From Krasilnikoviella flava (GTDB lineage: Bacteria > Actinomycetota > Actinomycetes > Actinomycetales > Cellulomonadaceae), in contig NZ_FUZQ01000002.1 of assembly GCF_900167525.1 (NCBI RefSeq), positions 186,001-250,000 of the forward strand: 64,000 nt of DNA, written 5' to 3'. Of the stretch, positions 1 through 64,000 are shown one piece after another. The position numbers and the translations under genes are program-made. Each line of letters begins with the position of its first letter. Position 1 is the first letter of the stretch. The notes under the pieces were generated by a model. It was not told where the DNA came from, made no database searches, and saw nothing but the letters and a program-made list of their open reading frames with translations.

Positions 1-1371
1 GACGTCGAGGCCGCCCCCGCCGTGCTGCTGGCGGGCCTCGAGGCCGAGGAAGAGGCCGGGGTCACGTTCCTGCGGCTGCGCAAGGGGGTGCGTGCCCACG
101 GCACGAGGGTGTGGTCCGTCGCGCCCTTCGCGAGCCGCGGCCTCGCCCGCCTGGACGGCGAGCTGCTGCCCGCCGCACCCGGCACGGAGGCCGAGTGGCT
201 GGGCATCCTCGCGACCCGGGCCGCCGGCGGACTGGTGCCGGCCGACTCCGACGCCGCCGCGCTCGGCGCCGTCGCCGACGGCCTTGCCGCCCCCGGCGCG
301 CTGATCCTCGTGGGCGAGCGGCTCGCGTCGTCGCCCGGTGCGTTCGCCGCCACGCTGCGGCTCGCAGAGGCCACCGGCGCTCGCGTCGCCTGGATCCCGC
401 GGCGCGCGGGGGAGCGTGGCGGAGTCGAGGCCGGGCTGCTGCCCGGGCTGCTGCCGGGCGGTCGCCCGCTGACCGACCCGGCGGCCCGCGCGGAGGTCGC
501 CGCCGCCTGGGCGGTCGACGCCGACGCCTTGCCGGTTGCTCCCGGCCGCGACGTCGCGGAGATCCTCGACGCGCTCTCGGTCGGCCAGCTCGGCGGCGCC
601 CTCGTGGGCGGCGTGGAGCTCGCGGACCTGCCCGACCCGGAGCATGCCCGGCGCGCGCTCGCGGACGCGGGCTTCGTGGTCTCGCTCGAGGTGCGGACGA
701 CCGAGGTCGTCGCGCTCGCAGACGTCGTCCTTCCTGTTGCTCCACCGGCCGAGAGGCCGGGGTCGTACTGGAACTGGGAGGGGCGGGTCCGGGCGTTCGG
801 CCAGGCGCTGGAGTCGGCCGCGCTGCCCGACCACCGGGTGCTCGACGCCCTCGCCGCGCAGGCCGGCGTCGACCTCGGCAGCGCGACGCCTCTCGACGCA
901 CACCGGGCGATCGCGGCGCTGCCTTCGTGGGGCGGCGCCCGGTTGCCGGCGCCGGTGGGCGAGGCCGTCGAGCCGCCCGAGGTGCCGCCGGGCTCCGCCG
1001 TGCTGGCGAGCTGGCACCTGCTGCTCGACGACGGCGCCCTGCAGGACGGCGAGCAGTTCCTCGCCGGCACGGCCAAGCGGCCGGTCGCGCGGATGTCCGC
1101 CGCCACGGCGGCCGCCGTCGACGTGTACGACGGCGACCGGGTGACCGTGGCCACCGACCGCGGCTCCGTGACGGTGCCCGTCGCCATCACGGAGATGGTC
1201 GACCACGTGGTGTGGCTCCCGCTCGCGTCGCGCGGCTGCCGGGTGCACGACACGCTCGGCGCTGCGCCGGGGGACCTGGTGCGGATCTCCCCGGTGGTCG
1301 AGCCTGCCGAGACCGCGAGCGGGGTCTCGACGAGCTCGACCGGCACGAACGAGCAGGGAGGGGCCGCATGA
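1..1371 (+). CDS. nuoG: NADH-quinone oxidoreductase subunit G (5' partial)
   Basis: This is the C-terminal 456 residues of the large peripheral-arm subunit of respiratory complex I, the molybdopterin-oxidoreductase-like part. The N-terminal iron-sulfur domains lie outside the window. The frame is open from base 1 and ends in TGA overlapping the nuoH ATG (ATGA). A segment around [21 protein letters not shown] and the final beta-barrel-like part (around residues 340-430, [15 protein letters not shown]) fit the molybdopterin-dinucleotide-binding fold seen in NuoG. The identification rests mainly on position directly before nuoH-N and on this fold. The last ~25 residues ([15 protein letters not shown]...) are encoded by a palindromic repeat and probably do not belong to the ancestral protein. 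Confidence 0.9.
1296..1341. repeat. REP-like palindromic repeat inside the 3' end of nuoG
   Basis: The left arm GGTCGAGCCTGCCGAGACC (1296-1314) and right arm GGTCTCGACGAGCTCGACC (1323-1341) are imperfect inverted repeats (16 of 19 positions pair). The arms match those of the intergenic copy at 52262-52306. The element is translated in frame as the C-terminal VEPAET...VSTSST tail of NuoG. Confidence 0.75.
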
Positions 1372-2735
1372 TCCCCGGGGTCGCGTCCGACTTCAGCAAC
1401 GACTGGCTGTGGGTGTCGCTGATCAAGGCGGTGCTCATCGTCGTGTTCCTGCTGACCAGCGTGCTCTTCGCGATCTGGTTCGAGCGCAAGGTCGTGGCGC
1501 GCATGCAGGTGCGCCCCGGCCCCAACTGGCACGGCCCGTTCGGCCTGCTGCAGTCGCTCGCGGACGCGATGAAGCTGCTCCTCAAGGAGGACGTGAACGT
1601 CACCCGCGCGGACCGGATCGTGTACCTGCTGGCGCCGATGATCTCGGTGTTCTGCGCGCTGCTGGTGTTCGCGGTCATCCCGTTCGGCCCCGAGGTGACG
1701 ATCCCGTTCACCGAGTACACGACGCCGGCGCAGCTCACCGACTTCCCGGTGGCGGTGCTGTACGTGCTCGCCTGCGCGTCGATGGGCGTGTACGGCATCG
1801 TGCTCGGCGGCTGGTCGTCGGGGTCCACCTACCCGCTGCTCGGGTCGGTGCGGTCCACCGCCCAGGTGATCTCCTACGAGCTGGCCATGGGCCTGTCCCT
1901 GGTGAGCGTGTTCATCATGGCCGGCTCGATGTCGACCTCCCAGATCGTGGCCTCGCAGACGAGCATCTGGTGGTTCCTGCCCCTGCTGCCCGCCTTCGTC
2001 GTCTACGTGATCTCGATGATCGGCGAGACGAACCGGCTCCCGTTCGACCTGCCGGAGGCCGAGGGCGAGCTCGTCTCCGGCTACATGACCGAGTACAGCT
2101 CGATGAAGTTCGCCTGGTTCTTCCTGGCGGAGTACATCAACATGCTCAACGTGTCCGCGGTCGCCACCACGCTGTTCCTCGGCGGGTGGCGGGCGCCGTG
2201 GCCCCTGTCGGCCGTCAACGACGGCATGTTCAACACCGGCTGGTGGCCGGTGCTGTGGTTCCTCGCCAAGCTCTGGCTGGTCATGTTCGTGTTCGTCTGG
2301 GTGCGCGGCACGCTGCTGCGGCTGCGCTACGACCAGTTCATGTCGTTCGGCTGGAAGGTGCTCATCCCGGTCGCGCTGGCGTGGGTCGTGGTGCTGAGCG
2401 TGTTCCAGTACCTCGGCCTCGCGGGCGTCACCCGCACGCAGCTCATCACCGGCGTCGCCGTCGCGGCCGTCGTGGTCATCGCCCTCCTGTGGCTCTGGCC
2501 CGACCGCAAGGGCGCGGCCGCGAAGGAGGCCGCCGGCTCCGGGCCGCCGGGTGCCCCGCACCGCCCGGCGGGGGAGTTCGACGCCTTCGCCGACGGGTTC
2601 CCCGTGCCGCCCCTGCCCGGGCAGGCCCTGCCGCCGTCGCCCCGCGCGCGCCGGCACGTCATGCAGGCCTCCGAGGTCCCCGGCGCCCCCGCCGCGCCCC
2701 CCTCCGCCGTCGACCGATCCGAGGAGACGCGATGA
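1368..2735 (+). CDS. nuoH: NADH-quinone oxidoreductase subunit H
   Basis: Membrane subunit of complex I that forms much of the quinone-binding pocket and the junction with the proton-pumping arm. The 455-residue protein has about eight hydrophobic helices. It carries the family hallmarks [20 protein letters not shown] near residue 40 and the loop [20 protein letters not shown] near residue 220, whose acidic residues line the quinone tunnel. The ATG overlaps the nuoG stop by four bases and the TGA overlaps the nuoI ATG, so translation is coupled. The tail after about residue 385 is Pro/Ala-rich and soluble. It makes the protein clearly longer than the ~325 residues of the E. coli subunit, which is usual for actinobacterial NuoH. 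Confidence 0.97.
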
Positions 2736-3511
2736 CCGACAAGCCGTACGAGCCGCTGCGCCCGTCCAAGGGGCCGCTGGGGGACCTGTTCGCCCCGGTC
2801 GCCGGGTTCGGTGTGACCTTCTCGTCGATGTTCCGTCCCACCGTGACGGAGCAGTACCCGCGCACGAAGACAGCGCCGCAGCGCCGGTACCACGGCCGTC
2901 ACCAGCTCAACCGCTACGCGGACGGGCTGGAGAAGTGCATCGGCTGCGAGCTGTGCGCCTGGGCATGCCCCGCGGACGCGATCTACGTGGAGGGCGCGGA
3001 CAACGCCGAGCTGCCCGACGGCGAGCACATGTCGCCCGGCGAGCGGTACGGCCGCGTCTACCAGATCAACTACCTGCGGTGCATCTTCTGCGGGCTGTGC
3101 ATCGAGGCGTGCCCCACCCGGGCGCTCACGATGACCAACGACTACGAGCTCGCCGGCCCCGACCGCGCCGGGATGATCTACGAGAAGAAGGACCTGCTCG
3201 CTCCGCTCGCCGAGGGGATGCTCGCCGCACCGCACCCGATGGCCGAGGGCACGACGGACACCGAGTACTACCGCGGCGAGGTCACGGCCCCGACGGCGGA
3301 GCAGGTGGCGTGGGTGCGCGAGCACCGTCCCGACGACCCGACGCTGGGCGCCGCCGAGAAGGTGGTGGAGGGCGACGCGGCGCCGCCCACCCCGCGCCGG
3401 CACCGGCTGCGGGGCAGCGCGACCAAGGCGGCCGTCGCGACGCGCCAGGCCGCGGAGGGCGGGCACGTCGCGACGCTCCCCACCCCCGACGTGTCGGACG
3501 GCCGGCCGTGA
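2732..3511 (+). CDS. nuoI: NADH-quinone oxidoreductase subunit I
   Basis: Hydrophilic ferredoxin-like subunit that carries the two tetranuclear clusters (N6a/N6b) passing electrons towards cluster N2 and quinone. The protein has 259 residues. Two complete CxxCxxCxxxCP motifs are visible: C69/C72/C75/C79 ([13 protein letters not shown]) and C117/C120/C123/C127 ([13 protein letters not shown]). ATG is shared with the nuoH stop (ATGA), and the stop overlaps the GTG of nuoJ. The C-terminal ~60 residues after the 8Fe core are charged and low in conservation signal, longer than in E. coli. Confidence 0.97.
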
Positions 3512-4416
3512 CCGCGTCGGGCGCGGAGGCCGCGCTGTTCTGGGTGCTCGCGCCGCTCATGGTGCTGGCCGCCCTCGGGCTGCTGTTCGCCCGCAAGGCG
3601 GTGCACGCCGCGGTGTGCGTGATGTTCGTGATGGTCGGGCTGGCCATCCTGTACGTGGCGCAGGAGGCGCCGTTCCTCGGCGTCGTGCAGGTGGTCGTGT
3701 ACACGGGCGCCGTGATGATGCTCTTCCTGTTCGTGCTGATGCTCGTGGGCGTCGACGCGGCGGACTCGCTCACCGAGACCATCAAGGGTCAGCGCTGGGT
3801 AGGCGTGCTGCTCGGCCTCGGGCTGGTCGTGGTGCTGCTCGGCGTGATCGCGCAGGCCACGTTCCCGCCCGCGGTCGGCCTCGCCGAGGCGAACGCGGTC
3901 ACCAACCCCGTGGCCCTGGCCCGGGTGCTGCTGGGCGACTACGTCCTCGCGATGGAGGTGGTCGGCGTCCTGCTGGTGACCGCCGCGCTCGCAGGGCTGG
4001 TGCTCACGCACCGTCGCCGCCTCAGCGTGCGGCCGACGCAGCGGGTGCTCGCGGCCGCGCGCGTGGCGGCGCTCCCGCAGGGCCGGACGCTCACGCCCCT
4101 GCCCGCACCCGGCGTCTACGCGCAGAACAACGCCATGGACACGCCCGCGCTCGGCCCCGACGGCGAGCCGCTGCCGCACTCCGTGCCCCGCGTGCTGCGC
4201 ATCCGCGGCCAGGAGCGGTCGGCCACCGCCGTGCTCGCCGAGGAGGAGACGCTCGTGGCGCGCGACGACCTGCGACTCATCGGCGTCGGGCCGACGTCCG
4301 GAGAGGCGGTACCAGCGCCGGTCGGGCTTGTCGAGACCACGTCCGGGGCGTCGCCAGGCTCGACCACCGGCGGGACGGGCACGACCGGCGAGGACGAGGA
4401 CGGGGGGGTGCGCTGA
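3508..4416 (+). CDS. nuoJ: NADH-quinone oxidoreductase subunit J
   Basis: Antiporter-arm membrane subunit of complex I. The GTG start overlaps the nuoI stop (GTGA). The first ~175 residues hold five hydrophobic helices, including the signature [20 protein letters not shown] with the pi-bulge region of TM3. The protein has 302 residues against about 180 in E. coli. The extra ~120 residues are a soluble tail starting near [12 protein letters not shown]. Its end ([20 protein letters not shown]) is encoded by a degenerate copy of the palindromic repeat also found in nuoG and nuoM. The stop TGA overlaps the ATG of nuoK. Confidence 0.96.
4320..4365. repeat. Degenerate REP-like repeat inside the 3' end of nuoJ
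   Basis: GGTCGGGCTTGTCGAGACC (4320-4338) and the right-arm remnant TCGCCAGGCTCGACC (4351-4365) match the arms of the repeat at 52262-52306 with several substitutions. The element is read in frame near the end of NuoJ as VGLVETT...SPGSTT. Confidence 0.6.
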
Positions 4417-4715
4417 TGGAGATCACGAACTATCTGGGGCTGGCCGCGATCCTCTTCGCGATCGGCGCGACGACGGTGCTGCTGCGCCGCAACGCGATCG
4501 TGGTGTTCATGGGCGTCGAGCTCATGCTCAACGCCACCAACCTCGCGTTCGTCACGTTCGCGCGCATCCACGGCGACGTGACCGGCCAGGTGCTCGCCTT
4601 CTTCGTCATGGTGGTCGCGGCCGCCGAGGTCGTGGTGGGGCTCGCGATCATCATCACGATCTTCCGCTCCCGCCGGTCGGCCTCGGTCGACGACGTCAAC
4701 CTGCTCAACAGCTGA
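4416..4715 (+). CDS. nuoK: NADH-quinone oxidoreductase subunit K
   Basis: Small (99-residue) three-helix membrane subunit of complex I, homologous to MrpC of multi-subunit cation/proton antiporters. The conserved membrane glutamate sits in [18 protein letters not shown] (TM2), and a second acidic residue lies in TM3 ([12 protein letters not shown]). Length is exactly the family norm. ATG overlaps the nuoJ TGA by one base (TGATG). nuoL follows after 10 bp. Confidence 0.97.
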
Positions 4716-4725
4716 GAGGCGATCG

Positions 4726-6657
4726 ATGACGATGCAGACTCTCTCCCTCGCGCCCTGGCTGGTCGCGACCCCGATGGTCGGCGCCCTCGTGCTCCTGGTC
4801 GCCGGGCGGCGCACGGACCGGTGGGGGCACTGGCTGGGCGTGCTGGCCAGCGCCGCGACGTTCGTCGTCGGGCTGGTGATGCTGCTCGACATGCTCGGCA
4901 CCCCCGCCGACCAGCGGGTGGGCACGCACACCGTGGGCACGTGGATCGACTCGGGCCCGCTGCACGTGGACCTCGGGTTCCAGGTGGACCCGTTGTCGAT
5001 GACGTTCGTGATGCTGGTGACGTTCGTCGGCACGCTGATCCACGTGTACTCGGTGGCGTACATGGACCACGACGTCGACCGGCGCCGCTTCTTCGGCTAC
5101 CTCAACCTGTTCGTGGCGGCGATGCTGCTGCTGGTGCTCGCCGACTCCTACCTGCTGCTCTTCGTCGGCTGGGAGGGCGTGGGCCTCGCGTCGTTCCTGC
5201 TCATCGGCTTCTGGGACGGCAAGCGGGAGAACGCGGTCGCGGGCAAGAAGGCCTTCGTCATGAACCGCGTGGGCGACATGGGGCTCATCGTCGCGATGAT
5301 GCTCCTGCTCGCGACGTTCGGGGCCGTCGACTTCGGCACGGTGCTGCCGGCGGCGGGCGAGGGCGCGGCGGCGGCCGGTGAGGGCACGATGACGGCGATC
5401 GGCCTCATGCTGCTGCTGGCGGCGTGCGGCAAGTCGGCCCAGCTGCCGCTCCAGGCCTGGCTCGGGGACGCGATGGCCGGCCCGACTCCGGTGTCCGCAC
5501 TCATCCACGCGGCCACGATGGTGACCGCCGGCGTGTACCTGCTGGTGCGCTCCGGCCCGCTGCTGGAGGCCGCGCCCGACGCGCAGCTCGTCGTCGCGAT
5601 CGTCGGCGCGCTGACCTTGCTGTTCGGCGCGATCGTCGGCTGTGCCAAGGACGACATCAAGAAGGCGCTCGCGGCGTCGACGATGTCGCAGATCGGCTAC
5701 ATGATGCTCGCCGCCGGGCTCGGCCCGGTCGGGTACGCGTTCGCGATCTTCCACCTGCTCACCCACGGCTTCTTCAAGGCGGGCCTGTTCCTCGGTGCCG
5801 GCTCGGTGATGCACGCGATGGACGACGACGTGAACATGCGCCGGTTCGGCGGCCTCGCCCGCCTGCTGCCGGTCACGGCGATCACGATGGGCCTGGGCTG
5901 GCTCGCGATCCTGGGCGTCCCGCCGTTCTCCGGCTTCTGGTCGAAGGACAAGATCATCGAGGCGGCGTTCGTCGGCGAGGGCTGGCGGCCGTGGGTGTTC
6001 GGCCTGACGGCTCTGCTCGGCGCCGGGATCACGGCGTACTACATGTCGCGGCTGTTCTTCATGACGTTCGCCGGGCGGCGGCGCTGGAGCGACGGCGGCC
6101 CCGGCGACGACGGCGCCCCGGAGCGGCACCCCCACGAGTCTTCGCGGCTGATGACCTGGCCGATGATCGTGTTGGCGGTGGGTTCCGTGGCCCTCGGCGG
6201 GATCCTGGCCCTGGGCGACCGGTTCGTCACCTGGCTGGAGCCGGTCACCGGGCATGCCGAGCACCACGAGCCGGTGCTGCCGGTGTGGCTGCTCGTGACG
6301 CTCACCCTGCTGCTGGTGCTGCTCGGCGCGTTCCTCGCGTTCCGGCAGTACGCGGTCGCGGCCGTGCCGGTGGAGCCGCCGCCGGCACCGGCCCTCGTGC
6401 GGGCGGCCCGCGTCGACCTGCACCAGGACGACGTCAACGAGTCGCTCGTGATGCGGCCGGGGCAGTACCTGACGCGGGCGCTCGTGTATTCGGACCGCAC
6501 GGCGGTGGACGGCGGCTGGCTGGGGCTGGCGGGCGGCATCGGCCGGCTCGGCGCGAGGCTGCGCAGGTTCCAGAACGGCTACGTCCGGTCGTACGCGGCG
6601 ACGATGCTCGGCGGCCTCGGGGTCGTCGCGCTCGTCGTCTGGGTGCTGGCGAGCTGA
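4726..6657 (+). CDS. nuoL: NADH-quinone oxidoreductase subunit L
   Basis: Largest proton-pumping antiporter-like subunit at the distal end of the complex I membrane arm. The protein has 643 residues with many hydrophobic helices. Family hallmarks are visible: [43 protein letters not shown] (conserved TM5 Glu), the [20 protein letters not shown] lysine/histidine channel region, and [20 protein letters not shown]-like text (here [12 protein letters not shown]). The C-terminal part contains the lateral helix and the last TM helix ([17 protein letters not shown]). ATGACGATG gives two possible starts; 4726 keeps the usual spacing after nuoK. Confidence 0.97.
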
Positions 6658-6738
6658 GCGGGCGATGGCGGGAGCGATGGCGATGACGCCCAAGATGACG
6701 CCCACGATGACGACGTCGACGACGAAGGACGGGGAAGC

Positions 6739-8397
6739 ATGACGATGTCCACAGGGTTCCCCTGGCTCACGGTCCTCATCGTGTGGCCCCTGGTGGCGGC
6801 GGCCGCGACCGCGCTCACCGGCGTCGGCCGGGGCCGGCCGGCCGCCGGGGTCACCGGCACGGGCCGGTTCGGGGCGGGCTCGGCCCGCACGGTCGCGCTC
6901 GTGGGCGCGCTGGTGGAGGTGGCGCTGCTGGTCGGCGCGTTCGCGGCGTTCGACACGGGCGACGCGGGCAGCCACCAGCTCGCCGAGACGCACGCCTGGA
7001 TCCCCGCGCTCGGCGCGAGCTACGCCGTCGGCGTCGACGGCGTGGGCCTGCTGCTGGTGGCGCTCTCGGTGGGGCTGGTGCCGCTGGTGATCCTCGCCGC
7101 CTGGCGGGAGCAGGGCGGCGACCACGTGCGCCTGCGCCGGTACCTCGCGACGGTGCTGCTGCTCGAGGCCTTCATGGTGACGGTCTTCGTGGCGCGGGAC
7201 GTGTTCCTGTTCTACGTGGTCTTCGAGGCCATGCTGATCCCGGCGTACTTCCTCATCGGCGGGTTCGGGCAGGGGCCCCAGCGCCGGTACGCGGCCGTGA
7301 AGTTCCTGCTCTTCTCGCTGGCGGGCGGGCTGGTCATGCTGGTGGGAGTCATCGCCCTGTACCTGCAGGTGCCGGCGGCTGACCGCGGGCCGCAGACGTT
7401 CCTCACCGACAACCTCACCGGGCTGACGCTCGACCCGACGGCCGAGAAGCTCATGTTCTGCGCCTTCTTCCTCGCGTTCGCGATCAAGGCGCCGATGTTC
7501 CCCGTGCACTCGTGGCTGCCCGACGTCACGCAGCACGCGACCCCCGGCACCTCGACGCTGCTCATCTGCGTGCTGGACAAGGTGGGCACCTTCGGGATGC
7601 TGACCCTCTGCCTGCCGCTGTTCCCCGAGGCCAGCCGGTGGGCGGCACCCTTCGTGGTCGTGCTCGCCGTGATCTCGATCCTGTACGGCGCGATCCTCGC
7701 CATCGGGCAGCAGGACGTGCTGCGGCTCATCGGCTACACCTCGGTGTCGCACTTCGGGTTCATCATCCTGGGCATCTTCACGTTCACGTCGCTCGGCACG
7801 GCCGGCTCCGGCCTGATGATGCTCAACCACGGCATCTCCACCGGGGCGCTGTTCCTGATCGCCGGGTTCGCGATCGCGCGGCACCCGCGCCAGAGCCAGC
7901 TCATCGGCGACTACGGCGGCCTGCGCCGGGTCGCGCCGATCCTGGGCGGCACGTTCCTCGTCGCGGGCCTGTCCGCGGCGGCGCTGCCCGGCCTGGCGAC
8001 GTTCGTCTCGGAGATCATGGTGTTCCTCGGGTCGTACGCCCGCTGGCCCGCCGCCGTGCTCGTGGCCGTGCCCGCCGTCGTCCTCGCCGCGGTCTACGTG
8101 CTGCTCACCTACCAGCGCATGTTCACCGGCGCCACGACGCCCGAGCTCGCGGACGCCCGCGACCTCGACGGCCGCGAGAAGACGGTCGCCGGCGTGCTCG
8201 TCGGCGCGCTGCTCGTCCTCGGCCTCGTGCCCGGCCCGGTGCTCGACTACGTGCGGGCGCCCGGCGAGGTCGCCGTCGAGCAGGTCGGCGAGACGGACCC
8301 GCCACCGGCGGTGGAGCCTGCCGCGTCGTCGGCCGAGCCTGTCGGGACCACGACGGCCTCGACCACTGGAAGCGTGACCGAGGGGAGCCCGCTGTGA
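6739..8397 (+). CDS. nuoM: NADH-quinone oxidoreductase subunit M
   Basis: Antiporter-like proton-pumping subunit of complex I, 552 residues. Diagnostic stretches are FYVVFEAMLIPAYFLIGGFG (conserved TM5 Glu), FLAFAIKAPMFPVHSWLPD (conserved Lys) and AILAIGQQDVLRLIGYTSVS. An SD-like GGGGAAG sits just before ATG 6739. The 81-bp gap after nuoL is the largest in the operon and holds only GATGACG-rich sequence. The last ~30 residues (VEPAASSAEPVGTTTASTTG) are read from a palindromic-repeat copy. The stop overlaps the GTG of nuoN. Confidence 0.97.
   Translation: MTMSTGFPWLTVLIVWPLVAAAATALTGVGRGRPAAGVTGTGRFGAGSARTVALVGALVEVALLVGAFAAFDTGDAGSHQLAETHAWIPALGASYAVGVDGVGLLLVALSVGLVPLVILAAWREQGGDHVRLRRYLATVLLLEAFMVTVFVARDVFLFYVVFEAMLIPAYFLIGGFGQGPQRRYAAVKFLLFSLAGGLVMLVGVIALYLQVPAADRGPQTFLTDNLTGLTLDPTAEKLMFCAFFLAFAIKAPMFPVHSWLPDVTQHATPGTSTLLICVLDKVGTFGMLTLCLPLFPEASRWAAPFVVVLAVISILYGAILAIGQQDVLRLIGYTSVSHFGFIILGIFTFTSLGTAGSGLMMLNHGISTGALFLIAGFAIARHPRQSQLIGDYGGLRRVAPILGGTFLVAGLSAAALPGLATFVSEIMVFLGSYARWPAAVLVAVPAVVLAAVYVLLTYQRMFTGATTPELADARDLDGREKTVAGVLVGALLVLGLVPGPVLDYVRAPGEVAVEQVGETDPPPAVEPAASSAEPVGTTTASTTGSVTEGSPL
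8332..8364. repeat. Degenerate REP-like repeat inside the 3' end of nuoM
   Basis: The sequence GCCGAGCCTGTCGGGACC (8332-8349) followed by GGCCTCGACC (8355-8364) matches the left and right arms of the palindromic repeat family. A partial extra left arm (GTGGAGCCTGCCG) lies at 8311-8323. The element is translated near the NuoM C-terminus. Confidence 0.6.
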
Positions 8398-10160
8398 ACG
8401 AGTTCGTCGCCCCGCCCATCGACTGGGCGGCCGTCTCCCCGGTGCTGGTCGTGCTCGCCGCGGGCGTCCTCGGCGTCCTGCTGGAGGCGTTCGTCCCGGC
8501 TCGCGCCCGTCGCGCCACGCAGCTCACGCTCACCCTGGCGGCGCTCGCGGGCTCGCTCGTGGCGGTCGGGATGCTGTGGGACCGGGTGCAGGAGAACGCG
8601 GTGTCGGTGGTGGGCGGTTCGTACCTGCTGACGCCGTTCGGCCTCGGCGTGCAGGCCGTGATCGGGGTGTGCGCGCTGCTGGGCGTGCTCGTCGTCGCGG
8701 AGCGCACCACCACGGGCCAGGACGCGTTCGCGCCGGCGGCGGCCGCCGTGCCGGGCACGGCGTACGAGGACGAGACCCGCCGGGCGGGCCTGCAGCAGAC
8801 CGAGATCTACCCGCTGATGCTGTTCGCGACCGGCGGCATGCTGCTGTTCCCGGCCACGGACGACCTCATCGTCATGTTCGTCGCGCTCGAGGTGCTGTCC
8901 CTCCCGCTGTACGTGCTGTGCGCGACGGCGCGCCGGCGCCGGCTGCTCAGCCAGGAGGCCGCGTTCAAGTACTTCGTGCTCGGCGCGTTCGCCTCCGCGC
9001 TGTTCGTCTTCGGCATCGCGCTCGTCTACGGCTTCGCCGGCACGGTGCGGCTGCAGGGCGTGGTCCAGGTGCTCGCGGACCCGGTCACCTCGCCGCTCGG
9101 GTCGATGACCGCGCTCGTGGTCGTCGGGCTGCTGCTGGTGCTCAGCGGCCTGCTGTTCAAGATCGGCGCGGCGCCGTTCCACGCCTGGACGCCGGACGTG
9201 TACCAGGGCGCCCCCACGCCGATCACGGGCTTCATGGCGGCGTGCACCAAGGCCGCCGCGATAGGGGCTCTGGTGCGGGTGCTGTTCACGCTGGCGAACG
9301 GCCTCGACCCGGCCACGCGGCACGACGTCGAGGTCGCGCTGTGGTCGGTCGCCATCCTCACGATGCTCGTCGGCACCGTCGCCGGCGCCGTGCAGACCGA
9401 CGTCAAGCGGATGCTCGCGTACTCGTCGATCGCGCACGCGGGCTTCCTCGTCGTGGGCCTGGTCGGGATGGACCAGGTCGGCTCGCAGGCCGTGCTGTTC
9501 TACCTGCTCGCGTACGGGCTGGCCACGATCGGCGCCTTCGCCGTCGTGACCCTGGTGCGCGAGCAGACGGTCTCTCCGGGCTCGTCGGCGGAGACCCGGG
9601 TCCCGACCGGCGAGGTGCCGGACGACGGCGTCGTCCTCGGCGAGGCCACCCGGCTGGCGCAGTGGGCGGGCCTGGGCCGCAAGGCCCCGTGGCTCACCGC
9701 GGCGTTCTCGCTGTTCCTGCTGTCGATGGCGGGGATCCCGCTCACGGCCGGGTTCGTGGCGAAGTTCGGCGTCTTCTCGGCCGCGGTCGAGGCGGGGGCG
9801 TGGCCGCTCGCGCTGCTCGGCGTCCTCGCCTCCGCCGTCGCGGTGTTCTTCTACGTGCGCGTCATCGTGCTCATGGTGCTCACTCCCCCCACGGACCACG
9901 AGGCCGCGGGGGCGTCGGCAGGGCAGGAGCCCGCTACGGGCGGAACGGACGGCGCGCCCGCGCCCGCCGGGTCCGGGACGGCGACCCTCACGGGCGCCGC
10001 GACGCGCACCCTGGTCTCGCGCACCGTCGTCACGGTGGTCGGCTCCCGCGGTCCGGCGGCGTTCGCCATCGCCGTGTGCGCGGTGGGCGTGCTGCTGCTG
10101 GGCATCCTCCCGGCGGGAGCGCTGGACCTCGTCGCCCAGGCCGCGCAGTTCCGGCCCTGA
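8394..10160 (+). CDS. nuoN: NADH-quinone oxidoreductase subunit N
   Basis: Third antiporter-like subunit of complex I and last gene of the operon. The GTG start is shared with the nuoM stop (GTGA). The protein has 588 residues, about 100 longer than E. coli NuoN; much of the extra length is in hydrophilic loops (around residues 395-420 and 500-540). Hallmarks: DLIVMFVALEVLSLPLYVLC (conserved Glu), LFKIGAAPFHAWTPDVYQGA (conserved Lys) and QTDVKRMLAYSSIAHAGF. A GC-rich hairpin follows 12 bp after the stop. Confidence 0.97.
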   Translation: MNEFVAPPIDWAAVSPVLVVLAAGVLGVLLEAFVPARARRATQLTLTLAALAGSLVAVGMLWDRVQENAVSVVGGSYLLTPFGLGVQAVIGVCALLGVLVVAERTTTGQDAFAPAAAAVPGTAYEDETRRAGLQQTEIYPLMLFATGGMLLFPATDDLIVMFVALEVLSLPLYVLCATARRRRLLSQEAAFKYFVLGAFASALFVFGIALVYGFAGTVRLQGVVQVLADPVTSPLGSMTALVVVGLLLVLSGLLFKIGAAPFHAWTPDVYQGAPTPITGFMAACTKAAAIGALVRVLFTLANGLDPATRHDVEVALWSVAILTMLVGTVAGAVQTDVKRMLAYSSIAHAGFLVVGLVGMDQVGSQAVLFYLLAYGLATIGAFAVVTLVREQTVSPGSSAETRVPTGEVPDDGVVLGEATRLAQWAGLGRKAPWLTAAFSLFLLSMAGIPLTAGFVAKFGVFSAAVEAGAWPLALLGVLASAVAVFFYVRVIVLMVLTPPTDHEAAGASAGQEPATGGTDGAPAPAGSGTATLTGAATRTLVSRTVVTVVGSRGPAAFAIAVCAVGVLLLGILPAGALDLVAQAAQFRP

Positions 10161-10171
10161 CCGCGGGGCGT

Positions 10172-10202
10172 CCCCGGGGTCCGCGGCGCGCGGCCCCCGG
10201 GG
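10172..10202 (+). terminator. Hairpin after the nuo operon
   Basis: CCCCGGGG-t-CCGCG (10172-10185) pairs with CGCGG-c-CCCCGGGG (10189-10202) around a 3-nt GCG loop. No T-tract follows, as is common in high-GC actinobacteria. Confidence 0.55.
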
Positions 10203-10266
10203 CAGCCGTGAGGCATGCGACGCGTCCGTGGGCCGTTTCGGTGCAGTGTTCGGCGCCGTGGGCGGA

Positions 10267-10281
10267 TAGGTTCGGACCGTG
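10267..10281 (+). promoter_or_regulatory. Possible leaderless promoter of the polyprenyl synthase gene
   Basis: TAGGTT at 10267-10272 fits a TANNNT -10 hexamer and ends six bases before the GTG start at 10279. Transcription would then begin at or next to the start codon. No clear Shine-Dalgarno sequence lies upstream of the GTG, in keeping with a leaderless mRNA. No strong -35 is seen. Confidence 0.4.
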
Positions 10282-11337
10282 ACACGCGCACCCTCCGCAC
10301 CGGCCTCCGGGCCGGGGCACACGACGCCCCCGTCGACGGCGACGGCGATCCCGCTGTCCGACCCTGCGCTGGCCGAGCGGCTCGCGGACCGGATGGCGCT
10401 GGTCGACACCGCGCTCGACGACGCCGTGGCATCGGCCGACGCCCTGGCCGACGACGCGTCGCGCCACCTCGTCGCCGCAGGAGGCAAGCGGTTCCGCCCC
10501 CTGCTGACCCTGCTCGCCGGCGAGCTCGGCGACGGGTCGAACCCCCAGCTCGTGGACGCCGCGGTGGTCGTGGAGCTGACCCAGGTGGCGTCGCTCTACC
10601 ACGACGACGTCATGGACTCGGCACCCCTGCGCCGCGGGGCGCCCGCCGCGCACACGGTGTGGGGCAACTCCGTGGCCATCCTCGTGGGGGACCTGCTGTT
10701 CGCGCGCGCGTCGGCGCTCGTCGCGGGCCTCGGCCCCGAGGCCGTGGTGCTGCAGTCGCGCACGTTCGAGCGCATGTGCCTCGGCCAGCTGCACGAGACG
10801 ATGGGGCCGGGCGCCGACGACGACCCGGTGGCGCACTACCTGCAGGTCCTCAGCGACAAGACGGCGTCCCTGCTCGCGACGTCGGCCCGCCTCGGCGCGA
10901 TGTTCGGCGGCTGTGGGCCGGAGGTCGTGGAGGCCGTGGCGGCGTACGGCGAGAAGGTGGGCGTCGCCTTCCAGCTCGCCGACGACGTCCTCGACATCGC
11001 GTCCTCCGGCGACGAGTCCGGCAAGACGCCCGGCACCGACCTGCGCGAGCACGTGCCGACCATGCCGGTGCTGCTGCTGCGCCAGCGGGTCGCGCGCGGC
11101 ACGGGCACCGCGGACGACGCCGCCCTCCTGGCGCGGCTCGACGGGGACCTGTCGGACGACGCGGCGCTCGCCGCCGTCGTCGAGGACCTGCGCGCGCACG
11201 ACGTGCTCGCCGAGACGCGGGCGCTCGCCGTCCGCGGTGCGCGCGAGGCCGCGCAGGAGCTGGAGCCGTTGCCGGACGGGTCGGTCAAGGACGCGCTCGC
11301 CGACCTCGCGGGAGCGCTCGCCGACCGCACGGTCTGA
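10279..11337 (+). CDS. Long-chain polyprenyl diphosphate synthase
   Basis: Trans-isoprenyl diphosphate synthase that extends allylic diphosphates with isopentenyl diphosphate to make the isoprenoid chain of a quinone. Both aspartate-rich motifs are intact: DDVMD at 109-113 (LYHDDVMDSAPLRRG) and DDVLD at 235-239 (FQLADDVLDIAS). GGKRFRP at 68-74 binds the diphosphate. The GTG start gives 352 residues, normal for the family; the first ~25 residues are low complexity. Position right after nuo suggests it makes the menaquinone side chain for complex I's substrate. Product chain length cannot be read with certainty. It could also feed the UbiA/type III PKS cluster that follows. Confidence 0.88.
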   Translation: MTRAPSAPASGPGHTTPPSTATAIPLSDPALAERLADRMALVDTALDDAVASADALADDASRHLVAAGGKRFRPLLTLLAGELGDGSNPQLVDAAVVVELTQVASLYHDDVMDSAPLRRGAPAAHTVWGNSVAILVGDLLFARASALVAGLGPEAVVLQSRTFERMCLGQLHETMGPGADDDPVAHYLQVLSDKTASLLATSARLGAMFGGCGPEVVEAVAAYGEKVGVAFQLADDVLDIASSGDESGKTPGTDLREHVPTMPVLLLRQRVARGTGTADDAALLARLDGDLSDDAALAAVVEDLRAHDVLAETRALAVRGAREAAQELEPLPDGSVKDALADLAGALADRTV

Positions 11338-11376
11338 CGCCCTCAGGCCACGCGGTCTGACACGGCCGGCCCGCCC

Positions 11377-11952
11377 TCAGGCCGCCAGACGTGCGGCGGT
11401 GACCGCGATCGCGGTGCCGAGCAGCATGAACGGGCCGAAGGGCAGCGCCGTCGTGCGGGTAGCCCGGCGCGCGGCGATGAGCACGATCGACACGATCCCG
11501 CCGAGCAGGAACGGCAGCGCCGCGGCCGCCAGCAGGGTCGACCACCCGTACCAGGCGCCGATCATGCCGAGCGGCACGGCCAGCTTGACGTCGCCCCGGC
11601 CCATCCCGGCAGGGCTGACCAGGTGCAGCGCGAGGTAGGCCGCGCCGAGGGCCAGGCCGCCGACCAGCGCGCGCAGCGCCGCGTCCCAGGCTCCCGAGCC
11701 GGCGGCGGCCAGGAGCAGCAGCGCTGCGACGGCCGCGGTGGTCGGGTAGCTGAGGGCGTCCGGGAGCCGGTGGGTGCGGGCGTCGACGACGCCGAGCGCG
11801 GCCCCGCCCGCGGCCACGGCCACGAGGGCGGGGGTGGACCAGCCCGGCCCGCTGGCCCACACGGCCCAGACCGCGGCCACGGCGGCCACCCACGCCACCG
11901 TCCGGCGCCACGGGGCGACCGCGTCGCGGGCGCGCTGGACGATGGGGGGCAC
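11377..11952 (-). CDS. A24-family prepilin peptidase-like membrane protein
   Basis: Aspartyl membrane protease fold of the prepilin (type IV leader) peptidase family. The 191 residues contain about six hydrophobic segments. The two catalytic aspartates are in place: D57 in VVDARTHRLPD and D121 in the GxGD motif GMGRGDVKL. It lacks the N-terminal cysteine/methyltransferase domain of full-length PilD, as is usual in TadV/CpaA-type or single-domain actinobacterial enzymes. No pilin or secretion-ATPase gene is nearby, so its substrate is unknown. It lies 81 bp downstream of the ubiA-like gene on the same strand and converges with the polyprenyl synthase gene. Confidence 0.8.
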   Translation of the reverse strand: MPPIVQRARDAVAPWRRTVAWVAAVAAVWAVWASGPGWSTPALVAVAAGGAALGVVDARTHRLPDALSYPTTAAVAALLLLAAAGSGAWDAALRALVGGLALGAAYLALHLVSPAGMGRGDVKLAVPLGMIGAWYGWSTLLAAAALPFLLGGIVSIVLIAARRATRTTALPFGPFMLLGTAIAVTAARLAA

Positions 11953-12033
11953 CCCCGGATGCTATGCGGGGGTGCCCGAAGGCGCGGCGCGTCGTCCACA
12001 GCCCGCGCGGGGGAGCCGACGAACCACGGGGGG

Positions 12034-12885
12034 TCAGCCCGGGAGGGCCACGGCGTCCGCCGCGAGGACGAGCTGCGCGACGCACACCGCGGCCACCGCC
12101 AGGCTCAGCAGGAAGGGCGCACGGCTGCGCGGCCGCAGCAGCCCGACGGCGCCCGCCGCGACCGCGAGCACCACGGCGCCGCCCGCGAGCACCGCCGACG
12201 GCCCGGCGGGCGCGCCCGGGGGACCGAGGAGGATCACGACGCTGCCCGCCGCCAGGACGACGGGTGCCAGCACGCTCGCCGCCCGGCGTCCCAGGCGGTG
12301 CGGCAGCCCTCGCACGCCGGTGGCGTCGTCGTCCTCGAGGTCGGGCAGCACGTTGGCGAGGTGGGCGCCGACGCCGAGCAGCGCGGCCGCCCCGACGGTC
12401 CAGCCCGCGACGACGCGGCCGTCGCCCGCCGCCGCCACGACGAACGCCGGCAGGAGGCCGAAGCTCACGGCGTAGGGGAGCCAGGACAGCGCCGTCGCCT
12501 TGAGCCGCGCGTTGTACGACCAGGCGCTGGCGACCGCGGCGAGGTGCAGCAGGCCGGGCACGAGCCCGGTCGCGAACGACAGGACGACGCACGCGCCCAG
12601 CGCGACGAACGCCCCCGTCCGCAGCAGGCGCGGGGTGACGTCGCCCGTCACGGTGGGCTTGTCCGGGCGGCCCACGTGCCGGTCGCGCGCGGCGTCCAGC
12701 CAGTCGTTGCTCCAGCCCACCGAGAGCTGGCCGGCCGCGACCGCCGCCGTGACGAGCACCGTGCGCCCGGCGTCGAGGCCCACACCGAGGGCGAAGACGA
12801 GCGCCAGCGCCGTGACGACCGCCGCGGGCGCGGGGTGCGTGGCCGCGAGCATCCCGCGTGCCCGCCTCGCGAAGTCGCCGCCCAT
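12034..12885 (-). CDS. UbiA-family prenyltransferase
   Basis: Integral membrane aromatic prenyltransferase, 283 residues with about eight to nine helices. The Mg-diphosphate-binding motifs are present: NDWLDAARD at 60-68, followed by RPDKP, and N179/D182/D186 in NVLPDLEDDDATG. ATG 12885 (MGGDFARRA) is chosen because it directly precedes the first helix; farther upstream codons run into the PKS promoter region. It is divergent from, and only 79 bp away from, a type III PKS operon. UbiA proteins beside type III PKS, ICMT-like and FAD genes are known from the Actinoplanes agq cluster (AgqD), where the enzyme prenylates an alkylresorcinol-derived hydroquinone. By that analogy it may prenylate the PKS product. 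A role in menaquinone or another lipid is the alternative. Confidence 0.85.
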   Translation of the reverse strand: MGGDFARRARGMLAATHPAPAAVVTALALVFALGVGLDAGRTVLVTAAVAAGQLSVGWSNDWLDAARDRHVGRPDKPTVTGDVTPRLLRTGAFVALGACVVLSFATGLVPGLLHLAAVASAWSYNARLKATALSWLPYAVSFGLLPAFVVAAAGDGRVVAGWTVGAAALLGVGAHLANVLPDLEDDDATGVRGLPHRLGRRAASVLAPVVLAAGSVVILLGPPGAPAGPSAVLAGGAVVLAVAAGAVGLLRPRSRAPFLLSLAVAAVCVAQLVLAADAVALPG

Positions 12886-12964
12886 GACCGGAAAACTACG
12901 CCGGTGCGGCGCGCCGCGGGCGCCGCCCGCGCGGGAGGACGGCACGAGTGCCACGATGCGAAGC

Positions 12965-14053
12965 ATGTCGCGCGTTCTCGCCGTCGCCCCCGTCCTGCCC
13001 GGACCGGCCCACCCGCAGGGGCGCATCGCCGAGGTCGTGGCGCCCCTGCTCGCTCCCGCCGGGCCGCGGCGCGAGCTGGCCCGCCGCCTGCACGCCGCGG
13101 CAGGGGTGCGCACGCGGCATCTTGCGCTCCCGCTCGGCGACTACGCGCAGCCGATCGGCTTCGCGGAGGCCAACGCCCACTTCGCCCGTGAGGGCGCGGC
13201 GCTCGCCGAGCGTGCCTGCCGGGACGCTTTGGAGGCGGCCGGCGTGCGCCCGGTGGACGTCGACCTGCTGTTCTTCACGTCGGTCACCGGTGTCGGCGCG
13301 CCGTCGCTCGACGCCGGGCTGGTGGGACGCCTCGGACTGCGCCCCGACGTGCGGCGCCTGCCGTCCTTCGGCCTGGGCTGCGCCGGCGGCGCGGCCGGGC
13401 TGGCCCACCTGCACGAGCACCTCGTCGGGCACCCGGACCAGGTGGCGCTGCTCGTCTCGGTGGAGCTGTGCTCCCTCACGCTCCAGCGCGGCGACGGCTC
13501 GACGGCGAACCTGCTCTCCTCCGGCCTCTTCGGCGACGGGGCGAGCGCGGTGGTCGTCGCCGGGGACGACGTCGCGGCCGGGGGCGCACGCCCCGCACCG
13601 GAGGTCGTGGGCACCCGCAGCCGCCTCTACCCCGGCACCGAGCGGTACCTCGGGTGGGAGGTCCGGGACACGGGGTTCGGCATCGTGCTGTCCGCCGAGC
13701 TGCCGCAGCTGCTGCGCGCGCACCTCGCCGGCGACGTGAAGGACCTGCTGGCGCACCACGGGCTCGAGCCGGGCGACGTCGGCACGTGGGTCGTGCACGC
13801 CGGCGGGCCGAAGATCGTCGACGCCGTCCGCGACGCGCTCGACCTGACCGAGGACGCGCTCGCCCGGACCCGCGCGACCCTCGCGGCCCAGGGCAACCTG
13901 TCGTCGTCCTCCGTGCTGCACGTGCTCGCCGCGACCCTGGACGACGGCGCGCCGCCACCCGGGGGCTGGGCGGTGCTCATGGCGTTCGGGCCCGGGGTCG
14001 CCGTCGAGCTGGTCCTGCTGCGGGGGCGCGACGAACCGGGGGTGGGCGCGTGA
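12965..14053 (+). CDS. Type III polyketide synthase (chalcone/alkylresorcinol synthase family)
   Basis: Homodimeric ketosynthase that extends an acyl starter with malonyl units and cyclises the chain. The 362 residues carry the full catalytic triad: Cys139 (FGLGCAGG), His278 (WVVHAGGPKI) and Asn311 (QGNLSSSS). In actinobacteria the family makes alkylresorcinols, alkylpyrones or tetrahydroxynaphthalene. The following ICMT-like methyltransferase and FAD hydroxylase match the order of srsA-srsB-srsC (Streptomyces griseus) and agqA-B-C (Actinoplanes), so a long-chain alkylresorcinol is the best guess. ATG 12965 starts MSRVLAVAP. The stop overlaps the GTG of the next gene, indicating an operon. 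Confidence 0.9.
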   Translation: MSRVLAVAPVLPGPAHPQGRIAEVVAPLLAPAGPRRELARRLHAAAGVRTRHLALPLGDYAQPIGFAEANAHFAREGAALAERACRDALEAAGVRPVDVDLLFFTSVTGVGAPSLDAGLVGRLGLRPDVRRLPSFGLGCAGGAAGLAHLHEHLVGHPDQVALLVSVELCSLTLQRGDGSTANLLSSGLFGDGASAVVVAGDDVAAGGARPAPEVVGTRSRLYPGTERYLGWEVRDTGFGIVLSAELPQLLRAHLAGDVKDLLAHHGLEPGDVGTWVVHAGGPKIVDAVRDALDLTEDALARTRATLAAQGNLSSSSVLHVLAATLDDGAPPPGGWAVLMAFGPGVAVELVLLRGRDEPGVGA

Positions 14054-14574
14054 GCGCGGCGCTCTACGCGGCCCTGGTGCTCGCGACCGGCCTGGAGCGG
14101 TTGGCGGAGCTGACGGTCTCGGCCCGGCACGCGCGCTGGTCCTTCGCGCGCGGGGGAGTGGAGTCGGGGCGGGGACACTTCCCGGCGATGGTCGTGCTGC
14201 ACACCGGCCTTCTGGTGGCGTGCGTCGTGGAGGTCGTCGTGGCCGACCGCCCGTTCCTGCCGTGGCTCGGATGGCCGATGCTGGCGCTGGTGCTGGCGAG
14301 CCAGGGACTGCGCTGGTGGTGCATCGCGACGCTGGGGGAGCGGTGGAACACGCGGGTCATCGTGGTGCCCGGGCTGCCGCTGGTCCGCCGCGGGCCGTAC
14401 CGATGGCTGGCGCACCCCAACTACGTGGCCGTGGTGGTGGAGGGGATCGCGCTGCCGCTGGTGCACACGGCGTGGGTCACGGCACTCGCGTTCACGGTGC
14501 TGAACGCCTGGTTGCTGCTCGGGTTCCGGATCCCGGCCGAGGAGCGCGCGCTGCGGGCCGCCGAGGCCGGCTGA
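14050..14574 (+). CDS. Isoprenylcysteine carboxyl methyltransferase (ICMT)-family methyltransferase
   Basis: Small membrane methyltransferase, 174 residues with about five hydrophobic helices. The ICMT/phospholipid-methyltransferase signature is RRGPYRWLAHPNYVAVVVEG near residues 115-135, followed by the terminal FRIPAEERAL, which corresponds to the cofactor-binding R-x-x-x-EE region. Members next to type III PKSs (SrsB, AgqB) O-methylate alkylresorcinol-type phenols in the membrane. The GTG start overlaps the PKS stop, and the TGA overlaps the ATG of the flavoprotein, so the three genes are translationally coupled. Confidence 0.88.
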   Translation: MSAALYAALVLATGLERLAELTVSARHARWSFARGGVESGRGHFPAMVVLHTGLLVACVVEVVVADRPFLPWLGWPMLALVLASQGLRWWCIATLGERWNTRVIVVPGLPLVRRGPYRWLAHPNYVAVVVEGIALPLVHTAWVTALAFTVLNAWLLLGFRIPAEERALRAAEAG

Positions 14575-15656
14575 TGGGCGGCACCGGGGACGACCGCGAG
14601 ACCGACGTGCTCGTGGTCGGCGGCGGCCCGGTGGGGCTCGCGGCCGCGATCGAGGCCCGGCGCGCGGGGTGGGACGTCGTGGTCCTCGAGCCCCGCGCCG
14701 CGCCGGTCGACAAGGCGTGCGGGGAGGGGCTGATGCCGGGCACGCTCGCCGCGGTGCGGCGGCTCGGGGTCGACCCGCCGGGGTGGCCGCTTCGTGGGAT
14801 CTCCTACCGGCAGGCGGGGGTGGTCGCCGACCACCTGTTCGCCGGCGGCCCCGGGCGCGGCGTGCGCCGCACGACCCTGCACGCCGAGCTGCATGCGGCC
14901 GCGCTCGACGCCGGCGCGACGGTGCTGCCCCGGCGCGCGGAGGGGGTGACCCAGGACGTCGACACAGTCGTGGCAGCGGGGGTCCGGGCCCGCTGGCTGC
15001 TCGCGTGCGACGGGCTGCACTCGCGCGTGCGGAGGGAGGTCGGCCTGGACGCCCGGTCGCGCCGGTCGGGGCGGTCGGGGCCACGTCCGGGTCCGGACGG
15101 GCCCGACCGGCGGGGGCGCCGGTTCGGGCTGCGCCAGCACGTCCGCGTGCGGCCGTGGACGGACCTCGTGGAGGTGCACTGGGGGCCGGGGGTCGAGGCG
15201 TACGTGACACCGGTGGCCGCGGAGCTCGTGGGCGTGGCCGTGCTGGGCCCGCCGGGGGCGGACCTGGACGCGGCGCTGGCCACCCTGCCGGAGCTCGCCG
15301 CCCGGGTGGCGGGCGCCCCGCGGGAGGGGCCGGTGCGGGGCGCCGGGCCGATGCGGGTGGGCAGCAGGGCGCGCGCCGCCGGGCGCGTGCGGCTGGTCGG
15401 GGACGCCTCCGGCTACGTGGACGCGCTGACGGGCGAGGGTCTACGGGTGGGGTTCGCCCAGGCGCGCGCCGCCGTCGCGCACCTCGACGACGCGGCCGGG
15501 TACGAACGGGCGTGGACGCGGGCCACCCGGGACGTGCGATGGCTCACGTCCGGCCTCGTGGCCGCGGCGACCTCCCCGCTTCGCGCCCGCGTCGTGCCCG
15601 CGGCCGCGCGAGCGCCGGCACTGTACGGCGCGGTGGTGGAGCGGCTGGCACGCTGA
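14574..15656 (+). CDS. FAD-dependent monooxygenase (geranylgeranyl reductase-like fold)
   Basis: Flavoprotein of the p-hydroxybenzoate hydroxylase fold, 360 residues. Three FAD motifs are visible: the N-terminal GGGPVG dinucleotide motif (near residue 17), the middle DG motif (ACDGLHSRVRREVG) and the C-terminal GD motif (LVGDASGYVDALTGEGLR). Automatic annotation often calls this subgroup geranylgeranyl reductase. After a type III PKS and an ICMT-like methyltransferase, the SrsC/AgqC role fits better: hydroxylation of a methylated alkylresorcinol to a hydroquinone/quinone. A 12-residue Arg/Gly/Pro-rich stretch near residue 165 looks like an unstructured loop. Confidence 0.85.
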   Translation: MGGTGDDRETDVLVVGGGPVGLAAAIEARRAGWDVVVLEPRAAPVDKACGEGLMPGTLAAVRRLGVDPPGWPLRGISYRQAGVVADHLFAGGPGRGVRRTTLHAELHAAALDAGATVLPRRAEGVTQDVDTVVAAGVRARWLLACDGLHSRVRREVGLDARSRRSGRSGPRPGPDGPDRRGRRFGLRQHVRVRPWTDLVEVHWGPGVEAYVTPVAAELVGVAVLGPPGADLDAALATLPELAARVAGAPREGPVRGAGPMRVGSRARAAGRVRLVGDASGYVDALTGEGLRVGFAQARAAVAHLDDAAGYERAWTRATRDVRWLTSGLVAAATSPLRARVVPAAARAPALYGAVVERLAR

Positions 15657-15832
15657 GCGGAGCCTGGGGCAACTATGACCGACCTGCAAGACGACCCGTT
15701 CACATGGCGGGACGGTTGTGGCACCCTGGGTAAGGCTGGACCCTGAGAAGTGAGGCGACCCTCACCGGCTCGCAGGAGAATCCTCCTAGAATCGAACGCC
15801 ACGCATCCCCGATCCGGAAGGCGTACCCCGCA

Positions 15833-17248
15833 GTGAGCAGCATCCGACCTCTGCGCGTCGCTATCGTCGGCGCAGGCCCCGCCGGCATCTACGCCGCGGA
15901 CATCCTGTCGAAGACCGACCTCGACGTGAGCATCGACCTCTTCGAGCGCCTGCCCGCCCCGTTCGGCCTCGTGCGCTACGGCGTCGCCCCGGACCACCCG
16001 CGCATCAAGCAGATCATCACCGCGCTGCACCGCGTGCTGAGCCGCGGCGACGTCCGCCTGCTGGGCAACGTGGACTACGGCGTCGACCTCAAGCTCGACG
16101 ACCTGCGCCAGTTCTACGATGCCGTGATCTTCTCGACGGGCGCGATCAAGGACCACGACCTGCCGCTGCCGGGCATCGACCTCGAGGGCTCGTACGGCGC
16201 CGCCGACTTCGTGTCCTGGTACGACGGTCACCCCGACGTGCCGCGCACCTGGCCGCTGGAGGCCAAGGAGGTCGCCGTGCTGGGCGCGGGGAACGTCGCG
16301 CTCGACGTCGCCCGCATCCTCGCCAAGCACGCGGACGACCTGCTGCCCACCGAGATCCCGGCGAACGTGTACGACATCCTCAAGACGTCGCCGGTCACCG
16401 ACGTGCACGTCTTCGCCCGCCGCGGCCCGGCGCAGGTGAAGTTCTCCCCGCTGGAGCTGCGTGAGCTCGGCCACGTGCCGGACGTCGACATCGTCGTCTA
16501 CCCCGAGGACTACGACTTCGACGAGGGCTCGATGGCGGCCGTCGAGTCGTCCAACCAGACCAAGCAGGTCGTCAAGACCCTCACGGACTGGACGCTCGTC
16601 GACCCGGCCACGCAGAAGGCCTCGCGCCGCCTGCACCTGCACTTCCTGCACGCCCCCGCCGAGCTCGTCGGCGAGGACGGCAAGGTCGTCGCGCTGCGCA
16701 CCGAGCGCACCGCGCTGCAGGGTGACGGCACGGTCAAGGGCACCGGCGAGATCCACGACTGGCCCGTCCAGGCCGTCTACCGCGCCGTGGGCTACTTCGG
16801 CTCTGCGCTGCCGGAGATCCCGTTCGACGAGCTCAAGGGCGTCATCTCCAACCGCGAGGGCCGCGTCGTCGACCTCGACGGCGCGCACCTGCCCGGCGTC
16901 TACGCCACCGGCTGGATCAAGCGCGGCCCCGTGGGTCTCATCGGCCACACCAAGTCCGACGCGTCCGAGACGATCCGCCACCTGGTGGAGGACGTCACAG
17001 GCGTCGGTGACGGCGGCGACGTCGCCGCCGGCGAGCTGTCCGGCGGCCGCACCGCGACGCAGGCGGACCCGCAGGCCGTGCTCGACTTCCTCGCCGACCG
17101 CGGCGTGGACGTCGTCGAGTGGGACGACTTCGTCCTCCTCGACGAGCACGAGAAGTCGCTCGGCGAGCCGCACGGCCGCCAGCGCATCAAGGTCGTCCCG
17201 CGCGACGAGATGCTCGACATCGCCAAGGGGCGCGGCTCCGCCGGCTGA
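15833..17248 (+). CDS. fprA: Ferredoxin--NADP+ reductase, FprA type
   Basis: Two-dinucleotide-binding-domain flavoprotein (adrenodoxin-reductase type) that moves electrons between NADPH and ferredoxin. The 471 residues contain the FAD motif GAGPAG at 13-18, the conserved [14 protein letters not shown], the NADP motif [15 protein letters not shown], and the closing signature [18 protein letters not shown]. The GTG start (15833) is preceded by GGAAGG. TAGAAT at 15787-15792 could be the -10. The gene is monocistronic; a palindromic repeat follows 21 bp after the stop. Likely partners are P450s or other ferredoxin-dependent enzymes, not seen in this window. Confidence 0.93.
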
Positions 17249-17269
17249 GTCCGGTAGGACCCTTCGTCG

Positions 17270-17312
17270 CTCGAGCCTGTCGGGACCGTCCACCGGTCTC
17301 GACGGGCTCGAG
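17270..17312. repeat. REP-like palindromic repeat between fprA and htpX
   Basis: CTCGAGCCTGTCGGGACC (17270-17287) and GGTCTCGACGGGCTCGAG (17295-17312) form an 18-bp stem with two G-U-compatible mismatches. It belongs to the same family as 52262-52306 and could serve as the terminator of fprA. Confidence 0.75.
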
Positions 17313-17414
17313 GCACGAGGGGCGGGAACCGCCGGGGCCCTCGGTGCGTTCCCCCCGTGGGATCCTGCCGGTGCGCCGCACAGGCAGGGCGCACGGAAGG
17401 AGACGGCAGGACAC

Positions 17415-18308
17415 ATGGGCCATCAGCACTTCAACGGTCTCAAGACGGCGGCGCTCTTCGGCGTCATGTGGGCCGTGGTCCTCGGTCTGTGGGCGCTGTT
17501 CTTCCGCGGCAGCGCGGGCATGCTCGTCCTCTTCGTGGGGATCGGCCTGGTCACGACGTTCATCGGCTACTGGAACTCGGACAAGATCGCGATCCGCGCG
17601 ATGCACGCCTACCCGGTCACGGAGCTCGAGGCGCCGGAGATGTACCGCATCGTGCGGGAGCTCTCGACGGAGGCCCGCCAGCCCATGCCGCGCCTCTTCA
17701 TCTCGCCCACCCAGGCGCCGAACGCCTTCGCGACGGGGCGCAACCCCAAGAACGCGGCGGTGTGCTGCACCGAGGGCATCCTGCGTCTGCTCGACGAGCG
17801 CGAGCTGCGCGGCGTGCTCGGCCACGAGCTCATGCACGTCTACAACCGCGACATCCTCACGTCGTCGGTCGCGTCCGCGATGGCGGGCGTCATCACCTCG
17901 CTGGCGCAGTTCCTGCTGATCTTCGGCGGGGGCGACCGGCGCGAGGGCGGCAACCCCCTCGCCGCGCTGGCGATGGCGATCCTCGCGCCGTTCGCGGCGA
18001 TGATGATCCAGATGGCGATCTCCCGTACCCGTGAGTACGACGCGGACGAGGACGGCGCCAAGCTCACCGGCGACCCCATGGCCCTCGCCTCCGCGCTGCG
18101 CAAGCTGGAGTCGGGCACGGCGAAGGCGCCGCTGCCGCAGACCCGAGAGCTGCAGAACGTCTCCCATCTCATGCTCGCCAACCCGTTCCGCGGCGCCGGC
18201 ATGGCGAAGATGTTCTCCACGCACCCGCCGATGGCGGACCGCATCGCCCGCCTGGAGAAGATGGCCGGGGGCACCGGCTTCGGCCCCGGGGGAATCACCC
18301 GCTACTGA
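17415..18308 (+). CDS. htpX: Zinc metalloprotease HtpX
   Basis: Membrane-integrated M48 metalloprotease that clears damaged membrane proteins. The 297 residues start with two N-terminal helices (about 10-30 and 35-52), followed by the protease domain. HELMH at 137-141 gives the HExxH zinc site and E in [12 protein letters not shown] near 211 the third ligand. A second hydrophobic pair (about 155-175 and 190-207) separates them. The length and the C-terminal [15 protein letters not shown] signature are typical of the family. Confidence 0.95.
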
Positions 18309-18369
18309 GGCGTCGTCGACGGCCCGTTCGGGCGGCGGGTCGCCGGGGCGTCTGCCAGGCTGACCAGCG

Positions 18370-19248
18370 ATGTCCCCGTCGAAGCCCGACCCGGTGCCGG
18401 ACGCCGGGCCCACCGCCGAACGTCCGCCGGACCGCCCGCCCGCCCCGGACGCCGGCAAGGCGCGCCTGCGGCGCTGGCAGGCGCGCACGGAGCGGCCGCT
18501 GACGGCGCTGGGGCTGCTCTTCCTCGTCGCCTACGGGGTGCCCATCGCCTGGCCGGGCGTGTCGGCCGACGTCCGCACCGTGTGCAGCGTCGTCCTCGCG
18601 CTGACCTGGATCCTGTTCGTCGTCGACTACGTGGTCCGCGTGCGCCTGGCGCCGCACGCCTGGGTGTACGTGCGAGGGCACCCGCTCGAGCTGGCGGTCG
18701 TCGTGCTCCCGGTGCTGCGCCCGCTGCTCCTCATCTCGGTGGTGATGCGGCTCAACCGGGCCAACGCGGTGCGGCTGCGGGGCAAGGTGGTGCGGTTCGC
18801 TGCGGCGGGCACCGGGCTCATGGTGCTCGTCGGCGCGCTGACGGTGACGCAGGCCGAGCGCGGGGTGCCCGGAGCCAGCATCGTCAATCTCGGGGACGGG
18901 TTCTGGTGGGCGATGGTCACGGTCACGACCGTCGGCTACGGCGACATGGTGCCCGTGTCCCCGACGGGCCGCGTCATCGCCGTCTGCCTGATGGTCGGCG
19001 GCATCGCGCTGCTGGGCGTCGTGACGGCGACCCTGTCGTCGTGGCTCGTCGAGCGGGTCACGAGGCCGCCGGTGGGCGACGAGGCGGAGGCTCCCGCGGG
19101 GTACGAGGGGGACGCCGCGCCCGTGGGGCTGGTCAGCCCGGCGCAGGTGGCCATGCTCGTGGCGGAGGTGCAGGAGCTGCGGGCGGAGATCGTCGCGGAG
19201 CGGCGACGCGCGGAGGGTCAGCGGGAGAGCGGAGCCGAGGGGGTGTGA
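18370..19248 (+). CDS. Voltage-gated-type potassium channel protein
   Basis: Six-helix cation channel subunit. The pore loop contains the K+ selectivity filter TVGYGD (V188-D192 in TVTTVGYGDMVPVS). An S4-like basic segment, VVMRLNRANAVRLRGKVVRF, precedes S5. The N-terminal 40 residues are Pro/Asp-rich. The C-terminus (AMLVAEVQELRAEIVAERRRAE) is a predicted coiled coil that could support tetramerisation. The protein has 292 residues, normal for bacterial Kv-like channels. The 3' end overlaps the convergent HAD gene by 31 bp. Confidence 0.88.
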   Translation: MSPSKPDPVPDAGPTAERPPDRPPAPDAGKARLRRWQARTERPLTALGLLFLVAYGVPIAWPGVSADVRTVCSVVLALTWILFVVDYVVRVRLAPHAWVYVRGHPLELAVVVLPVLRPLLLISVVMRLNRANAVRLRGKVVRFAAAGTGLMVLVGALTVTQAERGVPGASIVNLGDGFWWAMVTVTTVGYGDMVPVSPTGRVIAVCLMVGGIALLGVVTATLSSWLVERVTRPPVGDEAEAPAGYEGDAAPVGLVSPAQVAMLVAEVQELRAEIVAERRRAEGQRESGAEGV

Positions 19249-20126
19249 CCGTCGCTCGGCGCCGCGGCGTCGAGGACCGCCTCGAGCGCCGCGGCCACGC
19301 CGTCGTCGTCGTTGCCGGGGACGACCGCGTCCGCGCAGGCGAGGACGTCCGGGTGCGCGTTGGCGACGGCGTGCCCGCGGCCGGCCCAGCGCAGCATGGG
19401 CAGGTCGTTGGGCATGTCGCCGAAGGCCCACACGTCGCGGGCCTCGACGCCCAGCCGGTCGCACCACCGGGCAAGGGCGACGTCCTTCGTCACGCCGGGC
19501 GGCAGCAGCTCGGCCAGCCCGGCCGCTCCGGAGTAGTGCAGCTCGGCCCGGCCGTCGACGACGCCGCGCACGCGCTCGAAGAACTCCTCCTGCGCGGCGT
19601 CGTGGACGTCGCCGCGCTGGACGACGCCGAACCCCTGGGCGGGCGTGCCGGGGCGCACCACGAGGAGCTTGGCGACGGGGTCGCCCGCCCGGAGGGCCCC
19701 CTCCACGGGCGCGCCGCGCAGCCGCCGGTCGAGGTGGGGCTCGCCGTCGGGGAACCACGGGTCGAAGGCGGGCCCGTCGGCGGTCTCGACCGCGAGGCCT
19801 GCACCCGGCACCGCCGCGCGCAGGTCGGCGACCAGGGAGCGCACGACGCCGTCGTCGAACCCGCACATCTCGAGCGCCGCGCCGCTGCCCAGGTCCCACA
19901 CCGCGGCGCCGCCGAGGCAGATGACCCGCCCGTGCCCGCCCACGAGGTCGGCGAGGGCGTGCAGCCAGCGCGGGGGCCGCGCCGTCACGAAGACGACCTC
20001 GGTGCCCGCCGCCTCGGTCGCGGCGAGGGCGCGCCGTGTCCGGTCCGAGACGGACCCGTCGGAGCGCAGCAGCGTGCCGTCCAGGTCGGTCGCGACCAGG
20101 CGGGGCAGCGGGCGGGCGCCGGTCAC
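19218..20126 (-). CDS. HAD-superfamily hydrolase, Cof-type (subfamily IIB)
   Basis: Cytosolic phosphatase of small phosphorylated metabolites, 302 residues. HAD motif I is [11 protein letters not shown] (nucleophile and acid Asp), motif II is the Thr in [10 protein letters not shown], motif III is the Lys in [17 protein letters not shown] and motif IV is [10 protein letters not shown]. The C2-type cap lies between motifs II and III. The GTG start overlaps the stop of the YajQ gene (GTGA), so the two are co-transcribed. The substrate cannot be told from sequence. Confidence 0.88.
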
Positions 20127-20620
20127 CGGTAGTTGACGAACTGGACCGCGAAGTCGAGGTCCGCGCCCTTGAGGAGGGCGATCACGGCCTGGAGGTCGTC
20201 GCGCGACTTGCTGGTGACGCGGACCTCGTCGCCCGTGATCTGGGTCTTGACGCCCTTGGGGCCCTCCTCGCGGATCGCCTTGGTGACCTTCTTGGCGTTC
20301 TCGCCCGCCAGGCCCTCCTTGAGGGACCCGGCGAGGCGGTAGACCTTGCCGGAGGACTGGGGCTCGTTCTCGCCCGTGTCGAAGGACTTGAGCGACACGC
20401 CCCGCTTGACGAGCTTCGTCTGGAAGACGTCGAGGACGGCGAGCACGCGCTCCGCGGAGTTCGCCTCGAAGACGATCGTGTCCTGACCGCTCCAGGCGAC
20501 AGAGGCGCCGACGCCCTTGAAGTCGTACCGCTGGGAGATCTCCTTGCCGGCCTGGTTGAGGGCGTTGTCCACCTCCTGGCGGTCCACCTTGCTGACGATG
20601 TCGAACGACGAGTCGGCCAC
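20123..20620 (-). CDS. yajQ: YajQ family cyclic di-GMP-binding / nucleotide-binding protein (DUF520)
   Basis: Small soluble protein of 165 residues with the typical start [20 protein letters not shown] and end [12 protein letters not shown]. It has two ferredoxin-like (RRM-type) folds. Members in Pseudomonas and Xanthomonas bind cyclic di-GMP and act with transcription factors; the actinobacterial role is not established. An SD-like AGGAG-type sequence (AAGGAGC on the minus strand) precedes the ATG at 20620. The first gene of a two-gene operon with the HAD phosphatase; the 299-bp upstream gap is shared with the divergent giant gene. Confidence 0.92.
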
Positions 20621-20919
20621 GACTGCTCCTTGCTGCTCTGGACTTGCTCAGATCGGCGTCCGATCCGTGCCCGGACGTATCAGACGGGTGGGGTTCACCC
20701 ACTACCGTAGTGCGGCGATGCATGGGGAGGCCTACCCATCGAGACGACCGGTGCTGTGTCGGGCGTCTTCGGTATGGTTCGCCGAGGAATGCTTCGAGCC
20801 GGTTCCCAGTCACCTTCCCCGGATGGGTCAGACCGGTCCTCAACCCGCGCCGCGACGATGGCGCGCGGGCTGTCGTACCAGACGCTGTCACATCTGCCCG
20901 GAAGTCGGAGAGGAACCGC
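20621..20919. other. Divergent intergenic region upstream of the type VII-like locus
   Basis: The 299 bp hold no gene. The notable element is the 18-bp palindrome at 20722-20739, also found upstream of both WXG100 genes. TATGGT at 20773-20778 is a possible -10 for the rightward gene. The rest shows no clear structure. Confidence 0.6.
20722..20739. promoter_or_regulatory. Candidate operator palindrome, copy 1 (upstream of the giant gene)
   Basis: ATGGGGAGGCCTACCCAT is an 8+2+8 inverted repeat with one mismatch. The left half equals the left half of the site at 42938-42955. It lies 180 bp before the ATG of the giant repeat protein. I saw the motif only at three places in the window, all in this locus, and infer a binding site for a locus regulator. 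Confidence 0.55.
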
Positions 20920-23900
20920 ATGAGCTTCGTCTCACGCGTCGTGGAGAACCGCCGGTCGATCGCGTCGGCCGGTGTCGTCGCACTCTTCGGGGCAGGCCTG
21001 ACCGGCTTCGCGCTCTGGTACGACGGCGAGGCGACGGTCGACGTCGACCTCAACGACTCCGGCGTGTGGGTCACGAACGCCGCGGCGGGCGAGGTCGGCC
21101 GGTTCAACCATCAGGCCCAGGCCCTCGACGGCACGCTCCTCGCCAACGCGACGGGTTTCGACGTCCAGCAGGACGCGCAGCGGGTGCTCATGTCGAGCTC
21201 GGGGGACTCGTCGGCCAGCCCCATCGACCCGGCGCAGCTCGCGCTGACCAGCACGATGAAGCTGCCCGGCGGCGCGCAGGTCGCCTCGGGCGGCGCCACC
21301 ACCGCGATCTACGACGGCGAGTCGGGCACCGTGTGGGTGCTGCCCTTCGACGGCGCCGCGTCGTTCGACCCCGAGGAGTCGGAGCCCGCGCTCGAGAAGG
21401 TGGGCAAGGACGCCCGGATCGAGGTGAGCCGGGGCGGCACCGTGGTCGTGGCCTCGGCGGCGGACCAGAAGCTCTGGACGATCCCGACGGGCACGCGCGG
21501 CACCGCCGGGTCTCCCGAGGAGGAGCGGCTCTCGGTGCAGAGCGGCGCGGACGTCCAGGTGACCACCGTGGGTGAGGAGCCCGTGGTGCTGGACCGCTCG
21601 ACCGGCAAGCTCGTGCTCCCCGGCGGTGACGCGGTGGAGATCGACGGCGGCGCGGAGGCACAGCTGCAGCAGCCGTCGGCCGACTCCGACGTCGTCGTGC
21701 TCGCCACGTCGCGCGGGCTGGTCTCCCAGCCCCTGGGTGGCGGGTCGCCGACGAAGCGGACCGCGAACGGCACGCCGGCGCAGCCCGTGCAGCTGGGGGC
21801 GTGCGTGTACGGCGCGTGGTCCGTCTCGGGCCAGGTGGTGCGCGACTGCCCGGGCACGGACGACGACCAGGACGTCGTGCTGGAGGGCCTCTCCGCCGAC
21901 AGCAGCCTCGTGTACCGCGTGAACCGCGACGTCATCGTGCTCAACGACGTCGCGCGCGGCGGGCTGTGGATGGCCGCGGACGAGTTCCAGAAGGTCGACG
22001 ACTGGGACCTGACCATCCCCGAGAACGCGGAGGGCGAGAAGACCGAGTCCGAGGAGACGACGCCGGAGCAGGTCGACCAGTTCGTGGCCGACCGCACGAA
22101 GAAGAACCGGCCGCCGCAGGCGAAGGACGACACGTTCGGCGTCCGGCCCGGCCGCACCACCGTGCTCAACGTGCTGGGCAACGACGTCGACCCGGACGGC
22201 GACGTCATGACCGCCACCGTCGACGGCGAGCCGACGGGCGACGTCGACGTCGAACGGGTCCTGGACGGCGCGGCGCTGCAGGCCGACGTGCCGGCGGACG
22301 CCACCGGCAGCACGACCCTCACCTACCAGGTCGACGACGGCCGCGACGGCACGGACACCGCGAAGGTGACGCTCAAGGTGGTGCCGGAGTCCGAGAACGA
22401 CGCCCCCGTCCAGACGGGGGAGCCCGTGCTGCGCGTCGGCCAGGACGGCACCGGGAGCGTCAAGGTGCTGCCGTACTTCAAGGACCCGGACGGCGACGAC
22501 CTGTTCCTCTCGCACGCCAGCACCGCGGACCCGAAGGACGAGGTGCGCTCGCGCCCGGACGGCACCGTCGAGTTCCGCGACGGTGGTTCGGCCACCGGCC
22601 GCAAGATCGTCGACATCACGGTCTCCGACTCCCGCGGCGAGCCGGTCGAGGGCACCCTGATCGTCCAGGTCGTGGCGACCAACGAGCCGCCGGTCGCGGT
22701 GCAGGATCACGTCACGGTGCTCGCCGGCCAGCCGGTCACGGTGCGGCCGCTGGAGAACGACACCGACCCCAACGGCGACACGCTGCGCCTGGTGCACGTG
22801 GCGGAGAAGAAGGGCCTCAAGATCACGAACAACCTCAACGCCGGGATGTTCACCGTCCAGGGCCACGAGCCCGGCTCCTTCGACATCACCTACCAGGTGA
22901 GCGACGGCCCCAACGCGACCATCGGACTCGTCCGGGTCGACGTGGTCGCGCCGCCGGAGGACGAGGCGCCGCCGGTGGTGGTCTCCGACCAGGTGCTGCT
23001 GCCGTCGGACGGCTCGGCCCTGCTCGACGTGCTGGCGAACGACTCCGACCCGGCGGGCGGCGTCCTCGTGGTGCAGTCGGTCACCGTGCCGGACGACTCG
23101 CCCGTGGACGTGGCGGTGCTCAACCACGACGTCCTCAAGGTCACGGAGAAGCGACGCCTCAACGAGCCCGTGACCTTCGACTACACGGTCGCGAACGGCA
23201 CCGGCTCCGCCACCGGCCAGGTGCGCGTCGTCCCGATCCCCGCCCCCGACACCCTGCGGCCCCCGGAGGCCGGCGCCGACAAGGCGATCGTGCACACCGG
23301 CGACGTCGTGACGATCCCCGTGCTGAACAACGACACCCACCCCGACGGCCTCGACATCGACCTCAACGACGAGCTGCAGGAGGAGCCCGAGGCGGAGCTC
23401 GGCGAGGCGTTCGTCTCGGAGGACGTGGTCCGTTTCAAGGCCGGCGCCGAGGCGGGCACCGCGCACCTCGTCTACGAGGTGCGCGACAGCAACGGGCAGA
23501 AGGACTCCGCGCAGGTCACCATCACGATCAAGGACGACGAGGAGAACACCGCCCCCCAGGTGCCGGACACCGAGAGCCGGGTGCTCAGCGGCAAGACCGT
23601 GCGCATCCCGCTCGAGCTCGACGGCACGGACCCCGACGGCGACCAGGTGACGCTGAGCTCGATCGCGGCCGCCCCGGAGCAGGGCACCGCGACGATCGTG
23701 GACGGCTTCGTCGACTACACGGCGGCCGAGGGTGCGGCGGGCTTCGACTCGTTCACCTATCAGGTCACCGACACCCGGGGCGCGGTGGGTCAGGGCGTGG
23801 TGCGCGTGGGCATCGCCGCGCCGCCGGAGACCAACCAGCCGCCGCAGGCCGTCGACGACGAGACCACGGTGCGGCCGGGCCGCACGGTGGCCGTGCGGGC

Positions 23901-26900
23901 GCTGGAGAACGACAACGACCCCGACGGCGACGAGATCGGCCTCGTCAAGGACGGCTTCGACGGTATGGCGGACGGCCTGAAGCCGAAGGCCGTGAAGGAC
24001 GACGTCGTCCTCGAGGCGCCCGCCGAGGAGGGCGCGACGTCCTTCTACTACACGGTCCAGGACGCCTTCAAGGCGCGCTCCACCGGGTCGATCACCGTGA
24101 ACGTGGATGCCGACGCGCCGCTGCTCAAGCCGGTCGCGAAGGACGACGTGGTCACCGCCGAGCAGGTGCGCGACTCGTCCACGGTGACGGTGGACGTGCT
24201 CGCCAACGACGTCGACCCGGACGGCGTGGGCACCGACCTCGAGGTGTCGGTGGACCCGCCCACCGACGGGGCGACCGTCCGCGAGGACGGGCAGGTGCAG
24301 GTCACGCTGGCGCCGCAGGCGCAGGTGATCACCTACACCGTGACGGACGTTGACGGGCTGGAGGCGAAGGCGTTCGTGCGCGTGCCGGGCGACCAGTCGC
24401 GGCCGTACGTGAAGCCCGGGTCCACCCCGCTGCAGGCGGTCAGCGGCGAGCCGCTGACCGTCGAGCTGGCCGAGCTCGTCGTGGTCCGGGACGGTCGTGA
24501 GCCCCGGATCACGGAGGAGTCGACGGTCGAGGCGACCGAGGGCGCCGCGGTCGTGCAGGACGCGGACACGATCGAGTACACGTCGAGCGAGGACTTCGCC
24601 GGGTCGGCCTCGGTGAGCTTCGAGGTGACCGACGGCGCCGGGCCCGACGACGAGGACGGCAACAAGGCGGTGCTGACGCTACCGATCGACGTCGTGCCGT
24701 CGACGAACCAGCCGCCGAAGGTGGTCGGTTCGCCGACGCTCGAGGTGGCGGCGGGCGAGGACAACACGGTCGACCTGTCCCGGTACGTCAAGGACCCGGA
24801 CAAGGACGCGCTGACGTTCGACGTCGAGGGTGCCAAGGGCATCTCGACGTCCGTGTCGGGCGGCACCGTGACCGCGCAGGTCGAGCCGTCGGTGCCGAAG
24901 GGCACCCGCCAGGACGTCGCGTTCAGCGTCTCGGACGGCAAGAACCCGCCGGTCAGCGGCAACCTCGAGCTCACGGTCGTGGGCTCCACCCGGCCGCTCG
25001 TGCAGACGACGCCCGACAAGGTGCCGGACGCGCACCAGGGCCAGCCGGTGACGATCCCGGTGCTCGAGAACGACACCAACCCCTTCCCGGGCGAGGACCT
25101 GACGGTGGTGGGCGCGTTCGGTGAGACCGGTGCCGGCCAGGTGTCGTACGACGAGCAGAACGTGGTCATCACGCCGGACGAGACCTTCCACGGCGTGCTC
25201 AGCGCCCGCTACGCGGTGCAGGACGCGACCGAGGACCCGGACCGCCAGGTCGAGGGCACCGTGACCGTGACGGTGCTCGGCCGGCCGGAGCCTCCGCGCG
25301 CCCCGAAGGTCGAGGAGGTCCGCTCCGGCACCGTGGTGCTGAGCTGGGAGCAGCCGAACAACAACGGCGCCGACATCACCGGCTACACGCTGCACGCCAG
25401 CGACGGCAAGACCAAGGACTGCACCACCACCACCTGCACCTTCGACGGCCTGACGAACGACGTGGAGTACACGTTCACCGTGACGGCCGCCAACGAGGTG
25501 GGCGACTCCGACGAGTCCGCGGCGTCCCAGAGCGCGCGGCCCGACGAGAAGCCGGACCCGCCCGCGGCGCCGAAGCTCGAGTTCGGCGACGAGCAGCTCA
25601 CGGTGACGTGGACCAACAAGACGTACACCGACCGGTCCCCGATCGAGTGCGTCAACCTGGAGATCAGCCCGGCGCCGGCCGACGGCAAGATCCAGAAGCA
25701 GTGCGTCGAGGGTTCGTCGACCGTCTGGGACGGGCTGACCAACGGGACGGCGTACACGGTGCGCCTGCAGGCGGAGAACCAGGCGCCGGACCCGTCGGAG
25801 TGGGGCGACCCGTCGGCCCCGGAGACCCCGGCCGGGCCGCCGGCCGCGCCCGCCGCGCCGTCCGCGAGCCGCGTCGACACCGCCGTGGGCGGCCAGACGA
25901 CGGTGACCTGGGAGCAGCCGGACACCAACGGCGCGCCGATCGAGATGTACTACCTCGATGTCTACGAGGACGGGTCGAAGGTGCGGACCATCGAGGTCGG
26001 CACGTCGCGGTCGCAGACCGTGCAGGACCTCAAGACGACCGCCACCTACACGTTCACGGTGCGGGCCGAGAACAAGGCGGCGACCTCCGAGGCCAGCCCC
26101 GCGTCGAACGCCGTCGTGCCCTACGGCACGCCGACGGTGCCTGGCAACGTCCGGGCCGCGCTCGGCTCCAGGACGAGCGGTCAGGCGGACGTGACCTGGA
26201 GCGCGGCCTCCGAGTTCCGCGGGCCGAAGCCGTACTACCAGGTGCGTGCCAACGGCTCCGGGGCGCGCAACGTCGGCAACGTGACGTCGTACACGTACAC
26301 GGGACTGTCGAACGGCACGGCGTACACCTTCGACGTGCGCGCCTGCAACGAGTACACCTGCTCCGACTGGTCGGGGAGGTCGGGTTCCGTGACGCCGTAC
26401 ACGACCCCGGGCGCCCCGCGCGTGAGCTGGAACGGCACCACCAACGGCGCCGGCCGGGTGGACGACGGCTCGTTCTCCATCAACGCCCCGAGCAGCAACG
26501 GCGGACGCGCGGTCGACAAGATCGAGTACAAGGTCAGCGGCAGCGCGTCGGACAGCGGCACCAAGACGTCGTGGCCGGCGTCCGTCGGGGTCCCGACCGG
26601 ATACAGCAAGAGCTACACGCTGCAGGCCCGAGCCCACAACGAGGGCGGTTGGGGGGCCTGGGCGTCGGTCACCGGCAAGACGGACGCACCGCCGCAGCCG
26701 AAGGCGACGGTGTCGAAGGGCAACCGCACCGGGGTCATCCCGGACGGCTGCTCGTCCGGCAACTGCAACTACTTCAAGGTCTCGGCCAAGGACTTCGACG
26801 GCACGTCCCACCGCGTCGAGTGCTGGTCGGGCAACAACCCGGACTCGAACGCGGGCTGGCACAACATCCGCATGACGGGCAGCAAGGTCTGGACGACCCC

Positions 26901-27030
26901 GGGCGGCCCCGGCTACGACGTGAAGCTCGGTGCCGACACCACCCTCCAGCTCGACTGCTTCTACGGCTACGACGGCACCCAGGTCGCCGTGGTGATCGAC
27001 GGCAAGCGATATGCCGCGACCACCTGGTGA
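20920..27030 (+). CDS. Giant membrane-anchored Ig-like/cadherin-like and fibronectin III repeat protein
   Basis: A 2036-residue surface protein. Residues 1-11 are basic and cytosolic. One helix follows (about 13-33, SIASAGVVALFGAGLTGFAL). Residues ~35-375 are beta-rich with short repeated strands like a propeller (VWVTNAAAGEVGRFN, TVWVLPFDG, KLWTIPTG). Residues ~395-1455 hold about 11 Ig/cadherin-like units that start like PPxAxDD and carry NDxDPDGD, a calcium-binding-type loop (for example near 421, 520, 614, 900, 998, 1100). Residues ~1457-1920 hold about five fibronectin III units (VVLSWEQPNNNGADITGYTL). The final ~110 residues form a cysteine-containing domain (PDGCSSGNCNYF, HRVECWSGN). 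ATG 20920 has GGAGAGGAA upstream. MoxR follows after 55 bp. Its role is unknown; it could be an envelope-spanning scaffold or adhesin of the secretion-like locus. Confidence 0.85.
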   Translation: MSFVSRVVENRRSIASAGVVALFGAGLTGFALWYDGEATVDVDLNDSGVWVTNAAAGEVGRFNHQAQALDGTLLANATGFDVQQDAQRVLMSSSGDSSASPIDPAQLALTSTMKLPGGAQVASGGATTAIYDGESGTVWVLPFDGAASFDPEESEPALEKVGKDARIEVSRGGTVVVASAADQKLWTIPTGTRGTAGSPEEERLSVQSGADVQVTTVGEEPVVLDRSTGKLVLPGGDAVEIDGGAEAQLQQPSADSDVVVLATSRGLVSQPLGGGSPTKRTANGTPAQPVQLGACVYGAWSVSGQVVRDCPGTDDDQDVVLEGLSADSSLVYRVNRDVIVLNDVARGGLWMAADEFQKVDDWDLTIPENAEGEKTESEETTPEQVDQFVADRTKKNRPPQAKDDTFGVRPGRTTVLNVLGNDVDPDGDVMTATVDGEPTGDVDVERVLDGAALQADVPADATGSTTLTYQVDDGRDGTDTAKVTLKVVPESENDAPVQTGEPVLRVGQDGTGSVKVLPYFKDPDGDDLFLSHASTADPKDEVRSRPDGTVEFRDGGSATGRKIVDITVSDSRGEPVEGTLIVQVVATNEPPVAVQDHVTVLAGQPVTVRPLENDTDPNGDTLRLVHVAEKKGLKITNNLNAGMFTVQGHEPGSFDITYQVSDGPNATIGLVRVDVVAPPEDEAPPVVVSDQVLLPSDGSALLDVLANDSDPAGGVLVVQSVTVPDDSPVDVAVLNHDVLKVTEKRRLNEPVTFDYTVANGTGSATGQVRVVPIPAPDTLRPPEAGADKAIVHTGDVVTIPVLNNDTHPDGLDIDLNDELQEEPEAELGEAFVSEDVVRFKAGAEAGTAHLVYEVRDSNGQKDSAQVTITIKDDEENTAPQVPDTESRVLSGKTVRIPLELDGTDPDGDQVTLSSIAAAPEQGTATIVDGFVDYTAAEGAAGFDSFTYQVTDTRGAVGQGVVRVGIAAPPETNQPPQAVDDETTVRPGRTVAVRALENDNDPDGDEIGLVKDGFDGMADGLKPKAVKDDVVLEAPAEEGATSFYYTVQDAFKARSTGSITVNVDADAPLLKPVAKDDVVTAEQVRDSSTVTVDVLANDVDPDGVGTDLEVSVDPPTDGATVREDGQVQVTLAPQAQVITYTVTDVDGLEAKAFVRVPGDQSRPYVKPGSTPLQAVSGEPLTVELAELVVVRDGREPRITEESTVEATEGAAVVQDADTIEYTSSEDFAGSASVSFEVTDGAGPDDEDGNKAVLTLPIDVVPSTNQPPKVVGSPTLEVAAGEDNTVDLSRYVKDPDKDALTFDVEGAKGISTSVSGGTVTAQVEPSVPKGTRQDVAFSVSDGKNPPVSGNLELTVVGSTRPLVQTTPDKVPDAHQGQPVTIPVLENDTNPFPGEDLTVVGAFGETGAGQVSYDEQNVVITPDETFHGVLSARYAVQDATEDPDRQVEGTVTVTVLGRPEPPRAPKVEEVRSGTVVLSWEQPNNNGADITGYTLHASDGKTKDCTTTTCTFDGLTNDVEYTFTVTAANEVGDSDESAASQSARPDEKPDPPAAPKLEFGDEQLTVTWTNKTYTDRSPIECVNLEISPAPADGKIQKQCVEGSSTVWDGLTNGTAYTVRLQAENQAPDPSEWGDPSAPETPAGPPAAPAAPSASRVDTAVGGQTTVTWEQPDTNGAPIEMYYLDVYEDGSKVRTIEVGTSRSQTVQDLKTTATYTFTVRAENKAATSEASPASNAVVPYGTPTVPGNVRAALGSRTSGQADVTWSAASEFRGPKPYYQVRANGSGARNVGNVTSYTYTGLSNGTAYTFDVRACNEYTCSDWSGRSGSVTPYTTPGAPRVSWNGTTNGAGRVDDGSFSINAPSSNGGRAVDKIEYKVSGSASDSGTKTSWPASVGVPTGYSKSYTLQARAHNEGGWGAWASVTGKTDAPPQPKATVSKGNRTGVIPDGCSSGNCNYFKVSAKDFDGTSHRVECWSGNNPDSNAGWHNIRMTGSKVWTTPGGPGYDVKLGADTTLQLDCFYGYDGTQVAVVIDGKRYAATTW

Positions 27031-27085
27031 CCCTGTCCAGCCGGACCACGACCCCCCGAGACAACGAGCACGAAGGAACACCGAG

Positions 27086-28057
27086 ATGACGATGACCCCC
27101 GAGCAGGCCGCCTGGTTCGCCCAGACGTTCGAGCGCCTCGTCGGCAACGTGGGGCAGGCTGTCCTGGGCAAGGCGCCGGTGGTGCGCCTCGCGCTCACCT
27201 GCATGCTGGCCGAGGGGCACCTCCTGCTGGAGGACGCCCCGGGCACGGGCAAGACGGCGATGGCGCGCGCCATCGCGGCCTCCGTGCAGGGCTCGCACAA
27301 CCGCATCCAGTTCACGCCGGACCTGCTGCCGTCCGACGTCACGGGCGTGACGATCTACGACCAGCGCACGCACGAGTTCGAGTTCCGCAAGGGCCCGATC
27401 TTCGCCTCCATCGTGCTGGCCGACGAGATCAACCGTGCCTCGCCGAAGACGCAGTCCGCGCTGCTGGAGGTCATGGAGGAGAGCCGCGTCACCGTGGACG
27501 GCGTCACGCACGACGTGGGCCGCCCGTTCATGGTCATCGCGACGCAGAACCCGATCGAGCAGGCCGGCACGTACCGCCTGCCCGAGGCGCAGCTCGACCG
27601 CTTCCTCATGAAGACGTCGGTGGGCTACCCGGACCACGCGTCCACGGTGGAGATCCTGACCGGCGCGTCCGTGCGCGACCGCAGCCAGGCGCTGCAGCCG
27701 ATCATCACGACGCAGGCGGTCACGGAGATGGCGACGCTCGGTGCCGCCGTCCACACGGACTCCGCGGTGCTCGAGTACGTGAGCCGTCTCGCCGAGGAGA
27801 CCCGCAACGCCCCCGAGGCCCGGATCGGCGTGTCCGTCCGAGGCGCGCTCGCCCTGGTGCGGTGCTGCAAGGTGTGGGCGGCCGCGCACGGGCGCAACTA
27901 CGTGCTGCCCGACGACGTCAAGCAGCTCGCGCAGCCCGTCTGGGCGCACCGATTCGTGCTCGACCCGGAGGCCGAGTTCACCGGCGCCCGGGCCGAGGTC
28001 GTGCTCGCGCGGATCCTCGCCGACGTCGCCGCGCCGCAGGAGCGCGCCGCGGTATGA
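27086..28057 (+). CDS. MoxR family AAA+ ATPase
   Basis: Cytosolic AAA+ chaperone-like ATPase, 323 residues. Walker A is GTGKT at 53-57 (EDAPGTGKTAMA), Walker B/sensor region is VLADEINRASPKTQSALLEVMEE, and sensor 1 is IATQNPIEQAGTYRLPEAQLDRF. MoxR ATPases typically work with DUF58/vWA and transglutaminase-like partners encoded next to them, as here. ATG 27086 is chosen over 27092 because GAAGGA lies at the right distance. The stop overlaps the DUF58 ATG. In this locus it may remodel or assemble the membrane complex; this is inference. Confidence 0.93.
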   Translation: MTMTPEQAAWFAQTFERLVGNVGQAVLGKAPVVRLALTCMLAEGHLLLEDAPGTGKTAMARAIAASVQGSHNRIQFTPDLLPSDVTGVTIYDQRTHEFEFRKGPIFASIVLADEINRASPKTQSALLEVMEESRVTVDGVTHDVGRPFMVIATQNPIEQAGTYRLPEAQLDRFLMKTSVGYPDHASTVEILTGASVRDRSQALQPIITTQAVTEMATLGAAVHTDSAVLEYVSRLAEETRNAPEARIGVSVRGALALVRCCKVWAAAHGRNYVLPDDVKQLAQPVWAHRFVLDPEAEFTGARAEVVLARILADVAAPQERAAV

Positions 28058-29349
28058 CCTCGACATCGACCTCGGCGTCCCCGGCCGGCCGCACGGCCGG
28101 GCGGGACACCGTCGGAAACACGCTGGGACGCTGGTGGGTGCGGGCGTCCCGGGCCGTCGCCGCACGCTGGGCCACGGTCGTGCGCGCGTGCGCCCCCGTG
28201 ACGCAGGCGTTCTCGACCTTCGGCGTGGCCGTGCTGGTCGTGTGCGTGGGGGCGTGGGTGGCCGGGCTCGTCCTGGGCTGGCTCGAGGTGCTCGTGGGCG
28301 CGGTCGTGCTCACGGTCGCGCTCCTCGCGGCGATCGGGTTCGTGCTGGGGCGCCTGCGGTACGAGGTCTCCCTCACGCTCACCCAGTCGCGCGTGACCGT
28401 GGGTGACCCGGCCGTGGGCCGGCTCGACGTCCGCAACTCCGCGTCGCGGCCGATCCTGCCGTCGGTGATGGAGCTGCCCGTGGGGCGTGGCACCGCCGCG
28501 TTCCCGGTGCCGCGGCTGCGCGGCGGCGGGACGCACGAGGAGATCTTCCGGATCCCGACCCGGCGCCGCGGCGTCATCACGGTCGGCCCCGTGAAGTCCG
28601 TGCGCGCCGACCCGATCGGGCTGCTGCGCCGCGAGGTGACGTGGACGGACGAGCAGGAGCTGTTCGTGCACCCGCAGGTGCAGAACCTGGCGGGGGCGTC
28701 CACCGGCTACCTGCGCGACCTCGAGGGCCGCGCCACCAGGGACATCACCGACTCCGACGTGTCGTTCCACGCCCTGCGCGAGTACGTGGCGGGAGACGAC
28801 CTGCGGCACATCCACTGGAAGACCACGGCCCGGACGGGCACGCTCATGGTGCGCCAGTTCGAGGAGACGCGGCGCTCGCACCTCGCGGTGCTGCTCTCCA
28901 CCCGCGCCGAGGACTACGCGAACGACGACGAGTTCGAGCTCGCCGTCTCGGTGTGCGGGTCGCTCGGCCTGCAGGCCATCAAGGAGGACCGCGGGGTCAC
29001 GGTGCTGGTGCAGTCCGGCAGCCTGCGCGGCGACCACCACACCCGCCTGCTCGACGACCTGTCGCGCGTGGAGCTGGAGCCGTCGCGCCGCGCGCTGGTC
29101 GACCTCGCCCGCGCGGCGGGGAACACCGCCGCCGACGCGTCGGTGATCGCGTTCGTGCTCGGCAGCCGCGTGACCCCGACCGAGCTGCGCTCGGCCTCCG
29201 CCCGCCTGCCCGTGGGGGTGAACGTCATGGCGATCCAGTGCGTGCCGGGCGCGAACCTGGCGCGGCACAACATCGCCGAGGTCGGCGTCCTGACCCTCGG
29301 ACGGCTGGGCGACCTGCCGATCGCGCTGAAGAAGATGAGCGAGTCATGA
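28054..29349 (+). CDS. DUF58 domain-containing membrane protein
   Basis: Usual MoxR partner, 431 residues. Two helices lie at about 52-75 and 78-100, followed by a beta-rich part and the DUF58 signature FHALREYVAGDDLRHIHWKT near 250, then MVRQFEE. The remainder has a vWA-like alternation. ATG overlaps the MoxR stop (ATGA), and TGA overlaps the start of the transglutaminase-like gene. Function in the family is not biochemically settled; coupling to MoxR suggests a substrate or adaptor role at the membrane. Confidence 0.9.
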   Translation: MTSTSTSASPAGRTAGRDTVGNTLGRWWVRASRAVAARWATVVRACAPVTQAFSTFGVAVLVVCVGAWVAGLVLGWLEVLVGAVVLTVALLAAIGFVLGRLRYEVSLTLTQSRVTVGDPAVGRLDVRNSASRPILPSVMELPVGRGTAAFPVPRLRGGGTHEEIFRIPTRRRGVITVGPVKSVRADPIGLLRREVTWTDEQELFVHPQVQNLAGASTGYLRDLEGRATRDITDSDVSFHALREYVAGDDLRHIHWKTTARTGTLMVRQFEETRRSHLAVLLSTRAEDYANDDEFELAVSVCGSLGLQAIKEDRGVTVLVQSGSLRGDHHTRLLDDLSRVELEPSRRALVDLARAAGNTAADASVIAFVLGSRVTPTELRSASARLPVGVNVMAIQCVPGANLARHNIAEVGVLTLGRLGDLPIALKKMSES

Positions 29350-31841
29350 ACGACGAGACCACACGTGGCGGGCGCCGGGCCTGGTCGGGGGAGGGCGCGA
29401 GCGACGACGCGCTGCGCACCGGCACCGGCCTCGGTCGCGGCACGACGCGCCGCAAGGAGGCGTCGCGTCCCCGCGCGACGTCGCGGCTCGCCCTGGTCGA
29501 CCTGGCGGCGCTCGTCGTGCTGCTCGCGGCCGTCGCGGTCGGCTTCGGCCCCGTCTGGGGGTCGGCCGGCTACGTGCTGCCTGCCGCCGGGGGCGCCGTC
29601 GTCGGCCTGGGCGTCGCCTGGCTCGGCGCGTGGCGCCGGTTCCCGGCCGTGCTGGTGCTGGCGGTCGCCGTGGTCGCGTACCTGCTGTTCGGCGCGGTCC
29701 TCGCGCTGCCGCAGGACGCGATCGGCGGCGTCCTGCCGAGCCTGCAGACCCTTCACGACCTGCTGATCGGCGCGGTCGAGGGCTGGAAGCAGTTCATCAC
29801 CACGGTGCCGCCCATGAGCTCGTTCCCCGAGCTCGCGGTCGTGCCGTACCTGCTGATGCTGCTCGTGGCGCTCACCGCCGGCACGATCGCCTGGCGCGCC
29901 CGGCACGCGGTGTGGGCGCTGGTCCCCGTGCTGGTCGGGTTCGTCGGCGTCATCCTGCTGGGCACGCTCGACGCGGCGCTGCCGGTCGCCCAGGGCATCA
30001 CGATCGCCCTCGTCGGCCTGCTGTGGGGCGGCGTGCGGGCGATGGAGGCGCGGGTCGGGACCCACTCGATCAGCACCGAGCAGAGCGAGGAGGCCACCCG
30101 TCGGCTGCGCTGGTACCGGGTGCGCACGGGCGCCGTGATCCTCGGGGTCGCGGCGTTGACCGCGGCCTTCGTGGCGCCGGCGATCATGCCGTCCCAGCCA
30201 CGGTCCGTGCTGCGCGAGACGATCGTGCCGCCGCTCGACCTGCACCGGTACGCGAGCCCGCTCGTCGGGTTCCGCCACATCGTGAAGGAGCAGCGGGAGG
30301 ACGAGCTGTTCACGGTGAGCGACCTGCCCGAGGACGGCCGCGTGCGGCTGGCCGCGCTCGACCGCTACGACGGGGTGGTCTACGACGCCTCCGGGACCGG
30401 TGGCGACACCGGCGTGTACAGCCGGGTCGGCTCGACCATCGCGACCGCCGCGGAGGGCACGCCGCAGCAGGTGGACGTCACCGTGACGGGCTACGACGGC
30501 GTGTGGGTGCCGCAGTTCGGGGCGCTCACGGGCATCACCTGGACGGACGAGAACGCGCGGGCGCAGGACGAGGGCTCGTACTACAACTCGACCACGGGCA
30601 CCGTCCTCACGACGGCGGGTGTGCGCCCCGGCGACACCTACAGCCTCGACACGATCGTCACGGAGGAGCCGTCGGAGGACGACCTCAAGAAGGCGACGAT
30701 CGTGGGCGCGGACCTGCCGGAGACGGACCAGTCGGCGCTGCCGCCGGGGCTGCCGGCGAAGGCGGTGCAGTTCGCCGGGGAGGAGACCGACCCGGCCACC
30801 AAGCTGTTCCTCATCCGCGACGCCCTCGCGGCGTCGGGCGTCCTGTCCAGCGGGCTCGAGGGCCAGTACCCGTCGCGGCCGGGCCACTCCGCGGAGCGGG
30901 TCGACACGCTGGTGCAGCAGGAGAAGATGGTCGGCGACGACGAGCAGTTCGCCGTCGCGCTCGCCCTCATGGCGCGGCAGGCCGGCATCCCGGCGCGCGT
31001 CGTCATGGGCTTCTACCCCGGCAAGGACAGCAACTACACGGCCGGCGAGCCGTGGACGGTGCTGGGCAGCGACGTGCATGCCTGGGTCGAGGTGCCGACC
31101 TCGGAGTACGGGTGGGCCGCGATCGAGGCCGTGCCCGAGCAGAAGCCGCAGATCCAGCCGGAGCCCAAGTCCGAGCAGGTGCCGAAGCCGCCGGTGCTCC
31201 AGGAGCCGGAGCCGCCGGAGGAGCCCGAGCGGGTCGAGGCCGGCACGGTCGAGGACGACGAGGAGGAGGCCGAGAACGACGCCTTCGACTGGCGCCTCGT
31301 GGGCCTGGTCGTGCTGATCGTGGGCATCCCGCTGCTGCTGATCGGCGGCCCGATCGTCGCGATCCTGGCGTACAAGGCGCGACGCCGGACCAAGCGGCGC
31401 ACGGCCGAGGACGTCACCGCCCGCATCAGCGGCGGCTGGCGCGAGGTGGTCGACGTGGCCACCGACCTGGGCAGCACCGTGCCCGCGTCGGCGACGCGGC
31501 GGGAGGGCGCGTACGTGATCGCCGAGCAGTACCGGGCGCCCGGTACGCTCGCACTCGCCCACCGCGCGGACGCAGGCGTCTTCGGGGAGGGCGAGCCCAG
31601 TGCCACGGAGGCGGAGGACTTCTGGCGCGAGGTGGACGAGCTCGTCGCGGGGGTGCGGTCCGGTGTCGATCGGCGCCGCCGGGTCTTCGCGGCGCTGTCC
31701 CTGCGGTCCCTGCGTGCGCGTGCGACGTGGCGGCCCGGGCGGGCGCTCGGCCGGTTCGCGCGGGACGTCGGCGGAAAGGTCGCCGGGGTCGGATCGAGGA
31801 TCGTCTCCAGGAACGTCTCCAGGAACAAGGAGAAGAGATGA
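29346..31841 (+). CDS. Transglutaminase-like membrane protein lacking the catalytic cysteine
   Basis: The 831-residue protein has a TgpA-like layout: about six to seven N-terminal helices (about 49-280), an extracytoplasmic region with a transglutaminase-core fold (about 430-600), a Pro/Glu-rich stretch (about 600-645), a last helix (about 652-677) and a cytosolic tail. In the core the sequence is VGDDEQFAVALALMARQAGIPARVV. The usual GxCxxFA cysteine position is Asp532. His578 is kept (DVHAWVEV), while the usual catalytic Asp is Glu594. It is therefore probably not a transglutaminase but a structural or binding protein. It is coupled to DUF58 upstream and to the RDD/FHA gene downstream by ATGA overlaps. 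Confidence 0.85.
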   Translation: MNDETTRGGRRAWSGEGASDDALRTGTGLGRGTTRRKEASRPRATSRLALVDLAALVVLLAAVAVGFGPVWGSAGYVLPAAGGAVVGLGVAWLGAWRRFPAVLVLAVAVVAYLLFGAVLALPQDAIGGVLPSLQTLHDLLIGAVEGWKQFITTVPPMSSFPELAVVPYLLMLLVALTAGTIAWRARHAVWALVPVLVGFVGVILLGTLDAALPVAQGITIALVGLLWGGVRAMEARVGTHSISTEQSEEATRRLRWYRVRTGAVILGVAALTAAFVAPAIMPSQPRSVLRETIVPPLDLHRYASPLVGFRHIVKEQREDELFTVSDLPEDGRVRLAALDRYDGVVYDASGTGGDTGVYSRVGSTIATAAEGTPQQVDVTVTGYDGVWVPQFGALTGITWTDENARAQDEGSYYNSTTGTVLTTAGVRPGDTYSLDTIVTEEPSEDDLKKATIVGADLPETDQSALPPGLPAKAVQFAGEETDPATKLFLIRDALAASGVLSSGLEGQYPSRPGHSAERVDTLVQQEKMVGDDEQFAVALALMARQAGIPARVVMGFYPGKDSNYTAGEPWTVLGSDVHAWVEVPTSEYGWAAIEAVPEQKPQIQPEPKSEQVPKPPVLQEPEPPEEPERVEAGTVEDDEEEAENDAFDWRLVGLVVLIVGIPLLLIGGPIVAILAYKARRRTKRRTAEDVTARISGGWREVVDVATDLGSTVPASATRREGAYVIAEQYRAPGTLALAHRADAGVFGEGEPSATEAEDFWREVDELVAGVRSGVDRRRRVFAALSLRSLRARATWRPGRALGRFARDVGGKVAGVGSRIVSRNVSRNKEKR

Positions 31842-33430
31842 GTGACGTGCTGTGCGCCGGCTGCGGGTCCACGCAGCGGGCGGGCGCGCCGTTCTGCGCC
31901 GTGTGCGGGCGGGCGTTCCCGCGCACGGGCAGGCCGGTCGAGACGCCGGCGGGCCCGCCCCAGGGCGCGCTGCAGCGCGCGCACGACGGCGCGGGCAGCG
32001 TCGCCGGCCCGCCCGGGCAGGTGTCCCTGGTGCACACCGGCACCACGGAGCCCGAGATGATGACGGCCACCCAGGTGCCTGCCTACCAGCGCCCGGCGGC
32101 GCCCGAGGTGGAGGTCGCGCCCGTGTACGCGCACGTCGGCCGGCGCATCGTGGCGTTCCTGCTCGACGGCGTCGTGGCGGGGGTGCTCTTCGGGATCGTG
32201 TACGGCATCGGCTTCTCCACGGTCGACCTGCCCTCGTCCGGCGTCATCACGGCGGGCGACCCGCAGTTCGCGCCCCTGGTGGCACAGATCCTCACGGTCG
32301 CGGGCCTGGCCTCCGCGGCGGCGGGGCTCTACTGGCTGGCCATGCTGATCTGGGAGGGCCGCACCGGCAAGACCCTCGGCAACCTGATCATGGGCATCCG
32401 CACGCAGCGCGCCGACGGCGGCGGCATGCCGATCGGCGTGGGCCGCGCCTTCCTGCGCTACCTGGTCGTGGCGGCCTGCGGGCTGGTGCCGTTCTTCGGC
32501 ACGCTCCTCGTGCAGCTCAGCCCTCTGTGGGACGGCGGCGGCCGCAAGCAGGGCTGGCAAGACAAGGCCGGGAAGGCCGTCGTCGTGGACCGGCGCGCGA
32601 TGCAGCGCGCCGCGGCGCCCAGGACGGCGAGCTTCGCGCCTGCCAGCGGCGGCCCGGCGGCCAGGCCGGCCGCCCCGGCCGCGCAGCAGCCGGTGGCCCA
32701 GCCGGTCACGCAGCAGCCGGTGGTCCAGCCGGTCGCGCAGCAGCCCGTGAGCCAGCCCGTCGTGCAGCAGCCGGTGGTGCAGCAGCCGGGACAGTCGCCG
32801 GCGAGCCCTCCGCCGGGCGTGCACGACCCGTACGCCGCCCCCGCCTACCAGCAGCCGGCGTCGGCGGTCGGGCCCGGGAGCCTCATCACCGGCGTCCCCG
32901 GTGCCGGGGCCCCGCAGCCGCAGCAGGTGGCCCCGCAGCCGCAGCAGGTGGCGCCGCCGCAGCAGCCGGCGCCCGCGCAGCCGGTGGCGCACCAGGCGCC
33001 CGAGGCGCCCGTCTCGGAGGTGGAGGAGCACACGAGCTTCGAGACGCGCATGCAGTCGCGCGCCCAGCGCCAGGAGCTGCGCCCGGCGCCGGTCGTGGCG
33101 GTCGAGCTCGAGCTGGAGTCGGGCGACCGGCACGTCGTGGACGGCCCGGCGCGGATCGGCCGCAACCCGGAGGCGTCGGCCGGCGAGCCGGTGATCCTGG
33201 TCCGCGTCGACGACCCGACGCGGTCGGTGTCGAAGAACCACGCGGACCTGGACGTGGACTCGGCGGGCCTGTGGCTCAACGACCGCGGCTCCACCAACGG
33301 CACGGTGATCTCTGTGGCCGGGCTGCCGCCGCGCGTGGCGGAGCCCGGGGCGCGCGTGCGTGTGCCGGTGGGCGCCACGATCCACGTGGGCGACCGCCGC
33401 ATCGTCGTCCACCCGGGGGGCCGCGCATGA
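31838..33430 (+). CDS. Zinc-ribbon / RDD membrane domain / FHA domain protein
   Basis: A 530-residue three-part protein. The N-terminus is a zinc ribbon with C6/C9 and C20/C23 (CAGC, CAVC). An RDD domain follows at about 97-255 (R102, R103, D110; YAHVGRRIVAFLLDGVVAG; about three helices). Residues ~270-405 are a Q/P/V-rich linker with QQPVxQPV repeats. The C-terminal FHA domain (~425-525) shows IGRNPE, SKNHADL and DRGSTNGT, the residues that read phosphothreonine. It is a likely phosphorylation-dependent membrane adaptor for the kinase/phosphatase pair in the same operon. ATG and stop both overlap neighbouring genes by four bases. Confidence 0.88.
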   Translation: MSDVLCAGCGSTQRAGAPFCAVCGRAFPRTGRPVETPAGPPQGALQRAHDGAGSVAGPPGQVSLVHTGTTEPEMMTATQVPAYQRPAAPEVEVAPVYAHVGRRIVAFLLDGVVAGVLFGIVYGIGFSTVDLPSSGVITAGDPQFAPLVAQILTVAGLASAAAGLYWLAMLIWEGRTGKTLGNLIMGIRTQRADGGGMPIGVGRAFLRYLVVAACGLVPFFGTLLVQLSPLWDGGGRKQGWQDKAGKAVVVDRRAMQRAAAPRTASFAPASGGPAARPAAPAAQQPVAQPVTQQPVVQPVAQQPVSQPVVQQPVVQQPGQSPASPPPGVHDPYAAPAYQQPASAVGPGSLITGVPGAGAPQPQQVAPQPQQVAPPQQPAPAQPVAHQAPEAPVSEVEEHTSFETRMQSRAQRQELRPAPVVAVELELESGDRHVVDGPARIGRNPEASAGEPVILVRVDDPTRSVSKNHADLDVDSAGLWLNDRGSTNGTVISVAGLPPRVAEPGARVRVPVGATIHVGDRRIVVHPGGRA

Positions 33431-34290
33431 CGGTCGACACGCTGGCCCTGTCCTGGGGGAGCTCCTCCCACGTCGGGCGCCGGCGCAAGGTCAACGAGGA
33501 CGGCTACCTCGCCGGCGGCGGGGTGTTCCTCGTGGCGGACGGCATGGGCGGCCACGACGCGGGCGAGGTCGCCAGCGCCGTGGCGCTGGACACGCTCGGT
33601 GAGCTGCGGGACCAGCGGGGCGTGGACGCCGACAGGGTCGCCGAGCTGGTCGCCGTCGCGCAGTCGCGCGTGCGCGCGATCGACACCGGCCCGTCCGGGC
33701 GGGGCGCGGGCACCACGCTGACCGGGGCGCTCGTCTCCGAGCAGGACGACGTGCCGTACTGGCTGTTCGTGAACGTCGGGGACTCCCGCACCTACCTCAT
33801 GTCGGGCGGCGTCCTGGACCAGGTCAGCGTCGACCACTCCGAGGTCCAGGAGCTGGTCGACGCGGGCATGCTCACGGCGCAGGAGGCACGGCGGCACCCG
33901 CGCCGGAACGTCGTGACCCGGGCGCTCGGGGCGGACTCCGCCCCGGCGCCCGACTTCCGCTACGTCCCGGTCGCCGCCGGCGACCGGGTGCTGGTGTGCT
34001 CGGACGGGCTGACCGTCGAGCTCACCGACGCGCGCATCGCCCAGGTGCTGCTGGAGCACCCCGACCCGCAGCGGGCGGCGGGCAGGCTCGTGGAGGAGGC
34101 GGTCGCGGCCGGGGGCCGCGACAACATCACGGTCGTCGTGGTCGACGTGACGAACGTCGAGGACTGCACCGACGAGACGGCGACCAGCCCGCGCAGCGGG
34201 CACGTGCTGGACGACGAGGACACCATCCCGACGCCGGACGGCGCCTGGGGGAGGGCCTCGATGACCGGGGGGCAGGAGGTCGAAGCATGA
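33427..34290 (+). CDS. PP2C-family serine/threonine protein phosphatase
   Basis: Cytosolic Mg/Mn-dependent phosphatase, 287 residues. Metal-binding and core motifs are present: NED at 23-25, VADGMGGHDAG (D38/G39), NVGDSRTYL, VCSDGLT and the terminal DNITVVVVD. There is no membrane helix. It lies in the same coupled operon as an FHA protein and the Hanks-type kinase, so it probably reverses that kinase's phosphorylations. Confidence 0.94.
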   Translation: MTVDTLALSWGSSSHVGRRRKVNEDGYLAGGGVFLVADGMGGHDAGEVASAVALDTLGELRDQRGVDADRVAELVAVAQSRVRAIDTGPSGRGAGTTLTGALVSEQDDVPYWLFVNVGDSRTYLMSGGVLDQVSVDHSEVQELVDAGMLTAQEARRHPRRNVVTRALGADSAPAPDFRYVPVAAGDRVLVCSDGLTVELTDARIAQVLLEHPDPQRAAGRLVEEAVAAGGRDNITVVVVDVTNVEDCTDETATSPRSGHVLDDEDTIPTPDGAWGRASMTGGQEVEA

Positions 34291-36044
34291 TGACGGTGCG
34301 ATATGTCGAGGGCGCGGCGCAGGCGGTGGTCCGTGGGGACACGGTGGTGCTGCTGCCGACGCCGGTGGACGCGGAGGTCGTGGCGCGGCTCTGGGACGCG
34401 CTCGAGGCGCCCGAGCAGGGCGGCGTCGTGTCGGTCGTGGGGGCGCTGACGGAGGCGGCCGGCAGCCTGACGGCGGTGCCGCCGTTCGCGGTCGTGACGC
34501 TGGACGCGCGCGAGCGCGAGGCGCGCGTCGCGGTGCGCGGCACGGCGGCCGCGGTGACGGTGCGCGCCGCCGCGGGGGACCTCGAGGTCTCGGGGGCGGG
34601 CGTGCTGATGTGGGCGGAGCGCGTGGTCACCGACGTGACCGCCGTGGAGCTGGCCGTGACCGACGCGCCCGCGGGCGCGACGTCGTGGCCCGTGCAGGGC
34701 GGGGTGGTCCGCGCCGCCGTGCTGCGCCGGTCCCTGGACGGGAGTGACGCCGAGGCATGGTCCGCCGCTGCCGCCCCGGCCGCTGAGGCACTGACGGGAG
34801 CCGCGCCGGTCGCGCCGGCGCCTGCGCCCTGGGGATCGGCGTCCACCGCGGACCCGGACGCATGGCCCGTGCCGGGCCAGGCGCGGCCCGCGACGCCGCC
34901 GCCCCCGCCCGCCCCGGTCGTGGACGCCGTGCCGTCGCAGGAGACGCTCATCGGCGGGGCGGACGGTGAGCCGCTCCTGGCGGTGCCGCTCGCGACGATC
35001 GCGGCACCGTTCGCGGACGACGCGTCGGAGCCCGCGGAGGGGGACGCGCACGACGACGCGCCCGCCGTGCCCGACGACGCGGTGGAGGCTCCCACCGCAC
35101 CGGGTGACGACTACGACCACCTCTTCGGCGACACCGTCTACCGAAGCGTCGAGGACGCCGCCGTGCGCCTCGCCGAGGACGACGAGGAGGGCGAGGAACC
35201 CCCGGCCGAGGCACCCGAGGTGACGCCCGCGTCCTCCGAGGCCGAGGCCTCGCCCGCCGTGGAGCCCGACGAGCCGCCGGCCCCGCCCGCGCCGCCCGGG
35301 GACGGGCTCATCGCGAGCGTCCCCCTGGGTGGCTTGGCGCCGAAGGGTCCGACCCCGTCGCCGGGCGCCGCCCTGCGTGCTGCCGCCGTGTCGCCGTCCG
35401 ACGCGGCCTCCGACCCCGCCCGCGGCGGCGGGGCGGTCCCGCCCGCGCCGACGGGCCCGGTCGACGACCACGACGGGAACACGATCATGTCCTCCGACCT
35501 CGCGGCGCTGCGCGAGGCGGCCGGCGCGGCCGTGCCGCAGTTCGGCACGCCCCCCGCGCCGGGAGCCCGCGAGGTCCTGGCGCTGGCCTGCCCGCAGGGC
35601 CACCCGAACCCGCCGACGCGGCGGCAGTGCCGCACGTGCGGCACCCCCCTGGACGGGGAGTCCGCGCTCGCCCCGCGGCCGCCGCTGGGCCGGGTCCGGG
35701 TCGCGTCCAGCGAGCCCGGAGGCCACGACGACCAGGTGGTCGAGCTGGACCGCGACGTCGTCGTCGGCCGCCGGCCGCGCTCGAGCACGACGTCGGCGGA
35801 CCGCATGCCGCGGATGGTCGCGGTGGCCAGCCCGCAGAAGGACATCTCCCGCTCGCACGTCCAGGTGACGCTCGAGGAGTGGCACGTCCTGGTGGAGGAC
35901 CTGGCCACGACCAACGGCACCGTCCTGCTGCGGGCCGGGCAGAAGCCGCGCCGCCTGCACCCGAACCAGAAGGAGATCGTGGTGGACGGCGACGTGGTGG
36001 AGCTCGGCGACGGGGTGTCGCTCACGTTCGAAGGGATCTGGTGA
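34287..36044 (+). CDS. Zinc-ribbon and C-terminal FHA domain protein
   Basis: The 585-residue soluble protein starts MMTVRYVEG with an uncharacterised beta-rich N-terminal part (about 1-165). A long acidic Pro/Ala/Asp-rich linker follows (about 170-430). Near 433-458 lies a zinc-ribbon-like segment with ACPQGH and CRTCGTPL. The C-terminal FHA domain (about 470-585) has VVVGRRPR, DISRSHVQV and TTNGTVL. Likely a phosphothreonine-reading adaptor between the kinase and the secretion ATPase. Coupled to PP2C by ATGA; the kinase gene follows 7 bp later. Confidence 0.85.
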   Translation: MMTVRYVEGAAQAVVRGDTVVLLPTPVDAEVVARLWDALEAPEQGGVVSVVGALTEAAGSLTAVPPFAVVTLDAREREARVAVRGTAAAVTVRAAAGDLEVSGAGVLMWAERVVTDVTAVELAVTDAPAGATSWPVQGGVVRAAVLRRSLDGSDAEAWSAAAAPAAEALTGAAPVAPAPAPWGSASTADPDAWPVPGQARPATPPPPPAPVVDAVPSQETLIGGADGEPLLAVPLATIAAPFADDASEPAEGDAHDDAPAVPDDAVEAPTAPGDDYDHLFGDTVYRSVEDAAVRLAEDDEEGEEPPAEAPEVTPASSEAEASPAVEPDEPPAPPAPPGDGLIASVPLGGLAPKGPTPSPGAALRAAAVSPSDAASDPARGGGAVPPAPTGPVDDHDGNTIMSSDLAALREAAGAAVPQFGTPPAPGAREVLALACPQGHPNPPTRRQCRTCGTPLDGESALAPRPPLGRVRVASSEPGGHDDQVVELDRDVVVGRRPRSSTTSADRMPRMVAVASPQKDISRSHVQVTLEEWHVLVEDLATTNGTVLLRAGQKPRRLHPNQKEIVVDGDVVELGDGVSLTFEGIW

Positions 36045-36051
36045 CGCACGG

Positions 36052-37746
36052 ATGAGCAGCAAGAGGGCGCCGTCGGCGCCCCCGGAGATCCCCGGGTACA
36101 CGTACCGGAAGGTCATCGGCACCGGCGGCTTCTCCGACGTCTTCCTCTACGAGCAGCACCGACCGCGCCGCCAGGTGGCGGTCAAGGTGCTGCTCAAGGA
36201 GTGGTCCAGCGACACGCAGCGCACGGCGTTCGACGCCGAGGCCGACCTCATGGCGACCCTGGGTAACCACCCCTCGATCGTCACGATGTACGAGGCCGGG
36301 GTGGCGCCCGACGGGCGCCCGTACCTGGCGCTCGAGTACTGCTCGCGCCCCAACCTGGGCGCGCGGTACCGCTCGGAGCGGATGTCCCTGCCCGAGGCGA
36401 TGCGCACCACGATCCAGATCGCGGGCGCCGTCGAGACGTCGCACCGGCTCGGCATCCTGCACCGCGACATCAAGCCGGCGAACATCCTGGTGACGCAGTT
36501 CGGGCACCCCGCGCTGACGGACTTCGGCATCTCGTCGACGGTGGACGCCGCCTCCGCGGCGGAGGGCATGTCGATCCCGTGGTCGCCGCCCGAGTCGTTC
36601 GGCGACCCGCCCGTGAGCGGCATCGCGACCGACGTCTGGGCTCTGGGCGCCACCTGCTACACCCTGCTCGCGGGGCGGACCCCGTTCGAGGTGCCGGGCG
36701 GCTCGAACTCGTCGGCCGACCTCATGGGCCGGATCGCGACCGCGCCGCTGGCGGAGATCGGGCGCGGTGACGTCCCCGAGTCGCTCGAGCGGGTGCTGCG
36801 CATCGCGATGGCGAAGCGCCCCGAGTCGCGGTACCCCACGGCGCTGTCGTTCGCGCGCGCCGTGCAGCAGGTGCAGGTCGAGCTGGCACGCGACATGACC
36901 CCCATCGACCTGCTCGACGAGACCGGCCTGGTGCTCGAGGACGAGGACGAGGCCGAGGGCACCCGGATGAACCGGGTCCGCGCGATCGACCCGGACCAGC
37001 GCGGCGGCGGCTCGTCGAGCTTCGCGGCGCCGCCCGCCGCCTCGGTCCCGTTCGCCCCGGCCCCCGCGGCCCCGGCGGGCACGGGCGCGCCGCAGGCCTC
37101 GCCCGTCGGGCTCGCCGCCACCGGCGGCACGTCCGGCTGGTCGGTGCCCGCCACCGCGTCGCCGTCGCCGGGGCTGGTGCCCACGGTCGACGGCACGGGG
37201 CAGCAGTCCGACCTGCTCGTGGACGAGACGGTGTTCCGTACCGAGCGCCCTGCGGCTGCCACCGAGGACGCGGAAGCGGACGCCGAGGCCTCCACGGCCT
37301 CGCGCTGGGCGTGGCTGCTCGTCGCGATCGGGTCGGTCCTGGTGCTGGGGATCGGCGGGCTGATCTGGTGGCTGAGCGGCGACGACGAGGGCGGCCCGTC
37401 CGTGACGGACCCGGGGACGTCGCAGACGGCGGCCCCGGCCGACCCGATCGGCGGTTACGTGCCGCCGGTCCAGGAGCTGCAGGCGACCGTCGAGGGCAAG
37501 AAGGTCGTCGTGACCTGGGAGGCGCCGCGCGAGGCGGAGGAGGGCGACACCTTCGGGTGGAAGGAGCTCTCGCTGTCGTCGGAGTCCCAGTACACGCAGA
37601 CCGAGAAGGCGACGGCGAGCGTCGCGGCGGACAAGTCGCAGGACGTGTGCGTGGAGGTCGTCGTGATCCGCGGCTCCAGCGCGTCGGAGGCGCAGCGCAC
37701 GTGCGTGCTGGCGGGCGCCGACGCGAGCGAGGAGACGACCGGCTGA
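36052..37746 (+). CDS. Membrane Ser/Thr protein kinase with FN3-like ectodomain
   Basis: PknB-type (Hanks) kinase of 564 residues. The kinase domain spans ~14-285 with glycine loop GTGGFSDV, ATP-binding K45 (VAVK), HRD at 137-139 (HRDIKPANIL), DFG at 157-159 and an APE-equivalent SPPES. A Pro/Ala-rich juxtamembrane stretch precedes one helix at ~419-441 (WAWLLVAIGSVLVLGIGGLIWW). Outside the membrane is a ~100-residue FN3-like domain (QELQATVEGKKVVVTWEAP) with two cysteines. No PASTA repeats are present. Because the giant protein also carries FN3 domains, the ectodomain could sense or contact it (inference). The stop TGA overlaps the next ATG. Confidence 0.92.
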   Translation: MSSKRAPSAPPEIPGYTYRKVIGTGGFSDVFLYEQHRPRRQVAVKVLLKEWSSDTQRTAFDAEADLMATLGNHPSIVTMYEAGVAPDGRPYLALEYCSRPNLGARYRSERMSLPEAMRTTIQIAGAVETSHRLGILHRDIKPANILVTQFGHPALTDFGISSTVDAASAAEGMSIPWSPPESFGDPPVSGIATDVWALGATCYTLLAGRTPFEVPGGSNSSADLMGRIATAPLAEIGRGDVPESLERVLRIAMAKRPESRYPTALSFARAVQQVQVELARDMTPIDLLDETGLVLEDEDEAEGTRMNRVRAIDPDQRGGGSSSFAAPPAASVPFAPAPAAPAGTGAPQASPVGLAATGGTSGWSVPATASPSPGLVPTVDGTGQQSDLLVDETVFRTERPAAATEDAEADAEASTASRWAWLLVAIGSVLVLGIGGLIWWLSGDDEGGPSVTDPGTSQTAAPADPIGGYVPPVQELQATVEGKKVVVTWEAPREAEEGDTFGWKELSLSSESQYTQTEKATASVAADKSQDVCVEVVVIRGSSASEAQRTCVLAGADASEETTG

Positions 37747-38444
37747 TGGGCGAGCTGGCGATCGAGTTCTGCGGCGAGTGGTTCCGCCCGTCGCCGGACG
37801 CCCCGTTCGACATCGGGCGCGAGGGCGAGCTGGCGATCGACGACAACCTGTACCTGCACCGCCGGTTCCTCCGCGTCACGTGCGACGGCGACATCTGGTG
37901 GCTCACCAACACCGGCTCGAACATCGCCGCCACGGTGAGCGACGCCCGCGGCGGCGTGCAGTCCTGGCTGCCGCCGGGTCGCCGCCTGCCGATCGTCCTG
38001 CCCCACACGGCCATCGTGTTCACGGCCGGCCCCACCACGTACGAGATGACGGTGTCGCTCACGGACGCGCCGTACCACGAGGTGTACCCGGAGGACGACC
38101 CGGGCAGCGGCGACACCACGATCGGCGCGGTGCAGTTCACGGTCAGCCAGCGGCAGCTCATCGTCGCGCTCGCCGAGCCGATGCTGCGGCGCGAGGGCAC
38201 GGGCCTCAGCGAGATCCCGTCCAGCGCCGACGCGGCGCGGCGGCTCGGCTGGACCACAACGCGGTTCAACCGCAAGCTCGACAACGTCTGCGACAAGCTC
38301 GACCGGATCGGGGTCAAGGGGCTGCGCGGCGGCCCGGGCGGTGCGGCCACGAACCGGCGCGCCCGCCTCGTGGAGCACGCAGTGACCTCCCGCCTCGTGA
38401 CCCCGCAGGACCTCCCCCTCCTCGACCAGAAGGACGACGCCTGA
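37746..38444 (+). CDS. FHA-like plus C-terminal helix-turn-helix-like protein
   Basis: I do not recognise a named family. The 232-residue soluble protein has an N-terminal FHA-like beta domain (~1-115; PFDIGREGELAIDDNLYLHRRFLRV, where the usual S-x-x-H is altered). The C-terminal ~125-205 is helical (SQRQLIVALAEPMLRRE, SSADAARRLGWTTTRFNRKLDNVCDKL, GVKGL) and resembles a winged HTH. It is the only DNA-binding-like protein in the locus and so the best candidate for binding the 18-bp palindromes. It lies between the kinase and the EssC-like ATPase genes in the same operon. Confidence 0.7.
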   Translation: MGELAIEFCGEWFRPSPDAPFDIGREGELAIDDNLYLHRRFLRVTCDGDIWWLTNTGSNIAATVSDARGGVQSWLPPGRRLPIVLPHTAIVFTAGPTTYEMTVSLTDAPYHEVYPEDDPGSGDTTIGAVQFTVSQRQLIVALAEPMLRREGTGLSEIPSSADAARRLGWTTTRFNRKLDNVCDKLDRIGVKGLRGGPGGAATNRRARLVEHAVTSRLVTPQDLPLLDQKDDA

Positions 38445-38445
38445 C

Positions 38446-41400
38446 GTGCGCATCAAGCTCACCCTGCACCGGTCGGACGCCTCCGCCGTCGACGTCGCGG
38501 TCACCGCGGACGCCACCGCGACCGTCCGCGACGTCGCGGAGGCGCTGTACTCCGGCGACCCGGGCCGCCGCGGCGCGGCCGCCCCGGACAACCTGACCCT
38601 CCAGGTCGTCGGCGACGGCGCCGCCCAGCACACGGTCACGGCCGGCCGCGTGCTCACCCCGACCAGCGACGTCGTCCAGGCGGGCCTGCGGTCCGGCTCC
38701 GGCGTGTCGATCGTGCGGCTGTCCGACCAGTTCGTGCACGCGGGCCAGGACCGCGGTGCGGCCGTCGCCGTCCTGCGGGTGCTCGAGGGCCCGGACGCCG
38801 GGCGCGAGTTCCACCTGCCGGTCGGCACGTCCTACCTGGGGCGCGACCGGGGCATGGACATCCGCCTGCAGGACCCGCAGGTCTCGAAGCGGCACGCCCG
38901 CGTCATCGTGGGCGAGCAGATCGAGATCCACGACCTCGACTCCGCGAACGGGCTGGAGATGGGCGGCAAGCGGATGACCCGCTCGGCGCTCACCTCCTCC
39001 GACACGGTGACCGTGGGCCAGACGGTGATGTCCGTCGTGTCGCTGCACCGGTCCACGAGCCTGGCCCCGACCAGCCCGGTCGTCGAGTTCAACCGGTCGC
39101 CGCGGGTGGTGGCCCGGTTCGGTGAGCACAAGATCACCGCCCCCAAGCCGCCGAAGCCCGTGCCGCCGGGGCGGCTGCCGTGGCTCCCCATGCTGGCGCC
39201 CGCCCTCATGGGCCTCGTGATGTTCGCGTTCTTCAACAACCCGCGGATGCTCGTGTTCATGTTCATGAGCCCGCTGATCATGCTGGGCGTCTACTACGAC
39301 CGCCGGATCGCGCGGAAGAAGGACTTCGAGCGGGCCGCCGAGCTGTTCGAGGAGGCCGTCACCGCCACCCAGGAACGCATCGCCCGGACGCACGCCGTCG
39401 AGCGCGCGGTCCGGATGGCGGAGGTGCCGTCCCTCGCGGAGTCGATCGACGCCGTGCGCCGCCTCGGCGGGCTCATGTGGACGCACCGTCCCGAGCACCG
39501 TGGCTTCCTCACGCTGCGGCTCGGGATGGGCAGCGCGCCCTCGCGCACCGAGTTCACCGAGCCGCGGGAGAACGAAGCGATCCCGGAGCACTGGGAACGG
39601 GTGCTCGAGCTGCAGGCGCGCTGCTCGGTGATCGACGACGTGCCCGCCGTCGGCGCCCTGCGGTACGGCGGCAACGTCGGCCTCGCGGGGCCGGCCGGGA
39701 CGGTCGAGTCCGTGGCGCGCGCCGCGCTGCTGCAGATGGTGGCGCTGCACTCGCCGTCGGAGGTCGTGGTCACGGCCCTGACGTCGCACCGCTCCCGCGA
39801 GGACTGGGAGTGGCTGCAGTGGGTGCCGCACACCGGCTCCCCGCACAGCCCGCTGGGCACGTCGGACCACCTGGCGGCCGACCCGGGCCGTGGGCTCGCG
39901 CTGCTCACCCGGCTCGAGGACCTCATCGAGTCGCGCGGCGTCAGCCTCGACGGGCCTCCGCCCCTGGACGGCGAGCGCGACGCCGAGAAGGACCGCGGCG
40001 AGGCGGCGCCCAAGCCGGTGCTGCCGGCGGTCGTCGTGCTCATCGAGGACGACACGCCGCTCGAGCGGTCGCGGCTGGTACGCCTCACGGAGCGCGGGCC
40101 CAAGGCCAACGTGCACGTCGTGTGGGTGGCCCCGACCGTCGAGCAGCTCCCGGCCGCGTGCCGCACGTTCGTGCTCCTCGACGGGCAGGACGGCGCCGGC
40201 GCGGGCATGACGGGCGAGGTGCACTACGGGCGCCTCGCCTTCCCGGTGCGCTGCGAGGCGGCGGACCTCGCGACGGCGGCGGAGGTCGCGCGCATCCTGT
40301 CGCCCGTCGTCGACGTGGGCGCGCCCGTGGACGACGAGTCCGACCTGCCGCGCTCGGTGTCGTACCTGGCCCTGGCCGGCACCGACCTGGGCTCCGACGC
40401 GGCCGGGGTGGTCGAGCGGTGGAGCGAGAACCTCTCGCTCACCCCCCGCGACGGCTCGCCGCCGGTGCGGCGCAAGACGCCGACCAACCTGCGCGCGCTC
40501 ATCGGCCACAACGGCGTCGAGCAGTTCTACCTCGACCTGCGTACCCAGGGCCCGCACGCGCTGGTGGGCGGCACCACCGGCGCCGGCAAGTCCGAGTTCC
40601 TGCAGTCGTGGGTGCTGGGCATGGCGGCCGCGCACAGCCCGGACCGCGTGACCTTCCTGTTCGTGGACTACAAGGGCGGCGCGGCGTTCGCCGACTGCGT
40701 GCACCTGCCGCACACCGTGGGCCTGGTCACCGACCTGTCGCCGCACCTCGTGCGCCGCGCGCTGTCGTCGTTGCGCGCGGAGCTGCACTACCGCGAGCAC
40801 CTGCTGAACCGGAAGAAGGCGAAGGACCTCGCGTCCCTGGAGCGCACCGGCGACCCGGAGGCGCCGCCGAGCCTCATCATCGTGGTGGACGAGTTCGCCG
40901 CGCTGGTGGGCGAGGTCCCCGAGTTCGTGGACGGCGTCGTCGACGTCGCCCAGCGTGGCCGGTCGCTCGGCCTGCACCTCATCCTCGCGACCCAGCGGCC
41001 CGCGGGCGTCATCAAGGACAACCTGCGCGCCAACACCAACCTGCGCATCGCGCTGCGGATGGCCGACGAGTCGGACTCCAAGGACGTGCTCGGCGACAAG
41101 ATGGCGGCGCACTTCCCGCCGTCGATCCCCGGACGCGGGGCCGCGAAGACCGGCCCGGGCCGCCTCACGACCTTCCAGACCGGCTATGCCGGCGGCTGGA
41201 CGAAGGACGAGCCGGAGCCGTCGCCGATCGACGTCGAGGAGATGGACTTCGGCACGGGGCGCCGCTGGGAGATGCCGACGGTCGCCCGGGCCGACGACGA
41301 CGGGGACCCTGGGCCCAACGACATCGCCCGGATGGTGGCGACGATCCGGTACGCGGCGTCGAGCGCCGGCGTGCCCGCGCCCCGCAAGCCCTGGCTCGAG

Positions 41401-42927
41401 GAGCTGGCCGCCACCTACGACCTGGCCCTGCTGCCCAACCCGCGCACGGACTCGCGCCTGCTGCTCGGCGTGCGGGACGACCCGCACGGACAGGCCCAGC
41501 CGACCGTGCACTACGAGCCGGACCTGGACGGCAACCTGGCCGTGTACGGCACTGGTGGTACCGGCAAGAGCACCACGCTGCGCACGATCGCGGTGTCCGC
41601 GGGCCTCACGGCCCGTGGCGGCCCCGTCCAGGTGTACGGCATCGACTGCGGCTCCGGCGGCCTGTCGATGCTGGAGAGCCTCCCGCACGTCGGTGCGGTC
41701 ATCTCCGGCGACGACGAGGAGCGCGTGTCGCGCCTCATGCGCCGGCTCACCGAGATGCTCGACGAGCGTTCCGCGCGCTACGCGGACGTGCGGGCGAGCA
41801 CGATCGACGAGTACCGCCGCATCGCGAACCGGCCGGACGAGCCGCGCATCATCGTGCTGGTGGACGGCATCGGGTCGTTCCGCGACAACTACGAGATCTT
41901 CGCCGGCCGCGGGTTCTCGGTCTACGGCGCGTTCTCGCAGCTCGCCACGGACGGCCGCCCGGTGGGCATCCACCTGGTGATGTCGGGCGACCGCGCGGTG
42001 GCGGTGCCGCCGGCGCTGGCGTCCACCGTGCAGAAGCGGATCGTGCACCGCATGGCGCGCGAGGACGACTACATGATGCTCAACGTCCCCAAGGACGTGC
42101 TGACGCCCGCGTCGGCGCCCGGCCGCGCGATCATGCACGGTCAGGAGGCTCAGGTCGCGGTGCTCGGCGGCGACCCGAACGGAGCCGTGCAGTCGCGTGA
42201 GCTGGCCAAGCTCGAGCAGACGATGCGGCGCATGGGCACCGTGCAGGCGCCCGGCATCGCGCGGCTGCCCGACAACTTCACGCTGGACACGCTGCCCGTG
42301 CGCACGGGCGAGCTCGCGACGATCGGCCTGCGCGACCTGGACATCACGCCCGTCGGCCTGCCGCTGCGCTCGCCGTTCATGCTGTCCGGCCCGCCCGGGT
42401 CGGGGCGCACGACGGCGTTCGTGACGCTCGCGACCGCGCTGCGTCGCAAGGGCGGCACGCGCCTGGTGTACCTGTCTTCCCGGCGCACGAGCCTGGGTGC
42501 CCTGGACCTGTGGGACCAGCAGGCGGCCAACCCGGAGGACGTCGTCGAGCTCCTGAAGGAGCTCACGGAGCTGTTGAACGCGGAGAGCGTCGCCCCCGGC
42601 GGGCTCGCCGTGATGATCGAGAACTACACGGAGCTCACGGGCACCCCGGCGGAGAAGCCCCTCGAGGCGTTCGTGAAGCTCGCGGTGCGCAAGGAGCACT
42701 TCGTGGTGGGCGAGTCGGAGTCGTCGACCTGGTCGAAGGCGTTCACCCTGGCAGGGCCGTTCAAGTCCGGGCGCAACGGCATCCTGCTGACGCCGGGCGA
42801 CACGGACGGCGACACCCTGATGAACACCCCGCTGGGGCGCATGCGGCGCAAGGACTTCCCGCCCGGCCGCGGGTTCCTCATCACCGCGGGGCGCGCCGCC
42901 AAGATCCACGTCGCCCTGCCGGGCTGA
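38446..42927 (+). CDS. Type VII secretion-type FtsK/SpoIIIE ATPase (EssC/EccC-like) with N-terminal FHA domain
   Basis: Motor protein of WXG100 secretion systems, 1493 residues. The N-terminal ~80 residues resemble a ubiquitin-like (YukD-type) beta-grasp. An FHA domain follows (~105-205; YLGRDRGMDIRL, VSKRHARV, DSANGLEM). Two helices lie at ~244-285. Three P-loop domains follow: D1 Walker A GGTTGAGKS (K715) with Walker B VVDEFA (D815/E816); D2 GTGGTGKS (K1041) with VLVDGIG lacking the catalytic Glu; D3 GPPGSGRTT, where Arg1321 replaces the Walker Lys. D1 should be the working ATPase. FHA at the N-terminus is an EssC/YukB (T7SSb) trait; the EccC form has none. The GTG start is one base after the upstream stop. 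Confidence 0.9.
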   Translation: MRIKLTLHRSDASAVDVAVTADATATVRDVAEALYSGDPGRRGAAAPDNLTLQVVGDGAAQHTVTAGRVLTPTSDVVQAGLRSGSGVSIVRLSDQFVHAGQDRGAAVAVLRVLEGPDAGREFHLPVGTSYLGRDRGMDIRLQDPQVSKRHARVIVGEQIEIHDLDSANGLEMGGKRMTRSALTSSDTVTVGQTVMSVVSLHRSTSLAPTSPVVEFNRSPRVVARFGEHKITAPKPPKPVPPGRLPWLPMLAPALMGLVMFAFFNNPRMLVFMFMSPLIMLGVYYDRRIARKKDFERAAELFEEAVTATQERIARTHAVERAVRMAEVPSLAESIDAVRRLGGLMWTHRPEHRGFLTLRLGMGSAPSRTEFTEPRENEAIPEHWERVLELQARCSVIDDVPAVGALRYGGNVGLAGPAGTVESVARAALLQMVALHSPSEVVVTALTSHRSREDWEWLQWVPHTGSPHSPLGTSDHLAADPGRGLALLTRLEDLIESRGVSLDGPPPLDGERDAEKDRGEAAPKPVLPAVVVLIEDDTPLERSRLVRLTERGPKANVHVVWVAPTVEQLPAACRTFVLLDGQDGAGAGMTGEVHYGRLAFPVRCEAADLATAAEVARILSPVVDVGAPVDDESDLPRSVSYLALAGTDLGSDAAGVVERWSENLSLTPRDGSPPVRRKTPTNLRALIGHNGVEQFYLDLRTQGPHALVGGTTGAGKSEFLQSWVLGMAAAHSPDRVTFLFVDYKGGAAFADCVHLPHTVGLVTDLSPHLVRRALSSLRAELHYREHLLNRKKAKDLASLERTGDPEAPPSLIIVVDEFAALVGEVPEFVDGVVDVAQRGRSLGLHLILATQRPAGVIKDNLRANTNLRIALRMADESDSKDVLGDKMAAHFPPSIPGRGAAKTGPGRLTTFQTGYAGGWTKDEPEPSPIDVEEMDFGTGRRWEMPTVARADDDGDPGPNDIARMVATIRYAASSAGVPAPRKPWLEELAATYDLALLPNPRTDSRLLLGVRDDPHGQAQPTVHYEPDLDGNLAVYGTGGTGKSTTLRTIAVSAGLTARGGPVQVYGIDCGSGGLSMLESLPHVGAVISGDDEERVSRLMRRLTEMLDERSARYADVRASTIDEYRRIANRPDEPRIIVLVDGIGSFRDNYEIFAGRGFSVYGAFSQLATDGRPVGIHLVMSGDRAVAVPPALASTVQKRIVHRMAREDDYMMLNVPKDVLTPASAPGRAIMHGQEAQVAVLGGDPNGAVQSRELAKLEQTMRRMGTVQAPGIARLPDNFTLDTLPVRTGELATIGLRDLDITPVGLPLRSPFMLSGPPGSGRTTAFVTLATALRRKGGTRLVYLSSRRTSLGALDLWDQQAANPEDVVELLKELTELLNAESVAPGGLAVMIENYTELTGTPAEKPLEAFVKLAVRKEHFVVGESESSTWSKAFTLAGPFKSGRNGILLTPGDTDGDTLMNTPLGRMRRKDFPPGRGFLITAGRAAKIHVALPG

Positions 42928-42937
42928 CGGGCACGGG

Positions 42938-42955
42938 ATGGGGAGGGCTCCCCAT
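42938..42955. promoter_or_regulatory. Candidate operator palindrome, copy 2 (upstream of WXG100 gene 1)
   Basis: ATGGGGAGGGCTCCCCAT is a perfect 8+2+8 inverted repeat. It ends 91 bases before the WXG100 ATG. TCTGGT, a possible -10, lies exactly 17 bp downstream (42973-42978), so the right half sits where a -35 element would be. Confidence 0.6.
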
Positions 42956-43046
42956 TCCCGGACGTCGCGGGCTCTGGTTGAGTGAGCGGCGTCGAAACGT
43001 GAGGAGAGGTTGCCCGTCGGGGCAGCCATGAGCGAAGGAGCATCAC

Positions 43047-43331
43047 ATGGTCGCAGAGGGTGGCAACGTCTTCGGTCTTGACGTCGAGGCAGTCCGGAGC
43101 CTGGCGAACGTCCTGCGGGAGCAGGCGGAGCAGGTGCGCACGGCGGTCTCCACGATCACGTCGCAGATGGGTCAGACGGAGTGGAACGGCCCGGACGCCG
43201 TGCAGTTCCAGGAGGAGTGGGACGGGACGCACTCGTCGAAGCTGAACGAGATCGCCTCGGCGCTGGACGGGTACGCCACGACGGCGGACAACAACGCGTC
43301 GTCGCAGGAGGACACCTCGAACTCGTACTGA
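43047..43331 (+). CDS. WXG100 family type VII secretion protein, copy 1
   Basis: ESAT-6-like helical hairpin protein of 94 residues. The turn motif W46-N47-G48 (TEWNGPDAVQF) is present and both flanking helices are amphipathic. Such proteins are the secreted substrates, and often co-exported subunits, of EccC/EssC systems. AAGGAG lies 6 bp before the ATG. A canonical C-terminal YxxxD/E signal is not exact (YATTAD, spacing off by one). The coding sequence is identical at every base to 43573-43857. Likely forms dimers with itself or its twin. Confidence 0.95.
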   Translation: MVAEGGNVFGLDVEAVRSLANVLREQAEQVRTAVSTITSQMGQTEWNGPDAVQFQEEWDGTHSSKLNEIASALDGYATTADNNASSQEDTSNSY

Positions 43332-43362
43332 GTTCGAGCAGGGTCCCCGCTGCGGAGACCGG

Positions 43363-43400
43363 CGAGGGGTGCGAGGCCACGCGTGGTGCCGCACCCCTCG
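43363..43400 (+). terminator. Hairpin between the two WXG100 copies
   Basis: CGAGGGGTGCG (43363-43373) pairs perfectly with CGCACCCCTCG (43390-43400); the loop holds a further palindrome, CCACGCGTGG. It lies 31 bp after the stop of WXG100 copy 1 and is probably a terminator or mRNA 3'-end stabiliser. Confidence 0.65.
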
Positions 43401-43465
43401 CGGTCCGTCCCGCGGGCGCCCGATGTCGTTCGCTGAGCGTTCCCTGGACGGATGTATCGAACCGG

Positions 43466-43483
43466 ATGGGTAGCGCTCCCCAT
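43466..43483. promoter_or_regulatory. Candidate operator palindrome, copy 3 (upstream of WXG100 gene 2)
   Basis: ATGGGTAGCGCTCCCCAT is the copy-2 palindrome with one arm mismatch. It ends 89 bases before the second WXG100 ATG. TCTGGT again lies exactly 17 bp downstream (43501-43506). Confidence 0.55.
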
Positions 43484-43572
43484 TCCCGGATGCCCCGGGC
43501 TCTGGTTGGCTCAGGGCGTCGAAGCGAAGAAGGCTTGTCCGTAGGGGGCAGCCATGAATGAAGGAGCATCAC

Positions 43573-43857
43573 ATGGTCGCAGAGGGTGGCAACGTCTTCG
43601 GTCTTGACGTCGAGGCAGTCCGGAGCCTGGCGAACGTCCTGCGGGAGCAGGCGGAGCAGGTGCGCACGGCGGTCTCCACGATCACGTCGCAGATGGGTCA
43701 GACGGAGTGGAACGGCCCGGACGCCGTGCAGTTCCAGGAGGAGTGGGACGGGACGCACTCGTCGAAGCTGAACGAGATCGCCTCGGCGCTGGACGGGTAC
43801 GCCACGACGGCGGACAACAACGCGTCGTCGCAGGAGGACACCTCGAACTCGTACTGA
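43573..43857 (+). CDS. WXG100 family type VII secretion protein, copy 2
   Basis: The 94-residue protein is identical to copy 1, including all synonymous positions, with W46-N47-G48 at the helical turn. ATG 43573 is preferred over the in-frame ATG at 43558 because AAGGAG (43561-43566) fits it and because it gives the same N-terminus as copy 1. The upstream leader is clearly duplicated but has diverged by many substitutions, whereas the coding region has not. It is followed by its own strong hairpin. Confidence 0.95.
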   Translation: MVAEGGNVFGLDVEAVRSLANVLREQAEQVRTAVSTITSQMGQTEWNGPDAVQFQEEWDGTHSSKLNEIASALDGYATTADNNASSQEDTSNSY

Positions 43858-43889
43858 GTTCGAGCAGGGTCCCCGTCGCGGGGACGAAA

Positions 43890-43927
43890 GAGAGGTGCGG
43901 CACCACGGCAGCGGTGCCGCACCTCTC
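43890..43927 (+). terminator. Strong hairpin after WXG100 copy 2
   Basis: GAGAGGTGCGGCACC (43890-43904) pairs perfectly with GGTGCCGCACCTCTC (43913-43927) over 15 bp with an 8-nt loop, 32 bp after the stop. No T-run follows. Confidence 0.75.
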
Positions 43928-43994
43928 GAACGCTGGGTCGGGTCGAGTGGTGCGGATCCCGGACGGACGTCCGGTGGGGTGTTGAGGAGGAGCT

Positions 43995-45209
43995 GTGGGC
44001 GAAGGGATGTACGGCGCCGATATCGAGGCGCTGCGCCTGCTCGCGGACAAGATCGCGGAGGGCGGCACCACGCTGGAGGCCGCCATCACGGCCGTCGAGA
44101 CGGCCATGCCCGGCCCGGAGGGGTGGGACGGCCCCGACGCGGAGGGATTCCGCTCGGAGTGGGGCGACACGCACGTGACGCGGCTGCGCGACACGGCGAA
44201 CCTGCTGAGCGACGTCGCGACGAAGGTGCGCGACAACGCGGACGAGCAGGACACGACGTCGAACGACTACACCGGTTTCGCCGGCGTGACCACGACCGGC
44301 ACCGGCACGGCCGGCGGTGGCGGTGGCGGTGGAGGCGGCGGCGGGGTCGACGGATCCGAGGAGGAGGGCGGGGAGAACCCGCTCCCGAACGTCGGCTCCG
44401 ACCCGACCGCCGAGCCGACCGACCCGAACGACCCGAACCACACCTGGACCGACGGGTACAACGACCACCGGGGCCCGCAGTCCCGGTACGAGTCCAGCGG
44501 CACCTACGACGAGAACGGCAACTACACGCCGTCCGCCGAGGGCGAGAGCGCCGTCAACCGCCCCGCCGAGAAGGGCGACATCAACCACACGCTCGTCGAG
44601 GGCGAGACCGGCGGCTTCGTCGGCGCCGAGGCCGGGGTCGACGGCAAGTTCGGCGACGAGGACGGCTTCCACGGCTCCGGCGAGGCCGGGGCGTCCGCCG
44701 GCGCCGGCTACGACGCGGCGGGCGAGGTCAGCGTCTCCGAGAACGGGCTGGTCGCGGAGGGCTCCGCCGGCGTCAACGCCGGGGCGGGCGCGAGCGCGAG
44801 CGGTCAGGTCGGGTACGGCGACCACGTCTCTGCGGAAGGCTCCGCCGAGGCGTTCGTCGGCGGTCGCGCCGAGGTGACCGGCGGTGCGTCGATCGGGCCC
44901 GACGGCGTGGGCGTGAGCGCTGGCTTCGACGCCTTCGCGGGGGGCGAGGCGTCCGCCGCCGCCTCCGGTACCGTCGCCGGCGTGACCGCCGGGGCCGAGG
45001 GCACCGTGTACGCCGGGGTCGGCATCACGGCCAACGCGGACGTGAACCTCGGGTTCGACAGCGTGGGTGTGGACCTCGAGCTGGGTGCTGCGCTCGGTAT
45101 CGGCGCCGGCTTCGACGTCTCCCTCGAGTGGTCGCCGGCCGACACCGTCGACGCGATCACCGATGTCGGCGGCGACGTCTGGGACGGGGTCACCGGCGGC
45201 TGGTGGTGA
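43995..45209 (+). CDS. WXG100-domain protein with long Gly/Ala-rich C-terminal domain
   Basis: A 404-residue probable secreted effector or structural protein. Residues ~1-95 are a WXG100-type hairpin with W44-D45-G46 (EGWDGPDAEGF). An 11-glycine run near 107-117 is followed by an acidic linker. Residues ~195-385 are a Gly/Ala/Ser/Val-rich stretch of alternating short segments (AEGSAGVNAGAGASASGQVG, AEVTGGASIGPDGVGVSAGF), without a recognisable catalytic motif. It ends in a Trp-rich SLEWSPADTVDAI...GGWW. The GTG start has GAGGAGG just upstream; ATG 44007 is an alternative. The tail might be a pore-forming or surface domain, but I do not recognise it. No immunity-type gene is obvious. Confidence 0.8.
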   Translation: MGEGMYGADIEALRLLADKIAEGGTTLEAAITAVETAMPGPEGWDGPDAEGFRSEWGDTHVTRLRDTANLLSDVATKVRDNADEQDTTSNDYTGFAGVTTTGTGTAGGGGGGGGGGGVDGSEEEGGENPLPNVGSDPTAEPTDPNDPNHTWTDGYNDHRGPQSRYESSGTYDENGNYTPSAEGESAVNRPAEKGDINHTLVEGETGGFVGAEAGVDGKFGDEDGFHGSGEAGASAGAGYDAAGEVSVSENGLVAEGSAGVNAGAGASASGQVGYGDHVSAEGSAEAFVGGRAEVTGGASIGPDGVGVSAGFDAFAGGEASAAASGTVAGVTAGAEGTVYAGVGITANADVNLGFDSVGVDLELGAALGIGAGFDVSLEWSPADTVDAITDVGGDVWDGVTGGWW

Positions 45210-45241
45210 CCTGGGATGGCAGCGACTGATTGGATGAGGAC

Positions 45242-45718
45242 ATGAGCACAGTCACCTACCCGAGCGGGACCTTCCCGGGGTTCCCCGAGGTCACGATGGA
45301 CTGCCCCGAGGGCTGGGTCCCGCACCAGGTCCCTGCGGCGCAGCTCGCGATCGTGCAGGAGCGGCCCGAGGGGGAGTTCCGGCCCAACGTGGTCGTCGTG
45401 ATGCAGCGGCTCGCGCCCGAGCAGACGTTCGAGAACGTCGTCAAGCAGGCGGTCGAGCGGTTCGAGGCGACTCCCGGCTACGAGGAGGTCGGCCGCACGG
45501 AGACGACGATGTCGGGCTTCACGGCAGTCCGCATCGAGGGCGCCTGGGCCACGGAGCAGACCGGGACGATCGCGCAGGCGCTGCGCCTCGCGGTCATCGA
45601 GCACGACGGCGTCCGTGACGTCGTCGAGGTCACCGGCACCTGCGCCGGCCCCCAGGCCACCGAGGTCTGGGCCGTCGTGCGGGCCATCCAGGACAGCGTG
45701 ACCCTGGCCGGCCGATGA
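45242..45718 (+). CDS. Small soluble protein, possible Mog1/PsbP-like (LpqN-type) fold
   Basis: A 158-residue protein with no signal peptide. It starts MSTVTYPSGTFPGFPEVTMD and contains the pattern CPEGWVPHQVP, VVVVMQRLAP and TFENVVKQAVERFEA, resembling the DUF1795/LpqN fold of actinobacterial secretion-linked proteins; this is by eye only. ATG 45242 is used, though GAGGA ends only one base before it; TTG 45230 in frame is an alternative. The stop overlaps the ATG of the next gene, so the two are coupled. Confidence 0.65.
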   Translation: MSTVTYPSGTFPGFPEVTMDCPEGWVPHQVPAAQLAIVQERPEGEFRPNVVVVMQRLAPEQTFENVVKQAVERFEATPGYEEVGRTETTMSGFTAVRIEGAWATEQTGTIAQALRLAVIEHDGVRDVVEVTGTCAGPQATEVWAVVRAIQDSVTLAGR

Positions 45719-46497
45719 CGGACGCGTACGACCCGAACGCCGAGCGGACCAAGCAGCTCGCCGTCGTCAGCCGCAAGGTGGTCTTCGTCGCCTGCGTCGT
45801 GCTGATGGTCGGCGGCGCGCTGCTGATCGTCGACGACCGGGTGGCGCTCGGGATCGGGCTCATCGTCGTCGCGTGGCTGCTCGCCCTGGCCCGTGGCGGC
45901 TGGACCCTCGCGCGGACGCTGCGGGCCGGGAAGGACCGGCAGCGGGCCGTCGTGCCCGCGGCGCCGGTCATGGCGCCGGGGGCGGCCTCGGCGGTCGACC
46001 GCGTGGTCGCCGACCTCGTCGGCATGAACGACGACGGGCTGCCCTACCTCGTCACGGCCACGCCGACCGCCGGCGGGGCGCAGGTCGAGGTGCGCTGGAA
46101 GGTCGAGGAGATGCGCTGGCAGACCCTCTTCGTCAAGGGGAAGGTCGCGTACGCGTGGCGCATGGAGGTCGACCTGGACCCCGCCACCTCGAAGTACCGC
46201 TTCACCGAGTACTCGGGGACGGCGGACGCGCGGGCCTTCGTCGGCCCGGGCGGCGCGGGGGCCCGCGCGAGCTGGAGCTGGCACCGCGGCAAGACCGCGT
46301 TCCAGCGGAAGATGACGGTCGTCGAGGGTGCCGACGGTCAGGTGACCGTGGCCGGATCGACCGGCCCGCGCACGTCGTGGGAGGGTGTGGCGTCGATCCA
46401 GCCCGGCGACGCGAAGGAGCCCGTCTTCACCGTGCTGCGCAACCACGGCTGGCGCCCACGGTTCGACTGGGCCGGCGCCCGCCTGTTCGAGAAGTAG
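45715..46497 (+). CDS. Two-helix membrane protein of unknown function
   Basis: Not recognised. The 260-residue protein has two adjacent N-terminal helices (about 20-38 and 43-60, VVFVACVVLMVGGALLIV and ALGIGLIVVAWLLALARGG) and a soluble C-terminal ~160 residues rich in Trp and Lys/Arg (VRWKVEEMRWQTLFVKGKVAYAWRMEVD, ASWSWHRGKTAFQRKMTV). The ATG overlaps the preceding stop. A link to the WXG100 genes is inferred from position only. Confidence 0.7.
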   Translation: MTDAYDPNAERTKQLAVVSRKVVFVACVVLMVGGALLIVDDRVALGIGLIVVAWLLALARGGWTLARTLRAGKDRQRAVVPAAPVMAPGAASAVDRVVADLVGMNDDGLPYLVTATPTAGGAQVEVRWKVEEMRWQTLFVKGKVAYAWRMEVDLDPATSKYRFTEYSGTADARAFVGPGGAGARASWSWHRGKTAFQRKMTVVEGADGQVTVAGSTGPRTSWEGVASIQPGDAKEPVFTVLRNHGWRPRFDWAGARLFEK

Positions 46498-46518
46498 TCA
46501 TACCACCGAAGGACACTC

Positions 46519-47166
46519 ATGAAGCAGACCACCACCCGCCGTCGTGCCCGGCTCGCGCTCACGGCCCTGATCGTCGCGCCGGCGCTCGCCGCGTGCTCGT
46601 TCTCGGCCGGTGACCTCGAGCCCGTGGGGGACGACGCCGAGGCGAGCCAGTCGGCCGAGGAGGCTCCGGAGGCGTCCGAGCCGGCGCAGGAGGAGTCCGC
46701 CGCGCCGGCCGAGCTCACCACCATCCACGCCGAGCACGTCGCAGCGCGCGTCCCGGCCGACTGGGAGACGGTCGGTGACGCGGACGGCTGGTCGTACGTG
46801 CACCAGAAGTCGAACGAGTCCGGCGGGGTCGCCGGGCGCGTGGGCTTCATGCCGGGCGGCTCCGAGATGACTGCCCAGGAGTCCGTCGACTGGTTCGTCA
46901 GCCAGGTCGAGGGCAAGGGCGTGACCGACGAGAACTACGCGCCCGTGACGACGCTGCGCGGCGAGGCCGAGCGCGCCAACACGTCCTACACGTACTCCAG
47001 CGGCGGCGAGACGTACACCGCCGTCGTGTGGGGCCTCGTCGACGGCAACGGCATCCCGTCGCTCGTGCAGCTGTCCGGCACGTCCGACGTCATGACCGAG
47101 GACTTCGTGCAGCAGTTCGACCAGTCGCTGAACCTCAACGGTGACTGGGAGGGCAAGGCGAGCTGA
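46519..47166 (+). CDS. Predicted lipoprotein
   Basis: The 215-residue protein has a lipoprotein signal peptide: basic MKQTTTRRRARL, hydrophobic ALTALIVAPA and lipobox LAAC with Cys26. An acidic Glu/Ala/Ser-rich linker (about 30-65) leads to a ~150-residue domain starting ELTTIHAEHVAARVPADWETV. Its pattern (a VPADW start, then a closing LVQLSGTSDVMTEDF) resembles the Mog1/PsbP-like fold suspected for the protein at 45242-45718. GAAGGA precedes the ATG. It ends the locus at a very strong hairpin. Confidence 0.78.
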   Translation: MKQTTTRRRARLALTALIVAPALAACSFSAGDLEPVGDDAEASQSAEEAPEASEPAQEESAAPAELTTIHAEHVAARVPADWETVGDADGWSYVHQKSNESGGVAGRVGFMPGGSEMTAQESVDWFVSQVEGKGVTDENYAPVTTLRGEAERANTSYTYSSGGETYTAVVWGLVDGNGIPSLVQLSGTSDVMTEDFVQQFDQSLNLNGDWEGKAS

Positions 47167-47177
47167 CCGGCTCCGTC

Positions 47178-47226
47178 CGACGACGGGGGTGGCACGACCG
47201 ACCAGGTCGTGCCACCCCCGTCGTCG
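47178..47226. terminator. Bidirectional terminator hairpin
   Basis: A perfect 22-bp stem (47178-47199 with 47205-47226) and a 5-nt loop (GACCA) lie between the lipoprotein gene and the convergent permease gene. The core arm is GGGGGTGGCACGACC. It can terminate both transcripts. Confidence 0.85.
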
Positions 47227-47237
47227 TTCCGGCGCCG

Positions 47238-48176
47238 TCACCGGCCTCGTGACCGCCCCGGTCGGGCGGCGAGGCGGGTGGCGCGCGCGTGCCGGGTGCC
47301 GTCCACGCTGAGGATCACCAGCGCCACCCAGACGAGCGCGAACCCGGCCCAGCGGGTGGGCGGCATGTGCTCGCCGAACACGAGCAGCCCGAGCAGGAAC
47401 TGCAGCACGGGCGTGAGGTACTGCAGCATCCCCACCACGGACAGGGGCAGCCGGCGTGCCGCGGCGGAGAAGAGCAGCAGCGGCAGCCCGGTGATGACTC
47501 CGCACGCGGCGAGCAGGAGCGCGTGCCCCGACCCCTCGGTCGTGAACGTGCCGGCACCTGTGGCGCCGAGGAACAGGAGGTACGCCAGCGCGAAGGGCGT
47601 GGCGACCGCCGTCTCGGCGGCGAGCCCGGGCAGCGCCCCGACGTCGCGGCCCACCCGGTTCTTCACGAGGGAGTAGAGCCCGAACGCGCCCGCGAGGACG
47701 AGGGCGATCCAGGGCAGGCCGCCCACCCCGGTGGAGATCACCACGACGGCCGCGGCGCCGAACCCCAGCGCCACCCACTGGGCGACCCGCAGGCGCTCGC
47801 GCAGCACGAGCACCCCGAGCAGCACCGTGAGCAGCGGGTTGATGAAATAGCCGAGTGCGGCGTCCAGCACGTGGCCGGAGAGCACCGCGTACACGTACGT
47901 GGTCCAGTTCACGATGATCAGCACGGAGGCGACGGCCAGCACGCCCATGGCGCGACCGTTGCGCAGGACGGCCACGAACGACCCGAACGTGCGCGTGACG
48001 AGCAGGAGCACCAGGCAGAAGACCAGGCTCCACACCACCCGGTGGGCGATGATCTCGACGGGCCCGGCGGGCTCGAGCAGAGGGAAGAACAGGGGCATCG
48101 CGCCCCACAGCACGAAGGCCGAGAGGCCGAGGGGCAGTCCCCAGCGGTCGGGGGAGGAGGGGGACGTCACCGCCAC
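47238..48176 (-). CDS. rarD: RarD/EamA family permease
   Basis: Ten-helix drug/metabolite transporter of the EamA family, RarD subgroup, 312 residues. RarD-type features are GLSAFVLWGAMPLFFPLL at the N-terminus, EIIAHRVVWSL, NWTTYVYAVLSGHVLDAALGYFINPLLTVLLG and QYLTPVLQFLLGLLVFGE. The GTG at 48176 or 48170 is the start; neither has a clear SD. The substrate is unknown. Confidence 0.88.
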   Translation of the reverse strand: MAVTSPSSPDRWGLPLGLSAFVLWGAMPLFFPLLEPAGPVEIIAHRVVWSLVFCLVLLLVTRTFGSFVAVLRNGRAMGVLAVASVLIIVNWTTYVYAVLSGHVLDAALGYFINPLLTVLLGVLVLRERLRVAQWVALGFGAAAVVVISTGVGGLPWIALVLAGAFGLYSLVKNRVGRDVGALPGLAAETAVATPFALAYLLFLGATGAGTFTTEGSGHALLLAACGVITGLPLLLFSAAARRLPLSVVGMLQYLTPVLQFLLGLLVFGEHMPPTRWAGFALVWVALVILSVDGTRHARATRLAARPGRSRGR

Positions 48177-48309
48177 ACCGTAGCCGGGCCGGTGACGCGC
48201 CGAGGGCGCGGCACGAGCGCGGGGTGACGGGGGCCACCGCGGGACGATTTCCGCCCAGGCCGTCCGGGGCGCTATGGTTCTACCCGCGAGCTCGTCCGCG
48301 AGCCCGCAC

Positions 48310-48391
48310 GGCAGGTTGCCCGAGCGGCCAAAGGGATCTGACTGTAAATCAGACGGCTCAGCCTTCGGGGGTTCGAATCCCTCACCTGCCA
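48310..48391 (+). tRNA. tRNA-Tyr (GTA)
   Basis: An 82-nt class II tRNA. The acceptor stem is GGCAGGT/ACCTGCC with discriminator A. The anticodon stem TCTGA/TCAGA frames loop CTGTAAA with anticodon GTA. A long variable arm (around CGGCTCAGCCTTCG) and the T arm (GGGGGTTCGAATCCCTC region) are present. CCA is not encoded. Confidence 0.95.
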
Positions 48392-48494
48392 CCGCGACGG
48401 ACGGGGCGCCACCCTCGGGTGACGCCTCGTCCGACGTCTGGAGGGGACCTCGCGGTCCCGGTGCACGGTGTGATCGAGCGGGCGTTCCGCGGAT

Positions 48495-48523
48495 TTCACC
48501 AGGTGCCGAGAGCCGTGTAGAGT
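48495..48523 (+). promoter_or_regulatory. Probable promoter of tRNA-Thr
   Basis: TTCACC (48495-48500) and TAGAGT (48518-48523) are spaced 17 bp apart and end about 10 bp before the mature tRNA 5' end. Confidence 0.45.
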
Positions 48524-48533
48524 CTTCTCCGCT

Positions 48534-48606
48534 GCCCCGATAGCTCAGTCGGCAGAGCGTCTCCATGGTAAGGAGAAGGTCAAGGGTTCGATTCCCTTTC
48601 GGGGCT
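48534..48606 (+). tRNA. tRNA-Thr (GGT)
   Basis: A 73-nt tRNA. The acceptor stem is GCCCCGA/TCGGGGC with discriminator T. The anticodon stem TCTCC/GGAGA has loop ATGGTAA with anticodon GGT. The T arm AAGGGTTCGATTCCCTT is present. CCA is not encoded. Confidence 0.95.
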
Positions 48607-48671
48607 CTGTGATGTGACGCGGGACCATCGTCCTTGTACGAGGATCGTTGGTCCTGCGCTCCTTCACGCGC

Positions 48672-48745
48672 GGCGGGGTAGCTCAGCTGGTCAGAGCGCA
48701 CGACTCATAATCGTGAGGTCGCGGGTTCGAGCCCCGCCCTCGCTA
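48672..48745 (+). tRNA. tRNA-Met (CAT), elongator type
   Basis: A 74-nt tRNA. The acceptor GGCGGGG pairs with CCTCGCT using two G-U pairs; the discriminator is A. The anticodon stem CACGA/TCGTG has loop CTCATAA with anticodon CAT. The G1-U72 pair and the lack of the GGG/CCC anticodon-stem run of initiators favour elongator tRNA-Met. Confidence 0.93.
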
Positions 48746-48835
48746 CCGACACCATCACGGTTCGACGGCCGGCGTCGGACCGGCCTGTTCCTTGATTCAC
48801 GTGGCGCCTTCCGGGGGCGCGAGAGGTGACACACC

Positions 48836-49006
48836 ATGGCTGCCAAGAGCGCGGACGTCCGCCCGAAGATCACGCTGGCCTGCGTGGACTGCAAGGAGCG
48901 GAACTACATCACGAAGAAGAACCGTCGTAACGACCCCGACCGTCTCGAGCTGGCGAAGTTCTGCCCGCGCTGCGGCAAGCACACGTCGCACCGCGAGACT
49001 CGCTGA
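48836..49006 (+). CDS. rpmG: 50S ribosomal protein L33
   Basis: Short basic ribosomal protein, 56 residues ([20 protein letters not shown]...). The zinc-ribbon cysteines C16, C19, C43 and C46 are all present, so this is the zinc-binding C+ form. GAGAGGTGA lies before the ATG. It follows tRNA-Thr and tRNA-Met and precedes the hadAB-like genes, the same order as in Mycobacterium tuberculosis (thrT-metT-rpmG2-hadA-hadB). A zinc-independent paralogue, if any, is outside the window. Confidence 0.96.
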
Positions 49007-49032
49007 CCCAGTCGACGGATCACCGCACCGAC

Positions 49033-49491
49033 GTGGCGAACCCCGACTTCGCGGGCCGCGAGTACGCGGCCACCGCCCCCTACTCCGTGGGGCGCGAGAA
49101 GCTCCGTGAGTTCGCCGCCGCGGTCGGTGCCGCCCACCCCGCGCACCACGATCTCGTGGCGGCGCGGGGTCTCGGCTATCCGGACCTGGTCGCGCCCCCG
49201 ACGTTCGCCGTCGTGGTCGCACAGCGCGCCGAGGCGCAGTACGTCCAGGATCCGGAGGCCGGGATCGACTTCTCCCGGGTGGTGCACGCGGACGAGAAGT
49301 TCGTCCACCACCGGCCGATCGTCGCGGGCGACGAGCTGGTCACGGTGCTCCACGTCGACTCCGTGACCCAGCGCGCGGGCATCGCGATGGTGACGACGCG
49401 CTGCGAGATCTCCGCGCAGGCCGACGACGGCACGCGCGAGCCGGTCTCCACCGTCTCGTCCAGCCTCGTGATCCGCGGGGAGGACTCCTGA
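49033..49491 (+). CDS. hadA: MaoC-like (3R)-hydroxyacyl dehydratase subunit, HadA-like
   Basis: Hot-dog-fold protein of 152 residues that resembles the substrate-binding HadA subunit. It starts with GTG (VANPDFAGREYAATAPYSVGREKLREFAAAV) and contains the HadA-type PTFAVVVAQRAE and VHADEKFVHHRPIVAGDEL. It lacks the catalytic Asp/His hydratase motif. ATG/TGA overlap couples it to the HadB-like partner, and the two should form a heterodimer. In mycobacteria HadAB dehydrates fatty acyl intermediates of mycolic acid synthesis. The role in an organism without mycolates is not clear; a part in another acyl dehydration is likely. Confidence 0.85.
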   Translation: MANPDFAGREYAATAPYSVGREKLREFAAAVGAAHPAHHDLVAARGLGYPDLVAPPTFAVVVAQRAEAQYVQDPEAGIDFSRVVHADEKFVHHRPIVAGDELVTVLHVDSVTQRAGIAMVTTRCEISAQADDGTREPVSTVSSSLVIRGEDS

Positions 49492-49916
49492 TGGCCCGGC
49501 CCGTGCTCGCGGACCTCAGCGTCGGCGCCGTCGTCGCCACCGGCGCGGTCGAGCTCGACCGCGCCCGCCTCGTGCGCTACGCCGGGGCCAGCGGGGACTT
49601 CAACCCGATCCACTGGGACGAGTCCTTCGCCACCGGGGTCGGGCTTCCCGACGTCATCGCCCACGGCATGCTCACGATGGGCTCCGTGGTCGGCGTCGTG
49701 GCCGACTGGGCGGGAGACCCGGGCGCCGTCGTCGCCTACCAGACCCGCTTCACGAAGCCGGTCCCGGTGCCGCGCGACGGCACCGCCGTCGTCGAGGTCT
49801 CCGCGGCCGTCGGCGCGATCGACGCGGACGCCGGGACGGTGCGCGTCGACCTCACGGTGACCCATGAGGGTGGCAAGGTGCTCGGCCGCTCGCAGGCGAC
49901 CGTCCGCCTCTCCTGA
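49491..49916 (+). CDS. hadB: MaoC-like (3R)-hydroxyacyl dehydratase subunit, HadB-like
   Basis: Catalytic hot-dog-fold subunit of 141 residues. The hydratase-2 motif is present as SGDFNPIHWDESFATGVG, with the catalytic Asp and His, followed by VIAHGMLTMG. The ATG is shared with the end of the HadA-like gene (TGATG). No HadC-like gene follows. Confidence 0.88.
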   Translation: MARPVLADLSVGAVVATGAVELDRARLVRYAGASGDFNPIHWDESFATGVGLPDVIAHGMLTMGSVVGVVADWAGDPGAVVAYQTRFTKPVPVPRDGTAVVEVSAAVGAIDADAGTVRVDLTVTHEGGKVLGRSQATVRLS

Positions 49917-50032
49917 CGCCTCCCCGGCGCGACGAGATTTTTTACGCCTTTCACTTCCCATGAAACGGGATTTCACGGTTCGATGACGAGGTGCGCCCCG
50001 CGCGCACTCCGTCCTCGAGAGGAGCACTCCCC
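49917..50032. other. AT-rich leader before the amidase gene
   Basis: This 116-bp gap is unusually AT-rich for the window (GATTTTTTACGCCTTTCAC, then CATGAAACGGGATTTCAC). TTTCA/TGAAA inverted and TTTCAC direct repeats suggest a regulated promoter. A good SD (GAGAGGAG, 50017-50024) sits before the GTG start. Confidence 0.4.
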
Positions 50033-52246
50033 GTGAGATCCGTACGACGACGCACCATCGGCCTGGCAGCCGCCGGCCTCCTCGTTCCCCTGGTCACGAT
50101 CCCCGCGGTCGCCGCGGGGGCCGGGCCGTCCACCGCCCCCACATCCGGCGTGACCTGCGACGCCGTCGTCGCGGCGCCGGACCGGGAGTCCGTCTTCGCC
50201 GCCGCGAGCGACGCCACCGGGGTCCCCGCCGACCTGCTCAAGGCCGTTTCCTACATGGAGTCCCGGTGGGACCAGCACGCCGGCACGCCCAGCGCCGACG
50301 GCGGCTACGGCCTGTTCAACCTGCTCGACCACGCCCCGGAGGCGCCCGACGGAGCCGGCAAGGACGCCACGCCCCGCGCTCCCGTGAGCGAGCTCGACCG
50401 CGCCGCCGCCCTGACGGGGCTGTCGGTCGCGGACCTGAAGTCCGACGCCGGCGCGAACACCTGCGGCGCCGCGGCGCTCCTCGCCTCCTACCAGGAGGAC
50501 GCGGGCCGGGGCGCCGACGGGGGCCTCGCGTCGTGGGACGCCGCCGTCGCGCGGATGAGCGACGCCCCGACGTTCGCCGACCGGGTGTTCAGCACGCTGC
50601 GCCAGGGCGGGGCGCGGACGACCGACGACGGCGGTCGTGTCACCCTCGCGGCCCGGGCGGACGCCGTCCTGCCCGAGAGCGCGTCCGCGGCGACGAGCGA
50701 CCCCGCCGCCGACTGCCCGCCGGACCTGGGGTGCGAGTGGCTGCCGGCCCCCTACGAGAAGGCGAGCCCCGGGCTCCCGGACGACACCGGCGACTACGGC
50801 AACCACGACCAGGCCGACCGCACGGGTGAGGGCGGCCCGTCCATCGACTACATCGTCATCCACGACACGGAGACGGCGTACGAGCCGAGCGTGCGCCTCG
50901 TCACCGACCCCACGTACCTGGCGTGGAACTACACGCTGCGCTCGTCCGACGGGCACGTGGCCAACCATCTCGAGCCCGGCGACGTCGGCTGGCACGCGGG
51001 CAACTGGTACATGAACATGCACTCGATCGGCCTCGAGCACGAGGGCTGGGCCGGGACGTCGGGCTGGTTCACCGAGGCGATGTACCAGTCGTCGGCGGAG
51101 CTGGTGCGCCATCTCGCCGGCGAGTACGACATCCCGCTCGACCGGGCGCACGTCATCGGCCACGACCAGATCCCCGGCATCCTGCCCGGCTCCACGAAGA
51201 ACGTGCACTGGGACCCGGGGCCCTACTGGGACTGGGAGCACTACTTCGAGCTGCTGGGCGCGCCGATCGGGGACGGGCTGAGCCCGACGTCGGACGTGGC
51301 ACCCGGCGACGTCGTCGAGGTGGTCGCGGGCTATACCGACAACGCGAACCCGGTCACGGGCTGCGCGCAGGCGTCGCCCGGATCGGGGGACTGCGTCAAG
51401 GGTGCAGGGACGAACTTCGTCGTCGCCCACCAGGGGCCGTCGCTCGACGCGCCGTACGCGCGTGACCCGGGCTGGAAGCCGGGCGGCGCGGACGGCACGA
51501 CCTACGCCAGCGACATCAGCGCGCGCGTCACGTCGGGCCACAAGCTCGTCGTCGCGCAGGTGCAGGACCAGTGGCTGGGCGTGTGGTGGGCCGGGTCGCT
51601 GGTCTGGATCCACAACCCGGCGGACCGTCCCGTGGTCGTGCCGAGCACGGGGCAGACGGTGACCGTGAGCGGCGACGCGGCGGCGGCCGTCTACGGCCGG
51701 GCGTACCCGGAGGGCGCGGCCTACGCGCCCTACCCGGGCATCACGCCGCAGGCGGTCACGCCGATCGAGTACACGATCGGGGCCGGCCAGACGTACGTGG
51801 TCTCCGACGACACGGTGACGACCGACTACTACAACGCGAAGTCGTTCGACGGCTCGATCCCCGACGACCGGACGGACGTGCGCGGGGAGGACGCGTACTA
51901 CCAGCTCTGGTACGCGCACCGGCAGGTGTTCACCCGCGCCGCGGACGTGACGCTGCACGACCCGGTGGTCACGGACGTCGAGGGGCCGGGCATCGTGGGC
52001 CGGGCGCAGATCGGCAAGGTGCTGAGGGTCGACGTGGGGGAGTACCTGCCCGGCTCGGACGACACCGAGGTCGACGTGCAGTGGCTGCGCGACGGCGATC
52101 CCGTGCGCGGCGCGGACGGGTCGCGGTACCACCTCACCGGCCGTGACCGCGGTGCGGAGATCTCGGTCGAGGTCACCGTCTCAGCTCACGGCTACACGTC
52201 GGCGACCTTCACGTCCGACACCGTCGGCCCGGTGCGTCCGCACTGA
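50033..52246 (+). CDS. Secreted N-acetylmuramoyl-L-alanine amidase (PGRP/Amidase_2 type)
   Basis: Peptidoglycan hydrolase of 737 residues. The signal peptide is VRSVRRRTIGLAAAGLLVPLVTIPAVAAG. Residues ~55-215 resemble a lytic-transglycosylase-like region (DLLKAVSYMESRWDQHAG with E76, then GGYGLFNLLDH). The amidase domain spans ~271-409, with zinc-ligand candidates H277 (IVIHDTET) and H392 (NVHWDPGPYW) and the conserved SIGLEHEG. The C-terminal ~320 residues are beta-rich, with a last Ig-like unit (GRAQIGKVLRVDVGEYLPGS). GTG 50033 is chosen for its well-spaced SD. The gene is convergent with a C39-like peptidase gene. Confidence 0.88.
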   Translation: MRSVRRRTIGLAAAGLLVPLVTIPAVAAGAGPSTAPTSGVTCDAVVAAPDRESVFAAASDATGVPADLLKAVSYMESRWDQHAGTPSADGGYGLFNLLDHAPEAPDGAGKDATPRAPVSELDRAAALTGLSVADLKSDAGANTCGAAALLASYQEDAGRGADGGLASWDAAVARMSDAPTFADRVFSTLRQGGARTTDDGGRVTLAARADAVLPESASAATSDPAADCPPDLGCEWLPAPYEKASPGLPDDTGDYGNHDQADRTGEGGPSIDYIVIHDTETAYEPSVRLVTDPTYLAWNYTLRSSDGHVANHLEPGDVGWHAGNWYMNMHSIGLEHEGWAGTSGWFTEAMYQSSAELVRHLAGEYDIPLDRAHVIGHDQIPGILPGSTKNVHWDPGPYWDWEHYFELLGAPIGDGLSPTSDVAPGDVVEVVAGYTDNANPVTGCAQASPGSGDCVKGAGTNFVVAHQGPSLDAPYARDPGWKPGGADGTTYASDISARVTSGHKLVVAQVQDQWLGVWWAGSLVWIHNPADRPVVVPSTGQTVTVSGDAAAAVYGRAYPEGAAYAPYPGITPQAVTPIEYTIGAGQTYVVSDDTVTTDYYNAKSFDGSIPDDRTDVRGEDAYYQLWYAHRQVFTRAADVTLHDPVVTDVEGPGIVGRAQIGKVLRVDVGEYLPGSDDTEVDVQWLRDGDPVRGADGSRYHLTGRDRGAEISVEVTVSAHGYTSATFTSDTVGPVRPH

Positions 52247-52261
52247 GCCCGCACTTCCGCT

Positions 52262-52306
52262 GGTCGAGCCTGTCGAAACCCTTCCTCGGTTTCGACAGGC
52301 TCGACC
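52262..52306. repeat. REP-like palindromic repeat, best-preserved copy
   Basis: GGTCGAGCCTGTCGAAACC (52262-52280) pairs perfectly with GGTTTCGACAGGCTCGACC (52288-52306), a 19-bp stem with a 7-nt loop (CTTCCTC). It lies between two convergent genes and could terminate both. Degenerate relatives occur at 1296, 4320, 8332, 17270 and 63114. Confidence 0.85.
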
Positions 52307-52317
52307 GGCGTCGACCC

Positions 52318-53664
52318 TCACCAGTTGGGGGTGGCCCCCGGGGCGTTGCGGGGCAGCTTCACCTGGTGCGGGTGGATGACGTACGCGAGGCCGTCGGTGG
52401 ACGTGATCCAGACGCGCTCGAAGTTCTCCCGCGTGTAGACGCTGCGCACGTCGGCGTCGGTGGCCTTGTTGGGGTCGTTGATGATCGGGTCGCCCTCGGC
52501 CGTGAAGCCGACGATCGTCACCAGGTGGCCGTCGGTGCCGTAGCCGGCCTCGGGCATCTCCTCGTTCGCGAAGTTGATCGACACGACCAGCGGGACGCCG
52601 GCGGCGACGAACCGCTCCGCCTCGGCGAGGGACCGCAGCCGCGTGACGAACGACTCGAGCCCGAACTCGTGCGCGTACGCCGTGTTGAAAGGCCAGTTGC
52701 CCGCGCCCTCGTACGTGTAGTCCCACGCGTTGATGGCGGCGTGCGCCACCTGCGGGTCGCCGTTCGGGGCGACGATGCCCTCGAGCCGCGCGGCGGGCAC
52801 CTGGTACTTCTTGCCGTAGGAGTCCTGGATCATCGTGGTCGACGTCGGAGAGCACCACACCTGGCCGCCGCCCCCGAACTCGGGGTACTCGCCGATGTGG
52901 ATCAGCTGCGAGTAGCCCGGGACATCAAGCTCGACCTGCCGCCCGAGCGTGAAGTCGCTGGTGTCGGTGTACGCGGAGTCGGGCAGGTACTCGTTGGTCA
53001 TCGTCGTCACGCCCGCGAGCCGTGGGGTCGCCCTCGATCCGGCGGGACGGTGCAGCGTGACCCGGGTCTGGAAGGCCTCGGGCTCGTGGCCGGTGCGCGC
53101 CGAGAAGGTGTCGGTCCAGATCCTCGCATCGGCGTCGGCCTGGTCGTCGACGGACGTGCGGTGGATGTCGCCCACCGACCCGTCCGCCGGGGCGAAGTCG
53201 GAGCCGGAGGCCCACCGCCCCATGACGTACCAGGTGGTCCAGGCCCCGTCCGCCTTGCGGCCGCGGAACTCGACCTCGACCCAGGTGCCGGTCGGGGTGG
53301 TGGCGTTCCACGAGGTCACGGACTCGTCGACCGCGTACCCGGTCTCGACGACAGGGGACGTCCAGGTGCCCGTCTCGTACGCGACGGGGGTGCCGTCGCC
53401 GAACGGGTCGGTGTAGTCGGTGGCCGGCCCCCCGGCGTCCCGCACGACGAGCGTGCCACCGGGCCCCGGGCGCAGGTTCTCCCACTCGCCCTGACGCAGG
53501 TCGCTGACGCCCTGCCAGTGGGTGGTGGTGATCTTGTTGCCCGACGGCGCCGTGTCGTCCGCGGTGTCGGCGCCGGCCGCGCCCGCCGTCGGGGCGATCA
53601 CCGCCCCCGCTGCCAGTGCCGCCGTCGTCGCTCTCATCCAGCTCCTCCGCACCATGCCTGTCAC
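52318..53664 (-). CDS. Secreted peptidase C39-like family protein
   Basis: Predicted exported cysteine peptidase of about 448 residues. The signal peptide is VRRSWMRATTAALAAGAVIAPTAGAAGA. A beta-rich N-terminal region (~40-245) is followed by the C39-like papain-fold domain. The candidate catalytic Cys is in GQVWCSPTSTTMIQDSYG and the His in GTDGHLVTIVGF, with the partner Asp/Asn in INDPNKA. The GTG at 53664 has GGAGGG at short distance; ATG 53655 is an alternative. No bacteriocin transporter is present, so it is more likely a stand-alone extracellular hydrolase than an ABC-linked leader peptidase. Confidence 0.82.
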   Translation of the reverse strand: MTGMVRRSWMRATTAALAAGAVIAPTAGAAGADTADDTAPSGNKITTTHWQGVSDLRQGEWENLRPGPGGTLVVRDAGGPATDYTDPFGDGTPVAYETGTWTSPVVETGYAVDESVTSWNATTPTGTWVEVEFRGRKADGAWTTWYVMGRWASGSDFAPADGSVGDIHRTSVDDQADADARIWTDTFSARTGHEPEAFQTRVTLHRPAGSRATPRLAGVTTMTNEYLPDSAYTDTSDFTLGRQVELDVPGYSQLIHIGEYPEFGGGGQVWCSPTSTTMIQDSYGKKYQVPAARLEGIVAPNGDPQVAHAAINAWDYTYEGAGNWPFNTAYAHEFGLESFVTRLRSLAEAERFVAAGVPLVVSINFANEEMPEAGYGTDGHLVTIVGFTAEGDPIINDPNKATDADVRSVYTRENFERVWITSTDGLAYVIHPHQVKLPRNAPGATPNW

Positions 53665-53804
53665 GGTCCCTCCCCAGGGACGGGGGCGTGGGACGGTCCC
53701 CACCGCCCGTTGGCAAAGACTTTCCCAGAAACTGTGGCGCGTGTCACGGCCTTGCGCACAGCCATGGGGTCGTCGCCGCGGCCGCCCCGGGCCCGGGGTC
53801 ACGC

Positions 53805-55865
53805 TCAGGCGGCGAGCTCGGGCGGCACGTCGTCGTCGTGCCGCACCGCGAGCGATGTCACCGCCCGGGTCAGGCAGACGTACAGGCGGCGCAGCCCGGG
53901 CTCGCGCTCGGTCTCCCCGGCCACGATCCCCGCCGGATCGTCGAGGACGACGTGGTCGAACTCCAGGCCCTTGGCCAGGGAGGCCGGGACCAGGTCGAGT
54001 CGTGCGTCGAACTCGGTGGCCTGGTCGTCGGCGGCGTCGGCGGCGCCGGTCTGGTCGTACGCCCTCACGTCCTCCTCGCCGACGACGGCGAACTCCAGCC
54101 CGGCGGCCAGGAGCCGGCGTCGGGCGACGTCCACGCCGGCGTCGGGCACGATCAGCCCCACCGAGCCGTCGCGTGCGAGCGCGGCCCGCACCAGCTCCTC
54201 TGTCGGCGCCGTGGTGAGCAGGAGCTCGCCGCGCGCCCGCCGTACGGCCACGGGAGGCGCGAGCTCGGGCGCGATCGTCGGCAGGAGGCGCGCCGCGTAC
54301 TCGATGACGTCCCCGGGCACACGGAAGCCTGCGGTGAGCTGCTCGACGTGCCCGTCGGGCTTGCCGAGCTGGTGGAGCGCGTCCGCCCAGGAGCGCACGG
54401 CCCACGGTGTGGTCGCCTGGGCGAGGTCGCCGAGGACGGTGAGCGAGCCCGTGCGGGCCCGGCGACCGAGGGCGCGCAGCATCATGGGCGACAGGTCCTG
54501 GGCCTCGTCGACGACGACGTGTGCCACCGAGGGCGCGCGCTCCAGCAGGTCGGCGAGCTCGTCGAGGAGCACGAGGTCGGCGAGCGTCCACCGGGCCGCC
54601 CCCGCGCTCCGCGGCGCCACGGCCCAGGCGAGGGTCTGGCGCTCGGCCGGAGTGAGGATGCCGTCGGACATCTCCGCGAGGAACTCCGCGTCGGCCAGCA
54701 GGCGGTGGAGCAGCCGGGCGGGCGCGAGAATCGGCCAGAGCGTCGCGGCGTAGTCCTTGACCGCCCTGGTGCGCGCCAGGACGTCCCACGCACGGTCGTC
54801 GAGCGCGTCGCCGCTTGCCTCGATCTGTTGCAGGATCCGGTGCGCCAGCGCGTACCGGAGCTGCTCCCGTCCGGCGTCGTAGCGCAGGTCGCGGCCCACC
54901 ACGTGCGCGACGGCGTCGCGGGCCTCGTGCGTCGGCACCCGCCAGCGACGGGAACCGCGCGGCAGGACGAGCGCTTCCCCGGGCTCGCCCAGGTGTGACC
55001 AGACGGCACGGCGCAGCACCTGCGCCATCCGGGCGTCGCCCTTGAGCCGGGCGGCCTCGGCCGGCTCCGCGCCGCGCAGGCGGCCGTGCGCGGCGACCAT
55101 CTCCTCGACCGTCGTCTGCCGGGCGTCGACCTCGCCGAGGGCGGGCAGCACGTCCCGGATGTAGCGCAGGAAGCTCGAGTTCGGCCCGACGACGATCATG
55201 CCGCGCCGCGTGACCTGCTCACGGTGCGCGTACAGCAGGTAGGCGGCGCGGTGCAGGCCCACGGCCGTCTTCCCCGTGCCGGGCGCCCCCTGCACGACGA
55301 CCGTGCGATCGAGGCCGCTGCGGACGATGACGTCCTGCTCGGGCTGGATCGTCGCCACGATGTCGCGCATCGGCCCGGTGCGCGGGCGCTCGATCTCCTG
55401 CTCGAGGATCTCCGAGTGCTCGGCCTCGGTCACGGCCGCGCCGGAGAGCGCCTCGTCCTCGAACCCGGTGAGGACGCCCCGCGCGAAGCCGTACCGGCGC
55501 CGGGCCGTCACTCCCATCGGGTCGTCCCGGGTGGCGCGGTAGAACGCCGCGCTCACCGGTGCGCGCCAGTCCACGACCAGCGGGTCGCCGGCGGTGTCGG
55601 ACACGTGCCGCCGCCCGACGTGGAAGACCTTGCCACCGGACGGCTCGTCGTGGTCCAGCCGGCCGAAGAAGAGCGGCACGTGGGGGTCGTCCGCGAGCTG
55701 CGCCAGGCGCCGGGCCAGCGTGCGCTCCAGTGCCTCGGCGCTGATCCGGTCGCCGGCATGGACGGTCAGCCCCGCCGTGCGCTCGCGCATCCGGGCGAGC
55801 TCCTCGCGCGCCCGTTCCAGGTGCGCCCGTTCCCGGTCGATCTCGGCGGGGGACACGGCAGGCAC
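53805..55865 (-). CDS. HelD/HelR-like superfamily 1 helicase-type ATPase
   Basis: UvrD-like P-loop protein of 686 residues. It has a coiled-coil N-terminus (RERAHLERAREELARMRERT), the HelD-type segment VGRRHVSDTAGDPLVVDWRAP, Walker A GAPGTGKT at 193-200 and Walker B VVVDEAQDLS. The N-terminal arm plus VDWRAP and the DEAQ box distinguish HelD-type proteins from UvrD/Rep helicases. Actinobacterial relatives (HelD, HelR) bind RNA polymerase, release it from DNA and can protect it from rifamycins. The GTG at 55865 has GGAGG six bases upstream. Confidence 0.88.
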   Translation of the reverse strand: MPAVSPAEIDRERAHLERAREELARMRERTAGLTVHAGDRISAEALERTLARRLAQLADDPHVPLFFGRLDHDEPSGGKVFHVGRRHVSDTAGDPLVVDWRAPVSAAFYRATRDDPMGVTARRRYGFARGVLTGFEDEALSGAAVTEAEHSEILEQEIERPRTGPMRDIVATIQPEQDVIVRSGLDRTVVVQGAPGTGKTAVGLHRAAYLLYAHREQVTRRGMIVVGPNSSFLRYIRDVLPALGEVDARQTTVEEMVAAHGRLRGAEPAEAARLKGDARMAQVLRRAVWSHLGEPGEALVLPRGSRRWRVPTHEARDAVAHVVGRDLRYDAGREQLRYALAHRILQQIEASGDALDDRAWDVLARTRAVKDYAATLWPILAPARLLHRLLADAEFLAEMSDGILTPAERQTLAWAVAPRSAGAARWTLADLVLLDELADLLERAPSVAHVVVDEAQDLSPMMLRALGRRARTGSLTVLGDLAQATTPWAVRSWADALHQLGKPDGHVEQLTAGFRVPGDVIEYAARLLPTIAPELAPPVAVRRARGELLLTTAPTEELVRAALARDGSVGLIVPDAGVDVARRRLLAAGLEFAVVGEEDVRAYDQTGAADAADDQATEFDARLDLVPASLAKGLEFDHVVLDDPAGIVAGETEREPGLRRLYVCLTRAVTSLAVRHDDDVPPELAA

Positions 55866-56026
55866 GGCTGACCTCCAGGGCGGCGGGTGGGAGCCGCAGG
55901 ACATTACCCGGTCGGGGTGGTGGGGGCAACGTCCCCAGCGACGGTGGATCGCGCCCTCGTCGCCGGGGCGGGGAGCGGATGTGATCTGCGTCGTCCCGGT
56001 TGGCATCCGAGCCAGGCAACCCTAAG

Positions 56027-56045
56027 TTAGGCCAGGCTGACCTCA
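56027..56045 (+). promoter_or_regulatory. IdeR/DtxR-type iron box
   Basis: TTAGGCCAGGCTGACCTCA matches 15 of 19 positions of the consensus TTAGGTTAGGCTAACCTAA. It ends 22 bp before the start of the siderophore operon. Iron-bound IdeR/DmdR would repress the operon in iron-replete cells. Confidence 0.8.
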
Positions 56046-56067
56046 GTTCGATCCCTCAAGGAGTCCC

Positions 56068-57624
56068 GTGACGAAGCCCTCCGACCTGCTGGGAGCCGCG
56101 ACCGCGGCCGACTACGCCGGCGCGCTGCACGCCGTGGTGGACGACGTGGCCGCCCGCGTCGCGACCGCCCGGCAACCGTTCTGCGGCGCGAGCCGCCGCG
56201 AGCTGCAGGCGCTCGTCGATGCCGTCGACCTCGACGGGCCGCCGGTCGGGACGCCCGACGCGCTGGCCGAGACCGCCGACCTCTACGCCTCGCACGCCGT
56301 GTGGTTCCACCACCCCGCCTACGCCGCGCACCTCAACTGCCCGGTCGTGGTCCCGGCTGTCGGGGCGGAGGCCATGCTCGCCGCGGTCAACACGTCCGTG
56401 GACACCTACGACCAGTCGACGGTCGCGACGCTGATGGAGCAGCGCCTGGTCGAGTGGACGGCGCGACGCATCGGCTTCGCGGCCGGGGACGGCGTGTTCA
56501 CCTCGGGCGGCACGCAGTCCAACCTGCAGGCGCTGCACCTGGCGCGCGAGGCCGCGCTCACCGCGCCCGACGGCGGCCGGCTCGGCGGGGCGGACCGCCG
56601 CGAACGCCTCGGTCGCCTGCGCGTGCTGGCCACGACCGCAGGCCACTTCAGCGTGGCGCGCTCGGCGCTGCTGCTGGGCCTGGACGACGACGCCGTCGTC
56701 CCGGTCGCCACCGACGCCGCGGGGCGTCTCGACCCCGGCGCGCTGGCCCGGGCCCTGGTCGACGTCGAGCGCGCGGGCGACGTCGTCATGGCGGTCGTCG
56801 TCACCGCGGGGACCACCGACCGCGGCTGCATCGATCCGGTTGCGCCCGTCGCGGACCTGTGCGACGCCGTCGGCACCTGGCTGCACGTCGACGCCGCGTA
56901 CGGCGGCGGGCTGCTGGTCTCACCGCGTCGCCGTCACCTGCTCGACGGCATCGAGCGGGCCCGCAGCGTCACGGTGGACTTCCACAAGACGTTCTTCCAG
57001 CCGGTGTCGTCCAGCGCGCTCATGGTCCGCGAGCCGGCGGACCTCGCCCGCGCGACGTGGCGCGCGGACTACCTCAACCCCGCCGAGGAGGCGGGGGAGC
57101 CCAACCCCGACCTCAACCTCGTCGACAAGTCGCTGCAGACCACGCGCCGGTTCGACGCGCTCAAGCTCTGGGCGACGCTGCGCGCCGTGGGCGCCGACGG
57201 GATCGGCGGGATGGTGGACGCCGTCTGCGACCTCGCGGCCGCCGTGCACGCCGACCTCACCAGCGACCCCGAGCTGCGCCTCCTGGCCACCACCGACCTC
57301 TCCACGGTGCTGTTCCGCTACCAGCCCGACGGGGTGGACGACGCGCAGGCGGACGCGCTGGTGCCGCGCGTGCGGCGCGTGCTCTTCGACTCCGGCCGCG
57401 CGCTCGTCGCGAAGACGGTGATCGACGGCCGCCCGTGCCTCAAGCTCACCCTGCTCAACCCCGACACCACGCTCGACGACGTGCGGGCGGTGCTCGACCT
57501 GGTCCGCGCCACGGCGCACGGGCTGCTCGCCGGCGAGGAGCTGCTCGCCGACGACGCGCCCCCGTGCCGCGGCACGCATCCCCGGCTCCCCGCCCGCACC
57601 CCGCTCTCGGAGGTCGCCCGATGA
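56068..57624 (+). CDS. desA: PLP-dependent amino acid decarboxylase, DesA-like (siderophore)
   Basis: Group II decarboxylase of 518 residues that should convert L-lysine to cadaverine, the first step of desferrioxamine synthesis. The PLP lysine is K307 in VDFHKTFFQPVSSS. Other fold-type I hallmarks are FTSGGTQSNLQALHLAR (phosphate binding) and the Asp of WLHVDAAYGGG. The GTG start follows CAAGGAG. The ATG of the hydroxylase gene overlaps the stop. A diaminobutyrate or ornithine substrate is the alternative; the DesB/C/D neighbours favour lysine. Confidence 0.88.
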   Translation: MTKPSDLLGAATAADYAGALHAVVDDVAARVATARQPFCGASRRELQALVDAVDLDGPPVGTPDALAETADLYASHAVWFHHPAYAAHLNCPVVVPAVGAEAMLAAVNTSVDTYDQSTVATLMEQRLVEWTARRIGFAAGDGVFTSGGTQSNLQALHLAREAALTAPDGGRLGGADRRERLGRLRVLATTAGHFSVARSALLLGLDDDAVVPVATDAAGRLDPGALARALVDVERAGDVVMAVVVTAGTTDRGCIDPVAPVADLCDAVGTWLHVDAAYGGGLLVSPRRRHLLDGIERARSVTVDFHKTFFQPVSSSALMVREPADLARATWRADYLNPAEEAGEPNPDLNLVDKSLQTTRRFDALKLWATLRAVGADGIGGMVDAVCDLAAAVHADLTSDPELRLLATTDLSTVLFRYQPDGVDDAQADALVPRVRRVLFDSGRALVAKTVIDGRPCLKLTLLNPDTTLDDVRAVLDLVRATAHGLLAGEELLADDAPPCRGTHPRLPARTPLSEVAR

Positions 57625-59027
57625 CCCGCACCACCGACCCTGCCGCCGACTGCACGTACGACGTCCTCGGCGTCGGCATCGGCCCGTTCAACCTGGGCCT
57701 CGCCGCCCTCGCCGACCCGTTGGACGACGTCGATGCCGTCTTCCTCGACCGGCGCGACGGGTTCAGCTGGCACCCCGGGATGATGCTCGAGGGCGCCACG
57801 ATCCAGGTGCCCTTCCTGGCCGACCTGGTGACGATGGCCGACCCGACGTCGCCGTACTCGTTCCTGGCGTTCCTCAAGGCGACGGAGCGGCTGTACCCGT
57901 TCTACGTCCGGGAGTCCTTCTACCCGCTGCGGGCCGAGTACGACCAGTACTGCCGGTGGGCGGCGGACCGCCTCTCGACCCTGCGCTGGGGGCGGGACGT
58001 CGTGCGGGTGGACCGCGACGCCGCCTCGGGCGACCTGGTGGTGACCGCCCGCCTCGCGGACGGGACGCTGGAGACCTACCGTGCCCGTCACGTCGTCCTC
58101 GGTGTCGGCACGACGCCGCGGCTCCCCGGCCCGCTCGCCGCCCTCGCGGCGCAGGCGGCAGGGAGCCCCGGAGCCGGTCCCGTCGTGCACAGCGCCGACT
58201 ACCTGCCGCACCGCGGCGCGCTGGTCGCGTCCGGGTCGGTGACCGTCGTCGGGTCGGGGCAGTCGGCGGCCGAGGTGTATCGCGACCTGCTCGAGGACGC
58301 CTCTCCCGACGCCCACCGCGTGGACTGGGTGACGCGCTCGCCGCGCTTCTTCCCGATGGAGTACACGAAGCTCACCCTCGAGATGACCTCGCCCGAGTAC
58401 ACCGACCACCACCGTTCGTTGCCCGCCGAGCTGCGCGACATCCTCGGGCGCGAGCAGCGTGCGCTGTACAAGGGGATCAGCGGCGACCTGGTCGACGACA
58501 TCTACGACACGCTCTACCGCAAGTCCGCCCTCGGGCGCGAGGTGCCGACCACGCTCCTGTCGGACACCGAGGTCGTCGCGGCGCGGCACGACCCCGACGG
58601 CGCGGGCGGGGCGGGGGAGTACGTGCTCACCCTGCGCCACGGCCAGCTCGGGACGACGGCGGAGCACCGCACGCGCGCCGTGGTCGCGGCCACCGGGTAC
58701 GGCTCGGGCGTCCCGGGGTTCGTGGCGCCCGGCCTGGTGGACCTGGACGAGCTGGGCCGCGTGGACGTGGCCCGCGACTACACCGCCGGCGCGGGCGGCC
58801 GCCTGCACGTGGGGGGCACGGAGGCGCACACGCACGGCGTCACGGCCCCCGACCTCGGCTTCGCCGCATGGCGGAACTCCGTGATCCTCGCGCAGGTCAC
58901 CGGCCGGGAGCCCTATCCGATCGAGCGGCGGACCGCGTTCCAGACGTTCGGCCTGCCCGGTGCGCGCGGCGGCGAGCCCGGCGCGGCGGCGACCGGCGCC
59001 CCGCGTGCCGAGGAGTTGGCGCGATGA
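57621..59027 (+). CDS. desB: Amine N-monooxygenase, DesB-like (lysine/cadaverine N-hydroxylase family)
   Basis: FAD/NADPH flavin N-hydroxylase of 468 residues. The FAD motif is VGIGPFNLGLAAL near residue 17; the NADPH-binding region is VVGSGQSAAEVYRDLL. The ATGYGSGVP motif and SPRFFPMEYTKLTLEMTSPEY are typical of IucD/DesB proteins. It should hydroxylate cadaverine to N-hydroxycadaverine. It is coupled to both neighbours by ATGA overlaps. Confidence 0.92.
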   Translation: MTRTTDPAADCTYDVLGVGIGPFNLGLAALADPLDDVDAVFLDRRDGFSWHPGMMLEGATIQVPFLADLVTMADPTSPYSFLAFLKATERLYPFYVRESFYPLRAEYDQYCRWAADRLSTLRWGRDVVRVDRDAASGDLVVTARLADGTLETYRARHVVLGVGTTPRLPGPLAALAAQAAGSPGAGPVVHSADYLPHRGALVASGSVTVVGSGQSAAEVYRDLLEDASPDAHRVDWVTRSPRFFPMEYTKLTLEMTSPEYTDHHRSLPAELRDILGREQRALYKGISGDLVDDIYDTLYRKSALGREVPTTLLSDTEVVAARHDPDGAGGAGEYVLTLRHGQLGTTAEHRTRAVVAATGYGSGVPGFVAPGLVDLDELGRVDVARDYTAGAGGRLHVGGTEAHTHGVTAPDLGFAAWRNSVILAQVTGREPYPIERRTAFQTFGLPGARGGEPGAAATGAPRAEELAR

Positions 59028-59094
59028 CGACCACGACGACAGCGACGACCACGACGACAGCGACGACCACGACGACCACGACGACAGCGACGGC
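59024..59094 (+). repeat. Thr-codon microsatellite at the start of the DesC-DesD gene
   Basis: About 70 bp of ACGACCACGACGACAGCG-type units encode MTTTTTATTTTTATTTTTTTTATA. It looks prone to slippage. Length changes in multiples of three would alter only the tail; others would break the frame. Confidence 0.8.
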
Positions 59095-61612
59095 CCGCCC
59101 CGCCCGCGTCGCCCCGGGCGCGGTGTCGCTCCAGCCGGTCGACCCGGCGCGCGACGCCGCCGTCGTGCATGCCTGGCTGGCCCACCCGGCGTCCGTGTTC
59201 TGGCACATGGGCCACCTGAGCGCCGCCGAGGTGCGCGACTACCTCACCGACGTCGCCGCCGACGCCGACCAGGACGGCTGGCTCGGCCGCGTCGACGGTC
59301 GCCCGGCGTTCTACGCCGAGACCTACGACCCGGGTCGCGTGCTGCTCGCCGGGATCCACGACGCCCTGCCCGGCGACGTCGGCATGCATCTGCTCGTCGC
59401 ACCGCCGCCCGACGACCCCGCCGACCGCAGGCCCGGCCTCACGGACGCGGTGATGGCCGCCGTCGTGCGCTTCTGCCTGGCACCGGACGGGCGCGGGGCG
59501 GCGCGCGTCGTCGTCGAGCCCGACGTCACCCATCGCGCCGTCGCCGTGAAGAACGCGGCCGCCGGGTTCCGTGTGCTGCGCGACGTCGAGGTGAACGACG
59601 GCGGCCGCACGAAGCGGGCGGCGCTCAGCGTGTGCACGCGCGGGGACTTCGCGGCCTCGCCGCTCGGTGTCCTCGCCGGCGTCGGGGACGCCGCCGCAGG
59701 CGACCTCGCCCCGCACCTGCGCCCGGACCTGGCGGAGCACGCCCACCGGCACCTGGCCGCCAAGGCGCTCGCGGAGCTCGCGCACGAGCGACTCTTCCGC
59801 CCCGAGCCGGACCCGGTCCCCGAGCGCCGCGAGCCGGACGGCGGCCCCGGGCCGGGGGTGGACACCGATCGTGCTCCCAGCGGTACGGGGCGGTACGTGC
59901 TGGCGATCGACGGCGTGACGTACCGGTTCGCGGCGCGCACGTTCGCCCTCGAGCACTGGGTGGTGGACCCGGCGTCGATCACGCGCACCGCGTCGGCGGG
60001 CGGCCACGACGTCGAGCTGCCCGTGGACGCGCTGGAGCTGGTCGCCGAGCTGCAGCCGTCGCTGCGGATCCCCGACGACCTCGTGGCGACCTACCTCGAG
60101 GAGCTGTCCTCGACGCTCGCCGCGGCGTGCGCCAAGCAGGAGCGGGAGCTGAACGGGGCGTCGCCCCAGGTCCCGGGCCTGCTCGCGGGGCTGGTGCCCA
60201 CGGCCACGGCGGACGACGCGGACGACGGGCCGGCCGGCGACGACCGCCGTCGCGCCGACGCGTTCCAGGCCGCCGAGGCCGCGATGACCGAGGGGCACCC
60301 GGGGTTTCTGGCGAACAACGGGCGGATCGGGTTCTCGCTCGACGACTACCGCGCGTACGCCCCCGAGCGGGGCGAGCGGATGCGCCTGGTCTGGCTGGCC
60401 GCGCGGCGCGAGCACGCGCACCTCGCCCTCGGCGACGGGCTCACGGAGGAGGGGCTGTACGGCGACGAGCTGTCCGGCGCCGAGCGGGCGGCGTTCGCCG
60501 ACCGCCTGGCCGGGCGCGGCCTCGACCCGGCCGACTACCTGTACCTGCCGGTGCACCCGTGGCAGTGGCAGCACCGCGTGCCGATCACGTTCGCCGCGGA
60601 CGTCGCGCGCGGCGACCTCGTGCCGCTCGGCCAGGGGGCCGACGCGTACCAGCCGCAGCAGTCCATCCGCACGATGTTCAACCGCACGCGGCCGGAGCGG
60701 CACTACGTCAAGGTGGCGCTCGCGATCCAGAACATGGGCTTCCTGCGCGGGCTCTCCCCGGCGTACATGCGTGCCACGCCGGCGATCAACGACTGGGTGG
60801 CGGCCGTCGTCGAGGGCGACGCCACGCTGCGCGCCGCCGGGTTCCAGGTGCTGCGCGAGCGCGCGGCGGTCGGGTACACCGGCGACGTCTACCACCGGAC
60901 CGCCCGCCCGAGCGCGCACCGCAAGATGCTCGCGGCGCTCTGGCGCGAGTCGCCGGTGCCGCGCACCGCGCCGGGGGAGCGGCTGGTCACGATGGCGAGC
61001 CTGCTGCACCGCGACGCCTCCGGGCGGTCGCTCGCGACGGCGCTCGTGCGCGCGTCCGGCGTCATGCCCGAGGAGTGGTTGCGTGCCTACCTCGACGCGT
61101 ACCTGTACCCGCTGGTGCACTGCCTGCGCGCCCACGACCTGGCGTTCATGCCGCACGGCGAGAACCTCGTGCTCGTGCTGCGCGACGGCGTGGTGCAGCG
61201 GGTGTTCATGAAGGACATCGGCGAGGAGATCGCCGTCCTCGGCACCCGGGACCTGCCGCCCGGGGTGGAGCGGGTGCGAGGGGTGGTCGACGCCGACGAG
61301 AAGGCGCTCGCCATCCTCACCGACGTGTTCGACGGCGTGCTGCGCCACCTCGCCGGCATCCTCGCCGTGGACGGCGTGCTCGCCGAGGACCGGTTCTGGG
61401 CGGTCGTGGCGGACGTCGTGGACCGGCACGGCGCCGAGCACCCGGACCTCGCGCGCCGCGTCGATCTGCGGGTGCCCCGCTTCGCGCACTCCTGCCTCAA
61501 CCGGCTGCAGCTGCGCAACACGCTGCAGATGGTCGACCTGACCGACCAGTCCGCCTCCCTCCTGTACGCGGGCACGATGGCGAACCCGGTGGCCGACACG
61601 AGGGCGCCGTGA
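59024..61612 (+). CDS. DesC-DesD fusion: GNAT acyltransferase and IucA/IucC siderophore synthetase
   Basis: An 862-residue bifunctional protein. Residues 1-24 are a Thr/Ala run. Residues ~25-215 are an AlcB/DesC-like GNAT domain (SVFWHMGHLSAAEV, then FCLAPDGRGAARVVVEPDVTHRAVAVK) that should acylate N-hydroxycadaverine with succinyl- or acetyl-CoA. Residues ~220-862 are an NIS synthetase with HPGFLANNGRIGFS near 425, YLPVHPWQWQ, KVALAIQNMGFLRGLS and a C-terminal FhuF-like HSCLNRLQLRNTLQMVD. DesC and DesD are separate proteins in Streptomyces. The fused layout would pass the acylated monomer straight to the condensing domain. ATG overlaps the desB stop. Confidence 0.9.
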   Translation: MTTTTTATTTTTATTTTTTTTATARPARVAPGAVSLQPVDPARDAAVVHAWLAHPASVFWHMGHLSAAEVRDYLTDVAADADQDGWLGRVDGRPAFYAETYDPGRVLLAGIHDALPGDVGMHLLVAPPPDDPADRRPGLTDAVMAAVVRFCLAPDGRGAARVVVEPDVTHRAVAVKNAAAGFRVLRDVEVNDGGRTKRAALSVCTRGDFAASPLGVLAGVGDAAAGDLAPHLRPDLAEHAHRHLAAKALAELAHERLFRPEPDPVPERREPDGGPGPGVDTDRAPSGTGRYVLAIDGVTYRFAARTFALEHWVVDPASITRTASAGGHDVELPVDALELVAELQPSLRIPDDLVATYLEELSSTLAAACAKQERELNGASPQVPGLLAGLVPTATADDADDGPAGDDRRRADAFQAAEAAMTEGHPGFLANNGRIGFSLDDYRAYAPERGERMRLVWLAARREHAHLALGDGLTEEGLYGDELSGAERAAFADRLAGRGLDPADYLYLPVHPWQWQHRVPITFAADVARGDLVPLGQGADAYQPQQSIRTMFNRTRPERHYVKVALAIQNMGFLRGLSPAYMRATPAINDWVAAVVEGDATLRAAGFQVLRERAAVGYTGDVYHRTARPSAHRKMLAALWRESPVPRTAPGERLVTMASLLHRDASGRSLATALVRASGVMPEEWLRAYLDAYLYPLVHCLRAHDLAFMPHGENLVLVLRDGVVQRVFMKDIGEEIAVLGTRDLPPGVERVRGVVDADEKALAILTDVFDGVLRHLAGILAVDGVLAEDRFWAVVADVVDRHGAEHPDLARRVDLRVPRFAHSCLNRLQLRNTLQMVDLTDQSASLLYAGTMANPVADTRAP

Positions 61613-63849
61613 GCGACCCCTCGGGCGGTCCGGGCCCCGGGGCGCCCGCGTCGCGGTTCCAGCTCTTCCGCGACGACCTGGGCGTACCGCACGTGCGCGC
61701 CGGGTCGGAGACCGACCTCGCGTACGGCCAGGGGTACGTCACGGCGCTGGACCGGGGCTGGCAGCTCGAGGTGGACCGCTGGTACGGCGAAGGCCGGCTC
61801 GCCGCGCGGCTCGGGGCGGCCGGTCTCGAGTGGGACCGGTTCGCCGTGCGGGTGCGGCTCGCCGACACCGCGCGCCGGGTCTGGGACGCGCTCGCCGAGC
61901 CCGAGCGCGCGTGGCTCGACGCGTACGCCCACGGGGTGCAGGCGGGCCTGGACGCCGGCGGTCGGGACACGCCCGAGCGCGCCGAGCTGGCGCGCGCCCT
62001 GGGCGGTGCCCCGCTGCCCGACGACGAGCCGTGGCGGCCGTGGACGCCGGTCGGCACGTTCCTGGTGCACCACGTGCTGTTCAGCGGCTTCCCGCACCTG
62101 CTGTGGCGCGAGCACGTGGCCCGCACCCTGGGCCCCGCGCTAGGCGACGAGGCGCTCGGCTGGTGGGGAGAGCGCGGGGCAGGGGGCCCGTCGTCGGGGT
62201 CCAACGCGTGGGCGCTGCACGGGTCGCGGACGGCCTCGGGCGCGCCGCTGCTGGCCGGGGACCCGCACCGCCTCCTCGAGCTGCCGGGCGTGTACCAGCA
62301 GGTCCGGCTCGCGCGCCCCGGTCACGACGTCGTCGGGCTCGCGTTCCCCGGCGTCCCCGGGGTGCTCCACTACGGCCACGCTGTGTCGTCGGGGCGTGAG
62401 GTGCCGGTCGAGGCCGCGTCGGTGCCGCCGCCCTCCGTGGCCTGGGGCGTCACGAACGCGATGGCCCACCACGCCGAGCTCTGGGCGGAGGGAGCCGACG
62501 CCGTGGAGGCCCGGTCGCGGGTGGTCGTGGAGGGGGCGGAGGTGGTGCCCGTGCGGGGCGGCGACCCCGTCGCCGTGAGGTGGGCCGAGACGCCCCGCGG
62601 CCCGCTGGTCACCGACCGGCACAGCCTGCGCTGGCCGGTGCGGGTCACGGCCGACGCCGGCGTCGCCGCCTGGCGGGCGCTCCAGCGCGCGAGCACGGCG
62701 CGCGACGTCGCCGCCGCGTTCGCCGGCTGGGTCGACCCCGTGAACCGGGTGCTCGTCGCCGACTCGACCGGCGAGGTGCTGAGCCTCACGGCGGGGCGGG
62801 TGCCGGACGTCGCGCCGTCGGGCCGGGTCGTGCCCGCGACACCCGGGCCGACGCCGGCGGCGCCGGTCTGGCGGGTGCTGCCCGGGCCCGCCGTCGTGGC
62901 CGACGTCGCGGTGGACGCCAACGACCGCCCGGCCCGGCCGGAGCACGACCTCGGCCACGCCTACGCCCCGCACCGCGGCGCCCGCGTGCGCGCCCTGCTC
63001 GCCGACCCGCCGCCGGGCGGGGAGACCGCCGCGGCCCAGGACCGGCTGCTCGCCGACACCCGCGACGGCGGCGCCGTCGAGCTGGTCGCCTGGCTCGGGC
63101 TGGCGCGCCCGTCGGTCGAGGCCAGGCTTCCGTCGGTCGAGCCCGTCGAGACCACGGAGCGCGCCGCTCGGCTGCGCGCCTGGGTGGCGGCGGGCGCGCG
63201 CACGGACGCCGACGACGCCGACGCCGCGCTGTTCGCCCGCTGGCGGCACGCGCTGGTGCGGCTCGTCGCGGCCGACCCGGCGCTCGCGCCCTTGCACGAC
63301 GAGCACGGGCTGCCCGCGGTCTTCGCGCCGTGGCTCGACGTCGTCGCGCGCGTGGGCGACGCGCTCGCGGCGATCCTGGCGTCGGGCGTCGTCGACGGAG
63401 GGCGGCTGGCCGGGGAGGCGCTCGCGGACCTCGACAACCTCTCCGACGACCCGGCCCACAACCCCGCCGACGACGCAGGCGAGACATGGGGCGACCTGCA
63501 CCGCCTCGCCCCGCTGCACGCGCTCGACCTGGTCCCGGGCGCGACGGCACCCGTCGTCCCGGTGGTGCCGCTCGGCGGGGCGGGCGACGCCGTGCGCTGC
63601 ACGGGGGGCGTCCCCGGCGTGACCCACGCGGCCTCGCGCGGGTCGGTGGCGCGCTGGGTGTGGGACCTCGGCGACCGGCGCCGCAGCCGGTGGGGCGTGC
63701 CGTTCGGTGCCTCCGGGGACCCGCGCTCGCCGTACTTCGCCGACCAGCACCCCGCGTGGGCCGAGGCCCGCACCACCGCGATCGAGACCGAGTGGGCGCG
63801 GCTGCGCCCCGAGCCCCTGCCGACCCGACGACACCCGGAGGACCGATGA
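61609..63849 (+). CDS. Penicillin acylase family Ntn-hydrolase
   Basis: Autoprocessed amide hydrolase of 746 residues. The alpha chain includes FRDDLGVPHVRAGSETDLAYGQGYVTALDR. The beta chain should start at Ser198 (GPSSG|SNAWALHGSRTASGAPLLAGDPH), the N-terminal nucleophile. No signal peptide is visible, unlike most periplasmic members. The GTG overlaps the stop of the DesC-DesD gene, tying it to the siderophore operon; PvdQ of pseudomonads gives a precedent for an Ntn acylase in siderophore maturation. A repeat-derived insert (SVEARLPSVEPVETTERA) lies near residue 505. Confidence 0.87.
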   Translation: MSDPSGGPGPGAPASRFQLFRDDLGVPHVRAGSETDLAYGQGYVTALDRGWQLEVDRWYGEGRLAARLGAAGLEWDRFAVRVRLADTARRVWDALAEPERAWLDAYAHGVQAGLDAGGRDTPERAELARALGGAPLPDDEPWRPWTPVGTFLVHHVLFSGFPHLLWREHVARTLGPALGDEALGWWGERGAGGPSSGSNAWALHGSRTASGAPLLAGDPHRLLELPGVYQQVRLARPGHDVVGLAFPGVPGVLHYGHAVSSGREVPVEAASVPPPSVAWGVTNAMAHHAELWAEGADAVEARSRVVVEGAEVVPVRGGDPVAVRWAETPRGPLVTDRHSLRWPVRVTADAGVAAWRALQRASTARDVAAAFAGWVDPVNRVLVADSTGEVLSLTAGRVPDVAPSGRVVPATPGPTPAAPVWRVLPGPAVVADVAVDANDRPARPEHDLGHAYAPHRGARVRALLADPPPGGETAAAQDRLLADTRDGGAVELVAWLGLARPSVEARLPSVEPVETTERAARLRAWVAAGARTDADDADAALFARWRHALVRLVAADPALAPLHDEHGLPAVFAPWLDVVARVGDALAAILASGVVDGGRLAGEALADLDNLSDDPAHNPADDAGETWGDLHRLAPLHALDLVPGATAPVVPVVPLGGAGDAVRCTGGVPGVTHAASRGSVARWVWDLGDRRRSRWGVPFGASGDPRSPYFADQHPAWAEARTTAIETEWARLRPEPLPTRRHPEDR
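63114..63153. repeat. REP-like repeat fragments inside the acylase gene
   Basis: GGTCGAGGCCAGGCTT (63114-63129) and the left-arm match GGTCGAGCCCGTCGAGACC (63135-63153) are translated in frame as VEARLPSVEPVETT. No right arm is visible. Confidence 0.55.
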
Positions 63850-64000
63850 CGACCGACCAGCCGAACCCGACCGACCAGCCGAACCCGAGCGCCCAGCCGA
63901 GCCCGAGCGCCCAGCCGAGCCCGAACGGCCACGGCGACCCGACCGGGCCTCCGCCGGCGACGGACCGGCTCCTGCCCGGCGCGCGCGGCGCGGAGGTGTG
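63846..64000 (+). CDS. Start of an unidentified gene (3' partial)
   Basis: The ATG overlaps the acylase stop (ATGA), so the gene continues the siderophore operon. The 51 visible residues start MTTDQPNPTDQPNPSAQPSP and are a Pro/Gln/Ser-rich tandem repeat (QPNP/QPSP units of 8 residues or fewer), then LLPGARGAEV. Function cannot be told; a siderophore exporter, importer or reductase is a positional guess only. Confidence 0.7.
   Translation, partial: MTTDQPNPTDQPNPSAQPSPSAQPSPNGHGDPTGPPPATDRLLPGARGAEV

Follow-up and report, generated by a model that had tools for sequence, protein, structure and literature searches.

The locus at positions 20920-47166 of the window, i.e. of the whole 64,000-nucleotide stretch of Krasilnikoviella flava DNA analysed here, encodes an EssC-type ATPase and WXG100-type proteins next to a giant repeat protein, a MoxR-DUF58-transglutaminase-like set and a kinase. 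It raises the question whether these proteins act as one export system, as two independent neighbours, as an already published type VII variant or as a new secretion channel.

Organization of the locus

All 16 genes called in this region are located on the + strand and form a single locus. Their products were assigned by Pfam and NCBIfam scans, together with the evidence given in brackets:

20920-27030, +, giant envelope protein, 2036 aa (Pfam, hydropathy)
27086-28057, +, MoxR AAA+ ATPase, AAA_3 (Pfam)
28054-29349, +, DUF58 membrane protein (Pfam, hydropathy)
29346-31841, +, membrane protein with TgpA_N and transglutaminase-like domains, TGM (Pfam, alignment, hydropathy)
31838-33430, +, RDD membrane protein with C-terminal FHA domain, RDD-FHA (Pfam, residue conservation)
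33427-34290, +, PP2C-type phosphatase (Pfam)
34287-36044, +, FHA-domain protein, fhaG (Pfam, residue conservation)
36052-37746, +, Ser/Thr kinase (Pfam, residue conservation, hydropathy)
37746-38444, +, FhaI, FHA-like and LuxR-like helical domains, candidate regulator (conservation, fold model)
38446-42927, +, EssC-type ATPase, GTG start (Pfam, NCBIfam, model)
43047-43331, +, WXG100-type protein, copy 1 (PF06013 below cut-off, W-x-G)
43573-43857, +, WXG100-type protein, copy 2 (PF06013 below cut-off, W-x-G)
43995-45209, +, long WXG100-like protein with Gly/Ala-rich C-terminal part, candidate substrate (weak profile matches)
45242-45718, +, LpqN/DcrB-like protein, candidate helper (domain scan, match to structure 3lyd)
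45715-46497, +, small membrane protein (hydropathy; no Pfam family)
46519-47166, +, putative lipoprotein, LAAC read by eye (no Pfam family)

Stop/start coupling is near-universal across 27086-42927, where five junctions are 4-nt overlaps, the kinase gene and fhaI overlap by 1 nt, and gaps of 7 nt and 1 nt precede the kinase gene and essC, respectively. The first-pass annotation had described a continuous, mostly coupled locus in which MoxR-DUF58-transglutaminase, kinase/PP2C/FHA and FHA-EssC genes are joined with three WXG100-type genes, and the ORF and domain scans recovered all of these parts. A GC3 screen of whole stop-to-stop frames was passed by 10 of the 16 genes; the other six lie inside longer open frames and are based on domain matches (five) or on conservation (FhaI). 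A tRNA-Pro call at 35177-35271 was taken as false because it lies antisense within fhaG.

EssC and the WXG100-type proteins

EssC matched the profiles TIGR03928 (E 1.6e-154), TIGR03924 (1.3e-99) and TIGR03925 (1.1e-90), each under the curated equivalog cut-off, and is by these NCBIfam matches an EccC/EssC-type ATPase as found in type VII secretion in general. It consists of a probable ubiquitin-like domain (about residues 1-92), an FHA domain (104-201), a transmembrane (TM) region and P-loop domains. The model of its N-terminus has the order beta-beta-alpha-beta-beta, which points to a probable ubiquitin-like domain fused to the ATPase. Of 37 EssC N-termini aligned, three gave a weak match to the YukD profile (best E 0.0059), and single-row matches of similar size were obtained to unrelated families. 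The structure comparison list (VIA) for this N-terminus was filled by FHA chains, hence the lack of ubiquitin-like chains in it is uninformative. Among the matches listed, which may omit records of the source genome itself, the nearest EssC from a named genome is that of an uncultured Isoptericola (86%, L207), followed by those of Promicromonospora (80-81%, L159 and L141). Another EssC-like match in the same genome (C10:349106, 47% over 292 aa) was set aside: it is a large ORF beside ABC transporter-like and WhiB-like genes, and WXG100 was not found in that stretch.

Both short WXG100 genes scored 25.5 bits with PF06013 (cut-off 27.3), the one scanned against NCBIfam scored 28.6 with TIGR03930 (cut-off 44.85), and the long gene matched only PF25547 (E 0.0083) and TIGR03930 (E 0.011); since all these scores are under the curated thresholds, every WXG match is below cut-off. 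With W-x-G visible by sequence and PF06013 just below its cut-off, WXG100-type proteins are nonetheless encoded together with the ATPase, the general arrangement of type VII secretion. Copies 1 and 2 are identical (285/285 bases), and the search of solved structures with WXG100 gave weak matches only, to a tail-needle protein (E 0.01), an ESAT-6-like protein (0.21) and a third entry (0.57). A strong WXG100 match at C10:698100, by eye near a GroEL-like gene, lies outside any EssC neighbourhood and was not counted as part of the system. PF06013 matches at E<=0.01 occur in 112 of 119 sampled genomes, so this family alone is no marker of the system. Downstream, the LpqN/DcrB-like protein matches the solved structure 3lyd over residues 1-154, and hydropathy revealed no hydrophobic signal stretch in it.

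The absence of EccB, claimed from the window alone, extends to the whole genome: the profile gave no match there but, as a positive control, detected EccB in 26 of the 79 genomes sampled from the class, which sets the locus apart from T7SSa (ESX). Profile scans of the locus proteins detected neither EccE or MycP nor the T7SSb components EsaA, EssA and EssB. A genome-wide YukD search returned two matches below cut-off, both taken as chance, one (46981-47184 of the window) antisense to the lipoprotein gene and the other elsewhere with E 0.93. By eye, the minus-strand gene behind the former is RarD/EamA transporter-like.

The giant protein and the MoxR-DUF58-transglutaminase-like set

The giant protein contains 11 Big_9 and 4 fn3 stretches. 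Hydropathy predicts a single N-terminal TM-like stretch and revealed none at the C-terminus; a second, orphan giant is encoded elsewhere in the genome. The Walker motifs of MoxR are invariant (36/36 rows). TGM has Asp532 at the position of the catalytic Cys. Across 104 aligned rows, the column that we take, from TgpA-type motifs, to be that of the catalytic Cys holds Asp in 86, Glu in 16, Ala in 1, Ser in 1 and Cys in none, which upholds the earlier description of the protein as a pseudo-transglutaminase.

These genes resemble the PFNA operon, which comprises genes for a kinase with variable C-terminal sensor, an FN3 giant, MoxR, DUF58, TGM, PP2C and FHA proteins and is called unique to Bifidobacterium in the accessible parts of PMC8430577, PMC6803598 and PMC12607495; according to PMC6803598, orthologues were not found outside that genus. 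From the same three sources, the FN3 giant of B. longum GT15 was cloned as a fragment (aa 1494-1994), and the phosphorylation of the PFNA MoxR by the kinase Pkb2 is the sole experimental link reported for the proposed chain. By domains, a kinase, an FN3 protein, MoxR, DUF58 and TGM are all encoded in 20920-37746, with the kinase at the other end of the block. The likeness covers the giant/MoxR/DUF58/TGM/kinase/PP2C/FHA part and is one of domains, not of Bifidobacterium sequences. In contrast to the operon as described there, the locus adds EssC, RDD-FHA and WXG100, and its TGM lacks the catalytic Cys. Clusters with PFNA-type domains, likened by domains alone, thus occur in families beyond Bifidobacterium.

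Distribution of the two modules

In an order-wide sample of 119 genomes, EssC matches at E<=1e-100 were found in 62. Near full-length orthologues (>1000 bits) account for 31 of them, with the window counted and G112 (861 bits) left out, and the remaining 30 matches have at most 510 bits. Besides the window, neighbourhoods were fetched for 27 of the other 30 orthologues and for three lower-scoring matches. The genes for kinase, PP2C, MoxR, DUF58 and TGM all lie in the same stretch as essC in 18 of the 27; among the nine incomplete neighbourhoods, G086 lacks only the kinase, G037 and G058 (EssC 6 kb from a contig end) are partial, G065 has fhaI and rdd, G044, G051, G079 and G115 have rdd only, and G063 has PP2C only.

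Named genomes contributed the best 80 of at least 535 EssC relatives, 72 of them with at least 9 kb upstream; some of these loci belong to genomes also sampled above (e.g. G011 and L214, identical in the EssC tree). In this best-80 set, the order tgm-rdd-pp2c-fhaG-kin-fhaI-essC is exact in 65 of the 72 loci, tgm, pp2c, fhaG and kin being present in 71 each and rdd and fhaI in 69 each; DUF58 (62) and MoxR (8) were mostly cut off by the 10-kb flank. The seven exceptions lack rdd at its place (three), are without fhaI by the filter used (two), or have tgm and rdd called in swapped order (one); the last, L220 from Rhodococcus, reads rdd-essC-WXG-WXG with no other PFNA-type gene in the stretch.

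Genomes with the EssC orthologue are enriched in fhaI (29/31 versus 15/88; Fisher p 2e-14), in the giant N-terminus at E<=1e-8 (27/31 versus 34/88; p 2e-6) and in TGM at >=115 bits (26/31 versus 31/88; p 3e-6), with kinship ignored in all three tests. Among the 31, fhaI is missing in G009 and G063, the giant in G058, G062, G063 and G093, and TGM in G009, G058, G063, G085 and G086, so that only G063 lacks all three; some misses are threshold effects, as weaker giant, TGM or MoxR matches adjoin EssC in G009, G062, G085 and G086. Within the genus of the window, G000, G008 and G070 have EssC, fhaI, giant and TGM, and G026 and G041 have none of them. Genomes of families f12 and f18 may carry the EssC locus far from the PFNA-type locus. 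Conversely, 31 of the 119 genomes lack the window-type EssC but encode both giant and TGM; at E<=1e-100, a different EssC-type match is present in 8 of these and absent from the other 23. Together, these counts and the unlinked loci indicate that an EssC orthologue nearly always brings the signalling/envelope module and not the reverse, and that RDD is its closest companion: in each of the five unlinked EssC loci retrieved (G044, G051, G065, G079 and G115), the gene immediately before essC is that of RDD-FHA.

Conserved co-occurrence within the order is therefore supported. That a PFNA-like envelope/signalling operon and a T7SS are two independent neighbours, held together by inheritance, appears unlikely to us; the genomes with giant and TGM but no EssC orthologue, the loci lying far apart in several genomes and the Rhodococcus locus would fit it, but the exact gene order and a co-occurrence that persists where the genes are unlinked argue against it.

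The same distribution bears on the proposal of the first-pass annotation that giant, TGM and RDD together form a new secretion channel in place of the usual one. EccB was not found in the genome, and the giant, with one N-terminal TM-like stretch and about 2000 aa outside, may span the wall. Giant and TGM are nevertheless poor channel candidates, because those 31 genomes hold both without this EssC while unlinked EssC keeps RDD-FHA; the giant also occurs as an orphan, and RDD alone stays directly upstream of unlinked EssC. A channel made of all three is thus very improbable, and of them only RDD-FHA is left as a credible membrane partner of EssC.

Kinase, FHA proteins and a shared palindromic box

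The kinase/PP2C/FHA set noted earlier has nearly invariant kinase and phosphothreonine-site residues; key residues of the FHA, kinase and MoxR proteins are near-invariant across the aligned relatives. The kinase has one TM-like stretch, and its C-terminal domain is predicted outside. The model of FhaI has an FHA-like domain and a LuxR-like DNA-binding domain, the latter aligning with VqmA, LasR, RhlR and SdiA at 1.4-2.0 A over 65-73 residues; a search of solved structures with the FhaI profile gave a single match (E 0.57). In the model, FhaI thus resembles LuxR-type regulators in its C-terminal fold but differs in the N-terminal domain, which is FHA-like instead of an autoinducer domain.

An 18-bp palindrome, ATGGGGAGNNCTCCCCAT, precedes WXG100 and giant genes, often with TAnnnT 22-23 nt downstream. 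The window has three boxes, with 0.00 expected in shuffled sequence (no strand assigned):

20722-20739, palindromic box ATGGGGAGGCCTACCCAT, ahead of the giant gene and followed after 33 nt by TATGGT
42938-42955, palindromic box ATGGGGAGGGCTCCCCAT, ahead of WXG100 copy 1
43466-43483, palindromic box ATGGGTAGCGCTCCCCAT, ahead of WXG100 copy 2

At up to 2 mismatches, 102 sites were found (mean 0.78 with permuted half-sites as control), 89 of them beside a WXG or giant gene or the end of essC. TAnnnT follows 22-23 nt after the box in 64 of 92 distinct sites, against 0.10 at other offsets. Within the genome of the window, one box precedes the orphan giant and 400 kb of other sequence contained none. 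In G044, G051 and G020, the esx locus and the giant locus are unlinked and yet each has the box, which again speaks against two independent systems. WXG100 substrates and giant thus seem, from the sites themselves, to share one DNA control site.

Of 43 genomes with fhaI, 26 contained the box, compared with none of the 18 tested genomes without the gene; eight f4 genomes, in which fhaI was not searched for, also lack the box and were left out of the latter count. Encoded next to essC and carrying a modelled LuxR-like domain, FhaI is the likeliest activator acting on the box. Lux boxes share its geometry, being palindromic sites near -43 of similar length, but the box has a sequence of its own. 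In the literature searched, which lies mostly outside subscription journals, no paper was found tying WXG100, a palindromic site, a transcriptional activator and the FHA domain in Actinobacteria.

Relation to T7SSd and T7SSe

A further explanation is that the locus simply represents T7SSd (Garrett 2024; PMC11217815), with the giant as TsdI. As far as the accessible text of that paper goes, T7SSd was reported in Actinomycetota and comprises WXG100, FHA-EssC, the membrane kinase TsdD, the small single-TM protein TsdH and the very large Ig-like protein TsdI with N-terminal signal, Ig-like repeats and C-terminal TM. The locus shares with both T7SSd and T7SSe an FHA-EssC, WXG100, a membrane kinase (here with one TM-like stretch) and a large Ig-like protein. 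A separate FHA-domain protein and a PPM phosphatase are further parts in common with T7SSe. No ubiquitin-like protein is reported there for T7SSd and a separate one for T7SSe, whereas the EssC of the locus carries a probable fused domain. MoxR, DUF58, transglutaminase, fibronectin and RDD do not occur in the main text of PMC11217815, and the annotated locus genes offer no candidate for a TsdH-like small single-TM protein.

Nine loci of family f4 have the published T7SSd layout (kinase, large protein, EssC), and by gene content we read them as T7SSd. Their large proteins have N- and C-terminal TM-like stretches in eight of nine cases (L236 has the C-terminal one alone), and the three scanned carry Big_13/Big_3 Ig domains, in contrast to Big_9/fn3 in the giant of the window. 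The missing C-terminal TM-like stretch and the different Ig families disfavour the giant as TsdI. In a quick tree with compositional warnings, the f4 EssC clade (7 of 9 loci) is separate from that of the window, both with SH-aLRT 100. In genome G257, an f4-type EssC locus is flanked by genes for a kinase and a giant of PFNA type on the opposite strand, hence both EssC lineages occur beside PFNA-type genes. Despite the shared outline, an identity with T7SSd is accordingly quite improbable.

The locus had been called poorly described. Relatives of both halves are published (T7SSd, PMC11217815; PFNA, PMC8430577), so this holds only in part; no paper joining PFNA with type VII secretion was found in the searched literature, most subscription journals lying outside it. 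WXG100 occurs along with MoxR or DUF58 in PMC8191103, PMC11090510 and PMC5819568.

Proposed mechanism and significance

A T7SS variant wired to a PFNA-type module is real, widespread and orderly, and has a specific shared promoter signature. We consider it rather likely that this variant of Micrococcales-type actinobacteria works as an export module coupled to a kinase/envelope module in the way outlined here. The analysis itself provides the order and co-occurrence of the genes, conserved residues, the box with its placement and fold models, and from these we infer each functional step. The export module would consist of EssC with its probable ubiquitin-like and FHA domains, RDD-FHA, the WXG100-type proteins and the LpqN/DcrB-like helper, and the signalling/envelope module of the kinase, PP2C, the FHA proteins, MoxR-DUF58-pseudo-transglutaminase and the giant Ig/FN3 protein. 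The kinase may detect an extracellular signal and phosphorylate MoxR, by analogy with Bifidobacterium Pkb2, as well as threonines bound by the FHA domains of RDD, EssC, FhaG and perhaps FhaI. Reading of phosphothreonine would assemble or open the EssC/RDD export site, and FhaI would turn on one promoter type (box and -10) at the WXG100 genes and the giant gene; with a single such promoter type at both gene sets, we propose that the substrates are co-expressed with the surface protein. MoxR-DUF58-pseudo-transglutaminase could serve as envelope chaperone of the giant, and PP2C would reset the system.

More tentatively, and with doubt prevailing, the whole may be a phosphothreonine-controlled regulon, in which the FHA-LuxR-type FhaI, fed by kinase and phosphatase, drives a lux-box-like promoter of type VII substrates and a wall-spanning giant, and this kinase also licenses both the exporter of EssC and RDD and the chaperone of MoxR and pseudo-transglutaminase; the PFNA operon of bifidobacteria, at present interpreted as a sensor of host cytokines, would then be related to this regulon.

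The coupled variant links work on T7SS with that on PFNA, which no paper found in the literature searched had joined, and gives MoxR-DUF58-TGM and FN3 genes a testable context beyond the gut. The missing ubiquitin-like component may be fused to EssC, and the promoter signature may help to find further substrates. Phospho-control of type VII secretion thereby becomes testable in harmless soil-dwellers such as Arthrobacter or Isoptericola.

WXG100 genes and a second giant gene

The two WXG100 genes of the window (43019-43318 and 43545-43844) are the same at 285 of 285 bases. A WXG100 pair is also found in G008, a genome of the same genus, with only 2 differences across the last 285 bases. The WXG100 protein of G008 nevertheless shares 82% identity with that of the window, a pattern that suggests gene conversion or a parallel recent duplication.

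The genome of K. flava encodes a second, orphan gene for the giant Ig/FN3 envelope protein:

L221:8824-15204 (contig C10), minus strand, second giant gene

The first 500 amino acids of its product are 79% identical to the window giant, and the gene is preceded by the same 18-bp palindromic box as the window genes. Other PFNA-type genes were not noticed in its surroundings (L221). In genome G257, divergently oriented genes for a PFNA-type giant and kinase (L237:1-2533) are found next to a T7SSd-type locus, so assigned from its gene content. Upstream of the window locus, 18370-19248 encodes a protein resembling a potassium channel (TVGYGD).

Genes downstream of essC

In the inspected loci of the Arthrobacter-group set (27 loci, e.g. 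L158 and L151) and in genome G005, the genes that come after essC look ordinary, one of them resembling DNA ligase, and a model search detected no WXG gene. In several lineages, LpqN/DcrB-like or similar-looking small proteins adjoin the WXG-type genes:

Window 45242-45718, LpqN/DcrB-like, adjoining WXG-type genes
L206:19063-19539, LpqN/DcrB-like or similar-looking, adjoining WXG-type genes
Locus L121 and genomes G051 and G079, genes downstream of essC, similar-looking as judged by eye

Relatives of DcrB include type VI chaperones. The small proteins listed above may be substrate chaperones.
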